From positions 1 through 43,882 of the forward strand of contig JAQXBV010000046.1 of the NCBI GenBank assembly GCA_029252195.1: 43,882 nucleotides of DNA, written 5' to 3'. Source of the DNA: Yoonia sp. GTDB taxonomy: Bacteria > Pseudomonadota > Alphaproteobacteria > Rhodobacterales > Rhodobacteraceae. Shown here piece by piece: positions 1 through 43,882 of this stretch. A program made the translations under genes and the position numbers. Positions within the stretch are counted from its first letter, which is position 1. Each line of letters starts with the position of its first letter. The notes below the pieces were generated by a model. That model saw nothing but the letters and a program-made list of their open reading frames with translations, did no database searches and had not been told where the DNA came from.

Positions 1-293
1 TAGCTGCCAACCCGGGCTTCTCGGGTTCAAGCGTCCCTGTGGTTGCCCACACGAAGCCCCTATTTGGCATTGCTCCCGGTGGGGCTTGCCGTGCCGTCTG
101 TGTTGCCACATCCGCGGTGGGCTCTTACTCCACCGTTTCACCTTTACCTCCCTATAGAAGGTAGTCTGTTCTCTGTGGCGCTATCCCTAGGGTTACCCCC
201 GCTGGCCGTTAACCAGCACCGTGCTTTTCATGGAGTCCGGACTTTCCTCGAAGGTTACCCCCCCGCGATCATCCGACCACCCGCGCAAGCATC
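1..293 (-). ncRNA. rnpB: RNase P RNA (class A, alphaproteobacterial), 3' part off the left edge
   Basis: This is the catalytic RNA of ribonuclease P, which removes 5' leaders from pre-tRNAs together with the RnpA protein. On the minus strand the hallmark P4 / conserved-region-I string GAGGAAAGTCCGGACTCC lies at about 232-249. It is followed by the second conserved core CCACAGAGAACAGACTACC and by the alphaproteobacterial segment ending GGTGGAGTAAGAGCCCACCG. The usual RNA is about 400 nt, so roughly 100 nt of the 3' end are missing beyond base 1. The 5' end is approximate and lies a few bases from the stop codon of the upstream amidase gene, so the promoter is probably inside that gene. Open frames through this region are not real genes. 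Confidence 0.93.
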
Positions 294-296
294 CGC

Positions 297-1016
297 CTAA
301 GCTGTGGCCGTGCTTTGGTCAACGGGGAATCGGCGGGCCAGATCCGTGATCATCGCCATATCTGTCATATCCAGCGGCCCGATCGCATGGGGGCGGAACC
401 GCCTGCGAAAGCAATCCAAGAGCAAGGGCGCGTCATCAGAGGCTGTATAACCAAAGCGGGCAATCATCTGCGCAAACTGGTCCAAAGGCGCGCCCTGCCC
501 GACCTCAGGCCAAACGCTCACACCCTCAAGTGCCAACCTGCGCCAGTCAAACCGAAATCCCGGATCAATCTTACGGCCCGGCGACATATCCGAATGGCCG
601 ATCACACGGTGGGCTGGAATATCCCAACGCCTCATGATCCCGCGCAAAAGCGCGGTCAGACTGTCCATCAAGGGGGCGGAAAACGGCGAATAGCCATCAT
701 TGGCCAGCTCAATCCCAATCGAGCGGCTGTTCACATCAACCACGTCGCCCCAGCGCCCCGCACCGCCATGCCAAGCACGCATATCTTCAGCAACCATCGA
801 CATGACCTCACCGCTCTGCGCGATCAGGTAGTGGGCGGAGACCTCGTTGTCAGGATTGCACAGCGTGCGGCAGGCGGCCTCTGCCGACTGCATCGCGGTA
901 TAGTGGATCACGATGATATCGGGGGCAGCACCTAACCTGCGCGCCCCGAAATTGGGTGACGGGTGGGAAAGCGCGGTCAGCGACCCGCAGCCAGCAAGAA
1001 CGGTGCCGGATCCCAA
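297..1016 (-). CDS. AmpD-type N-acetylmuramoyl-L-alanine amidase (Amidase_2)
   Basis: The protein is predicted to cleave the amide bond between N-acetylmuramic acid and the peptide in wall fragments, a step in peptidoglycan recycling or remodelling. The Amidase_2 fold shows zinc ligands in VIHYTA near residue 38 and in GHSDMSPGRKIDPG, the same arrangement as AmpD. A C-terminal helical part resembles a peptidoglycan-binding tail. The start is uncertain. The only standard start is TTG at 1016, which overlaps the upstream lipoprotein gene by 40 nt, and no Shine-Dalgarno is visible. A CTG at 980 overlaps the upstream stop as CTGA and would put the domain nearer the N-terminus. The gene is last in a run with the lipoprotein, gatC and gatA on the same strand. 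Confidence 0.85.
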   Translation of the reverse strand: MGSGTVLAGCGSLTALSHPSPNFGARRLGAAPDIIVIHYTAMQSAEAACRTLCNPDNEVSAHYLIAQSGEVMSMVAEDMRAWHGGAGRWGDVVDVNSRSIGIELANDGYSPFSAPLMDSLTALLRGIMRRWDIPAHRVIGHSDMSPGRKIDPGFRFDWRRLALEGVSVWPEVGQGAPLDQFAQMIARFGYTASDDAPLLLDCFRRRFRPHAIGPLDMTDMAMITDLARRFPVDQSTATA

Positions 1017-1684
1017 CCACAGGCGAACCCGTCACCGTCAGGGTCGATCCCCTTGCGGTCACGCTCTGGGCCGCCACTGGCCAAGAAATCGCGCTGTGCA
1101 GCATCTGGAGACGCGTATTTCACGCAATTGCGCTCAAAGCGGCCTTTGGTGGCGAAAATCGAACGGGAATACCATTCCTGCCCCTTACGGTTCGGCGCAT
1201 TGAGGGCATATTCGACGATATTGACCCCCTCATGACCAGAGCGCGTTGGCAAAGCCGTTGGCATGATCTGCTCGCGGGCGGCGGCCTGTGCGGCCCGCCG
1301 CTCGGCGTCAGACTGGATCGATTCGCGCGACGCCACAGCGTCAAAATCCTGCTCGTCCGAAATACCGACATTGTTGGATGCAGGTGCTGCGGGCGTCATC
1401 GCAGGCGAGTTCATCGCCGACATCGGCGCAGCCGTCTGGCCCGCGCCAATACCTGCCGCGGCCAAATCAGATGCGCCGATCGCACCCGTTTGCACCTGAG
1501 CGGGCACCTCAAATGTGGTTGTGCCCGAACCCGTGAGCGCCGCCTCGCGACGGGCGCGATCGAGCTCATATTCGGCATAGTCGTTAAAACCTGGCCCAGC
1601 ATTGCTCGCAGGAACTTGCGGCGAGCAAGCCTGCAACGTCAATAATACCGCAACAATTGCACCAAGAGTTTTCACGTCATTCAT
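977..1684 (-). CDS. Lipoprotein with C-terminal excalibur-type calcium-binding motif
   Basis: The N-terminus is a lipoprotein signal, a hydrophobic stretch ending LLTLQAC with Cys20 as the lipidation site, so the protein should be anchored in the envelope. A low-complexity Ala/Pro/Met-rich linker follows (about residues 50-150). The C-terminal 60 residues contain a conserved block with ERNCVKYASPDAAQ and end in GIDPDGDGFACGWDPAPF. That matches the DxDxDG..C pattern of excalibur domains, which are often found beside nucleases and wall-associated proteins. The gene lies 27 nt downstream of gatA and overlaps the amidase, so co-transcription is likely. The biochemical role is unknown, and calcium binding is inferred from the motif only. 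Confidence 0.75.
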   Translation of the reverse strand: MNDVKTLGAIVAVLLTLQACSPQVPASNAGPGFNDYAEYELDRARREAALTGSGTTTFEVPAQVQTGAIGASDLAAAGIGAGQTAAPMSAMNSPAMTPAAPASNNVGISDEQDFDAVASRESIQSDAERRAAQAAAREQIMPTALPTRSGHEGVNIVEYALNAPNRKGQEWYSRSIFATKGRFERNCVKYASPDAAQRDFLASGGPERDRKGIDPDGDGFACGWDPAPFLLAAGR

Positions 1685-1711
1685 CCATTATACCAAAAGA
1701 TAACGGGCGGC

Positions 1712-3193
1712 TTACCACCACTTATTCGGTTTGGCTATAAAGCCCGCCGATTGCTCAAGACTATAGGCGACATTCAGCAAATCGCCCTCTTCCCAAGGCC
1801 GGCCAATCAACTGCAAGCCAAGCGGCAAGCCCTTGGAATCCAAACCAGTTGGCACCGCAATGCCCGGCAATCCCGCGAGGTTGACCGTCACTGTGAACAC
1901 GTCGTTGAGATACATCTGGATCGGATCGGCGTTTTTCATCTCGCCAAGACCAAAAGCCGCCGAGGGCGTCGCTGGCGTCAGAATCGCATCGACGCCTGCC
2001 GCGAAAACTTCGTCAAAGTCACGTTTGATCAAGGCCCGCACTTTGCGCGCGCGGTTATAATAGGCGTCATAGAACCCAGCGGACAGCACATAGGTGCCGA
2101 CCATGACACGGCGCTGCACCTCTGCACCGAAGCCTTCGGCGCGGGTCTTTTCATACATCTCTGTGATGCCGTCGCCTGCCGCGAGTTTCGCACGGTGACC
2201 AAAGCGCACGCCATCGTAGCGGGCCAAGTTGGAAGAGGCCTCAGCAGGCGCAATCACGTAATAGGCAGGCAAGGCATATTTCGTATGCGGCAACGAGATA
2301 TCGCGAATCTCCGCACCCGCAGCCTTCAGCATCGCTGTGCCATCGGCCCAGAGCGCCTCGATCTCCGCAGGCATGCCCTCCATGTGATATTCTTTCGGAA
2401 TACCAATGACTTTGCCCTTAATGTCGCCCGTCAGCATGGCCTCGAAATTCGGCACGGCCAAATCGGCGCTTGTGCTGTCTTTGGGGTCGTGGCCGCACAT
2501 GGCCTCAAGCATAATCGCCGCATCGCGCACATCTTTGGTCATCGGGCCCGCCTGATCGAGGCTCGACGCAAAGGCCACAACGCCCCAGCGGGACACGCGC
2601 CCGTAGGTCGGCTTAATCCCTGTGATGCCTGTAAACGCAGCAGGTTGACGGATAGAGCCGCCCGTATCGGTGCCCGTCGCGCCAAGGCAAAGATCCGCCG
2701 CAACAGCCGCCGCAGAACCACCCGAAGAGCCGCCGGGTGTCAGGTTGCGGTCATCCACTTTCCAAGGGTTCACAACGTCGCCATAAACCGAAGTCTCGTT
2801 GGACGAGCCCATGGCGAATTCGTCCATGTTCAGCTTGCCAAGCATCACCGCGCCCGCATCAAACAACTGCGTCGTGACAGTGCTTTCGTATTCAGGCTTG
2901 AAGCCCTTCAGGATGCCAGAGGCGGCCTGACTGTCCACGCCTTTGGTGCAAAACAGGTCTTTGATCCCGAGAGGAATACCGCACATATCAGGCGCGTCGC
3001 CTGCTTTGATGCGCTTATCAGCGGCCTCGGCTTGCGCTTTTGCAATCTCGGGGGTGTTGTGAACAAACGCGTTCAACACGCCCGACCCGTCAATCGCGCT
3101 AAGATAGGCATTGGTCAATTCAACAGAAGAAACCTCGCCTTTGCGCATCGCGTCGCGGGCAGAGGCAATTGTGAGTTTGGACAGATCAGTCAT
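1712..3193 (-). CDS. gatA: Aspartyl/glutamyl-tRNA(Asn/Gln) amidotransferase subunit A
   Basis: GatA hydrolyses glutamine and passes ammonia to GatB, which amidates Glu-tRNA(Gln) (and sometimes Asp-tRNA(Asn)) in organisms without a full set of cognate synthetases. The 493-residue length is normal. The amidase signature is intact: [20 protein letters not shown] followed by [12 protein letters not shown] gives the Ser-cisSer-Lys triad, with the Lys in [10 protein letters not shown]. The ATG overlaps the stop of gatC (TAATG), a sign of translational coupling. gatB is not in the window, which is common in alphaproteobacteria. No lesions are visible. Confidence 0.97.
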
Positions 3194-3480
3194 TATTCAA
3201 CCACCTTCGGCACAGCAAAGAAACCTTCACGCGCATCGGGCGCATTCTTCAAAATGGCGGCCTGTTGGCCCCCGTCCGTCACCACATCCTTGCGACGATA
3301 CAATCGTTGCGGCGTCACAGAGGTCATCGGCTCGATGCCTTCAACATCAACTTCATTGAGTTGCTCAATGAACCCCAAAATCGCGGAAAATTCTTGCGCA
3401 AGCGCTGGCAATGCCTCTTCTTCGACCTTGATACGGGCCAATTTGGCCACGCGGCGGGCGGTTTCGGTGTCGATTGACAT
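3193..3480 (-). CDS. gatC: Aspartyl/glutamyl-tRNA amidotransferase subunit C
   Basis: GatC is the small 95-residue subunit that wraps GatA and GatB and stabilises the amidotransferase. The chosen start is the ATG at 3480, giving the normal family length with N-terminus [17 protein letters not shown]. It is preceded by a strong Shine-Dalgarno GGAGG at 3487-3491, six bases upstream. Longer readings upstream would run through the intergenic promoter region and are not supported. The family motif [12 protein letters not shown] and the C-terminal FAVPKVVE are both present. The gene heads the gatC-gatA transcription unit and is divergent from the hydrolase at 3614. Confidence 0.96.
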
Positions 3481-3499
3481 GATATGCCTCCAAAACGGG

Positions 3500-3526
3500 G
3501 GGTAAACTTTGGGCTTTCGTTTACCC
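3500..3526 (-). promoter_or_regulatory. Inverted repeat in the gatC leader
   Basis: An 8-bp perfect inverted repeat, GGGTAAAC and GTTTACCC, is separated by 11 bases. It ends 20 bases upstream of the gatC start, just ahead of its Shine-Dalgarno. It could be an mRNA hairpin or a DNA operator in the gatC / hydrolase divergent region. No regulator can be assigned. Confidence 0.35.
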
Positions 3527-3613
3527 GCGCGGCCCCCGTCCCGCAAGACCTCATCCCCAATTGCCTTAGCGCGCATTCGCGTTATCTTCTCGCGCATCAA
3601 GGGAGTGACACAC

Positions 3614-4300
3614 GTGAATATTACTTGGCTCGGACATTCAGGCTTTCGGATCGAAATCGGTGACCAGATTTTACTCGTAGATCCATGGATCACCGGCAAT
3701 CCCAGTTTCCCCGATGGGGCCGAGGAGGATGCCACGCAAGGCGCCACTTTTATCCTTATCACCCACGGCCACGGCGATCACGCAGGTGATGCGGTCAGAC
3801 TTTCCAACAAACTTGGCGCACCGCTGATCTGTATCCACGAACTGAGTGAAATCTGGGGGACCAACGCAGAGACCCGCGGGATGGGCAAAGGCGGCACGCA
3901 AACCTTGGGCACTGTCAGCGTGACCATGGTCAACGCCGTTCATTCGTCCTCCATCGATTATAAAGGTGGCATTCAATACGCAGGTGGCGAGGCTGGTTTT
4001 ATCGTCAAAGGCGAGGGCCACGCGATTTATATCAGCGGCGATACTGACATTATGGCCGATATGGAGTGGATCGGCGACTATCACAAACCGAACATCGGAC
4101 TAATCTGCGCTGGTGGACATTACACGATGGATATGGCCGCTGTGGCTTATGCCGCCAAACGCTATTTCAATTTTTCAACATTGATCCCGAGCCACTTTGG
4201 CACCTTCGGGCTGCTCGCGCAAAGCGCGCAACCGCTGATCGACGCGCTGCCCGAGGTCAATGTGCTCACACCAAAACCCATGGAGCCGATCACGATCTGA
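3614..4300 (+). CDS. Metal-dependent hydrolase, metallo-beta-lactamase fold (UPF0173-like)
   Basis: The product is a 228-residue single-domain metallo-beta-lactamase-fold protein of the UPF0173 / YtkL type, distantly related to L-ascorbate-6-phosphate lactonase UlaG. The start is GTG at 3614, with GGGAG at 3601-3605 as ribosome-binding site, and the protein begins with the family N-terminus MNITWLGHSGFRIE. The metal site is HGHGDHAGD (HxHxDH) near residue 57, with further ligands in the VNAVHSSS and YISGDTD regions and a terminal PSHFGTFG. Substrate is unknown for most members of this family. The gene is divergent from gatC and is not obviously in an operon with the next gene. Confidence 0.85.
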   Translation: MNITWLGHSGFRIEIGDQILLVDPWITGNPSFPDGAEEDATQGATFILITHGHGDHAGDAVRLSNKLGAPLICIHELSEIWGTNAETRGMGKGGTQTLGTVSVTMVNAVHSSSIDYKGGIQYAGGEAGFIVKGEGHAIYISGDTDIMADMEWIGDYHKPNIGLICAGGHYTMDMAAVAYAAKRYFNFSTLIPSHFGTFGLLAQSAQPLIDALPEVNVLTPKPMEPITI

Positions 4301-4400
4301 TGCAGAGGGGGCGGATGCCCCCAGCCCGCCTTGATCTAAGTCATTGCAACGGCCGTGAAGTCTGCCTCAAATTCTCAAATCCAGTTTGGGAGAAACGGAC

Positions 4401-5165
4401 ATGCACAACAGACCTATCGGGCCACCAAATTTGCGACCTATTTCGACGTCGGACATTCTGCAAAGTCTCGCCGCAGGCATAAGAGACTTTCGTGCAGCGC
4501 CGGTTCCGGGTCTGTTTTTCGCGAATTTCTACGTGCTCGGCGGACTCATCATGACGTGGATCACCTATGTAACTGGCACGACGTTCTGGCTCGTCCTTGC
4601 GGTTATGGGCTTCCCGCTGATTGGCGCCTTCGCGGCGCTTGGGCTTTACGAGACCAGCCGGAGACGCGCGGCAAACGAACCCATCAATCTGCGCGAGATC
4701 GCCAGTCTGGTTTGGGCGCATAAGGTCGGGCAACTGCCGTGGCTTGCCGTGATCCTTGTGATCCTGTTTTTGTTCTGGTTCTTCCTTGGGCACATGATTT
4801 TCGCACTCTTTCTGGGCCTGTCCCCCATGACCAATGTGCACAGTTCAACCGAGGTCTAATTCTCTGGGAACGGATTGAAAATGCTCGGTTTCGGTACGGC
4901 TGTGGGCGCAATTTTCGCGAGCCTGACCTTCGCGGTTTCCGTCCTTGGGATGCCGATGTTTCTTGATCGCGACGTCGATTTCGTCACCGCGATGATCACG
5001 TCCTTCAAACCGGTCAAGGCGCAACCGATCTGTTATCTGGCTTGGGGCGTCTTCATCGGGATCGTGACCTTGATCGCCATGATCCCCGCGTTCCTCGGGC
5101 TGTTCGTCGTCCTGCCCATTTTAGGGCATGCGACATGGCACCTCTACAAGTCAGCGACCACCTAA
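4401..5165 (+). pseudogene. DUF2189 membrane protein interrupted by an in-frame TAA
   Basis: This is a polytopic inner-membrane protein of the DUF2189 family, about 254 residues if read through. The start is ATG at 4401, with GGGAG at 4388-4392. The first part (codons 1-152) carries several membrane helices and ends SPMTNVHSSTEV. Codon 153 (4857-4859) is TAA. The same frame then continues without a gap as FSGNGLKMLGFGTAVGAIFA through two more helices to the true stop at 5163-5165. The downstream reading is clearly the rest of the same family, so a single substitution made the stop, possibly from a Tyr codon. A separate short protein starting near 4875 is possible but lacks a good ribosome-binding site. 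Function of the family is unknown. Confidence 0.85.
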
Positions 5166-5737
5166 TGGCCGCGCGCCATCATTGCTTCATGTGCCGCCTG
5201 CATCCCGCGCGCGGCTAGGTCACTGACCTCGGCGGCATGGGTTTGCAGCGCCGCGACAACCTCGGGGTCGTCGGACGTTTGCACAATTTCAACACCCGTC
5301 GCCGTATAATTGATCTCCGTCACGATGAATTCGAACTTTTCGAACAAAACATCCAACGTAAGGCTCTGGATCGGAATCTCTGGGTCACGCTTTTCGTCGA
5401 CGCGCGAAAGCATGCTCACGATGTGACTAGTCATCGCGTCCCGCAGGTCCGCGTCGTCGGTTTCCGTCACGGTCCGGATCCCGTTGGGCAGGTTCTCGAC
5501 CGTGCGGGTCAAGGCGGTGTGATTCTCAAACAAGGCCCGCAATTCCGCAACTTCAAAGACTTCGGTATCCTTGCCGATCAGCATCGGAGTGCCCGCAATA
5601 TCGTGCATCATCCGTTCGCCCATCACAGACGACATCATCATATGCAGACCGCCCATCCGGTGTGTGCCCTGATAGGCCGCACCCGCAAGCAAGACCACCG
5701 CCCCAAGCGCCACAAGTCCAAGTGTCTGTTTTTTCAT
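5162..5737 (-). CDS. Membrane-anchored Met/His-rich protein of unknown function
   Basis: I do not recognise this 191-residue protein. The start is taken as ATG at 5737 (MKKQTLGLVALGAVVLLAGA), giving one N-terminal membrane segment and presumably a periplasmic domain. Just after the helix is a Met/His-rich stretch, HRMGGLHMMMSSVMGERMMH (residues about 26-45), and the C-terminus ends AAHEAMMARGH. Methionine-histidine clusters of this kind are common in periplasmic copper-binding proteins, but no CxxC or cupredoxin site is present. The central region is acidic and helical. The stop overlaps that of the convergent DUF2189 gene by three bases. Confidence 0.7.
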   Translation of the reverse strand: MKKQTLGLVALGAVVLLAGAAYQGTHRMGGLHMMMSSVMGERMMHDIAGTPMLIGKDTEVFEVAELRALFENHTALTRTVENLPNGIRTVTETDDADLRDAMTSHIVSMLSRVDEKRDPEIPIQSLTLDVLFEKFEFIVTEINYTATGVEIVQTSDDPEVVAALQTHAAEVSDLAARGMQAAHEAMMARGH

Positions 5738-5841
5738 CTCAGGGATCCATTTCGGCTCAATACATTTCACAAACGCAATATGATGCAAGTGACGCGGCGC
5801 GACAACCGCTTGTTTTGCGGTTTGCGCGATTTGTAGGCGCT

Positions 5842-6300
5842 TCAGATTTTCGTGTCGCGCCGCTCTACGAAAAACGCGCGCAAGAGACTCTCAGAAGCCT
5901 CTGCCCCGATCCCGTCATAAACTTCTGGCCTGTGATGGCACTGCGGATGTTCAAAAATCCGTGGGCCCTGCGCAACCCCCCCCGATTTCGGGTCCGCGGC
6001 CCCATAATAGAGCCGCCCAATCCGCGCGTTGGAGATTGCAGCAGCACACATCGGGCAAGGCTCTAACGTGACGTAGAGATCATAGCCCGTTAGTCGCTCC
6101 TGCCCCAAGGCAGCACAAGCCGCGCGAATGGCCAAAATCTCCGCATGAGCGGTTGGATCATTCAACTCACGGGTGCGGTTTCCTGCTTTTGAAACAATGC
6201 CTTGCGGGCCTGCGACCACAGCGCCACAAGGCACTTCACCGCGCGCAGCAGCGGCGGTTGCTTCGGCCATGGCGGCGTCCATATGGCTGGTAAAACTCAT
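5842..6300 (-). CDS. tadA: tRNA adenosine(34) deaminase
   Basis: TadA deaminates adenosine 34 of tRNA-Arg(ACG) to inosine and is normally essential. The zinc deaminase motifs are intact: HAEILAIRAA (ligand His and catalytic Glu) and PCPMCAAAI (PCxxC). The 152-residue reading from ATG at 6300 (MSFTSHMDAAM) matches the family. An in-frame extension upstream adds unrelated residues and was not used. The gene is divergent from the methyltransferase at 6364, and the 63-bp spacer must hold both promoters. No lesions are seen. Confidence 0.93.
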   Translation of the reverse strand: MSFTSHMDAAMAEATAAAARGEVPCGAVVAGPQGIVSKAGNRTRELNDPTAHAEILAIRAACAALGQERLTGYDLYVTLEPCPMCAAAISNARIGRLYYGAADPKSGGVAQGPRIFEHPQCHHRPEVYDGIGAEASESLLRAFFVERRDTKI

Positions 6301-6363
6301 GCTATTTGATGCCTGAACGTAGATGAAACTTGCAACCCCCAAAGTGTCGGCTCAATGTAGGAT

Positions 6364-7131
6364 ATGGCTCAAGACATCTACGATACGGCATTTGTCGCCA
6401 CCCTGTTTGATCGCTGCTCGGCGCGTTACCGCCGTTGGAGTGCGCTGTCCTCATTCGGTTTTGTCTGGCTCTGGCGCAAACAATGTGTGGACCGCCTCAT
6501 TGGGCAAACCAGCATCGCGCGGATCCAAGATGGCGCACTGTCACCGCGCATCCCAAAAGTCACCCAAGTCATTGATCTTATGTCAGGAACGGGCGAAATA
6601 TGGCCCCATGTTCTGGCGGCATTTCCCCGCGCACAGATCACCGCGATCGACATTTCCCCCGCAATGCATATGGAAGCGCTCGCCAAATTGCACGGCACCC
6701 GCGCGCATAAAATCAGTCATATGACCGCCGATGCGCTCGGCTCTGATCTGCCAGCGGAGACGGCCGATTTGCTGGTGGCCAGTTTTGGGCGAAAGACCTT
6801 TAGTCCGACGCAGCAAACCCTGCTGGCGGGTCAAATTGCCCGTATCCTGAGACCAGGCGGCAGCTTTTCTCTGATTGAGGCCTCCGATCCGAAGGGCTGG
6901 ATTTTTCGCCCCCTCTACCGCGCCTAGCTTGGGGGCCTTCTCCCTCTTGTGGAACGGCTATTTCTGCAAGGCGCCCAAGACTTTAGCATGATAGGCACCT
7001 ATACGGCGGCCTTTGGAAACTGCCGCCATATGGAGGCTGCGTTGCGCGAGGCGGGTCTCAAAGTCACCTACAGAAAGCATTTTTTCGGCTGCGCGACATC
7101 CGTTGCAGGCACAAAGCCGATTGCGCAATAA
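6364..7131 (+). pseudogene. SAM-dependent methyltransferase (UbiE/COQ5-like) interrupted by an in-frame TAG
   Basis: A class I methyltransferase of about 255 residues, with motif I VIDLMSGTGEIWPHVLAAFP, motif II ITAIDISPAM and the post-motif ILRPGGSFSLIEASDP. The overall layout recalls ubiquinone/menaquinone-type C-methyltransferases. Codon 188 (6925-6927) is TAG, after RPLYRA. The frame resumes at once as LGGLLPLVERLFLQGAQDFS and runs to TAA at 7129-7131 with a conserved-looking C-terminus. A Tyr codon is the likely ancestral state, one base away. The truncated 187-residue product keeps the SAM-binding core but loses the C-terminal substrate-side part, so activity is doubtful. Confidence 0.82.
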
Positions 7132-7155
7132 CCCGCCACGCCGTAAGGCAATCCC

Positions 7156-7968
7156 ATGAACAAAGACACACCCGAAGGCGACCGGATCGCCAAAGTCCTT
7201 TCTCGCGCTGGCGTGGCCTCACGCCGCGAAGCAGAACGTATGATCGAAGAGGGCCGCGTTTCGGTGAATGGAAAAACCATCACCAGCCCGGCCCTGAACG
7301 TGACCCCCGAAGATAAAATCGTGGTTGACGGCAAGCGCATCGGTGAACCCGAAGCACCGCGTATGTGGCTTTACCACAAGCCTGCGGGCCTCGTGACCTC
7401 CGAGCGCGATGAAAAGGACCGGCCGACCGTCTTTGCTGCCCTGCCCGAAACCATGCCGCGCGTGATGTCTGTGGGCCGTTTGGATATCAATTCCGAAGGC
7501 CTGTTGATCCTCACAAACGACGGGGAAATAAAGAGAAAACTGGAATTACCCTCAACGGGTTGGTTGCGCCGTTACCGCGTGCGGATCAACGGCTCTGTCT
7601 CCGAGGCGCGTCTTGACGAGTTGCGCAAAGGGATCACCGTCGACGGGATCCACTACCAACCGATGATCGTTACGTTTGACCGCCAACAAGGTGCAAATGC
7701 GTGGCTGACGGTCTCGATCCGCGAGGGCAAGAACCGCGAGATCCGCCGCACGATGGAGGCCATCGGCGTCGTCGTGAACCGCCTGATCCGCGTCAGCTAT
7801 GGCCCCTTCCAACTTGGGAACTTGGCGCAAGGCGAGGTCGAAGAGCTGAAGGGACGTGTCGTGCGCGATCAACTTGGGCTCGAATCCCGCCCGACGCCAC
7901 AAAGAACGCGCAAACCCTCGGCAAAGTCGAAATCCGGCCCACCTACGGGGAAAAACCGCCGAGGTTGA
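7156..7968 (+). CDS. rluB: rRNA pseudouridine synthase, RsuA/RluB family
   Basis: This enzyme isomerises a specific uridine in ribosomal RNA. An N-terminal S4 RNA-binding domain (DRIAKVLSRAGVASRREAER, residues about 9-65) precedes the catalytic domain with GRLDINSEGLLILTNDG, where the Asp is the nucleophile. The C-terminal half has REGKNREIRRTMEAIG and ends in a basic, disordered tail rich in Lys, Arg and Pro. At 270 residues with the S4 domain, and given the NRLIRVSYGPFQLGNL block, RluB (23S U2605) is more likely than RsuA, but the two are hard to separate by eye. The gene starts 24 nt after the broken methyltransferase. Confidence 0.88.
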   Translation: MNKDTPEGDRIAKVLSRAGVASRREAERMIEEGRVSVNGKTITSPALNVTPEDKIVVDGKRIGEPEAPRMWLYHKPAGLVTSERDEKDRPTVFAALPETMPRVMSVGRLDINSEGLLILTNDGEIKRKLELPSTGWLRRYRVRINGSVSEARLDELRKGITVDGIHYQPMIVTFDRQQGANAWLTVSIREGKNREIRRTMEAIGVVVNRLIRVSYGPFQLGNLAQGEVEELKGRVVRDQLGLESRPTPQRTRKPSAKSKSGPPTGKNRRG

Positions 7969-8115
7969 ACCTTGCCGCCCCTGCCGCTTTATGCATCTTA
8001 TAGCGCTAACGGAAAACGAGATGTTTTCGTCACCGAGCAAAAGCCGCGTATCGGCACTCGCAAATCGACAAGAACATCCCTATTATTTTGACTGTGGCCT
8101 GGCCTAGCGGGCAAT

Positions 8116-8202
8116 ATGCCAAAACCTTTTCAACGCGGCGCTTACGTCGTTCTTATCGTGCTGTTGTTCAGCGTCACATCCGGTTGGTTGGGGGCGCTCT
8201 GA
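8116..8202 (+). CDS. Possible 28-residue single-helix membrane peptide
   Basis: A short reading frame begins at ATG 8116 and encodes a basic start (MPKPFQRGAY) followed by one hydrophobic helix, VVLIVLLFSVTSGWLGAL, ending in TGA at 8200-8202. Its stop sits exactly where the next gene should begin. The sequence there is TGATC, whereas TGATG would give the usual stop-start overlap. That geometry, more than the weak ribosome-binding site, suggests it is a real small gene or leader of the operon. Coding status is unproven. Confidence 0.35.
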   Translation: MPKPFQRGAYVVLIVLLFSVTSGWLGAL

Positions 8203-9080
8203 TCGCCAAGCAATTCGGCGGCAAATATAGCCCAAACGGGACAAGCGACACCAGCCCGCGCGAGGTGATTGATGATCGCCAGGTGGACGCGGCGGGCGGG
8301 CGCTCGAACCTCTTGTTTATTCCCGCGATTGTGCTGGTAGCGACGACATTTTCGGGCGGACCTGTGTCATTGATCACGGGGTTAGTTGGGGCTGTTGCCT
8401 TGACGCTCGCAGCAATGCTGTTGCGCGAAGGACTGCGTGCCGAGGCCGCTTATGACCTGCGCAAAGTGGCGCGCCGCCCTGCGTTTCCACGCAAAATGCT
8501 GGCCTCTGCCCTGACTGGCGTGGGCATCGCGATTGCCTCTTATGCCCATGACGCGAGTATTTTGACCGCACTGCTTTATGGCGTTGCAGGTCTTTCAGTG
8601 CATGTCGCGGCCTTCGGAATTGATCCGATGCGCGACAAGCGGATGGAGGGAATCGACACCTTCCAGCAAGACCGCTTCGCCAAGGTGGTGGACGAGGCCG
8701 AGGCCTATCTCAACGTCATGAAAAGCCAGATCGAAGGGTTGAATGACCGTCGAATGCTGATCCGCGTGACCGCGTTTCAAGCCGCCGCGCGCAAGATGAT
8801 CCGCACCGTAGAGGAAGACCCGCGCGACCTGACGGGGGCGCGCAAGTTTTTGGGCGTCTATTTGATGGGCGCGCGCGATGCGACGGTGAAATTCGTCGAC
8901 CTTTATCGCCGCTCAAAAGATGAGACAGCCCGCGCGAACTACGAAAGCCTGCTCGGCGATTTGGAACAAAACTTCGCCGCCCGCACCGAAAAAATGTTGC
9001 TCGATGACCGCAGCGACATGGACATTGAAATCAAAGTGCTGCGCGACCGTTTGCAGCGCGAAGGCGTAGGCCTGTCATAA
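8184..9080 (+). CDS. XpaC-like (5-bromo-4-chloroindolyl phosphate hydrolysis family) membrane protein, start codon probably lost
   Basis: The product has membrane segments around LLFIPAIVLVATTF, ITGLVGAVALTLAAMLL and LTALLYGVAGLSVHVAAF. A long helical cytoplasmic part follows that includes GIDTFQQDRFAKVVDEAEAY, typical of XpaC-family proteins that travel with TelA. The body is intact to TAA at 9078-9080. The beginning is odd. The natural N-terminus should be MAKQFGGKYSPNGTS, but the expected ATG at 8202-8204 reads ATC, and no ATG or GTG lies nearby. TTG at 8184 is the nearest standard start, with no ribosome-binding site. Expression may therefore be lost. The gene is first in the XpaC-TelA-DUF2927-SPFH-zinc-ribbon operon. 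Confidence 0.75.
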   Translation: MVGGALIAKQFGGKYSPNGTSDTSPREVIDDRQVDAAGGRSNLLFIPAIVLVATTFSGGPVSLITGLVGAVALTLAAMLLREGLRAEAAYDLRKVARRPAFPRKMLASALTGVGIAIASYAHDASILTALLYGVAGLSVHVAAFGIDPMRDKRMEGIDTFQQDRFAKVVDEAEAYLNVMKSQIEGLNDRRMLIRVTAFQAAARKMIRTVEEDPRDLTGARKFLGVYLMGARDATVKFVDLYRRSKDETARANYESLLGDLEQNFAARTEKMLLDDRSDMDIEIKVLRDRLQREGVGLS

Positions 9081-9095
9081 CAAGGGAGACATCGT

Positions 9096-10286
9096 ATGTC
9101 TGACACAATCCGTAAACAAGCCGAGGCCGCATTGGCCAATGTTGAAAAAGTGACAGCCGTTGTGCTGGCAGAACCCACAGGCGAGCTGGTCAGCATGGCA
9201 GAGGCCGACAAGCCGACGACCGCCGAGATCAAGCGCCGTATGGACGAAATCGACATGAGCGACACACAGTCTATCGTGTCTTTCGGATCATCCGCGCAGG
9301 CCGAATTGCAAGTGATCAGCCGGTCGATGCTGGCAGGTGTGCGCAACAAGGATGTTGGCCCTGCTGGTGATAGCCTGCGCAATATCGTCAGCACGATTCG
9401 CGGCTTCTCGATTTCCGAACTTGACGTGCGTCGCAAGCGGTCTTGGTGGGAAAAGCTCTTGGGTCGCGCGGCCCCGATGGCCAAATTTGTTGCGCGTTTT
9501 GAAGATGTTCAGGGCCAGATCGACAATATCACCGATGACCTTCTCAAGCATGAGCATGTGCTGTTGAAAGACATCGCAAGCCTTGACGTTCTCTATGACA
9601 AGACGCTGCAATTCTATGATGAACTGGCGCTTTACATTGCAGCTGGTGAGGCGAAACTTGCCGATCTCGACGGCACCGTGATCCCCAAGAAAGAGCTTCA
9701 GGTCTCCAAGGCCCCAGAGAGCAAAGCGGTCATGATGGCGCAAGAATTGCGCGATATCTGCTCGGCGCGCGATGATTTGGAACGCCGTGTGCACGACCTT
9801 AAACTGACCCGTCAGGTCACGATGCAGTCCTTGCCGTCGATCCGCCTTGTGCAGGAAAATGACAAGTCTCTGGTGACCAAGATCAACTCCACTTTGGTCA
9901 ATACGGTCCCGCTTTGGGAAACCCAATTGGCGCAGGCCGTCACGATCTAACGCTCTGCCGAAGCGGCCGAGGCTGTGCGCGATGCTAACGATCTGACGAA
10001 CGATCTGCTCACCGCCAATGCCAAGAACCTGCGCGACGCCAACAAGGTGATCCGTGAGGAAATGGAGCGCGGCGTGTTTGATATCAACGCGGTGAAAGAG
10101 GCCAACGCCAATCTGATCGCAACGATCAACGAGAGCCTTGAGATTGCCGATGAAGGCAAGCGCAAGCGCGCCGAGGCCGAAGTGGAGCTGAAAAAGATGG
10201 AAGTCGAGTTGAAAAACACGCTTGCCTCTGCGAAGGCCCGCAAGACGGGCACAGGCGACAACGTCGGCACAGCAGCAGGTGCATAA
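9096..10286 (+). pseudogene. TelA-family toxic anion resistance protein interrupted by an in-frame TAA
   Basis: TelA proteins are soluble, mostly helical proteins named for tellurite resistance in plasmid systems. They are now linked to envelope stress together with XpaC-like partners, and the molecular activity is unknown. The start is ATG at 9096 with AGGGAG eight bases upstream. Codon 285 (9948-9950) is TAA, after NTVPLWETQLAQAVTI. The frame continues directly with RSAEAAEAVRDANDLTNDLL, the conserved TelA C-terminal helix region, to TAA at 10284-10286. The full reading is 396 residues, the normal family length. CAA (Gln) to TAA is the simplest change. The truncated 284-residue form lacks roughly the last quarter, including a conserved coiled segment. 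Confidence 0.88.
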
Positions 10287-11252
10287 ATGAAACGTTGGGG
10301 TGGCGTGACCGCGTTGGGTTTGGGTTTTTGGGCTCTGACGGCCTGCACGCCCGCGCCACCCCAAAGCGTCCAACCCGCGTCAATGCCGCCACGAGACCGC
10401 GCGGTGCAAATTGCGCCCGTTGTAACGGCACCTCCGCAATCAGATGAAGCCGAGGACGAACTGCGCCGCTATTATAAGCGGCTGCAAAACGATCTCCTCG
10501 CACGTGGTCTTTTGCGCTCGGACGGGGGCGGTCCAGACACACCGTTCACTGATACCCAACTGGCGCGAAATTTTATTCGGATCGCGCTTTTCGACGAATA
10601 TGTAATTGATGGCGGTGAATTGCGCGCAGCACCAACCGCGTCAAAGCTGCGCCGTTGGGAACAACCCGTGCGCATGTCGGTGAGTTTTGGCGACCAAGTG
10701 AGTGACACACAAAGGGCCGCGGATTTGGCCGAAGTCAGCAAATACACCCGCAGGTTAAGCCGTTTGACTGGCCTGCTGATCACCATAACCGACGCCAATC
10801 CAAACTATTTCGTGCTGTTCTTAGGCGAGAACGAACGTCTCGCCTCAGAGGTCCGCTTGCGTCAGATGGTGCCAGGCATTGCCCAAAGCTCGCTCCGCGC
10901 GATCCTCAATCTACCGCGCGATCAGCTTTGCATCATCGTTGCCTTTTCCGACCCTGGCCAGTCGCAATACCAAAAAGCCATCGCCGTCATTCGGGACGAA
11001 CATCCGCAAGCGATGCGCCAATCGTGCATCCATGAGGAATTGGCCCAGGGCCTTGGCCTCGCCAACGATAGCCCCGCCGCACGCCCTTCGATCTTTAACG
11101 ATGACGAAGAATTCGGGCTGTTGACCACGCATGACGAGCTTTTGCTTACAATGCTGTATGACCGCCGCTTGCAGTCGGGCATGGACGCCACGCAAGCCGC
11201 CCCCATCGCGCAAATCATCGCAACTGAATTGGCAGGCGGCGGCGCAAGCTAG
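10287..11252 (+). CDS. DUF2927 lipoprotein with a HEExxQ-like motif
   Basis: A 321-residue DUF2927 protein. The N-terminus is a lipoprotein signal ending WALTACTPAPP, so it is probably anchored in the envelope. A Pro-rich linker leads to the conserved domain (about residues 85-310). Within it, SCIHEELAQGLGLANDS resembles the active-site helix of zinc metallopeptidases (HExx followed by a Gln and GLGL), and a Cys pair (DQLCIIVAF and SCIHEE) may form a disulfide. Peptidase activity is only suggested. The ATG at 10287 directly follows the TelA stop with no gap, showing tight operon packing. No damage is visible, although neighbours on both sides are broken. Confidence 0.8.
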   Translation: MKRWGGVTALGLGFWALTACTPAPPQSVQPASMPPRDRAVQIAPVVTAPPQSDEAEDELRRYYKRLQNDLLARGLLRSDGGGPDTPFTDTQLARNFIRIALFDEYVIDGGELRAAPTASKLRRWEQPVRMSVSFGDQVSDTQRAADLAEVSKYTRRLSRLTGLLITITDANPNYFVLFLGENERLASEVRLRQMVPGIAQSSLRAILNLPRDQLCIIVAFSDPGQSQYQKAIAVIRDEHPQAMRQSCIHEELAQGLGLANDSPAARPSIFNDDEEFGLLTTHDELLLTMLYDRRLQSGMDATQAAPIAQIIATELAGGGAS

Positions 11253-11276
11253 CCCCACAGCAAAGGAGCCTTTACA

Positions 11277-12385
11277 ATGGGTATTTTCGATTTTCTGAGC
11301 GGCGAGTTTATCGACGTTATTCATTGGACAGACGACACCCGCGACACCATTGTCTGGCGGTTCGAGCGTGAGGCCCACGAGATCAAATATGGCGCCAAGC
11401 TGACCGTGCGCGAAGGCCAAGCCGCTGTTTTCGTTCATGAAGGTCAGTTGGCCGATGTCTTTACGCCAGGTCTCTACAGCTTGAGACCAATAACATGCCG
11501 ATCCTGACGACCCTCAACCACTGGGATCACGGTTTCAAAAGCCCATTCAAATCCGAGATTTATTATATCAACACGACCCGCTTTTCCGATCTGAAGTGGG
11601 GCACCAAAAACCCGATTATGTTGGCCGATCCAGAATTCGGCCCGACCCGTTTGCGCGCCTTTGGCACCTATTCGGTCAAAGTTTCCGACCCTGCGGTGTT
11701 TATGCGCGAGATTGTTGGCACGGACGGCGAATTCACGATGGATGAGATCAGCTTCCAGATCCGCAATATCATTGTGCAAGAGTTCAGCCGCGTCATCGCC
11801 TCTTCGGGCATTCCTGTGCTGGATATGGCCGCCAATACGGCTGATCTGGGCAAACTTGTTGCCGCAGCCATATCGGAAACCATGACCCAATACGGTCTCA
11901 TGATCCCCGAGCTTTATATTGAAAACATCAGCTTGCCGCCCGCGGTCGAGGCGGCGCTCGACAAGCGCACCTCGATGGGGATCGCTGGCGATTTGGGCAA
12001 ATTCACCCAGTATTCCGCTGCCGAGGCCATGACAGCCGCCGCCAACAATCCAAACGGTGGCGGTGGCATGGGCGCAGGTCTTGGGATGGGCATGGGGATG
12101 GCGATGGCCAACCAGATGCAAACCGGCCCTTGGGGTGCGGCACCTGTCGCACCGCCCGCCGCACCACCGCCACCACCCGTAGAACACGTTTGGCCCATTG
12201 CGGTTGACGGGGCGGTCACTGGACCCTTCTCCAAGGCCTCGATGGGCCGCATGGTCACCGACGGGGCGCTGACACGCGACACCCATGTCTGGACACAAGG
12301 TCAGGACGGCTGGAAGCGCGCCGAGGATGTTGTGGAACTGGCCCAACTCTTCACTGTTCTCCCGCCGCCGCCGCCAGGCGCGTAA
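11277..12385 (+). pseudogene. SPFH-domain (YdjI / virion-core-like) protein with GYF_2 tail, one-base deletion
   Basis: The start is ATG at 11277 with AAGGAG nine bases upstream. The first frame reads MGIFDFLSGEFIDVIHWTDD to VFTPGLYSL and then goes off into nonsense, stopping at 11507. Adding one G near 11484 restores LETNNMPILTTLNHWDHGF and the rest of the SPFH domain, followed by a Gly/Met-rich stretch and a Pro-rich linker. A C-terminal GYF_2-like domain comes last (VWPIAVDGAVTGPF to VWTQGQDGWKRAEDV), ending at 12385. So this is a 369-residue gene broken by a deletion in a GG pair. YdjI-type SPFH proteins are thought to assemble at membranes under envelope stress. Confidence 0.87.
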
Positions 12386-12401
12386 GGTTGCAATCGTTCA
12401 A

Positions 12402-13496
12402 ATGACCGACACGCAGATCGAGCATCGTTTTCCTTGTGACAGTTGCGGGTCAGACCTTCGGTTTGACCCCGCCTCGCATCAACTCGTTTGCGACCACTGT
12501 GGCAATCAACAGACCATCGGTGGCACACAAACCACTGTCGGCGGGATCAAAGAGCTCGATTTCCGCGCGGCCGTCGCGAATAAGCTGGACGCGGCCGAGA
12601 TTGAAGAAACCCGCGTTATCACCTGCCCCAATTGCGGGGCGAGCACCGAACTTGACGAAACCACCCACGCCGCCGAATGTCCGTTTTGTGCAACTCCTGT
12701 CGTGACCGATACGGGGCTGCACAGGCATATCAAACCGCGCGGCCTCCTGCCCTTTGCGCTTGACGAACCTTCAGCGCGCAAGGCGCTGACGGGTTGGCTC
12801 GGCAGCCTCTGGTCTGCACCCAACGGGCTGATGGAATACGCCCGAAAAGGCCGCCAGATGAACGGTATTTATGTGCCCTATTGGACGTTTGATGCCGATC
12901 CCAAAAGCGCCTATCGGGGCCAACGCGGGATGCATTACTGCGAGACCAAAACGGTCGTGCGCGACGGCAAGCGTGAACAGGTGCGCGTACGCAAAACCCG
13001 CTGGTCAAGCGCATCAGGTCGCGTCGCCCGCTTCTTTGACGATGTGCTTGTCTTGGCCTCCAAGAGCCTGCCGAAACGCTATACAGATGGGCTGGAGCCG
13101 TGGGATCTGTCGGCGTTAGAGCCCTATAAACCCGAATATCTCGCGGGGTTCCGCGCCGAAGGATATCAGGTCGAGCTTGTCGATGGCTTCACCGAAGCGC
13201 GCGCCTATATGGACCGCATGATCTTGCGTGATGTGAAATACGATATAGGCGGTGACGAGCAGCGGGTCAGCGACGTGCAAACGCAGATCAACGACGTGAC
13301 GTTCAAGCATATTCTCCTACCGGTCTGGCTGGCCGCCTATAAGTATCGCGGGCGCACCTTCCGCTTTGTCGTGAACGGGCGCACGGGGCGGGTCCAAGGC
13401 GAGCGGCCCTATTCCGCGTGGAAAATTACTTTTGCCGTGATCATCGGACTCATTATTGCGCTTATTGCTGGATATGTTATCGCTAACAACCAGTAG
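12402..13496 (+). CDS. TFIIB-type zinc-ribbon membrane protein (YdjG-like)
   Basis: A 364-residue protein with two N-terminal zinc ribbons: CDSCGSDLRFD with CDHCGN (residues about 12-32) and CPNCGASTELD with CPFCATP (about 70-90). A large middle domain with many Trp/Tyr residues follows, then one C-terminal membrane helix ITFAVIIGLIIALIAGYVI, so it is a tail-anchored protein facing the cytoplasm. In Bacillus a zinc-ribbon membrane protein (YdjG) also neighbours an SPFH protein (YdjI), which supports joint function. The start ATG 12402 lies 16 nt after the SPFH stop, and its ribosome-binding site is weak. It is the last gene of the cluster and intact. Confidence 0.8.
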   Translation: MTDTQIEHRFPCDSCGSDLRFDPASHQLVCDHCGNQQTIGGTQTTVGGIKELDFRAAVANKLDAAEIEETRVITCPNCGASTELDETTHAAECPFCATPVVTDTGLHRHIKPRGLLPFALDEPSARKALTGWLGSLWSAPNGLMEYARKGRQMNGIYVPYWTFDADPKSAYRGQRGMHYCETKTVVRDGKREQVRVRKTRWSSASGRVARFFDDVLVLASKSLPKRYTDGLEPWDLSALEPYKPEYLAGFRAEGYQVELVDGFTEARAYMDRMILRDVKYDIGGDEQRVSDVQTQINDVTFKHILLPVWLAAYKYRGRTFRFVVNGRTGRVQGERPYSAWKITFAVIIGLIIALIAGYVIANNQ

Positions 13497-13509
13497 TTTG
13501 GAGGTTGAG

Positions 13510-14415
13510 ATGATCCTTTGTGCGGGCGAAGCCCTGATTGATATGTTGCCACGCCAGTCGGCAGAGGGAGAAAACGCCTTCGCGCCGCTTGCTGGGGGAT
13601 CGGTTTTTAACACGGCCGTTGCCTTGGGGCGACTTGATGCGCCGGTGCAATTCTTTTCTGGCCTCTCCTCGGATTTGTTCGGCGATGTTTTGCGCGCCGA
13701 ACTCGCCGCGTCAAAAGTTGACAGCAGCCCCGCCAATATCAGTGACCGCCCGACGACCTTGGCCTTTGTCAAATTGACCAATGGACATGCGTCTTATGCA
13801 TTCTATGACGAAAACACAGCGGGCCGCATGATCACGTCGGATGATTTGCCTGAAGTCACCGCCGACGCGATCTTCTTTGGCGGCATCAGCCTTGTGGTCG
13901 AGCCATGCGCCGCCGCTTACCAAGCGCTCATGCTGCGCGAGGCCACGACCCGCGTGACCATGATCGACCCCAACATCCGCCCCGGCTTTATCACCGACGA
14001 GGCGGCCTACCGCGCCCGCCTGAAATCCATGTTTGCGGTCGCGGATATCATCAAAACCTCCGACGAAGACCTTGAGTGGATCACAGGCGGCACGGATGCA
14101 TCGGTCTTGTTTGAAGGCACTACGGTACAGATCATCCTGCTGACAAAGGGCGCCGAGGGTGTCACCGTTCTGACCCGCGACGCCTCGGTCGACGTGCCCG
14201 CGGTGAAGGCAAAGGTCGTCGATACGGTCGGCGCAGGCGATACATTCAGCGCGGGCTTTTTGGCCAATCTCGATGCGCGTGGGGTGTTGACCAAAGCGAA
14301 AATCGGCGCGGCCACGATAGACGAGCTGGCCCAAGCCGCCGCCTTTGGCGCGAAGGTCGCGTCGATCACCGTGTCTCGTGCAGGCGCCAACCCGCCTTGG
14401 GCGTCAGAGCTTTGA
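13510..14415 (+). CDS. PfkB-family carbohydrate kinase (fructokinase-like)
   Basis: A 301-residue sugar kinase. The start ATG at 13510 has GGAGG at about 13499-13503. The ribokinase/PfkB fold is evident from the N-terminal [11 protein letters not shown], the sugar-binding [14 protein letters not shown], and the C-terminal signature [19 protein letters not shown], with the catalytic Asp in GAGD. The N-terminal pattern resembles fructokinases, but the substrate cannot be fixed by eye. It lies 13 nt after the zinc-ribbon gene and its stop overlaps the TTG start of dtd, so the last two genes at least are co-transcribed. Confidence 0.87.
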
Positions 14416-14849
14416 GGGCACTCGTTCAACGTGCGACCAAGGCCAGCGTGACGGTTGACGGCGCGGTCGTGGGGCAAATTGACGAAGGGATGCTCATCTT
14501 CTTTTGCGCAATGCAGGGAGACGATGCGGCGAAATCTGCGCAACTTGCGGCCAAGATATCAAAATTGCGCATATTTAAGGATGAGGCAGGCAAGATGAAC
14601 CTGTCACTGAAAGACACAGGCGGCAGCGCATTGATTGTCAGCCAATTCACTCTTGGCGCGGATGTTTCGCGCGGCAACAGGCCAGGGTTTTCCTATGCGG
14701 CGGCCCCCGAAGATGGACGCAGGCTCTACGAGACCTTTATCGCGGATATGAACGCTTTAGGCGTGCCCGTTGCGACTGGCCGCTTTGGGGCCGAGATGTC
14801 AGTCAGCCTGACAAACAACGGGCCAGGCACAATCTGGTACGATATTTAG
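14412..14849 (+). CDS. dtd: D-aminoacyl-tRNA deacylase
   Basis: Dtd hydrolyses D-aminoacyl (and glycyl mischarged) tRNAs, a proofreading step in translation. The 145-residue reading starts at TTG 14412 with the typical N-terminus [17 protein letters not shown]. The start overlaps the stop of the kinase as TTGA. The active-site segments [17 protein letters not shown] and the C-terminal [11 protein letters not shown] (Gly-cisPro motif) are intact. The stop region overlaps the convergent znuB gene by four bases. Confidence 0.93.
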
Positions 14850-15640
14850 GCGGCTCTTCGCACCAAGCCGCTGACCGCCCCTACGGCGAATATTGCTGTT
14901 GCGACGCAGATGATTGTCGGCCCGACAGGCGTATCCATGAGCAACGAAAGCCGCACGCCGCCAAAGGCTGCAAGTGCCGCGATGCCGCTTGCCAAAATGG
15001 CCATTTGCTCTGGCGTTCTCGCGAAATTTCGGGCCGCTGCTGCGGGAATGATCAGCATGGCCGTAATCAAAAGAGCACCAACAACCTTGATGGCGACAGC
15101 GACAACCGCGGCGAGAAGCAGCGTCAAAACAAGCTGTTCGCGACGCGGGTTCATGCCAGCGGCATAGGCTAGATCTGGGCTGAGCGTGGAAGTCAAAAGT
15201 GCCGTCCAATGCCGCCAAAGCACGAGTGCGACAATCACAGCGCCGATCCAGATTATGCCAAGATCACCGCGTGTGACTGTCAGCACGTCTCCGAAGAGGT
15301 AAGCGTCAAGGTTAATGCGTTGATTGGGGATCAGCGTGACCGCGACAAGCCCAAGAGCCAAGGCGCCATGCGCAAGAACGCCGAGGATTGTATCTACGGA
15401 TTGGCCTTTGCCCGAGAGTGAGAAGATCAGGACCGCCATCAAAAATGCAATGAAACCGACCCCTAAGAAGATTGAGGTGCCGAACAGCAAGGCAAGTGCT
15501 ACGCCCAAGATTGCCGCGTGTGCCGTGGCATCCCCGAAATAGGCCATGCGCCGCCAGACCACAAAACAGCCCAAGCCGCCTGCGGAAATGGCCGTGCCGA
15601 TGGCCGCCAGTGTCGCGCGGAACATAAAATCGTCGAGCAT
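14846..15640 (-). CDS. znuB: Zinc ABC transporter, membrane permease
   Basis: This is the integral membrane subunit of the high-affinity zinc importer ZnuABC, 264 residues with about eight to nine helices. Typical segments include [20 protein letters not shown] and the family's conserved [19 protein letters not shown]. The start ATG at 15640 overlaps the stop of znuC (TAATG), and the gene is third in zur-znuC-znuB. Function follows from family and from the adjoining ZnuA, ZnuC and Zur. It should work in zinc starvation. Confidence 0.93.
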
Positions 15641-16368
15641 TAGTCTGCTGCCTCATGGTGGTGATGGTGGTCATGCTCATGGCGGTAAAGGGCGAGCGCG
15701 CCGCCTGTGCCTGTCCCGAAAAGTTCGCGGTATGCGGGGGCGGCGGACACAACATCTGGTGTACCTTCGCAACAGACGTGCCCGTTGAGGCAAATGACAC
15801 GGTCAGAGGCGCTCATGACAACGTGTAATTCGTGGCTGACCATCAGAACGGCACAGTTCAATTCGCGTCGAACCGCGTCAATTTGTTGATAAAAACGGGC
15901 TGATCCAGGTTGGTCGAGCCCTTGCGTCGCCTCGTCGAGCATCAGCACGTCAGGGCGCCCCAAAATCGCGCGCGCGAGCAACACCCGTTGGAACTGCCCC
16001 CCAGACAAAGAAGCCATTTGCTGGCTGTGCACATCGCGTGCGCCGGAGGTGCTAAGGGCATGCGCCGCGGCATCATCGCTCACAGGTTTTGGCAGATCAA
16101 GGAAGCGGCGAACGGTCATCGGCATGGTCGGGTCGATATGCAATTTCTGCGGGACATAACCAATGCGCAAACCGTCTTTGCGGGTCACTTTTCCTTGAGT
16201 GGGCCTAAGCGCACCGATCAACACGCGCAAAAGCGTCGATTTGCCAGAGCCGTTTGGCCCGACGATGGTGACGATTTCACCCGCCTTGAGGGATAAATCA
16301 ACATTATGCAGGACAGTATTGCGCCCGTGTTTGGCGGTGATGCCCGTGGCGCTCAGGATCGCAGTCAT
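15640..16368 (-). CDS. znuC: Zinc ABC transporter, ATP-binding protein
   Basis: The ATPase subunit of ZnuABC, 242 residues. Walker A is GPNGSGKST, the signature is LSGGQFQRVLLARAIL, Walker B is DVLMLDEATQGLD, and the switch His is in MVSHELHVV. The C-terminus ends in a His-rich tail, YRHEHDHHHHHEAAD, which could sense or buffer zinc. The start ATG at 16368 overlaps the zur stop (ATGA). Longer upstream readings run inside zur and are not used. Confidence 0.95.
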   Translation of the reverse strand: MTAILSATGITAKHGRNTVLHNVDLSLKAGEIVTIVGPNGSGKSTLLRVLIGALRPTQGKVTRKDGLRIGYVPQKLHIDPTMPMTVRRFLDLPKPVSDDAAAHALSTSGARDVHSQQMASLSGGQFQRVLLARAILGRPDVLMLDEATQGLDQPGSARFYQQIDAVRRELNCAVLMVSHELHVVMSASDRVICLNGHVCCEGTPDVVSAAPAYRELFGTGTGGALALYRHEHDHHHHHEAAD

Positions 16369-16847
16369 GCGGTGGCTCCTGTTTGACACGACGGGCAAAG
16401 CCCCTCGGCCTCGATGACGGTTTGCTCGATGTGGAAGCCGCTCAGCGCTGCGGATGCACCTAGGGCAGACCCAGCCGACTGCGCCTCGGCCACCGTCCCA
16501 CAGGCGCGGCAAATCATGAATGCTGGATCATGGGCCGCCCCCGGATGGGCGCAGGCGATAAAAGCGTTGAGCCGCTCGATCCGGTGCACGAAACCCTGTT
16601 CAACAAGGAAAGACAGCGCGCGGTATGCGACGGGTGGCTTGGAGCCGAGACCCTCGGCGCTCAACCGTTCGAGCACATCGTAAGCCCCCATGGCGGCATG
16701 GGATTCGAGTAGAATTTCAAGGGACCGCTGGCGGACAGGCGTGAATTGCACGCCACGCTCGCCGCAGATCGCCCGCGCAGAGGCCATCGCGGACTGCACG
16801 CATGTGCTATGGTCATGTGCGGCAAAGCCGAGGGGATCGGAAAACAT
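16365..16847 (-). CDS. zur: Fur-family transcriptional regulator Zur
   Basis: A 160-residue Fur-family repressor. It has the winged-helix segment FTPVRQRSLEILLESHAAMG and the structural zinc cysteines as CRACG and CPSC pairs. The HAHPGAAHDPAF-like central histidines give the regulatory site. Its place between znuC and znuA, with a perfect palindrome in the shared promoter, identifies it as the zinc-responsive member rather than Fur, Mur or Irr. With zinc bound it should repress both transcription units, including its own. Confidence 0.92.
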   Translation of the reverse strand: MFSDPLGFAAHDHSTCVQSAMASARAICGERGVQFTPVRQRSLEILLESHAAMGAYDVLERLSAEGLGSKPPVAYRALSFLVEQGFVHRIERLNAFIACAHPGAAHDPAFMICRACGTVAEAQSAGSALGASAALSGFHIEQTVIEAEGLCPSCQTGATA

Positions 16848-16861
16848 CTTGCACTTTCTGT

Positions 16862-16875
16862 TATGTTATAACATA
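16862..16875. promoter_or_regulatory. Putative Zur operator
   Basis: The 14-bp sequence TATGTTATAACATA is a perfect palindrome midway between the divergent zur (start 16847) and znuA (start 16911). It matches the core of known Zur boxes (TGTTATA..ATAACA type). One site here could control both directions. Confidence 0.8.
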
Positions 16876-16910
16876 TACCCCTACAACGAAACCTAATACA
16901 AGGAGAAAAC

Positions 16911-17780
16911 ATGCGCCTGATAGCTGCTTTTGCCGCCCTTTTCGCCTCCAATGCCGCCGCTACGCCGATCGTCGTAACGGATATCGCGCCCATTCATGGG
17001 TTGGTGAGCGAGGTCATGGGTGATTTGGGCTCCCCGACCCTGTTGCTGCCCACGAATGCGGATGCGCACCATTATACAATGCGCCCCTCGGATGGGCAGG
17101 TTTTGGCGGATGCTGATCTGGTGATTTGGGTGGGAGCTGGTCTAACCCCTTGGTTAGAAGCGCCTTTGCAGGCATTGGCCCCTGATGCTAAAAAGTTAGC
17201 CTTATTGCTAAGTGATGGGTGGGCACCCCGCGAATCGCATGATGAGGATGACCACGACCATGGGGTAATTGATCCGCATGCTTGGCTTGATCCTGCGATC
17301 GCGAACGCTTGGTTGGGGGCAATTGCGGCGGCTTTGGGCGCGGTTGATCCTGAGAATGCCGAGGCCTACGCGGATAACGCGGAGCAGGCTGCTGTGAGCA
17401 ATGTGGAGTTGCGTTTGGACATCGCCGCCAAGATGGAGGCAGTTGCGGGGCGCGGTGTGATTTGGCCGCATGATGCCTACGGGTATTTTGCTGATGCTTT
17501 TGGGGTCATGACCAAGGGTGCAATCTCGGATTCTGATGCGGCGGCACCTGGGCCTGCGCATATCGCGGAGTTGAGGGAGATCGCGCAAAGTGGCAACGTG
17601 GTTTGTGTGCTTTTGGACCCAGAGGTGAACCCGTCTTGGGCGGGCATCTTAACCGATGGAACCGACGTAAAAACAGCGCAGATTGATCCGATCGGGGTGA
17701 ATAGTCCGCTGGGCGTCGGGTTTTATTCGGCGTTAATGTCGCAGATGGCGGACCAAATTTCAGGCTGTCTGGCACAATAA
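16911..17780 (+). CDS. znuA: Zinc ABC transporter, periplasmic zinc-binding protein
   Basis: A 289-residue cluster A-I solute-binding protein. Signal peptide MRLIAAFAALFASNAAA precedes the mature TPIVVTDIAPIHGLVSEV. Likely zinc ligands are the His in IAPIHGLV, the His in DAHHYTMRPSD, the His in WPHDAYGYF and an acidic residue in LLDPEVNP. A His/Asp-rich loop, DEDDHDHGVIDPHAW, near residue 110 is typical of ZnuA and helps capture zinc. RBS AAGGAG precedes ATG 16911 by six bases. It is divergent from zur, and the site at 16862-16875 should control it. Confidence 0.94.
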   Translation: MRLIAAFAALFASNAAATPIVVTDIAPIHGLVSEVMGDLGSPTLLLPTNADAHHYTMRPSDGQVLADADLVIWVGAGLTPWLEAPLQALAPDAKKLALLLSDGWAPRESHDEDDHDHGVIDPHAWLDPAIANAWLGAIAAALGAVDPENAEAYADNAEQAAVSNVELRLDIAAKMEAVAGRGVIWPHDAYGYFADAFGVMTKGAISDSDAAAPGPAHIAELREIAQSGNVVCVLLDPEVNPSWAGILTDGTDVKTAQIDPIGVNSPLGVGFYSALMSQMADQISGCLAQ

Positions 17781-17814
17781 AAAGCGCCCGCGAACCGATC
17801 TGGGTCGCGGGCGC
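17777..17814 (-). terminator. Rho-independent terminator of the fasciclin gene
   Basis: A 10-bp perfect stem (GCGCCCGCGA at 17784-17793 and TCGCGGGCGC at 17805-17814) is followed on the minus strand by TTTTTATT. It lies 31 bases beyond the stop of the fasciclin gene and overlaps the end of znuA, so it may also block convergent transcription. Confidence 0.85.
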
Positions 17815-17845
17815 CAGCACTCATTAAAAACCTCGCAAAGAGAGT

Positions 17846-18418
17846 TTATTCAGCTGGCAACATCACAGTGTCGATCACGTGGATCACGCCGTTGGACTGC
17901 ATCACATCAGCGATGGTGATGGTCGCCACTTGGCCGCGCTCGTCGGTCAATGTGATCATGTCGCCCTCATATTTCGCCATCAATGTGCAACCGCCAAGTG
18001 TAGGAACAGGGTGCTCGCCGCCATCGTCGCTGATCATGCCGTTGAGCGCATCAAAGAGCACGGCCTTGCCGACCACATGACAGGTCAGAATCTGCGTCAG
18101 CGCCGGTTTGTTTTCGGGAAGAAGAAGTGCGGCCAGTTGCTCTGGGTTGATCTTTGCAAAGGCGTCATTGGTCGGTGCGAAAACGTTGAAAGGACCTTCG
18201 CCTGCGAGGGTATCGACAAGGCCAGCGGCGGTCACGGCTGCGACCAGCGTTGTGTGATCGGCAGAGTTCCCCGCGTTTTCAACGATGTTTTTGTCTGCGA
18301 ACATTTCTGCGCCGCCGACCATCGGATTTGCCATTGCGTGGCTTTCAGCGAAAGCAGCGCCAGCAGAGATGGACAGAACGGCAGCGGTAACTGCGGAGAT
18401 GATGCATGATTTTGTCAT
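17846..18418 (-). CDS. Secreted fasciclin (FAS1) domain protein
   Basis: A 190-residue exported protein. Start ATG 18418 gives a signal peptide MTKSCIISAVTAAVLSISAG with cleavage after AFA, and a single FAS1 domain follows (about residues 50-190). It has the family blocks TLVAAVTAAGLVDTLAGEGP, FNVFAPTNDAFAKI and the terminal ADVMQSNGVIHVIDTVMLP. FAS1 proteins act in adhesion or as surface proteins, and in roseobacters they are widespread single-domain secreted proteins without a known role. The gene is a single unit with its own terminator at 17777-17814. Confidence 0.88.
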   Translation of the reverse strand: MTKSCIISAVTAAVLSISAGAAFAESHAMANPMVGGAEMFADKNIVENAGNSADHTTLVAAVTAAGLVDTLAGEGPFNVFAPTNDAFAKINPEQLAALLLPENKPALTQILTCHVVGKAVLFDALNGMISDDGGEHPVPTLGGCTLMAKYEGDMITLTDERGQVATITIADVMQSNGVIHVIDTVMLPAE

Positions 18419-18532
18419 TGTTTTGGTTTCCCGTTTGGTGTTCGCCGCAAGGCCCCTTGCCTTGCGTTCGAAATTAACCACGGGTCGTTCGCCAACAGAG
18501 TTTCACAAAATCAGCTATTTATTTTTCCGCCT

Positions 18533-20086
18533 TTAGAAGTCGGTCGGCGCGCCACCTTCTTCTTTGCGCTTGGCAACAAAGGTTGCTAGCTCTTCGCGCA
18601 CCCCTTCGTCCATTTTCGGCGGCTCAGACGTGCCGATAATGTCTTTAAAGGTGCGATGTGCACGCTCCGCCGTCCAGACGCCGCCCGCGACTTCCCAAGC
18701 CTCAAAGTTCCGCCAATCGGAGACGATGGGTGAATAAAACGCCTTTTCATAGCGGTCTTGGGTATGCTGAATGCCGAAGAAGTGGCCTGTCGGTCCAACC
18801 TCTTTGATCGCATCAATCGCGATGTCGTCCACGCCCGTCGCCACGATTTCGGGCTCCATATAGCGCTGGATCATCTGGATGACTTCGCAGTCCATGATGA
18901 ATTTTTCAGGGCAAGCGATCAGCCCGCCCTCAAGCCAGCCCGCTGCATGATAGACGACGTTGGTGCCCGATTGCACAGCCGACCAGAGCGAGTTGGAGGT
19001 TTCCCACATCGCTTGGCCGTCGGGCACGTTGGCCGCACAGACGCCAGAGGCTCGCATCGGCAGCCCATAGAACCGTGCCATCTGACCTGTCATTTGCGTC
19101 GCGCGCATATACTCGGGGGTGCCGAAAGCAGGCGCGCCCGATTTCATATCGACGTTGGAGGTGAATGTGCCGATCACGCAGGGCGCGCCCGGCCGGACGT
19201 ATTGGAAGAGAGCGATTGCGGAAAGAGCTTCGGCGATAGAAAGCGTCACAGCGCCCGACATGGTGACGGGCGCCATCGCACCTGCGAGCGTGAAAGGTGT
19301 CACGATGACGGCTTGGCCACGCCGCACGCAGCGCAAGCAGCCGTCGATCATCGGCACGTCATGCTTGAGCGGCGAGGTCGAGTTGATGTTGGTATACATG
19401 TGCGGTTTAGCGACGAACTCTTCTTCGGTCAGCCCGCCCGCGATTTTGACCATTTCCATGACATCTTCGACGCGTTCTTTGCCTAAGGAATAGGCATGCG
19501 CCACTTTGTCGGTGAGCGTCATTTTGTCGTAAACCACGTCAAGGTGGCGCACAGAGGCGTGCACATCAACAGGTTCAACCGGATAGCCCCCCGCAAAGTG
19601 GATGCAGTTGAAATACTGGGTCAGACGCAGAAGATCAGCACATTGTGCGCGGGTGCCAGAGACCTTTTTGCCGATCTCCATGTCGAAATAATTGGGCGGC
19701 GAAGAGACGTTGCCGAACAGGATATGCTTACCGCCGATGGTGATCTTGCGGTCGGGGTTGCGCGGGGTGATGTCGAACTGCGCGGGCGCATGCGACAGCA
19801 TTTCCATGACCCAATCGCGGCCCATACGCACATTGGTGCCGTTCACGGTGCAGCCTGCTTGCTTGAACAGCTCAAGCGCCTCTTCATTGAGAAACTCGAT
19901 CCCGATGTCCTCAAGAATCGTCATCGCACCGTTGTGAATGGCCTCGACACCCTCGGGGCCAAGCGGTTCTGTCGGGCGATCCGTGTTGACGGGGATGCGC
20001 CATGGCATCTGATCAATGACCTCGTGACCACGTCGTGTCGCGTTGCCTGCCCGTCCGCCGCCACGCCGTCTTGGTGTGTCTGACAT
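18533..20086 (-). CDS. MttB-family (trimethylamine methyltransferase-like) corrinoid methyltransferase
   Basis: A 517-residue TIM-barrel protein of the trimethylamine:corrinoid methyltransferase superfamily. The reading is continuous, with no amber codon for pyrrolysine. It therefore belongs to the non-pyrrolysine branch, whose characterised members include glycine betaine and related quaternary-amine methyltransferases. Family blocks are GAMTILEDIGIEFLNEEAL near the N-terminus, NSTSPLKHDVPMIDG, and GATGHFFG-like VGPTGHFFGIQHTQ near the C-terminus. No corrinoid protein (MttC-like) partner is in the window. The substrate is therefore open: glycine betaine, proline betaine, carnitine and similar are all possible. 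A hairpin overlies its ribosome-binding site. It follows the HAD gene by 91 nt. Confidence 0.85.
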   Translation of the reverse strand: MSDTPRRRGGGRAGNATRRGHEVIDQMPWRIPVNTDRPTEPLGPEGVEAIHNGAMTILEDIGIEFLNEEALELFKQAGCTVNGTNVRMGRDWVMEMLSHAPAQFDITPRNPDRKITIGGKHILFGNVSSPPNYFDMEIGKKVSGTRAQCADLLRLTQYFNCIHFAGGYPVEPVDVHASVRHLDVVYDKMTLTDKVAHAYSLGKERVEDVMEMVKIAGGLTEEEFVAKPHMYTNINSTSPLKHDVPMIDGCLRCVRRGQAVIVTPFTLAGAMAPVTMSGAVTLSIAEALSAIALFQYVRPGAPCVIGTFTSNVDMKSGAPAFGTPEYMRATQMTGQMARFYGLPMRASGVCAANVPDGQAMWETSNSLWSAVQSGTNVVYHAAGWLEGGLIACPEKFIMDCEVIQMIQRYMEPEIVATGVDDIAIDAIKEVGPTGHFFGIQHTQDRYEKAFYSPIVSDWRNFEAWEVAGGVWTAERAHRTFKDIIGTSEPPKMDEGVREELATFVAKRKEEGGAPTDF

Positions 20087-20116
20087 GATCTCATCTCCCC
20101 GTTTGCGATGAGATCA
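20086..20116 (-). promoter_or_regulatory. Hairpin overlapping the ribosome-binding site of the MttB-like gene
   Basis: A 10-bp perfect inverted repeat (20086-20095 with 20107-20116, loop of 11) reads on the minus strand TGATCTCATC, loop GCAAACGGGGA, then GATGAGATCA. The last A is the A of the start codon. The Shine-Dalgarno GGGGAG lies at the loop-stem edge eight bases before ATG. Folding would cover the start region. It could also be a DNA operator. Confidence 0.5.
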
Positions 20117-20177
20117 GTTTGGCAGGACCAACGCCCAAGCCTTGCGTAAACGCGACAAGATTTGTCGTTTTAGCAAG

Positions 20178-20876
20178 TCACTCGCGGTTTTGCCGCGCGA
20201 GCCACTCTGGCAGTTCCGCGATACTGTCGAGAATAACATCGGCAAAGGGCTGCAATTCATAGGCCTGTGCGGGCCCAGTGAGCACGCCAACGGTCCGCAT
20301 ACCCGCCGCATTGCCGGCATTCAGGTCATGGATGCTATCGCCGACCATGATGCAGTCTTCGGGGGCAAGCCCTGTGGTGGTGCAGAACCCAAGAAGCTGC
20401 TCAGGCTCGGGCTTTCCACCGAACCCACTGTCATAGCCTGCGATAAAATCAAAAAGATCCAACACATCCGCCTCGCCCAGATGGGCGCGGGCGTTTTCTT
20501 CGGCGTCATTGGTGGCCAGACCAATGAGGATATCCATTTCCTTGATCTCGTGCAGCAAGGGCCAAAGCGGGGCGGCCTGCACTTGTGGCACGTTGATCGT
20601 GGCCTTGCGCATACGGACCATCAGATCTTTTTTCATCACATCTGGCAAATGTTCGAGCATGGCTTCGGCAATAAAATCAACGGTTTCCGCGATCACGATG
20701 CTTTCGGGCCAAAACACGCCGCCCTCGTAATCGTAGCCCAGCGCATTGGCCAAAGTCTCGATCTTTTCCGGATCATCGCCAGCCTCGGCCGCAATCATAC
20801 TGCGCGTCCAAACGCCCCAAGTTGCGTTGAAATCGAACAGCGTGCCATCTTTATCGAAGACGATACCTTTGATCAT
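20178..20876 (-). CDS. HAD-superfamily phosphatase (Gph-like)
   Basis: A 232-residue haloacid dehalogenase-superfamily phosphatase. Motif I is VFDKDGTLFDF with two catalytic aspartates, motif II is IGLATND, motif III is the Lys in FGGKPEPEQ, and motif IV is CIMVGDSIHDLNAGNAAG. The start ATG 20876 has AGGA seven bases upstream; a longer GTG start at 20912 is less likely. The layout is like phosphoglycolate phosphatase, but substrate cannot be told. The gene precedes the MttB-like gene on the same strand and is divergent from the dehalogenase homologue across 63 bp. Despite the family name, HAD proteins of this type are phosphatases, so this is not evidence for dehalogenation. Confidence 0.85.
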   Translation of the reverse strand: MIKGIVFDKDGTLFDFNATWGVWTRSMIAAEAGDDPEKIETLANALGYDYEGGVFWPESIVIAETVDFIAEAMLEHLPDVMKKDLMVRMRKATINVPQVQAAPLWPLLHEIKEMDILIGLATNDAEENARAHLGEADVLDLFDFIAGYDSGFGGKPEPEQLLGFCTTTGLAPEDCIMVGDSIHDLNAGNAAGMRTVGVLTGPAQAYELQPFADVILDSIAELPEWLARQNRE

Positions 20877-20939
20877 TTTGGGTTCCTTCTTTGTCTCGTA
20901 TTGACACTCCACCCTGCGGCCGTGACGGTGTCAACTATC

Positions 20940-23900
20940 ATGCTCAAACTTCGCTCTTACCGTTCCCGCCCGATGCATCTTGGTCCGTTTCCGCTTGAAA
21001 AACTCAAGCGGATGTCTGGGGTTGATCTGTCAGCCATGCCTGTGATGCAACCGGTTTCTTTTCGCCGGCCTGAGGACCACAAAAGCATCGTAAACGCGAT
21101 GCAGGAATATCAGGCGATGCTTGATGCGACGCGGGACGGGATGGTGAAACGAGAGATCGCCGAAATTCCCAATGACTTGGCAGAACGCGCCAATCATATG
21201 AAATCATTCGGTTATTATTGCGACGCCAGCATGGTTGGCACCTGCGCGATTGATCCGGCGGTCTGGCTGGATGCGCCGCTCGTGAACCCCGATGTGGACC
21301 GATTGGCCGATAAATTGCGGGTGATGCAGCCCAAATCATTGGCCGCGGGCATTGATGTGATTATGGCGGGCCTGCGCGAGAGTATGGCTTTGCCCCCCGC
21401 CGATTGCCGTCATCATACACATGCGATCATGTTCTTATATGACCACCCCCGCGCGCCGCGCGAGGACGAGGTGGGTGCCGGCTGGATCAAAGACGCCCTG
21501 CCCCAGCGCACCTGTTTGCGCAGCATGGAAACCGCCGTGACGCTGGCGAGTTATATCCGCACCTTGGGCTATGAGGCGCGGGCCCATTCGATGGCGGCGA
21601 GCGACGTGAATTTGGGGGCGCTGGCGGCTTCGGCAGGTTTGGTAGCCTTGGAAGACGGTGTTTTGGTGAACCCGTTTACGGGCGACCAATACGGTTTGGC
21701 GGCGGTGACGACGACGCTTGAAATGGCCGCTGATTTGCCGATTGTGCCGTGTCAGGAAGCCCCGCTCAGCTATACTTTCGGCATGGGCGCACATACGAAA
21801 TCGGCTGGTCGCCGCGATGTTTACGCCAAGCGCGATTACGCCTTGGGTCCGCATCCCTTTGAGACGCTCAAACGCGTGGAAACCCCCACGACCTATATTG
21901 ACGCGCCCAATGTCGCGCGGGTCCCAAAACGGGCGAACCTGTTTGCGCGGGCGCTGTTTGGGGACTTGGGCAAACAGGTGCAAGAGGCCACAAAAAACGG
22001 CAACTATGTGCGCAAATCAGCGAGCGCTTTTGCGTTCCGCCCGTCGCTTGGTGCCTTTGTATTGCTACAGGATGGCGAGGCGGCGGCAAAGCAGGACGGC
22101 ACTGACGACACCGCGGCAAATGCCGCCAATATCAAGGCAGCGCTTTATTTCCTTGGTGTCGATGCCTGCGGATTAAGCGCTTGTCCTGACTGGGCCTACT
22201 ATAGCCATGACGCGGCGGGCGGGCCTATTACCCCCTACCACCGCAACGCAATTTCAATGATTATCGACCAAGGTCACGAAACGATGGAGGGCGCATCGGG
22301 CGACGACTGGATCGCCTGCGCCCAATCCATGCGAGCCTATTTGCGGTTTTCGCTTTTGGGCGGTGTTTTGGCGCAGCATTTGCGCAACTTGGGCTATACG
22401 GCGCGGGTTCATTCGGTCATGGACGACGAGGTGCTACATCCGCCGCTCCTGTTGCTCGCGGGGCTTGGCGAGGTCAGCCGCATTGGCGAGGTGATCCTCA
22501 ATCCGTTCCTTGGACCGCGTTTGAAATCGGGCGTTGTCACAACGAATATGCCGATGACACACGACAAGCCGATTGATTTTGGCCTGCAAAGCTTTTGCGA
22601 AGCCTGCAATAAATGCGCTCGCGAGTGCCCGTCTGGCGCTATTACGGCAGGACCAAAGCTGATGTTCAACGGCTATGAGATTTGGAAATCCGATAGCCAG
22701 AAATGCACGACCTACCGCGTGAGCCAGAAGAATGGCGCGATGTGCGGGCGCTGTATGAAGACCTGCCCCTGGAACCTCGAAGGGCTGTTTGCAGAGGCCC
22801 CGTTCCGCAAGCTGGCGATGACGGTGCCAAAGGCGGCAAGGGCCTTGGCGGCGCTCGATGACACCCTCGGCAATGGGTCGATAAATCCCGTCAAAAAGTG
22901 GTGGTGGGACTTGGAGATGCGCGACGACGGGGCTTACCGCACTGCCATTGAGCCTGTGAACAAACGGGCCTTGTCGCGCGACTTGAAGCTGCGTTATGCG
23001 GATCAGACTTTGGCAGTTTACCCCGCCCCCCTTGCGCCGCCGCCCTACCCTTGGCCGTTTCCGATGGACCGCGAAGCTGGGATCGCGGCCTATCAGGCGA
23101 TGATATCAGCAGATGAGCATAGGGCGCGGCGGGCCAACGGCCTGCCAACTGAGCATGTGTATCGCGCAACCGAGGGCGACGCGCCGATCCTAAGCCTAGT
23201 CGTGACGCGGGCCGAGAAATTGACGGATGCAGTGACGCTCTATGAGTTTTCAGACCCCAACGGCGCGGACCTGCCGCCTTTTACGGCAGGCGCGCATTTG
23301 GATGTTGTCATCGCGCCTGAGTTCTTTCGCCAGTATTCGATGTCGGGCGACCCTGCGGATCGGAAGTCCTACCAGATTGCGGTGCTGCGCGAGGATCAGG
23401 GGCGCGGTGGCTCTAAACTCATGCACCGGATTTTCGGGCTGGGGCGCAGGGTGTTTGTGTCCAAGCCGATCAACCATTTCCCACTGGTGGAGGACGCCAG
23501 CCACACGATGCTGATGGGCGGGGGGATCGGGATCACGCCGATGATCGCGATGGCGCACCGCTTGCATGCTTTGAGCAAGCCCTTTGCCCTGCACTATAGC
23601 GCGAAAACCCGTGCGGATGCTGGATTCATTCCTTTACTGAGCGCGCAGCCATGGGCCGCAAATGTGCAACTGAATATCTCTGATGAGGGCACGCGGGCCG
23701 ATCTGGCAATGGTGATGGCCTACCGCAAAGGCGCCCATGTCTATACCTGCGGGCCCGACGCTTATATGACGGCGGTGATGGCCGCGGCAGAGGTCAACGG
23801 TTATCCGGAGGAGGCGCGGCATTTAGAGTATTTCGCAGTCCCCGAAGCGCATGACTACGTCAACCACCCATTCAAACTGCGCCTGAAAGACGGGCAGATT

Positions 23901-24128
23901 GTGCCTGTGGCCGCCGATGAGACAGCCGCCGACGCGCTGTTGAGAATCGGAGTGCCAGTTGATGTGAAATGCGCCGACGGGCTTTGTGGTGTGTGCAAAT
24001 GCGGCGTGATTTCGGGCGAAGTCGAGCATCGCGATTATGTGCTGTCAAAGGCGCAGCGCACGCGCGAGATTATTCTGTGCCAAAGCCGCGCGGCAGAGCC
24101 GATGGGCGAAATCGCAATCGACCTTTAG
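20940..24128 (+). CDS. Self-sufficient reductive dehalogenase homologue fused to flavin/2Fe-2S reductase
   Basis: A 1062-residue fusion protein with start ATG 20940. The first ~700 residues match corrinoid- and Fe-S-dependent reductive dehalogenases of the non-respiratory, cytoplasmic class: there is no Tat signal, and a duplicated N-terminal half precedes the catalytic half. The first [4Fe-4S] motif is CEACNKCARECP (553-564). The second uses Cys589 with CGRCMKTCP (602-610). The C-terminal third is an NAD(P)H:flavin reductase of the phthalate dioxygenase reductase type (RQYSMSGDP flavin site, GGGIGITPM at 860) with a plant-type 2Fe-2S centre (Cys1011, 1016, 1019, 1047). Such fusions use NAD(P)H directly, and a characterised relative comes from Jhaorihella, a marine rhodobacter. 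The likely class of substrate is halogenated phenols, but this is inference. Cobalamin supply genes are not in the window. Confidence 0.88.
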   Translation: MLKLRSYRSRPMHLGPFPLEKLKRMSGVDLSAMPVMQPVSFRRPEDHKSIVNAMQEYQAMLDATRDGMVKREIAEIPNDLAERANHMKSFGYYCDASMVGTCAIDPAVWLDAPLVNPDVDRLADKLRVMQPKSLAAGIDVIMAGLRESMALPPADCRHHTHAIMFLYDHPRAPREDEVGAGWIKDALPQRTCLRSMETAVTLASYIRTLGYEARAHSMAASDVNLGALAASAGLVALEDGVLVNPFTGDQYGLAAVTTTLEMAADLPIVPCQEAPLSYTFGMGAHTKSAGRRDVYAKRDYALGPHPFETLKRVETPTTYIDAPNVARVPKRANLFARALFGDLGKQVQEATKNGNYVRKSASAFAFRPSLGAFVLLQDGEAAAKQDGTDDTAANAANIKAALYFLGVDACGLSACPDWAYYSHDAAGGPITPYHRNAISMIIDQGHETMEGASGDDWIACAQSMRAYLRFSLLGGVLAQHLRNLGYTARVHSVMDDEVLHPPLLLLAGLGEVSRIGEVILNPFLGPRLKSGVVTTNMPMTHDKPIDFGLQSFCEACNKCARECPSGAITAGPKLMFNGYEIWKSDSQKCTTYRVSQKNGAMCGRCMKTCPWNLEGLFAEAPFRKLAMTVPKAARALAALDDTLGNGSINPVKKWWWDLEMRDDGAYRTAIEPVNKRALSRDLKLRYADQTLAVYPAPLAPPPYPWPFPMDREAGIAAYQAMISADEHRARRANGLPTEHVYRATEGDAPILSLVVTRAEKLTDAVTLYEFSDPNGADLPPFTAGAHLDVVIAPEFFRQYSMSGDPADRKSYQIAVLREDQGRGGSKLMHRIFGLGRRVFVSKPINHFPLVEDASHTMLMGGGIGITPMIAMAHRLHALSKPFALHYSAKTRADAGFIPLLSAQPWAANVQLNISDEGTRADLAMVMAYRKGAHVYTCGPDAYMTAVMAAAEVNGYPEEARHLEYFAVPEAHDYVNHPFKLRLKDGQIVPVAADETAADALLRIGVPVDVKCADGLCGVCKCGVISGEVEHRDYVLSKAQRTREIILCQSRAAEPMGEIAIDL

Positions 24129-24403
24129 GTCCAGTGAACGGATTCGCCCCCCGGCATGGCGTAACGCGCGCGCAAGGGGACATCGTATTTCAGGTCGTGC
24201 GCATCGCAGAACGCAATCACCCAAGCGTCATCCATCGTCAGAAACTCAAGCACCGAGCTTTGAAACGCCGTATCGCCTGCCTGCGCCCGCAAATCTTCGA
24301 TCGATCCCCCTGTTGCGCCAAGAAAAATTGGGCAAAGCTCATCGTTGCCTGCCAACCAGCCAAGGCACTGAAGGGCGATAACTTGCGCATGTTCTGGGTT
24401 CAT
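24125..24403 (-). CDS. DUF3572 family protein
   Basis: A 92-residue small protein of the DUF3572 family, common in alphaproteobacteria and of unknown function. It is predicted to be soluble and helical, with EHAQVIALQCLGWLAGNDEL near the N-terminus and FLTMDDAWVIAFCDAHDL later. Its stop overlaps that of the dehalogenase homologue by four bases, and it is divergent from the PleD-like gene at 24486. In alphaproteobacteria DUF3572 genes are often beside pleD/divK loci, which fits here. Confidence 0.82.
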   Translation of the reverse strand: MNPEHAQVIALQCLGWLAGNDELCPIFLGATGGSIEDLRAQAGDTAFQSSVLEFLTMDDAWVIAFCDAHDLKYDVPLRARYAMPGGESVHWT

Positions 24404-24485
24404 TTGATCCTCTTTTTCAGTGGAAACCGTTTTTTAACCATTCAGGTCTAGCTTGAAGCTGTCGCAGTGGTGAAACCACGAAAGG

Positions 24486-25889
24486 ATGATAGATAAGACG
24501 GGCCGCATTTTGATTGTCGATACGTTACCGACAAACAGGATTGTGCTGAAGGTCAAAATGTTGGCCGCTCAGTTTATTGTCGATGCTTGCGGATCACGGG
24601 CGGAAGCGGAAGCGATTATTGAACGCAACCGGCCTGACCTCATCTTGATCAACCTGTCAGACCAAGCCGAAGATCGCCACGGTTTTTGCCGCGACCTCAA
24701 AGGCAATCCAGATACGGCAGCGATTGCCATTATTTCCGTGGGTATCGCAGATACCGCGCGGGCTCGTTTTGCGGCCTTGGATGCGGGCGCAGATGACGTT
24801 CTGCCGCGCCCGATCAACGACGCATTATTGCTCGCGCGTATTCGGTCATTGCTGCGTGTCCGCCATGCCCGCCAAGAGTTGATGCTGCGCGATGGCACCA
24901 GTCGCGCACTTGGCTTTGAAGAAACACGCAGCGGCTTTAATGTCGCCGCACGCGTCGCACTTGTGTCAAATTCCGCCCCGTCAGGCGCCAGTTTCGCCCA
25001 GAAACTCAATGAAGGCCTAACACTCCCCGTTCTGCGGTTTGAAACGGATCGGATCTTAACAACGACAGCCGTTACCCCCGTTCCCGACCTCTTTATTATT
25101 GATGGCATGCAATACACCGATGATGGTCGGAGCATTTTTCGGCTGGTGTCTGACTTGCGGTCGCGGGCGGAAACGCGCACATCGGCGATCATGGTGATCT
25201 TGCCTGATGGGCAGGTTGAGACGGCCGCTCTTTCACTTGATCTTGGCGCCGATGATGCGGTTTTTAGCGCGATTTCTGGGGGTGAACTTGTTTTGCGCGC
25301 GAAAGCACTGGTACACCAAAAGCTATTGCATGATCGCCTGCGCAATACGGTTCGCGACGGGTTGCAGGCCGCGGTAACCGATCCGCTCACGGGCCTTTTC
25401 AACCGCCGATATGTAGAGCCGCATTTGGTGCGCATCGCCGCACAGGCCCGCACAACACAGCGCGAATTTGCTGTGATGATGCTGGATATTGATCACTTCA
25501 AGTCGATCAACGATCGTTTTGGCCATGCTGCCGGAGATATGGTCTTGATCGAAATTGCCCGCCGCCTGCGCGAGAATTTGCGCGCGATTGATCTGGTGGC
25601 GCGGATCGGCGGGGAAGAGTTTATGATTGCGATGCCCCGCACCTGCGGTGAGCAGGCCCATGCTGCCGCAGACCGTGTCCGCAAGCTTATTTCGGCTCGC
25701 CCCTTCTCGATTGGCCCTGATCACCCGCTATTGACCGTCACAGCCTCTGTCGGCGTTACAACGGGCGGCCTCACCCCGCTCGACCGAGGGCAAATCAACG
25801 GGATGTGCGGACAAGCAGATGCCGCGCTCTATGCTGCGAAATCCGCAGGACGTGACACCGTCGCAATGAGCCGTTGCACCGCCGCCTAG
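24486..25889 (+). CDS. pleD: PleD-like diguanylate cyclase with degenerate receiver
   Basis: A 467-residue response regulator with two receiver-like domains (about 1-125 and 150-290) and a GGDEF domain (about 295-460). The cyclase looks active: GGEEF at 375-379, with an allosteric RxxD I-site at 366-369. It should make cyclic di-GMP from GTP. The first receiver, however, has LILINLSDQ, with Asn56 where the phospho-acceptor Asp belongs, and IVDTLPTN, where one of the two acidic pocket residues is Thr. PleD is normally activated by phosphorylation, so control has probably changed. The ATG at 24486 is directly preceded by AAAGG with almost no spacing, and a small GTGGT/ACCAC hairpin lies at 24467-24479. 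Confidence 0.87.
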   Translation: MIDKTGRILIVDTLPTNRIVLKVKMLAAQFIVDACGSRAEAEAIIERNRPDLILINLSDQAEDRHGFCRDLKGNPDTAAIAIISVGIADTARARFAALDAGADDVLPRPINDALLLARIRSLLRVRHARQELMLRDGTSRALGFEETRSGFNVAARVALVSNSAPSGASFAQKLNEGLTLPVLRFETDRILTTTAVTPVPDLFIIDGMQYTDDGRSIFRLVSDLRSRAETRTSAIMVILPDGQVETAALSLDLGADDAVFSAISGGELVLRAKALVHQKLLHDRLRNTVRDGLQAAVTDPLTGLFNRRYVEPHLVRIAAQARTTQREFAVMMLDIDHFKSINDRFGHAAGDMVLIEIARRLRENLRAIDLVARIGGEEFMIAMPRTCGEQAHAAADRVRKLISARPFSIGPDHPLLTVTASVGVTTGGLTPLDRGQINGMCGQADAALYAAKSAGRDTVAMSRCTAA

Positions 25890-25894
25890 CGCTA

Positions 25895-26350
25895 CTACCG
25901 GCGTGCACCATGTTCGAGCCTGTCTGCCAATTTGCGCCGCCCATCGGGCGACATAGAACTCAGGTGCGCAATAAAAGCATCTTGCGCATCTTGTTGCACT
26001 TGCTCCGAGCGTGACCGAAACGATCCAAGCTCACGCGTGACCAAGTCCGCATCAAACGGATCTTGCCGCAGTGCCGCAGCAAAATCGACGATTTTCCCGC
26101 GCATCTCGCTGCGATCTAACGGTATTGCACCATTTCTGCGCAGCGCATTGCCGATAGCCCGCCGATCGGCTGGGTCCAGCACACGCCCTAAGGGGCCAAA
26201 ATCAAACATCAGCCGTTGCGGCGGCCCGTCATTTGCCCGCCCCGAAATCGCAAGGCCAGCAACGGCCCCCACAACCGCGACGTTGAGTGCGAGAGAAAGC
26301 ACCAGCACAACACGCCAAAGTCTGCGAGGTTGTTTCATTGGGTTATCCAT
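25895..26350 (-). CDS. Membrane-anchored periplasmic heavy-metal-sensor-like protein (CnrR/Spy-type helical)
   Basis: A 151-residue protein with one N-terminal membrane helix (RVVLVLSLALNVAVVGAVAG) and a helical periplasmic domain. The domain carries LDPADRRAIGNALRRNGAI and ends FIAHLSSMSPDGRRKLADRLE, the pattern of the heavy-metal resistance / CnrR group. No clear His/Cys/Met metal site is seen, so metal binding is doubtful. The start overlaps the preceding gene by eight bases. It is the last gene of the EF-hand, sigma, putative anti-sigma set, which suggests it helps sense the envelope. Confidence 0.75.
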   Translation of the reverse strand: MDNPMKQPRRLWRVVLVLSLALNVAVVGAVAGLAISGRANDGPPQRLMFDFGPLGRVLDPADRRAIGNALRRNGAIPLDRSEMRGKIVDFAAALRQDPFDADLVTRELGSFRSRSEQVQQDAQDAFIAHLSSMSPDGRRKLADRLEHGARR

Positions 26351-26696
26351 CGGTCAATGTCTCCGCGAAATAGCTGCTTGAATCTGCGAGCAGGTCGACA
26401 GTGACGTCGGTGCCGATCAGGTCGGCCGCAAAGGTCGTCACGGTTGCAGGCGGTGCGATTCCGAACCAGACCCCTGTCACGCCCGCCATAGCAAGCCCGC
26501 CAACACTGGGCCATCCTCCGATGATATCGAAAAAACCGGCCCAAATCGACTGCGTTGGCGCCGGTGCTGCGACCTGCACCGCATCTGCATCGGCCAAAAT
26601 TCGCGCCATCAGGTCATCAGATGGCATCACAGGTTTTGCCTGCGCCAAAGCGAAGAGATCGTCGAGCATTTGATCGTCTGATTTACTCATCTTCAT
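26343..26696 (-). CDS. Small single-helix membrane protein, probable anti-sigma factor
   Basis: A 117-residue protein with a cytoplasmic-looking N-terminus (MKMSKSDDQMLDDLFALAQA), one hydrophobic segment around SVGGLAMAGVTGVWFGIAP (residues about 64-82) and a short outer tail. It overlaps the end of the sigma-factor gene by 14 bases, the usual position of an anti-sigma factor. It lacks the zinc-binding HxxxCxxC motif of ZAS proteins, so assignment as an anti-sigma rests on position and topology only. A second ATG at 26690 is equally possible as start. Confidence 0.65.
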   Translation of the reverse strand: MKMSKSDDQMLDDLFALAQAKPVMPSDDLMARILADADAVQVAAPAPTQSIWAGFFDIIGGWPSVGGLAMAGVTGVWFGIAPPATVTTFAADLIGTDVTVDLLADSSSYFAETLTDG

Positions 26697-27267
26697 ACCC
26701 CAATTCGGCGCGACGGCCTGCTAAAATATCCGTAAGAGCCCTCTTTCCGCGTGCGGTTAAACTTTCCACCGAACGTAGGCTGATGTCCATGATTGTCGCA
26801 ATCTCGGGATTGGACAACCCCTCGAGATGCCGCAACGAGACGGCTTGCGCTTGCCTGTCGGGCAATTGCGCGAGCGCATCCGCCAGTGCGGTCAGGCGCG
26901 ATGTTTCGAGCATTTGTGCGACGGCACTTTTTTGCGGGTCAGCCGGCTCGGCGATATCATCAAGCGAGAGGCTGCGCCTTTTGCGTAGCCGATCGGTGCA
27001 TAAATTGGCCACAACGCGGTAGAGCCATGTCGAGACTTGCGCCTCGCCTTGCCGCCAGTCGGGCGCGATCTTCCAAAGTCGCATCATGGCCTCTTGCGCC
27101 ACATCTTCGGCCTCCGCTCGATCCGCCAGCATGCGTTTCGCCTGTGCCAAAACGCGCGGCACTAGGCGCTGTGACAAGACTTGCGCAGCCGATCCGTCTC
27201 CGCTCGCATAAGCAACCAGAACCGCGTCGTCGGGCGCATCGCGCCAAGATCCCATGAAGGCATTCAT
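26683..27267 (-). CDS. ECF-type RNA polymerase sigma factor
   Basis: A 194-residue extracytoplasmic-function sigma factor. Region 2 is visible as RMLADRAEAEDVAQEAMMRLWKIAP with STWLYRVVANLCTDRLRKRR. Region 4 is the helix-turn-helix ALAQLPDRQAQAVSLRHLEG to ISLRSVESLTARGKRAL. The start is taken as ATG 27267 (MNAFMGSWRDA). An upstream in-frame ATG at 27288 lacks a ribosome-binding site but cannot be ruled out. The gene lies between an EF-hand protein and a probable anti-sigma factor, so it probably controls this envelope set and other genes. Confidence 0.88.
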   Translation of the reverse strand: MNAFMGSWRDAPDDAVLVAYASGDGSAAQVLSQRLVPRVLAQAKRMLADRAEAEDVAQEAMMRLWKIAPDWRQGEAQVSTWLYRVVANLCTDRLRKRRSLSLDDIAEPADPQKSAVAQMLETSRLTALADALAQLPDRQAQAVSLRHLEGLSNPEIATIMDISLRSVESLTARGKRALTDILAGRRAELGYEDE

Positions 27268-27348
27268 GCTCTCAGGTCGTATCCACATTCAGCCACATCG
27301 GCAATGCGCAGGGCCCGCGTTATGCAAGCGCGCCCCGCGCTGCTACAC

Positions 27349-27813
27349 TTAACCGCGACCGCCGTCGCTTTTGCCACGCCCACGGCGACCTTCGCCAGCC
27401 GCGTCGTATTCTTCTTGGCTGATCTTGCCGTCATCGTCCGCATCCATATGGCCGAACATGCGCGCCGCATAATCACCACGACCGCGTGGCTTCATTTCAT
27501 CGGCCTGCAACTCGCCGTCACCGTTTTCATCCATCCGCGCGATCATTTTCGCCGCACGATCGGCCATTTCAGCCGCACGAGCCGCTGCGAGTTCTTCTAC
27601 AGAGAGCGCCCCATTCCCGTCTGTGTCCATTTCAGCAAAGCGGGCGGCACCTGCGTTTTGCAACTCCTCAAGGCTGATCGCGCTGTTCCCGTCTGCGTCC
27701 AAGGTTGCAAATTCCGGCTTCTCGCGTGGACCACCCCGACCGTCCGCGCTGGCGTCTACCGCCACCAAAGTCAGGCCTGCTGTGATTGCTGCAATCAATA
27801 CTGTCGTTTTCAT
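27349..27813 (-). CDS. Exported EF-hand calcium-binding protein
   Basis: A 154-residue secreted protein: signal peptide MKTTVLIAAITAGLTLVAV, cleavage after ASA. Four EF-hand-like loops follow: LDADGNSAISLEE, MDTDGNGALSVEE, MDENGDGELQADE and MDADDDGKISQEE. The C-terminus is a basic Gly/Arg-rich tail (EGRRGRGKSDGGRG). The start is the second ATG at 27813, which has AGGA six bases upstream; the ATG at 27819 overlaps that site. Calcium binding is predicted from four near-perfect loops. It is first in the sigma-factor set and probably a product or input of that regulon. Confidence 0.85.
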   Translation of the reverse strand: MKTTVLIAAITAGLTLVAVDASADGRGGPREKPEFATLDADGNSAISLEELQNAGAARFAEMDTDGNGALSVEELAAARAAEMADRAAKMIARMDENGDGELQADEMKPRGRGDYAARMFGHMDADDDGKISQEEYDAAGEGRRGRGKSDGGRG

Positions 27814-27863
27814 GGTCATTCCTTTTCGGGTCTAAGTTGCGCCGTTTGCGCTGTTGACCCTTC

Positions 27864-27888
27864 TTCAACGGGACTGTGTCAAAGTTCC
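27864..27888 (-). promoter_or_regulatory. Possible ECF-sigma promoter upstream of the EF-hand gene
   Basis: On the minus strand GGAACTT (27888-27882) is followed after a short spacer (13 bases from GGAAC) by CGTTGAAG. GGAAC and CGTT are typical -35 and -10 cores of ECF promoters, but the usual spacing is 16-17 bases, so this is a weak call. It would let the sigma factor control its own operon. Confidence 0.25.
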
Positions 27889-28012
27889 GTCGCACGCCAC
27901 GCAAAATTTTTTTGAGAGACCGATTGCGGCATGGGGCCGCAAGACATTGTCCGCCTCTTTTCAAAACAGCAAAAACAGCCTATGTCGGGGGCTTTCATAG
28001 CGGAGACCACAT

Positions 28013-28396
28013 ATGAGCGCTGAAGTTATTGACGACCGTCCATCCAAGCCTGCAATGTGGCGCGGGTTTCGCCGCTGCTGCCCGAATTGCGGTGACGGGC
28101 ATCTTTTTGATGGATATCTAAAGGTCGTAGATTCCTGTCCGAACTGCAACGAAGTCATGCGCCACCATCGCGCAGATGATGGCCCTGCCTATTTGACAAT
28201 CCTGATTGTGGGCCATTTGCTCGCGATCTTCATGCATTTCACATGGTCATGGTTTCGCCCTGATCCTGCTGTGATGGCCACGGTTTTCACTGTTCTGACG
28301 GTGGCGCTTTCGCTCTATTTGCTGCCCCGCCTGAAGGGGTTGGTTGTCGCGATCCAGTGGTCCCGTCGCATGCACGGCTTCGGGCAGCCCGCATAA
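28013..28396 (+). CDS. DUF983 membrane protein with zinc ribbon
   Basis: A 127-residue DUF983 protein with two CxxC pairs at the N-terminus (CCPNCGDGHLFDGY and DSCPNCNEVMRHH) forming a probable zinc ribbon. Two membrane helices follow (AYLTILIVGHLLAIFMHFTW and VMATVFTVLTVALSLYLLP). DUF983 proteins are often near cytochrome oxidase assembly genes, but here the neighbour is a NUDIX hydrolase, which begins immediately after its stop (TAAATG), so the two form an operon. Function is unknown. Confidence 0.85.
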   Translation: MSAEVIDDRPSKPAMWRGFRRCCPNCGDGHLFDGYLKVVDSCPNCNEVMRHHRADDGPAYLTILIVGHLLAIFMHFTWSWFRPDPAVMATVFTVLTVALSLYLLPRLKGLVVAIQWSRRMHGFGQPA

Positions 28397-29068
28397 ATGC
28401 AGGCAAGCGTCCCCATTCGCGACGCGGCCACCATGATCGTCTTGCGCGATCGTGAGGCGGTGTTAATGGGGCAACGTGGTGCATCGGCCGCCTTCATGCC
28501 CGGAAAGTTTGTATTTCCCGGGGGGGCCATTGATCCCAATGACGCGCTCGTCACAGCGACGCCATTGCCCGCCCTTTGTGCTGATCGTTTGTCAGATCGT
28601 GCGCAGATTCCGCCCACAGCGATTGCTGCCGCCGCGATAAGAGAGCTTTGGGAAGAAACCGGGCAAGTGCTTGGTGCGCCGCAGACATGGGCGAACGCCC
28701 CGAAAGGCTGGCGCGGATTTGCCGCGACGGGCCATATTCCCAATGTTGCGGCGACCACATTTTTCTTTCGTGCGGTCACGCCAGAGGGCGCACCGCGGCG
28801 CTTTGATGCCCGTTTTTTACTCGCAGATGCCGCAGATTTGATCACGGACCCGGATGACTTTACCCGCGCCGAAGACGAGTTATCTCATTTACAATGGGTG
28901 CCTTTGGATCAAGCGCGCAGCTTTGATTTACCGTTTATCACCCAAGTTGTTCTGGCCGAATTGCGCGCCCATATTGCGCGCGGTGGCCCGCCCGAGACGG
29001 TGCCGTTTTTCGCCAATGATGACGAGCGCCATCTGGTCCACCGCTTGGGCGGCAAGAGCCCTCTCTAG
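28397..29068 (+). CDS. NUDIX hydrolase
   Basis: A 223-residue NUDIX protein. The Nudix box is split from the substrate side by a long insertion: GKFVFPGGAIDPND is followed by a 40-residue loop, then AAAIRELWEETGQVLG with the REXXEE catalytic core. The family hydrolyses nucleoside diphosphates linked to other groups; the long-insert form is common in alphaproteobacteria, and the substrate (possibly CoA or ADP-ribose-like) is not known. The gene follows the DUF983 gene without a gap and its end overlaps the convergent transporter gene by four bases. Confidence 0.85.
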   Translation: MQASVPIRDAATMIVLRDREAVLMGQRGASAAFMPGKFVFPGGAIDPNDALVTATPLPALCADRLSDRAQIPPTAIAAAAIRELWEETGQVLGAPQTWANAPKGWRGFAATGHIPNVAATTFFFRAVTPEGAPRRFDARFLLADAADLITDPDDFTRAEDELSHLQWVPLDQARSFDLPFITQVVLAELRAHIARGGPPETVPFFANDDERHLVHRLGGKSPL

Positions 29069-29967
29069 CCCGCCAGCACCAAAAGCACGATACTTCCCGT
29101 CAGCAAAAGCAGCCCCTGCCATTCGCGCGGGCTGACTTTCTCGCCGAAAATAAACGCGCCCACGAGCAGCGAGAATAAAAGCTCGATTTGCCCCAAAGCG
29201 TTGACATAGGCGACGGTCTGGAGCGTAAAGGCCGTGAACCAGCAGATCGACCCCGCCATCGAGCTTAACCCGACAAGCGACGCAACCCGCCAAGCCCCCA
29301 ACACGCGGCTAATTTCGCCCCGCTCGCGCCAGATCAACCAGACCGCCATGATCGCAGTTTGAAAAACGGTGACAAAGGCCAGCGTGACGATGGCGCGGTA
29401 AAACACGTCGCCCGCGCCCAAAGACAACGATGCCCCCCGATACCCGTTTCCCGAAAACCCGAAAGCCAGTCCAGATGCCAATCCCAGAGCCGTGCCCTTG
29501 TTCCAAATCCGCTGGTGAAACCGCCCCGCGATGCTGGGCAAATCAGACAGCAAGAGCACTCCAAACAGCCCGATGATGATCGCGAAAAGGGCTGGCAGCG
29601 AGATAAGATCGCCCAAAAGCGCAAAACCGATGAAGGCGCTGAGCAGGACTTCGGTTTTCTTGAATGTGATCCCGACCGCAAAGTTACGGTGCGAAAAAAG
29701 CGCAACAACACAGGCGGTCCCGATGATTTGCGTGGTGCCCCCAAGGACCGCGTAACTCCAGAACGCCAGCGGGATGTCAGGTGCGCCCTGCCCCGTGCTG
29801 CGCGCGTAGATGATTGCCACAACCATGACCAAAGGTGCGGAATAGATAAAGCGGGCAAAGGTTGCCCCCGCCGTTGAAAGCTTGGTCGATTTGAGTTGCT
29901 TTTGCAGCATGAAGCGGATGGTTTGCGCCATAGCCGCTCCGACTGTGATCGGTATCCAGAGGTCCAT
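29065..29967 (-). CDS. EamA-type (DMT superfamily) transporter
   Basis: A 300-residue membrane protein with about ten helices in two EamA repeats, including AFWSYAVLGGTTQIIGTACV, LFAIIIGLFGVLLLSDLPSI and the C-terminal PREWQGLLLLTGSIVLLVLA. The length and pattern fit drug/metabolite transporters of the inner membrane, which export or import small metabolites. Substrate cannot be told. The gene lies 20 nt after the desaturase gene on the same strand, so the two are likely co-transcribed. Confidence 0.85.
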   Translation of the reverse strand: MDLWIPITVGAAMAQTIRFMLQKQLKSTKLSTAGATFARFIYSAPLVMVVAIIYARSTGQGAPDIPLAFWSYAVLGGTTQIIGTACVVALFSHRNFAVGITFKKTEVLLSAFIGFALLGDLISLPALFAIIIGLFGVLLLSDLPSIAGRFHQRIWNKGTALGLASGLAFGFSGNGYRGASLSLGAGDVFYRAIVTLAFVTVFQTAIMAVWLIWRERGEISRVLGAWRVASLVGLSSMAGSICWFTAFTLQTVAYVNALGQIELLFSLLVGAFIFGEKVSPREWQGLLLLTGSIVLLVLAG

Positions 29968-29987
29968 TTGCCCTCTATGCGCTGCAA

Positions 29988-30857
29988 TCAGCGCCTTTGC
30001 CAGAGCGGATGTGCGACAGAATCTTTGGTTCTGAGCGCATAACGTTTGAAGATCGCCCCATAAGACGGGTAAAAATAGCCGCCGTTGCGCTGTAAATAGC
30101 GGTCACGATTGGCCCGATAGAGTGCGGGCAGCCGATACCACGCCACCTTTGGGTGCTTGTGGTGAACGCTGTGTAAATTGTTGTTCAGAAACAAAAACCC
30201 AAAGACCCCGCCCGACTCCACGATCGCTGTGCGGCCCGAGCAGCGATCACTGGCTTGATGTTCAAGAAATGTGCGCAGTTTGAGGATCGAAAGCCCGATG
30301 TAAGCAGTGATCACATAAAGCCAGAGTGGCAATTGCGACAGATTGACGATGGCTATGACGCAGACCATCGCGGGCAGATACGCCGCCCATTGCCCGTATA
30401 TCTTGCGGTCACGCGAGAGTAGATCCGACTTGAGAAAAGCAACCGTTCCGAGCAACGGGCCCAAGGCAAGACGCCCAATAAGCGTGTTGTTGCACTGATA
30501 AAGGACTTGCCGCCATGCAGGTAAGGCACGCCACACCTCGGGGTCCAGATAGTTGCTTTCCGGATCATCATAGGGATCGGTCAGTCGCGCATCGTTGTGG
30601 TGCTGCAAATGCGTATCGCGAAACCTGTTGTAAGGGATCACAAGATTGAGGCTGGGCCAGACAAGCGCCTCATTGAGGGTCTGGTTGGGGAAAGGGTGAC
30701 CGTGCAAGACCTCGTGTTGCAGCGAGGATTGCAGCGCGATGACAGGCCCCAATAGCACCACGGCAAGCCAAACTGGTGCCACAAAGAGCAACAAAGCCCA
30801 GAGCGCATAGCAGCCAAAAAGGAGGGCCACGGTGGGCCAGTCAGTCGTGGATTTCAT
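29988..30857 (-). CDS. Membrane fatty acid desaturase
   Basis: A 289-residue integral membrane di-iron enzyme. Three His boxes are present: HEVLHGH (near residue 48), HLQHH (near 85) and HSVHH (near 225). They form the di-iron site of FA_desaturase enzymes, which insert double bonds or hydroxylate lipids. Helices flank the boxes. The divergent XRE regulator at 30940 and the palindrome at 30897-30916 between them suggest local control. Cold or lipid-linked regulation is only a guess. Alternatives such as carotenoid or sphingolipid modification cannot be excluded. Confidence 0.83.
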   Translation of the reverse strand: MKSTTDWPTVALLFGCYALWALLLFVAPVWLAVVLLGPVIALQSSLQHEVLHGHPFPNQTLNEALVWPSLNLVIPYNRFRDTHLQHHNDARLTDPYDDPESNYLDPEVWRALPAWRQVLYQCNNTLIGRLALGPLLGTVAFLKSDLLSRDRKIYGQWAAYLPAMVCVIAIVNLSQLPLWLYVITAYIGLSILKLRTFLEHQASDRCSGRTAIVESGGVFGFLFLNNNLHSVHHKHPKVAWYRLPALYRANRDRYLQRNGGYFYPSYGAIFKRYALRTKDSVAHPLWQRR

Positions 30858-30896
30858 ATGCCTGTCGTGGCAGGGCCCACCTGATTTGCCTATTCT

Positions 30897-30916
30897 GATA
30901 GTAGTTCACAACTATC
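30897..30916. promoter_or_regulatory. Imperfect palindrome, probable operator between desaturase and regulator
   Basis: GATAGTAGTTCACAACTATC is a 20-bp sequence whose two halves match at 16 of 20 positions, with perfect 6-bp arms GATAGT and ACTATC. It lies between the divergent starts at 30857 and 30940, next to an AT-rich TATCTATAAA that could serve as a -10. It is a good candidate site for the adjacent XRE regulator. Confidence 0.5.
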
Positions 30917-30939
30917 TATAAATGTGATATTTGTAAGCA

Positions 30940-31800
30940 ATGGATATAATAAGCACCAAATTCGACCGCGCCGCCGTGTTTCGCGAAAGGCTTGCGAAAG
31001 GCATGGCCCTGGCGGGGTCAAACCAAAGCAAACTTGCGCACCACACGGGCGTTGACCGCTCGACCTTGTCGCAATTGCTCAAGGACACAGGCGCGCGGAT
31101 GCCCAATGCCCAACTCGTTGCCGCCTGTGCGGCCGCCCTTGGCGTCAGCGCTGATTGGCTCCTAGGTCTGTCGGATTTCCCAGAGCAGGCCGCCGATCTG
31201 GTTGCCGCAGCGATGACCATGACCCAAGCGCCCCGCGCGCTTGTCGACGAGCAGATTTTTGCGTGGCATCAGGAGGCCGCAGGTTACAAAATCCGCCATG
31301 TGCCCGCTGGCCTGCCCGATATGCTCAAGACAGATGAGATGCTGCGCTGGGAATATGCCCCGTCGTTGGGCAAAACGATTGATCAGGCCGTCGGCGCAAG
31401 CCGCGACAGACTGGCGTGGATGCGCGGGGCGCGCTCGGATTACGAGATCGCCTTTCCGCTGTGTGAATTGTCGAGTTTTGCCCGTGCCGAGGGCTATTAC
31501 GCAGATGTCCCACGCGACATTCGCCGCACCCAATTGCGCCATCTCCAAGACCTGCACGCGCAGCTTTACCCGAGCTTGCGTGTCTATCTGTTTGACCAAC
31601 GGCAGCTTTTCTCTGCGCCCGTCACGATTTTCGGGCCGTTGCTTGCGGTCATCTATCTGGGGTCGAACTATCTGGTGTTTCGTGACCGCGAGCGTGTGGC
31701 CGCCCTCTCTGCGCATTTCGACGGATTGGTCCGTGCCGCGACAATCGCCCCGCGTAACCTCCCGGCCCATTTGGAACAATTGCTCGCGGCGCTGGACTAG
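30940..31800 (+). CDS. XRE-family transcriptional regulator with C-terminal sensor-like domain
   Basis: A 286-residue regulator. The N-terminal HTH_3 domain has the pattern SNQSKLAHHTGVDRSTLSQL and is followed by LGVSADWLLGLSD. The C-terminal ~200 residues (from about EQAADLVAAAMTM) form an unrecognised domain that ends with AAHLEQLLAALD-like PAHLEQLLAALD. The domain is rich in aromatic and hydrophobic residues (GPLLAVIYLGSNYLVFRD), so a small ligand such as a fatty acyl group could be sensed, but this is a guess. It is divergent from the desaturase and its stop overlaps the convergent carnitine operon by four bases. Confidence 0.8.
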   Translation: MDIISTKFDRAAVFRERLAKGMALAGSNQSKLAHHTGVDRSTLSQLLKDTGARMPNAQLVAACAAALGVSADWLLGLSDFPEQAADLVAAAMTMTQAPRALVDEQIFAWHQEAAGYKIRHVPAGLPDMLKTDEMLRWEYAPSLGKTIDQAVGASRDRLAWMRGARSDYEIAFPLCELSSFARAEGYYADVPRDIRRTQLRHLQDLHAQLYPSLRVYLFDQRQLFSAPVTIFGPLLAVIYLGSNYLVFRDRERVAALSAHFDGLVRAATIAPRNLPAHLEQLLAALD

Positions 31801-32552
31801 ACTTTCGGGTCCGGGTTTTCGGTGTGCCCGTCCACGGCGATCACCTGCCCCGAGACCAGCCGCGACACATCCATGCCCAAAAAGACCGCCATATTCGCGA
31901 CGTCGCGGGCCTCGACAAAGCTGCGCATCGATGTGCCCGATGCATAGCCGTCGTAGACCTGATCGCGTGTCATGCCCTTGGCCGCAGCTTCACGCGCGAG
32001 CACTCCTTCCATGCGCGGCCCCTCGACCGCACCTGGACAAATCGCATTGGCGCGGATGCCAAAAGGGCCAAGCTCCATGGCCACGGTCTTCATCAAACCG
32101 ATGATCGCCCATTTGGCCGATGCATAGGGCGCGCGGTTCGGATAGCCGTAAATACCCGCGGTTGAGGAGGTGAAAATGATCGCCCCAGCCCCCGCAGATT
32201 TCATCAGTGGCGCCGCATGTTTTACAGCCAGAAACGCCCCTTCAAGATTGACCGAAACGCAAGCCCGCCAGTCATCAAGCGCGATATCTTCGATCAACGC
32301 CGTTGGCCCTGCGATCCCCGCATTGGCGCAAAGCACGTCAAGCCCGCCCGCCGCAGCGATCCGCGCAAAAAGATCCGCAACAGCGCCCTCATCTGAGGCG
32401 TCAACCGCATGCCCCTGCCAAGAGGATGGCAGCGTGGCGAGCGCAGCTGCGTTAACGTCTGTGACCCAGACCTCAAACCCTGCCGCCTCATAGGCCTCGC
32501 CCATCGCGCGCCCGATGCCCGACCCGCCAGCCGTGATCAAAACGCGGCTCAT
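31797..32552 (-). CDS. SDR-family oxidoreductase in the carnitine operon
   Basis: A 251-residue short-chain dehydrogenase. The NAD(P)-binding motif is TAGGSGIGRAMG, NAG is in LCANAGIAG, and the catalytic Ser-Tyr-Lys is in IFTSSTAGIYGYPNRAPYAS plus AK. It overlaps the LcdH-thioesterase gene by four bases (ATGA), so it is translated with the carnitine pathway. Its substrate is unknown; reduction or oxidation of a short keto or hydroxy acid such as acetoacetate/3-hydroxybutyrate would fit the pathway output. Confidence 0.85.
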   Translation of the reverse strand: MSRVLITAGGSGIGRAMGEAYEAAGFEVWVTDVNAAALATLPSSWQGHAVDASDEGAVADLFARIAAAGGLDVLCANAGIAGPTALIEDIALDDWRACVSVNLEGAFLAVKHAAPLMKSAGAGAIIFTSSTAGIYGYPNRAPYASAKWAIIGLMKTVAMELGPFGIRANAICPGAVEGPRMEGVLAREAAAKGMTRDQVYDGYASGTSMRSFVEARDVANMAVFLGMDVSRLVSGQVIAVDGHTENPDPKV

Positions 32553-34015
32553 TTTGTGCCGATTGCCTTGCCTGTTCCAACGGGTGTCGGCAGGACCGCA
32601 TGCCCTTGGGCCAAAGCCCCCAAAGCGGCGGCAATTTGCGGTGCGGGATCAGAGGCCTTGCGCGTCTCAAGGCTGACGTGAATGAGCATGTGTTCGCCCG
32701 TCGCCAACTCCCGCGTGCCCTCAAACATGCGGTGGAAAAGATGCATCTTCTTGCCCGCACCCGCCAGAACCTGTGTTTCGATATGAATCTTCGCGCCCGC
32801 GTGGACCTCGTCAAGGTGGCGGATATGCGTCTCGGCGGTGAAATAGCTGCCGCCACTGGCAATGTAATCTGCATCACAGCCGACAATTTCCATCAACCTG
32901 TCGGTCGCGTCACCGAAGGCCTGCAAATAGCGGGCTTCGTTCATATGCCCGTTGTAGTCGGTCCAATCGAGCGGGATCGCGCGGCGGATCGTGACCACGG
33001 GTTTACTCAGATCATCCGGCATGGCGGCAGGCGCGCCGATCCGCTTGTCTTGGGCGTTCAATAAGGCGCCAGCCCCGAAGTCCTGCGCCTTAAGTCCGCG
33101 CAAAATTGTCACGAGGTTATTGTCGCGGGCGCGTTCAAGTTGCCGGATCGTCATATGCCCCGATTGCGCGTCAGACTGGCCTGCGACGGTATCAATCAGC
33201 TCGTCTGTGAGCTCTGGCACGTCCATCAGCTTGGTCCAAGGCCATTCAAGGCATGGGCCGAATTGTTCGATAAAGTGCCGCATACCCGCTTCGCCGCCCG
33301 CAATGCGGTAGGTCTCGAACAGGCCCATCTGCGCCCAGCGCAAACCAAAGCCATATCGGATCGCGTTGTCGATCTCTTCGGTCGTGGCGATGCCGTCCTT
33401 TATCAGCCACAGCGCCTCGCGCCAGACAGCCTCCAGAAAACGGTCTGCGATATGGGCGTCGATTTCGGCGCGGATATGGAGCGGGAACATACCGATTTCG
33501 GTCAGGATCGCCTTGGCGTTTGCGATCATGTCGGGCGTGTTTTTATCCGTCGGCACCAGCTCGACCAGCGGCAAAAGATAGACGGGGTTGAACGGGTGTG
33601 TGACGACGATTTGCTCGGGACGCGACGCACAGCCCTGCAATTCAGAGGGCTTAAAACCGCTGGTAGACGAGCCGATGATGGCCTCCACGGGGCAATGCTC
33701 TTGCAGTGTCTGAAAGACTTTGCGCTTCAGTTCCAGCCGCTCTGGCACACTTTCCTGAATCCACGCCACGCCAGCCACTGCGTCTGAGATCGTGGTGTGA
33801 AACGTCAGTTTGCCTTCGTCCGGCAGTGCGACATCGGACAAGCCAGGCAAGGACCTGCGTGCGTTATCAATCACTTCGCCGATTTTGCGCTGTGCTTCTG
33901 GGTCTGGGTCAAAAACCTGCACGTTCCAGCCCATAAGCAAGAACCGCGCCGCCCAGCCACCGCCAATTACCCCACCGCCAATAATGGCCGCAGTCTTCAC
34001 GCCGTTTTGTGTCAT
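32549..34015 (-). CDS. lcdH: L-carnitine 3-dehydrogenase fused to thioesterase
   Basis: A 488-residue bifunctional protein. The N-terminal ~320 residues are a 3-hydroxyacyl-CoA-dehydrogenase-like carnitine dehydrogenase with IIGGGVIGGGWAARFL (Rossmann fold) and SSTSGFKPSEL, which oxidises L-carnitine to 3-dehydrocarnitine with NAD. From about residue 340 a hot-dog thioesterase domain follows (DWTDYNGHMNEARY), matching the betainyl-CoA thioesterase that releases glycine betaine. Together with the BKACE enzyme at 34884 it makes a complete carnitine-to-glycine-betaine route. The start ATG 34015 is three nt after the stop of the upstream lipoprotein gene. Confidence 0.92.
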   Translation of the reverse strand: MTQNGVKTAAIIGGGVIGGGWAARFLLMGWNVQVFDPDPEAQRKIGEVIDNARRSLPGLSDVALPDEGKLTFHTTISDAVAGVAWIQESVPERLELKRKVFQTLQEHCPVEAIIGSSTSGFKPSELQGCASRPEQIVVTHPFNPVYLLPLVELVPTDKNTPDMIANAKAILTEIGMFPLHIRAEIDAHIADRFLEAVWREALWLIKDGIATTEEIDNAIRYGFGLRWAQMGLFETYRIAGGEAGMRHFIEQFGPCLEWPWTKLMDVPELTDELIDTVAGQSDAQSGHMTIRQLERARDNNLVTILRGLKAQDFGAGALLNAQDKRIGAPAAMPDDLSKPVVTIRRAIPLDWTDYNGHMNEARYLQAFGDATDRLMEIVGCDADYIASGGSYFTAETHIRHLDEVHAGAKIHIETQVLAGAGKKMHLFHRMFEGTRELATGEHMLIHVSLETRKASDPAPQIAAALGALAQGHAVLPTPVGTGKAIGTK

Positions 34016-34018
34016 CGT

Positions 34019-34345
34019 TTATCCGCCTAAGCCTTTGGCCAAATCCTCGGCTTCGCGTGCAGCCAATTCATCAGCATTGTTGTCTGGATTGTTAAATTCG
34101 TCCGCAGGTGTCGGCGTGTGCAGAACATTTGGGTCACAGGCCGTCATCGGGCTGCCGACATCGCGGATGATAAACCCGCCGCGCGCCTTGCATTGCTCAA
34201 AACTCATGGACGACCCAAGCACGATAAATTCGCGCATCCCGCTGCTCGCACCCACTGGCGCCCCTGCCCCAGCGCCTTGCATCGCCGCCTCGTCACACGC
34301 AGCCAAACCAAAGGACATAACACATCCTAATACGACTCGCTTCAT
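34019..34345 (-). CDS. Small lipoprotein of unknown function in the carnitine operon
   Basis: A 108-residue protein with a lipoprotein signal (VLGCVMSFGLAAC, lipidated Cys near residue 17). Residues 18-40 are Ala/Gly-rich and followed by a small conserved block, SFEQCKARGGFIIRDVGSPM, with a Cys pair (EQCKA and MTACDP) that may form a disulfide. The C-terminus is acidic. It overlaps the lipocalin gene by four bases (ATGA). I do not recognise the family; it may act in the periplasm with the lipocalin. Confidence 0.75.
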   Translation of the reverse strand: MKRVVLGCVMSFGLAACDEAAMQGAGAGAPVGASSGMREFIVLGSSMSFEQCKARGGFIIRDVGSPMTACDPNVLHTPTPADEFNNPDNNADELAAREAEDLAKGLGG

Positions 34346-34887
34346 TGCGGCACCTCCATCAATCTGTCGAGATCATAGCCGTTGAAGTCCAAAACTTCAC
34401 GTGCCGCGTTCATCCGGTCTAGGGGAATGCGTGGCTCGCGGTTCAAAATCCAGCCCGACCGCCCGTTTGGCGCGCCGACAACAGCCGTCCGATACCCTTC
34501 ATCGACCCAGAGCACCCAGTAATCCGACGCCCCGAATGGCACGGAGTGGAAGCTCACCTTCAGCCGACCCGGCCCGACAATTTCGGCACTGCCTTTGATC
34601 TGGGATTTCACCGAACCGTCAGGGTTACGGCAGGTGTTGAGAACGGAAATCGTGCCGTCCGCTTGCTGCCCGTATTCTGCGGTAACTTTGACGCAGCCGA
34701 CCTCAAACGGCACGGGATAGCGCGCGACCTCATACCATGTTCCAAGATAGCGCGCAGGCTCAAAGACCGCCCTGGACGCGATCGGCAAAGTGGTGTCGCG
34801 GTAGACCTCGAACAGGCCACCGACCTGTTCGTTTGGCAATGCTTTCCCACAAGCCGCCAGCAGCAAGAGCGCCGCGAGTGCCCTCAC
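34342..34887 (-). CDS. Outer-membrane lipocalin (Blc-like)
   Basis: A 181-residue bacterial lipocalin with GTG start at 34887 and a lipoprotein signal ending LLLLAAC (Cys13). The family motifs are present: YLGTWYEVARYPVPFEVGC (GxW, residues about 48-66), SEIVGPGRLKVSF-like strand, and the later YWVLWVDEGYRTAVVG and NREPRIPLDRMNAA. Lipocalins bind lipids or other small hydrophobics in the outer membrane and periplasm. Its stop and start overlap with the flanking genes by four bases on both sides (GTGA with the BKACE gene), so it is truly embedded in the carnitine operon. Confidence 0.88.
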   Translation of the reverse strand: MRALAALLLLAACGKALPNEQVGGLFEVYRDTTLPIASRAVFEPARYLGTWYEVARYPVPFEVGCVKVTAEYGQQADGTISVLNTCRNPDGSVKSQIKGSAEIVGPGRLKVSFHSVPFGASDYWVLWVDEGYRTAVVGAPNGRSGWILNREPRIPLDRMNAAREVLDFNGYDLDRLMEVPQ

Positions 34888-35798
34888 TTCGCCACCGGAG
34901 CGCGTTTCGTCAGCCCCAGTTTTGCGCGCACTTCGGCGGGCGTGATTACCCGCGCACCAAGGTTTGCGATGATCGTTGCGGCCCGCTCGACGAGCTGCGC
35001 ATTAGTGGCCAAGACGCCTTTGTCGAGCATCAGGTTGTCTTCCAGACCGACCCGCACGTTGCCCCCCGCCAGCACGGAGGCCGCGACATAGGGCATTTGA
35101 GAACGGCCAAGGCCAAAGGCGCTGAATGTCCAATCATCAGGCACATTGTTAACCATGGCCATGAAGGTATTGAGATCGTCAGGTGCGCCCCACGGCACGC
35201 CCATGCAAAGCTGCACCAAAGCGCCTTTTTCCAGAACGCCGTCTTTGACAAGCTGTTTGGCATACCACAGGTGGCCTGTGTCAAAGGCCTCGATCTCGGC
35301 TTTTACGCCCAGCTTGGTCATCATTGTGCCCATGGCCGTCAGCATGCCGGGCGTATTGGTCATCACATAGTCGGCCTCGGCAAAGTTCATCGTGCCACAG
35401 TCGAGCGTGCAAATTTCCGGCAGGCATTCGGCAACATGGGCGACGCGCTCTGTTGCGCCAACCATGTCCGTCCCTGTGATGGTCGGGAACGGGGATTCAA
35501 CGCCGCCGAAGACGATATCGCCACCCATCCCAGCCGTGAGGTTCAAAACAACATCCACCTCTGAATCGCGGATACGCTCGGTCACTTCGCGGTAAAGTGC
35601 CAGATCGCGCGACGGTGCGCCTGTTTCGGGGTCACGAACGTGGCAATGCACGATCGCCGCCCCCGCTTTAGCCGCATCAATCGCGCTATTGGCAATTTGC
35701 TCAGGTGAGCGCGGAACGTACGGGCTACGGTCCTGCGTGTTGCCTGATCCGGTCACGGCGCAAGTGATAAAAACTTCGCGGTTCATCTGTAGTGGCAT
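34884..35798 (-). CDS. Beta-keto acid cleavage enzyme (BKACE, DUF849), 3-dehydrocarnitine-cleaving type
   Basis: A 304-residue TIM-barrel enzyme of the BKACE family, which condenses a beta-keto acid with acetyl-CoA and cleaves it. Start ATG 35798 with GGGGA upstream gives MPLQMNREVFITCAVTGSG; a longer ATG start (35810) is possible. The metal site HCHVRD (near residue 49), the substrate segment SPFPTITGTD and the C-terminal GLEDN are intact. The operon partner LcdH-thioesterase makes 3-dehydrocarnitine, so the predicted reaction is 3-dehydrocarnitine plus acetyl-CoA to betainyl-CoA plus acetoacetate. It heads the operon. Confidence 0.88.
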   Translation of the reverse strand: MPLQMNREVFITCAVTGSGNTQDRSPYVPRSPEQIANSAIDAAKAGAAIVHCHVRDPETGAPSRDLALYREVTERIRDSEVDVVLNLTAGMGGDIVFGGVESPFPTITGTDMVGATERVAHVAECLPEICTLDCGTMNFAEADYVMTNTPGMLTAMGTMMTKLGVKAEIEAFDTGHLWYAKQLVKDGVLEKGALVQLCMGVPWGAPDDLNTFMAMVNNVPDDWTFSAFGLGRSQMPYVAASVLAGGNVRVGLEDNLMLDKGVLATNAQLVERAATIIANLGARVITPAEVRAKLGLTKRAPVAK

Positions 35799-35895
35799 GT
35801 CGTCCCCCATTTGTGTTGGGCCGACGTTGTGCGATTCCTTTCGGAGTGGCAAGAACCGCAAGCGACATTTAACGACCTAAATCGAACCGCGTAAA

Positions 35896-36939
35896 TCAGT
35901 ATGGCATCGGATTGGCGCGGTGGGCTACGGTGATATCGTCGAGTATATCGGTTGAGAGCTCCAAGTCGCGACCTTTCAGAAGGTGCTCTAGCTGCGCCGC
36001 TGTCGTTGTCCCAAAAATCGAGGAAATCGGAAAAGGCCGCGAGCGCTGCCATACCATTGCCATGTGATCGGGGGCGATCCCGTGCTTGGCTGCGATGTCG
36101 AGATAAACTTGCGTCACGGGCAAGGTGCGCGGCGTCATCCGCCCGCCCAACTCTGGGCCGATGGACCGGCGGCTGCCTGCGGGGATGACATCGTTTTGGT
36201 ATTTTCCAGTCAGAAGACCACAGGCCAGCGGTGAAAAGGACAGCAAGGTCACATCCTCGTTGACCGCCATTTCCGCCATGTCGGTGTCGTAGAGGCGGCA
36301 CAGCAGCGAATATTCGTTTTGCACGGAGGCCATGCGCGGCAAGCCATGCTCTGCGGCCAGACGCGTCCATTGGGTCATGCCCCAAGTGCTTTCGTTTGAC
36401 ATGCCGATGGCGCGGATCTTGCCCGCTTTCACCGCCACATCGAGCGCGCCAAGCACGTCCATCATATGGTCCATTGTTTCGGCACGGTTCTGGCGCGACG
36501 GATCATAGGTCCAGTTCTGACGAAACATAAAAGAGCCGCGCATCGGCCAGTGCATCTGGTAGAGGTCGATGTAATCGGTCTTGAGCCGCTTGAGCGAGTT
36601 ATCAATCGTCTCAGCGATGACCTTGCCGTCATAGCCGTGCCCGTCGCGCACCCACCCCGGATTGTCGCCTGACACTTTGGTGGCGATCACCACGTCAGTG
36701 CGGCGACCAGAGGCTGCGATCCAGTTGCCGACGATCTCTTCCGATTTGCCGACGGTCTCCTTGCGGATCGGGTTCACAGGGTACATCTCCGCGGTATCAA
36801 TGAAGGTGATGCCAGCGGCGAGGGCGATATCAAGCTGATGGTGCGCGTCGTCTTGCGGGGTTTGATTGCCAAAGGTCATCGTGCCCAAGCACCAGTCGGA
36901 AACCTGAATATCAGTGCGGCCAAGCGGGATCATTTTCAT
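35896..36939 (-). CDS. Aldo/keto reductase (Tas-like)
   Basis: A 347-residue TIM-barrel oxidoreductase of the aldo/keto reductase family, of the Tas type. The catalytic tetrad is visible: FIDTAEMYPV (Asp and Tyr), VVIATKVSG (Lys) and LYQMHWPMRG (His). The start at ATG 36939 has AAGG eight bases upstream. It is NADPH-dependent by family, with unknown substrate. It lies 97 nt upstream of the carnitine operon on the same strand and could be transcribed with it; it is divergent from the MFS gene. Confidence 0.88.
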   Translation of the reverse strand: MKMIPLGRTDIQVSDWCLGTMTFGNQTPQDDAHHQLDIALAAGITFIDTAEMYPVNPIRKETVGKSEEIVGNWIAASGRRTDVVIATKVSGDNPGWVRDGHGYDGKVIAETIDNSLKRLKTDYIDLYQMHWPMRGSFMFRQNWTYDPSRQNRAETMDHMMDVLGALDVAVKAGKIRAIGMSNESTWGMTQWTRLAAEHGLPRMASVQNEYSLLCRLYDTDMAEMAVNEDVTLLSFSPLACGLLTGKYQNDVIPAGSRRSIGPELGGRMTPRTLPVTQVYLDIAAKHGIAPDHMAMVWQRSRPFPISSIFGTTTAAQLEHLLKGRDLELSTDILDDITVAHRANPMPY

Positions 36940-37055
36940 CGTGATTGCCTTGTGTTGTGTTGTGTCGCAGGCAACCTAGCGTCGAACTTCTTGGTCGCAA
37001 GCCTCAGTTTGCGATTGCAGTGGCGAAACCGACAGCGCAAGGTCGGCCTTTGCAG

Positions 37056-38285
37056 ATGCTGATCACCTTTGGTGCGCTGTTCTTGTCAGTCGCAATGTTG
37101 CAACTCTCGTCAGGTGGCGTTGGGCCGCTGGATGCGTTGACGGGGCTGGCAAACGGCTTTACCCGCAGCGAGGTCGGCTTCTTGGGCTCTGCACATTTCT
37201 TCGGGTTTTTCATCGGCTGCTGGTGGGCGCCGCGCCTGATGGGGAACGTCGGACATAGCCGCGCCTATGCGACATTTACCGCGATGGGCGCCATTGGACT
37301 GGCCGCCCATGTGACCGTGACGGACCCGATGTTCTGGGCCGTTTTCCGCATTGCATCGGGGGTTTGCGTGGCGGGTTGCTACACGGTGATCGAGGCATGG
37401 CTTCAAGCCCGCGTCACAAACGAGACCCGTGGCCGCGCGATGGGCAGCTACCGTATCGTTGATATTGGCGCGTCATTTGTGGCCCAGTTTATGATCGGTG
37501 CGCTGGCGGATATGGAAACCTATATCGCCTATAATGCGCTGACGATCCTGTGTTGTGCGGCGATTTTTCCACTGACACTGACCCGCGCCCAACAGCCCGC
37601 CACACCAACGGCCCCGCGCCTGCGCCCTTCGCTGGCCTGGCGCGCGTCGCCCTTGGCGGTGGCGGGCGTTCTGGTGGCGGCGCAATCAAGTGCTGCGTTC
37701 CGCATGGTCGGGCCGATCTACGGACAAGAGGTCGGATTGGCGGCCAGCCAGATCGGCTACTTTCTCGCCGCATTCGTCGCAGGCGGCGCGCTGGCGCAAT
37801 ATCCTGTCGGCTGGCTGGCGGATAAATTCGACCGGCGCTGGGTGCTTATCTGGCTCTCGGTTGCGGCCATTGTCGCCTGCTTGGTGACCGTCGCATCCGC
37901 AGGAATGGGCACAGGCGCCGTCATGCTCGCTTCCGCCTTCTTTGGCCTGACGACCTTCCCTGTCTATTCCGTCGCGACGGCCCACGCGCATGACTTTGCC
38001 ACGGATGACGAGCGGGTCGAGCTCTCGGCCGCCTTGATGTTTTTCTATGCCGTGGGGGCCATTGCCGCGCCCTATGTCTCGTCGAAACTCATGGCGGGCT
38101 TTGGCGCAGGCGCGCTCTTTAGCTTTATCTCGGCGGGGCACCTGTTGCTCGTGGTCTTTGGCCTGTTGCGGATGCGCGTGCGCAACGCGCCTGCCACGCG
38201 GACGCGTTATATTTACGCGCCGCGCACCAGTTTCATTGTCGGGCGCCTGATGGGGCGCAGTCGCAATCGCGATCAGAACGAATAA
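37056..38285 (+). CDS. MFS transporter (YcaD-like)
   Basis: A 409-residue permease with about 12 helices. Typical blocks are GFLGSAHFFGFFIGCWWAPRL (motif A-like), GYFLAAFVAGGALAQYPVGW with LADKFDRR between the repeats, and FFGLTTFPVYSVATAHAHDF. The start is taken as ATG 37056; an upstream GTG at 37020 and further open codons are possible but lack ribosome-binding sites. The YcaD-like sub-family exports or imports small compounds of unknown identity. Its end overlaps the convergent broken outer-membrane gene by 13 bases. The C-terminal tail is basic (RLMGRSRNRDQNE). Confidence 0.83.
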   Translation: MLITFGALFLSVAMLQLSSGGVGPLDALTGLANGFTRSEVGFLGSAHFFGFFIGCWWAPRLMGNVGHSRAYATFTAMGAIGLAAHVTVTDPMFWAVFRIASGVCVAGCYTVIEAWLQARVTNETRGRAMGSYRIVDIGASFVAQFMIGALADMETYIAYNALTILCCAAIFPLTLTRAQQPATPTAPRLRPSLAWRASPLAVAGVLVAAQSSAAFRMVGPIYGQEVGLAASQIGYFLAAFVAGGALAQYPVGWLADKFDRRWVLIWLSVAAIVACLVTVASAGMGTGAVMLASAFFGLTTFPVYSVATAHAHDFATDDERVELSAALMFFYAVGAIAAPYVSSKLMAGFGAGALFSFISAGHLLLVVFGLLRMRVRNAPATRTRYIYAPRTSFIVGRLMGRSRNRDQNE

Positions 38286-38734
38286 ATCGCCGCAACCCGC
38301 ATTGTTGTCGCATTGCTACCGCCGTCGCTCATGATGTCGCGCAGAACCTCGCCGCGCAAATCAAAGGCGTTGGTGATCGGGGCTTGCAGGCCAAGACCAA
38401 AGTTATAGCCCGTATAGGCAACGTCGCCATCATCGAACCGCGTGCCGCCAATCGAGGCCAGCGCAGTGTAGTTGTCGAACGCGTAACCGCCCATCAGACG
38501 CAGACGCGCGGTATCATAGTCGCCGCCAAGCACGGCCGCCGCGCCGTATTCAACCTCTGCGCCCACCGAGAAAACGCCCATGTCATAGGTGCCGCCTGCC
38601 AAGAGTGACGCGGCTGTTTGACTGTTGTCGTCATCCCCCAGGTTGTAATCAAAAGATACGCCCGCGTAGATGTCTTATGCCGATGCCGCGTTGCCCAATA
38701 GGGCTACCGCAATTGCGATTGTTGTGATTTTCAT
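38273..38734 (-). pseudogene. Small outer-membrane beta-barrel (porin-like) protein, TAA directly after the signal peptide
   Basis: The start ATG at 38734 gives a perfect signal peptide, MKITTIAIAVALLGNAASA, 19 residues. Codon 20 (38677-38675) is TAA. The frame then runs on as DIYAGVSFDYNLGDDDNSQT with amphipathic strands to the end VAAIYSF, a C-terminal Phe typical of barrel assembly signals. The full product would be 153 residues, similar to small porin-like proteins of rhodobacters. As it stands only the signal peptide is made, unless translation restarts inside (38602), which would give a non-exported fragment. One substitution (for example CAA or GAA to TAA) explains it. Confidence 0.85.
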
Positions 38735-38872
38735 TTTGTGCCTCATTGTTTGCTCGTTTTTTTATTATTCTAGGCCCGTCACACATGTTTTTCTAGCCAC
38801 TTTGCGCCCTGCGACTGGCAACCGGCGAAATCCCCCGCTAGAACGACAGCAACATCCAAAAGGAACGACGCA

Positions 38873-40585
38873 ATGGCCCGCCATCTCATCACCTCCGCGA
38901 TCCCCTATATTAACGGGATCAAGCACCTTGGGAACCTCGTAGGAAGCCAGCTTCCAGCGGATCTTTATGCGCGATATTTGCGGGGCCGCGGTCATGAGGT
39001 CTTGTTTCTTTGTGCCACCGATGAACACGGCACGCCCGCTGAATTGGCGGCGGCGAAGGCGGGCAAACCTGTCGCTGACTACTGCGCCGAAATGCACGAC
39101 GTGCAGGCCGAGATTGCTGCCGGTTTCCGTTTATCGTTCGATTACTTTGGCCGCTCGTCCAGCCCACAAAACCATGCCCTGACCCAAGCCTTTGCAGGCC
39201 GTTTGGCCGATATGGGCCTGATCCGCGAAGTCGTGGAGGAGCAGGTTTACTCCAATGCCGACGGCCGGTTTTTACCCGACCGCTATATCGAGGGCACCTG
39301 CCCCAATTGCGGTTTTGAGAGCGCGCGCGGCGACCAATGCGATAATTGCACCAAGCAGCTTGACCCGACTGATTTGATCGATGCCCGTTCCACGATTTCA
39401 GGCTCGACCGATCTGGAGGTCCGCGAAACAAAGCACCTGTATTTGCGCCAATCCGCACTCAAAGACGATATCGCTGCTTGGATCGGCTCGAAAACAGATT
39501 GGCCGATCCTGACGACGTCAATTGCCAAGAAATGGCTCAACGATGGCGACGGTTTGCAGGACCGCGGCATCACCCGCGACCTTGATTGGGGTATCCCCGT
39601 CAAGAAAGGCACCGAGGATTGGCCCGGCATGGAAGGCAAGGTTTTCTATGTCTGGTTCGACGCGCCGATCGAATATATCGCCTGCGCGCAAGAATGGGTC
39701 GATGCGGGCAAGGGTGCCGATTGGGAGCGCTGGTGGCGCACCGACAAAGGCGCTGATGACGTGACCTACACCCAGTTCATGGGTAAAGATAACGTGCCGT
39801 TCCATACACTGAGCTTCCCTGCCACGATCCTTGGCAGTCAGGAACCATGGAAGCTGGTCGACTATATCAAGTCGTTCAATTACCTCAATTACGATGGCGG
39901 CCAGTTCAGCACATCGCGAGGACGCGGCGTGTTTATGGATCAGGCGCTGGAGATTTTGCCCGCCGATTACTGGCGCTGGTGGCTGTTGTCGCACGCCCCT
40001 GAATCCTCGGATGCAGAGTTCACATGGGAGAATTTCCAAACCGACGTGAACAAGGACTTGGCCGATGTGCTTGGCAATTTTGTCAGCCGGATCACAAAGT
40101 TTTGCCGCTCGAAATTCTCGGAAGCCGTGCCGGAGGGTCCAGACTATGGCCCTGCCGAGGCCGAATTGATCGCGAACCTTTCTGCGAAACTGGCTGACTA
40201 TGAGGGCCACATGGACACGATGGAGGTCCGCAAATCTGCGGCCGACCTGCGTGCGATGTGGGTTCTGGGCAATGAATATCTGCAGTCCGTTGCCCCTTGG
40301 ACGACTTTCAAAACCGATCCTGCAAAAGCCGCGATGCAGGTGCGCATGGGGCTGAACCTGTGCCGTCTATATGGCGTCCTGTCTGCCCCCTTCATCCCAG
40401 ATGCGAGCGCCGATATTCTGGCGGCGATGAACGCAAGCGATGTGACTTGGCCCGATGACATCACGGAAGCGGTCAGCGCCCTTCAGGCTGGGCATGCGTT
40501 CACTGTGCCCGAGATCACATTCCGCAAAATCACCGATGACGAGCGCGCGGACTGGGCCAAGCGATTTGCAGGAATCCGAGATTGA
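38873..40585 (+). CDS. metG: Methionyl-tRNA synthetase
   Basis: MetG charges tRNA-Met. The 570-residue class I enzyme starts at ATG 38873 with AAAAGGAACG upstream. The HIGH motif is HLGN in [14 protein letters not shown] and the KMSKS-like loop is [12 protein letters not shown]. The zinc knuckle has [17 protein letters not shown]. No C-terminal tRNA-binding (EMAP) domain is present, which is common in alphaproteobacteria. The sequence is complete with no lesions, which matters as it lies between two broken genes. Confidence 0.97.
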
Positions 40586-40660
40586 TCACACGGCTATTGG
40601 ATAACATCAGCGCAGTGGGTTAGACTGGATTAACAGTTTTTAACAGGAACGAGTAACCTC

Positions 40661-41458
40661 ATGCTTAAATCAGTCTTTGCTGCCTTACTTGCCACAGCCA
40701 ACTTTTCAGGGACTGCCTTTGCCGCAACTTGCGGCAATACCGCGAACGGTTTCGAGGGTTGGAAACAACAGTTCGCCGCGGAAGCGGCGAATTCTGGTGT
40801 TGGACAACGCGGCCTGCAAGCCCTTGCGGCGACAACTTATGCAACGCGGACCATCAACGCGGACCGCAACCAAAAATCATTTCGCTATGAGCTTGCGGAT
40901 TTCATACGCATTCGGGGAGCCGATACGATTGTGGCACAAGGCAAGCGCCGCATTGCGGCAAATCCTGCATTTTATGCCTCATTAGAGGCCGCCTATGGCG
41001 TGCCCGCTGCTGTCGTTGTGGCCATTCACGGCATGGAAACGGGGTTTGGCAATTTCATGGGCGACGCCAATGTTGTCTCGGCAATCTCGACGTTGGCTTA
41101 TGACTGCCGCAGATCAGACTTCTTTAGCCCGCACGCGCTTGCAGCCCTCAAACTGGTGGATCGCGGCAGCCTGTCGTCAAATACCGTTGGCGCAATGCAC
41201 GGTGAGGTAGGACACACCCAATTTCTGCCAGGCAACGTCCTACGCTTTGGCGTCGACGGCGACGGAAATGGTCTTGTTGACCTGACAAATATTACCGATA
41301 GCCTTGCGTCCACTGCCAATTTCTTGCGGCAAAAAGGATGGCGGCCCGGTGCCGGCTATCAAGAAGGCCAACCCAATTTCGCGATCATTCAGGAATGGAA
41401 TGCAGCTGGTGTTTACCAAAAAGCGATTGCGATTATGGCAGGTCGTATCGAAGGATAA
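40661..41458 (+). CDS. Lytic murein transglycosylase (SLT_2 / MltB-like)
   Basis: A 265-residue exported peptidoglycan lytic transglycosylase. Signal peptide MLKSVFAALLATANFSGTAF, followed by a Cys-containing start TCGNTANGF. The catalytic Glu is in IHGMETGFGNFMG. The conserved GHTQFLPGNVLRFGVDGDGN resembles the MltB substrate block (usually with Gln where His is here). It lacks the lipobox of MltB, so it is probably soluble periplasmic. It cuts glycan strands, and in this family also assists growth or secretion systems; the specific role here is unknown. Confidence 0.88.
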   Translation: MLKSVFAALLATANFSGTAFAATCGNTANGFEGWKQQFAAEAANSGVGQRGLQALAATTYATRTINADRNQKSFRYELADFIRIRGADTIVAQGKRRIAANPAFYASLEAAYGVPAAVVVAIHGMETGFGNFMGDANVVSAISTLAYDCRRSDFFSPHALAALKLVDRGSLSSNTVGAMHGEVGHTQFLPGNVLRFGVDGDGNGLVDLTNITDSLASTANFLRQKGWRPGAGYQEGQPNFAIIQEWNAAGVYQKAIAIMAGRIEG

Positions 41459-41476
41459 GCCGTGATCGTCAGATCG

Positions 41477-41503
41477 GCCTCGGCGTGCTGAACGCGCCGA
41501 GGC
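41477..41503. terminator. Possible hairpin between convergent genes
   Basis: A 9-bp perfect stem (GCCTCGGCG at 41477-41485 and CGCCGAGGC at 41495-41503) with a nine-base loop lies between the ends of the transglycosylase and the GGDEF-EAL genes. No T-run is seen on either side, so it may be a weak or bidirectional barrier. Confidence 0.35.
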
Positions 41504-43802
41504 TATGCCGCCCGTCTATGGAAGATATTGACCAATTGCGATGCAGGCAAAGGCTTGCAGAAGTAATACCCCTGTAATGTATCAACACCGATTTCTTCAA
41601 GAATGCGGGCATGGGCTTGTGTTTCCACGCCTTCTGCGGTGACCCCGATATTCAGGGCCTTTCCCATCGCGACGATGGGTTTTAGCAGAGCCTTTTGCTC
41701 GGGGCGGTCCAAGAGCGGCAGAACCAAATCCTTGTCGCTCTTAAAGCGAGTAGGTTCGATTTGGGTCAAGCCCAAAATCGACGCACGTCCGCTGCCAAAG
41801 TCATCAATTTCGATACCGATGCCTTTGGCTTCAAGCTGCTGCAAAAGAAATTTGAATGAGGCATCCAGATCATCGATGAACACAGTTTCAAGGATTTCAA
41901 ACGTTAACTGCGCCTGCAGGTTTGGCAGACACTCAATCGCGAAGAGAAGCTCCTGATCCCGCAACCGCTCCATACTGACATTGACACTTATTTTCGGCAC
42001 ATAATACCCGTCCGCCTCAAGGCGCGCGACAATCTCCGCCGATTTCATTAAGGCGATTGCGTCGATTTCGCTCAAAATTCCAATGGTTTCCGCGACCTCC
42101 AAAAATGCGGCGGGGGGCAAGATACCTTTTGTCGGATGCCGCCATCGCATCAAGACTTCTACGCCAGAAATCACATGATCACCCGCGAAATGCTGGGTCT
42201 GAAAATAGGGCTCGAATTCGTCTTCCTCAAGCGCACAGCGCAGCTCGTCAGCGAGGGTTTTCGTGGCAACCGTGTCCGCCTTCATTTTAGCGTCATAAAG
42301 CCGAAAGCGTCCCCTTCCATCCCGTTTAGCTGCCGAAAGTGATATGCTGGCATCCGCCAAAAGCGTTTCCAGGCTCGCTTGCCCGCAGCCATCAAACGCG
42401 ATCCCGATACTTGCACCAAAGCGAATAATTCTGCCATCAACGGTTTGTGGCTGATTGGCCCAACAGACGATATCATTGGCGAGAAAACAGGCGTTATCTT
42501 CGCTGATTGGTGCCAAAATCAGGAACTCGTCGCCGCCAAATCGCGCGATATGACTGTTTTCTGGCGCGATTTACGTCAGGAACTCGGCGACACAAATCAA
42601 AAGACGATTGCCCGTTTCATACCCGATTGTATCATTAATTTCCTTAAAACGGTCCAGGTCGATACTCAGGATGGCGTGCTTCTCCGGCTTCCCGGCGGGA
42701 GATTTTCTGAAGATGTGCTTTTGCCCTAATCCGCGTTCGTTAAGCAGCCCTGTCAGGGCATCAAGCGTTGCCGCCGTATGGGCAATTTGCTTTTCTCGTT
42801 CCAGCCGTAGCGCTGCGAACTTCAGGCTTTTGGTGCGTTTAGCCACCAAATTCTCCAGTATTTCAGAGTTCCGATTGAGACGGTAAAGGATGACCCCCGA
42901 AAGGAGCGCGATGATGATGGCCATCCAAAACATCGCATCAATGTCCCAAATCTTTGCAGTTGGCTTTTCTGGCCACATCCGGAACTGCCAGTTCCGCACG
43001 ACCTCGTGAGGATGGTCATCATGAACATTGGCGCGCTCGCTCCTTCTTGTGGCCAGCAAAACTGGCTCGGTTTGCATATCGGAAGACGCCTGTGTCACGC
43101 CATTGTCGTAAATCTCGATCTTTTGGCCCAGAAGGGACAAATCATCTTCAACCCAAATCAAAAGTTCTGAAATCTGGAAGACGGTCGCGACGGCACCACT
43201 GGCCGCGGAATTGTCCATGGCAAACGGCGAAATCGCTACGATCATAAGGTCACCAGGCACAAATTCATGCGGATCTGAGAGCTTCATCTCGCCAGTTGCC
43301 ACGGCCCCAAGGTATGTGTGCCGCAACCGCCCCAAGACCACATTAGACCCGATTTCGGACTTCGCGTAATCATTGAGCGGTTCGATCATGGTGATCAGCG
43401 CAAGATCCGTCTCGTCCTCATCTGCCAACGGCACAAAAAGATCATAACAAAGCGCCCGTCGATCAGCATCGGTATTAAGCGTTTGGAAAAATCGCTGAGG
43501 TCGTCTTGTGCGACGTCCGATATGACTATCGTGCCGTCCATGGCGTTCACTTCTGTGAAAAAGCGACTTTTTCTCAGGAAATTGTGAAATGCGCCAGTGG
43601 TGGAGGCTTGCGTCGCACTCGCCCGTTCTATGGCCTTGGCGACATCATTGAGATTGTATCCGATCTGTTCAATGCGTTCGCGAATGATTTCGACCGCGCG
43701 ATCCACGGCAATTTCATTATGGGCGATCTCGGCGGATTGTGCCTTTTGCCGCGCAACCAAATTCAAGCTCTGAATTGCCACAAAAATGGCCACGACAGGC
43801 AT
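41503..43802 (-). pseudogene. Membrane GGDEF-EAL cyclic-di-GMP protein broken by a deletion and an in-frame TAA
   Basis: One gene in three pieces, reading right to left. Piece 1 begins at ATG 43802 (MPVVAIFVAIQSLN, a membrane helix) with a periplasmic sensor. A T5 run at 43439-43435 shifts the frame; adding one T restores RFVMIFFVPLADEDE. Piece 2 continues through a second helix (MAIIIALLSGVILYRL) to the GGDEF domain, where codon TAA (about 42546-42544) interrupts IGYETGNRLLICVAEFLT just ahead of ARFGGDEFLIL. Piece 3 holds the rest and a full EAL domain (GVEVLMRW, SVNVSMERL, EILETVF, DDFGSGRAS, AEGVET, LQGYYFCKPL). The N-terminus may extend to a GTG at 43869 with a further frame change. Ancestral function: turnover of cyclic di-GMP. 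Confidence 0.87.
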
Positions 43803-43882
43803 GAATATACCGCTGCTACTCCAAAATCCGAAAGTTCTCGTGGGTTATGACGCGGAAGTTGTCTGACACCTTGTCGCGGAAT

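Follow-up and report, generated by a model that had tools for sequence, protein, structure and literature searches.

A 43,882-nucleotide stretch of the draft genome (2.96 Mb in 132 contigs) of a marine Yoonia/Loktanella-clade bacterium, here called the window, carries eight lesions in seven of its roughly 45 comparable genes, and most of these are probably genuine, very recent inactivations of genes that are individually dispensable, being either pseudogenes of recent origin or null alleles carried by the sampled population. Some of the stops, though the smaller part, may be errors of the consensus. The losses are a known kind of event, ordinary pseudogene biology that is locally crowded, and the crowding arises because three of the lesions hit one operon (XpaC-TelA-DUF2927-SPFH-zinc-ribbon) and a further two hit one GGDEF-EAL gene. 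A preliminary description of this DNA had listed five in-frame premature stops (TAA four times, TAG once), two one-base deletions and a probable loss of a start codon, and comparison with syntenic relatives bears this inventory out, the deletions as frameshifts (Table 1).

Table 1. Damaged genes of the window and the two open genes of the damaged operon.
Gene	Position	Strand	State
DUF2189 membrane-protein gene (PF09955)	4401..5165	+	TAA at 4857-4859, about two thirds along
UbiE/COQ5-like methyltransferase gene (PF01209)	6364..7131	+	TAG at 6925-6927, residue 188 of 260
XpaC-like gene (PF10112, Halogen_Hydrol; Pfam)	8202..9080	+	start codon changed
TelA gene (PF05816)	9096..10286	+	TAA at 9948-9950, residue 285 of 396
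DUF2927 gene (PF11150)	10287..11252	+	open
SPFH (Band_7_1) + GYF_2 gene	11277..12385	+	one-base loss near 11483
Zinc-ribbon-type gene, last of operon (Pfam matches all below cut-off)	12402..13496	+	open
Small gene	38273..38734	-	TAA at 38675-38677, residue 24 of 157
GGDEF-EAL gene (Pfam GGDEF, EAL)	41503..43802	-	TAA at 42571-42573; probable frameshift near 43434-43500

Against intact orthologues there are seven interruptions across six genes in which the relatives are open, one of the seven, the GGDEF-EAL frameshift, being based on a single relative. At all five stops the protein alignment of the syntenic relatives runs on through the stop in the same frame, as had been described, and the stop coordinates given earlier all match except 42546, which is 27 bases from the stop. 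The lesions are private, being absent from relatives wherever the site can be aligned, and the aligned relatives have open copies. The earlier view that these are recent single changes is accepted. The base changes in the DNA alignments are mixed in type and include several transversions, which rules out a C-to-T damage pattern. The damaged genes are presumably non-functional and the events that broke them presumably recent.

The DUF2189 gene is open at the stop site in three of three aligned relatives, and PF09955 matches both of its pieces, the second slightly under the cut-off. The UbiE/COQ5-like gene is open in G010 and G014, the sole relatives aligned there. The small gene, open in all three aligned relatives, has its stop close to where a putative signal peptide ends; a profile scan found no Pfam family in it and its product may be outer-membrane beta-barrel-like. 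Within the GGDEF-EAL gene the stop site, 42573, is a variable position among relatives, and the frameshift is visible against the G014 protein only, at 41-53% identity, is unlisted in a stricter scan and lies where no relative's DNA aligned. Of the two one-base deletions that had been proposed, the one in the SPFH gene stands, the proteins of six of six relatives aligning there in two frames, and the other depends on G014.

Within the operon, the XpaC-like gene has ATC at 8202-8204, a place at which all five aligned relatives carry ATG, and it is uncertain that this silences the gene, since upstream the reading frame stays open as far as a TTG at 8088. TelA is found in 55 of 56 genomes of the genus and is interrupted here and in G020, and the SPFH gene is split in G060 and G021 too, but near residues 282-298. 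An operon that, going by TelA, nearly all Yoonia possess may therefore be one that some lineages can do without. Identity is otherwise high, at 96% for TelA and 94-96% for the first SPFH piece. The loss of one member of the operon may have left the remaining members free to break. It is conceivable, if doubtful, that the population has only just begun to lose a conserved envelope-stress operon along with further accessory genes, with the nulls arrived and the proteins undrifted, which if true would document in nature a stage of gene loss at which relaxed selection does not yet show.

A signal of relaxed selection in the damaged operon is not consistently visible across column sets. Missense changes give p=6e-4 in columns of up to seven genomes, p=0.5 in four-genome columns, where the operon set included one spurious antisense frame (9947-10348), and at columns whose conservation spans up to 83 genomes they number 9 compared with 5.8 expected (P=0.14). 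The preliminary description had also noted that housekeeping genes are intact, which is correct for gatA, gatC, tadA, dtd, znuB, znuC, znuA and metG, with a FUR-family gene open in the zur position. It had taken this as a hint of relaxed selection, for which the sparing carries no weight (the probability of no hit in 8 is 0.44), because gatA, gatC, tadA and metG make up about 10% of the coding DNA.

That the density of lesions is unusual is supported by curated counts over the same region, in which eight lesions here (seven without the start loss) compare with two in G010, which share one sigma-factor gene, and none in G013 or G014 (7 vs 2, p=0.002), the curation being unblinded and the rows of G018, G019 and G006 left uncurated. 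Raw rows per kb differ little, at 0.134 here against 0.124, 0.077 and 0.084 in the relatives, these scans giving 42 rows here, 32 in G010, 20 in G013 and 18 in G014 with rows in the first 15 query residues counted, and for rows backed by at least two reference genomes the comparison is 7 vs 6 (p=0.06). Seventeen doubtful rows were judged with DNA alignments, and the rows dropped were taken to be intergenic, antisense frames or extensions at the N-terminus. The rows kept by this curator, who was not blind, numbered 14 here, 4 in G010, none in G013 and one in G014; a G010 frameshift, L182 19711, was counted though not alignable. The 16 lesions of the density test are the 14 kept, the start change and the 43434-43500 frameshift, with the duplication in an OpuAC-type gene described below outside that count.

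Lesions are present elsewhere in the genome as well. Twenty of its own stretches were taken, three of them without more than 800 bases of total alignment to the relatives' stretches, and outside the window eight lesion sites were kept in about 272 kb and about 261 gene comparisons, or about 3%, with one stretch (L145) compared with two relatives and thus counted twice. Two of these sites, L130 19915 and L145 17693, are based on one relative each, and the latter is a variable position. The stops include TGA besides TAA and TAG, and in addition to the eight sites there is a 14-base tandem duplication, one of two lesions in the OpuAC-type gene and an event of the type typical of replication slippage. 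YcjX is open in seven of seven relatives searched, and the hybrid kinase in six of six relatives that matched it at E<=1e-60. A TGA in the second kinase copy (contig C43) and a TGA in the YcjX of G010 were set aside, as both fall outside the aligned proteins. A mutator lineage through mutS is unsupported, with mutS open and 1269 private fourfold changes here against 1249, 1736 and 1599.

Uncorrected consensus errors of the draft, through low coverage or strain mixing and with the genes intact in the cell, are an unlikely source of the lesions as a whole, albeit one with several points in its favour: the assembly is a draft of 132 contigs, the base changes are mixed, TelA and SPFH are as similar to their relatives as if still functional, and lesions occur outside the window too. 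Deviations at conserved columns are also slightly up (14 vs 9.1, P=0.08, with the start change scored as a stop and a codon total of 3400 that is an estimate), and radical changes make up a larger part of the private changes here (10.0%) than in any of the other three genomes (8.8, 9.6 and 9.0%), which is not significant (p=0.43). However, random substitution error is expected to yield about 24 missense changes per stop, spread over all genes, and a rise in missense or radical changes of that extent is absent. Over 41,336 four-genome columns there are 100 radical changes here, where the relatives imply 109.6 and where 139.8 would be expected if all 12 stops were errors. A model of error alone is disfavoured by these radical changes (likelihood ratio p=0.004; window alone p=0.019) in a modest test that has few stops and assumes that branches share one missense-to-fourfold ratio, which is 0.85 to 1.04 among the relatives, and up to 4.85 of the 12 stops could be errors. 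All window missense changes form a weaker test (p=0.096). Overall, no missense excess of the size error predicts is seen at conserved columns, with p from 0.004 to 0.096 by column set. At the window columns where all other genomes agree (four close genomes and at least one of three others aligned), 104 of 5524 are changed here, compared with 111 of 5531 in G010, 145 of 5565 in G014 and 193 of 5613 in G013, and radical changes number 11 here against 11, 13 and 22 in the same order. The missense-to-fourfold ratio over all columns, 0.787, is the lowest of the four genomes; in the window alone this ratio (0.905) and the radical-to-fourfold ratio (0.106) are each second highest. Two one-base losses can be aligned at the base level, both outside long homopolymers, and these together with the 14-base duplication likewise speak against error. 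The same approach has a general use: wherever a draft genome contains suspect stop codons, the missense changes that errors would bring with them can be compared with those present.

A recent change of lifestyle in which accessory functions are shed genome-wide, that is early genome reduction, would account for a curated lesion density outside the window that is 4.3 times that of three relatives (8 sites in 272 kb vs 5 sites in 733 kb, both of aligned coding DNA; p=0.0095) and for a genome of 2.96 Mb where many congeners have 3.5-4.8 Mb. It is nevertheless improbable, as the three closest relatives are likewise drafts of 2.8-3.0 Mb, the lesion contrast hangs on unblinded curation, the missense-to-fourfold ratio is low, and PF00665, the one transposase family tested, is not expanded (8 matches in this genome and 0-11 in each of six relatives), which leaves decay driven by insertion sequences unsupported for that family. 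The preliminary description had offered a decaying genome or uncorrected errors, and this is the right pair of candidates; error alone is disfavoured by the missense load, and a decaying genome overstates the case because lesions outside the window amount to about 3%, PF00665 is not expanded and published pseudogene shares for pelagic Roseobacter clusters are 3.5-15.3% by another method. It could be supposed instead that the stops are read through, by a suppressor tRNA or a reassigned codon, and full proteins made, since in-frame stops make up five of the eight and the sequence beyond them stays alignable in the same frame. This is very hard to credit: all three stop types occur, frameshifts, the tandem duplication and the lost start accompany them, no suppressor anticodon was seen in 30 of 34 tRNA loci examined, mutS is open, and among the ABC-ATPase matches listed one of this genome's own has a TAG and none of the three relatives' has a stop. 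Codon reassignment and nonsense suppression are rejected on the stop types, the frameshifts and the anticodons of those 30 loci.

Genuine recent inactivation, the preferred reading, has counterparts in the Roseobacter group, where young pseudogenes with stops, frameshifts and small duplications lie in otherwise conserved accessory genes, as described in two published accounts (PMC12661815, PMC3646047). In the former the pseudogene shares of pelagic Roseobacter clusters, obtained by another method, are 3.5-15.3%, and in the latter a share in Octadecabacter of about 1.5% pseudogenes unlinked to transposons is termed above the clade average. Unlike these, the Yoonia genome concentrates damage, with seven of about 45 genes in 44 kb against about 3% in the rest sampled. 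The Octadecabacter cases mostly involve transposable elements (PMC3646047), whereas the aligned window lesions are single-base changes.

The function of the operon may be envelope-stress-like. In Bacillus subtilis, YdjI is a member of the Pfam family Band_7_1 and YdjG carries a zinc ribbon. The damaged operon similarly pairs an SPFH-domain protein with one of zinc-ribbon type, and among known systems it comes close to the YdjGHI-PspA membrane-stress complex of that bacterium (PMC8581546). No PspA was seen among the window genes scanned. Beyond what it has in common with YdjGHI-PspA, the operon in Yoonia contains XpaC-like, TelA and DUF2927 genes.

Comparison of relatives' proteins with the window, together with DNA alignment around each site, recovered all five of the in-frame stops noted in the preliminary description (Table). 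Of the two one-base deletions proposed alongside them, the loss near 11483 was confirmed whilst the second, a frameshift, is backed by one relative only. The probable lost start is a confirmed difference in the start codon with an uncertain effect, as the frame is open up to an upstream TTG and the gene may therefore not be silenced. No relative shares any of the eight lesions at the sites where alignment was possible. The seven genes affected encode a DUF2189 membrane protein, a UbiE-like methyltransferase, an XpaC-like protein, TelA, an SPFH/GYF protein, a small protein with no Pfam match that has the appearance of an outer-membrane barrel, and a GGDEF-EAL protein.

Features located in the window and in other stretches (L) of the same genome
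Feature	Position	Strand	Basis or remark
RNase P class A RNA gene	1-284	-	contig start; truncated at 3' end
In-frame stop	4857	+	protein comparison and DNA alignment with relatives
In-frame stop	6925	+	protein comparison and DNA alignment with relatives
Changed start codon	8202-8204		comparison with relatives
XpaC-like, TelA, DUF2927, SPFH/GYF and zinc-ribbon genes	8202-13496		head to tail
In-frame stop	9948	+	protein comparison and DNA alignment with relatives
One-base loss	near 11483		comparison with relatives
MttB-family methyltransferase gene	18533-20086	-	PF06253 across nearly whole length
Dehalogenase-like gene	20892-24128	+	about 1078 residues; matches TIGR02486
Orthologue of the broken G010 sigma-factor gene	about 26683-27288	-	open
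In-frame stop	38675-38677	-	protein comparison and DNA alignment with relatives
In-frame stop	42571-42573	-	protein comparison and DNA alignment with relatives
Frameshift	near 43434-43500		one relative
14-base tandem duplication, OpuAC-type gene	L141, about 4590		perfect; second lesion beside a one-base loss
Hybrid histidine kinase lesion	L143, 19194		interrupted by TAG
Second hybrid-kinase copy	L225 (contig C43), 2363-3301		67% identical; open over aligned part

The density of these lesions is indeed unusual, as had been claimed: after curation the same region holds two lesions in G010 and none in G013 or G014, these three being the closest of the genomes compared, giving seven against two over aligned codons (p=0.002). 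Both G010 lesions, one stop and one frameshift, lie in a single ECF-type sigma-factor gene (stretch L113), with the family assigned from the window's own copy (26686-27288). In a wider scan, 20 further stretches of this genome and 40 of the relatives were compared both ways; curation retained eight lesion sites here, over ~272 kb of coding sequence that could be aligned, and five in 733 kb of the relatives. The resulting 4.3-fold contrast (p=0.0095) is one of curated sites and depends on that curation, since the density of uncurated rows per kb is nearly the same, and a count restricted to rows backed by at least two reference genomes gives 7 vs 6 (p=0.06). Crowding in the window relative to own DNA outside it is 6.6-fold (p=0.0004), a figure that is too high, as it was the lesions that drew attention to the window in the first place.

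The outside lesions fall in a hybrid kinase, an oligopeptide-transporter ATPase, YcjX, an ABC exporter, an OpuAC-type binding protein, an LpxR-like gene, a pectate-lyase-like gene and a gene without an assigned family. Follow-up searches of seven relatives, the query's own genome among them, supported four: YcjX is open in 7/7, the hybrid kinase in 6/6 genomes matching at E<=1e-60, the transporter ATPase in all four with a match of at least 79% identity and the OpuAC gene in all three that have it. The hybrid kinase presumably carries a CckA-like motif.

The TelA operon, whose five genes make up 13% of the coding length, holds three of the eight lesions, a clustering that is suggestive, not significant (P=0.076). 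TelA was found in 55 of the 56 genomes of the genus, a count that takes in this one, and the copies in this genome and in G020 are interrupted. SPFH was likewise found in 55; this genome, G060 and G021 have it in split form, and the match in G053 stops early. Neither gene was found in G057 when the 56 genomes were searched. The components of the operon are reminiscent of the Bacillus YdjGHI membrane-stress complex (PMC8581546), therefore loss of an envelope-stress device would be the likeliest biological meaning.

Whether the stops are real mutations or random substitution errors of the consensus is a question that has been narrowed, not closed. Under an error model each stop would be accompanied by ~24 missense changes, of which ~6 would be radical ones at conserved columns. 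At window columns on which the other aligned genomes are unanimous, changes private to this genome number 104/5524 (11 radical), compared with 111/5531 (11) in G010, 145/5565 (13) in G014 and 193/5613 (22) in G013. Its radical private changes over 41,336 four-genome codons number 100, with 109.6 expected from the relatives scaled by fourfold changes and 139.8 if all 12 stops were errors, and the joint likelihood ratio speaks against error (p=0.004; window alone p=0.019). When all missense is measured against G010, the test gives p=0.007 overall and 0.096 in the window. Columns conserved in >=95% of aligned genomes (up to 83) at 5.8-16.5 kb show 14 deviations in 1061; had the three substitution lesions of that stretch arisen by error, 31.6 would be predicted (joint p=0.044; operon alone 0.050-0.064). 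That count is a slight excess over the 9.1 expected (P=0.08), which leans towards error, as do missense and radical ratios ranking second highest of four genomes in the window alone and a radical share of private changes that is highest of the four, by a non-significant difference. The missense tests, which presuppose similar branches, point one way and modestly against error, with an upper limit of 4.85 error stops in 12.

One test each was made of readthrough of the stops, loss of mutS and expansion of transposases, and none of the three was supported. PMC12661815 gives pseudogene shares of 3.5-15.3% in pelagic Roseobacter clusters by another method, thus a few percent of broken genes would be ordinary. 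The lesions are best read as real and young, of a type already known, and crowded together in this region.

The sparing of housekeeping genes, previously taken as a hint of relaxed selection, is expected by chance (P=0.44). Long-dead genes should show drift, and in columns of up to seven genomes the operon does have an excess of private changes, 27 against 77 elsewhere compared with 54 against 395 in the pooled relatives (p=6e-4), but the four-genome comparison finds no excess there (p=0.5) and in the columns conserved among as many as 83 genomes the operon has 9 deviations where 5.8 are expected (P=0.14). The lesions are therefore called recent, with relaxed selection no more than a possibility.

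The window covers bases 1-43882 of contig C46. The host genome (2.96 Mb, 132 contigs, 95% complete, 1.8% contaminated) looks like that of an environmental marine bacterium, and the greater part of the window is syntenic with G010, G013 and G014, whose DNA is 73-84% identical to it. Amongst named records the TelA carriers rank as two Loktanella drafts, one labelled Sulfitobacter and then Yoonia genomes, which would place the host in the Yoonia/Loktanella clade. Elsewhere in the window the MttB-family and dehalogenase-like genes are divergently oriented; the latter matches a reductive dehalogenase family model, holds 4Fe-4S, flavin-reductase-like and 2Fe-2S regions, and presumably resembles the self-sufficient reductive dehalogenases known from marine aerobic bacteria.
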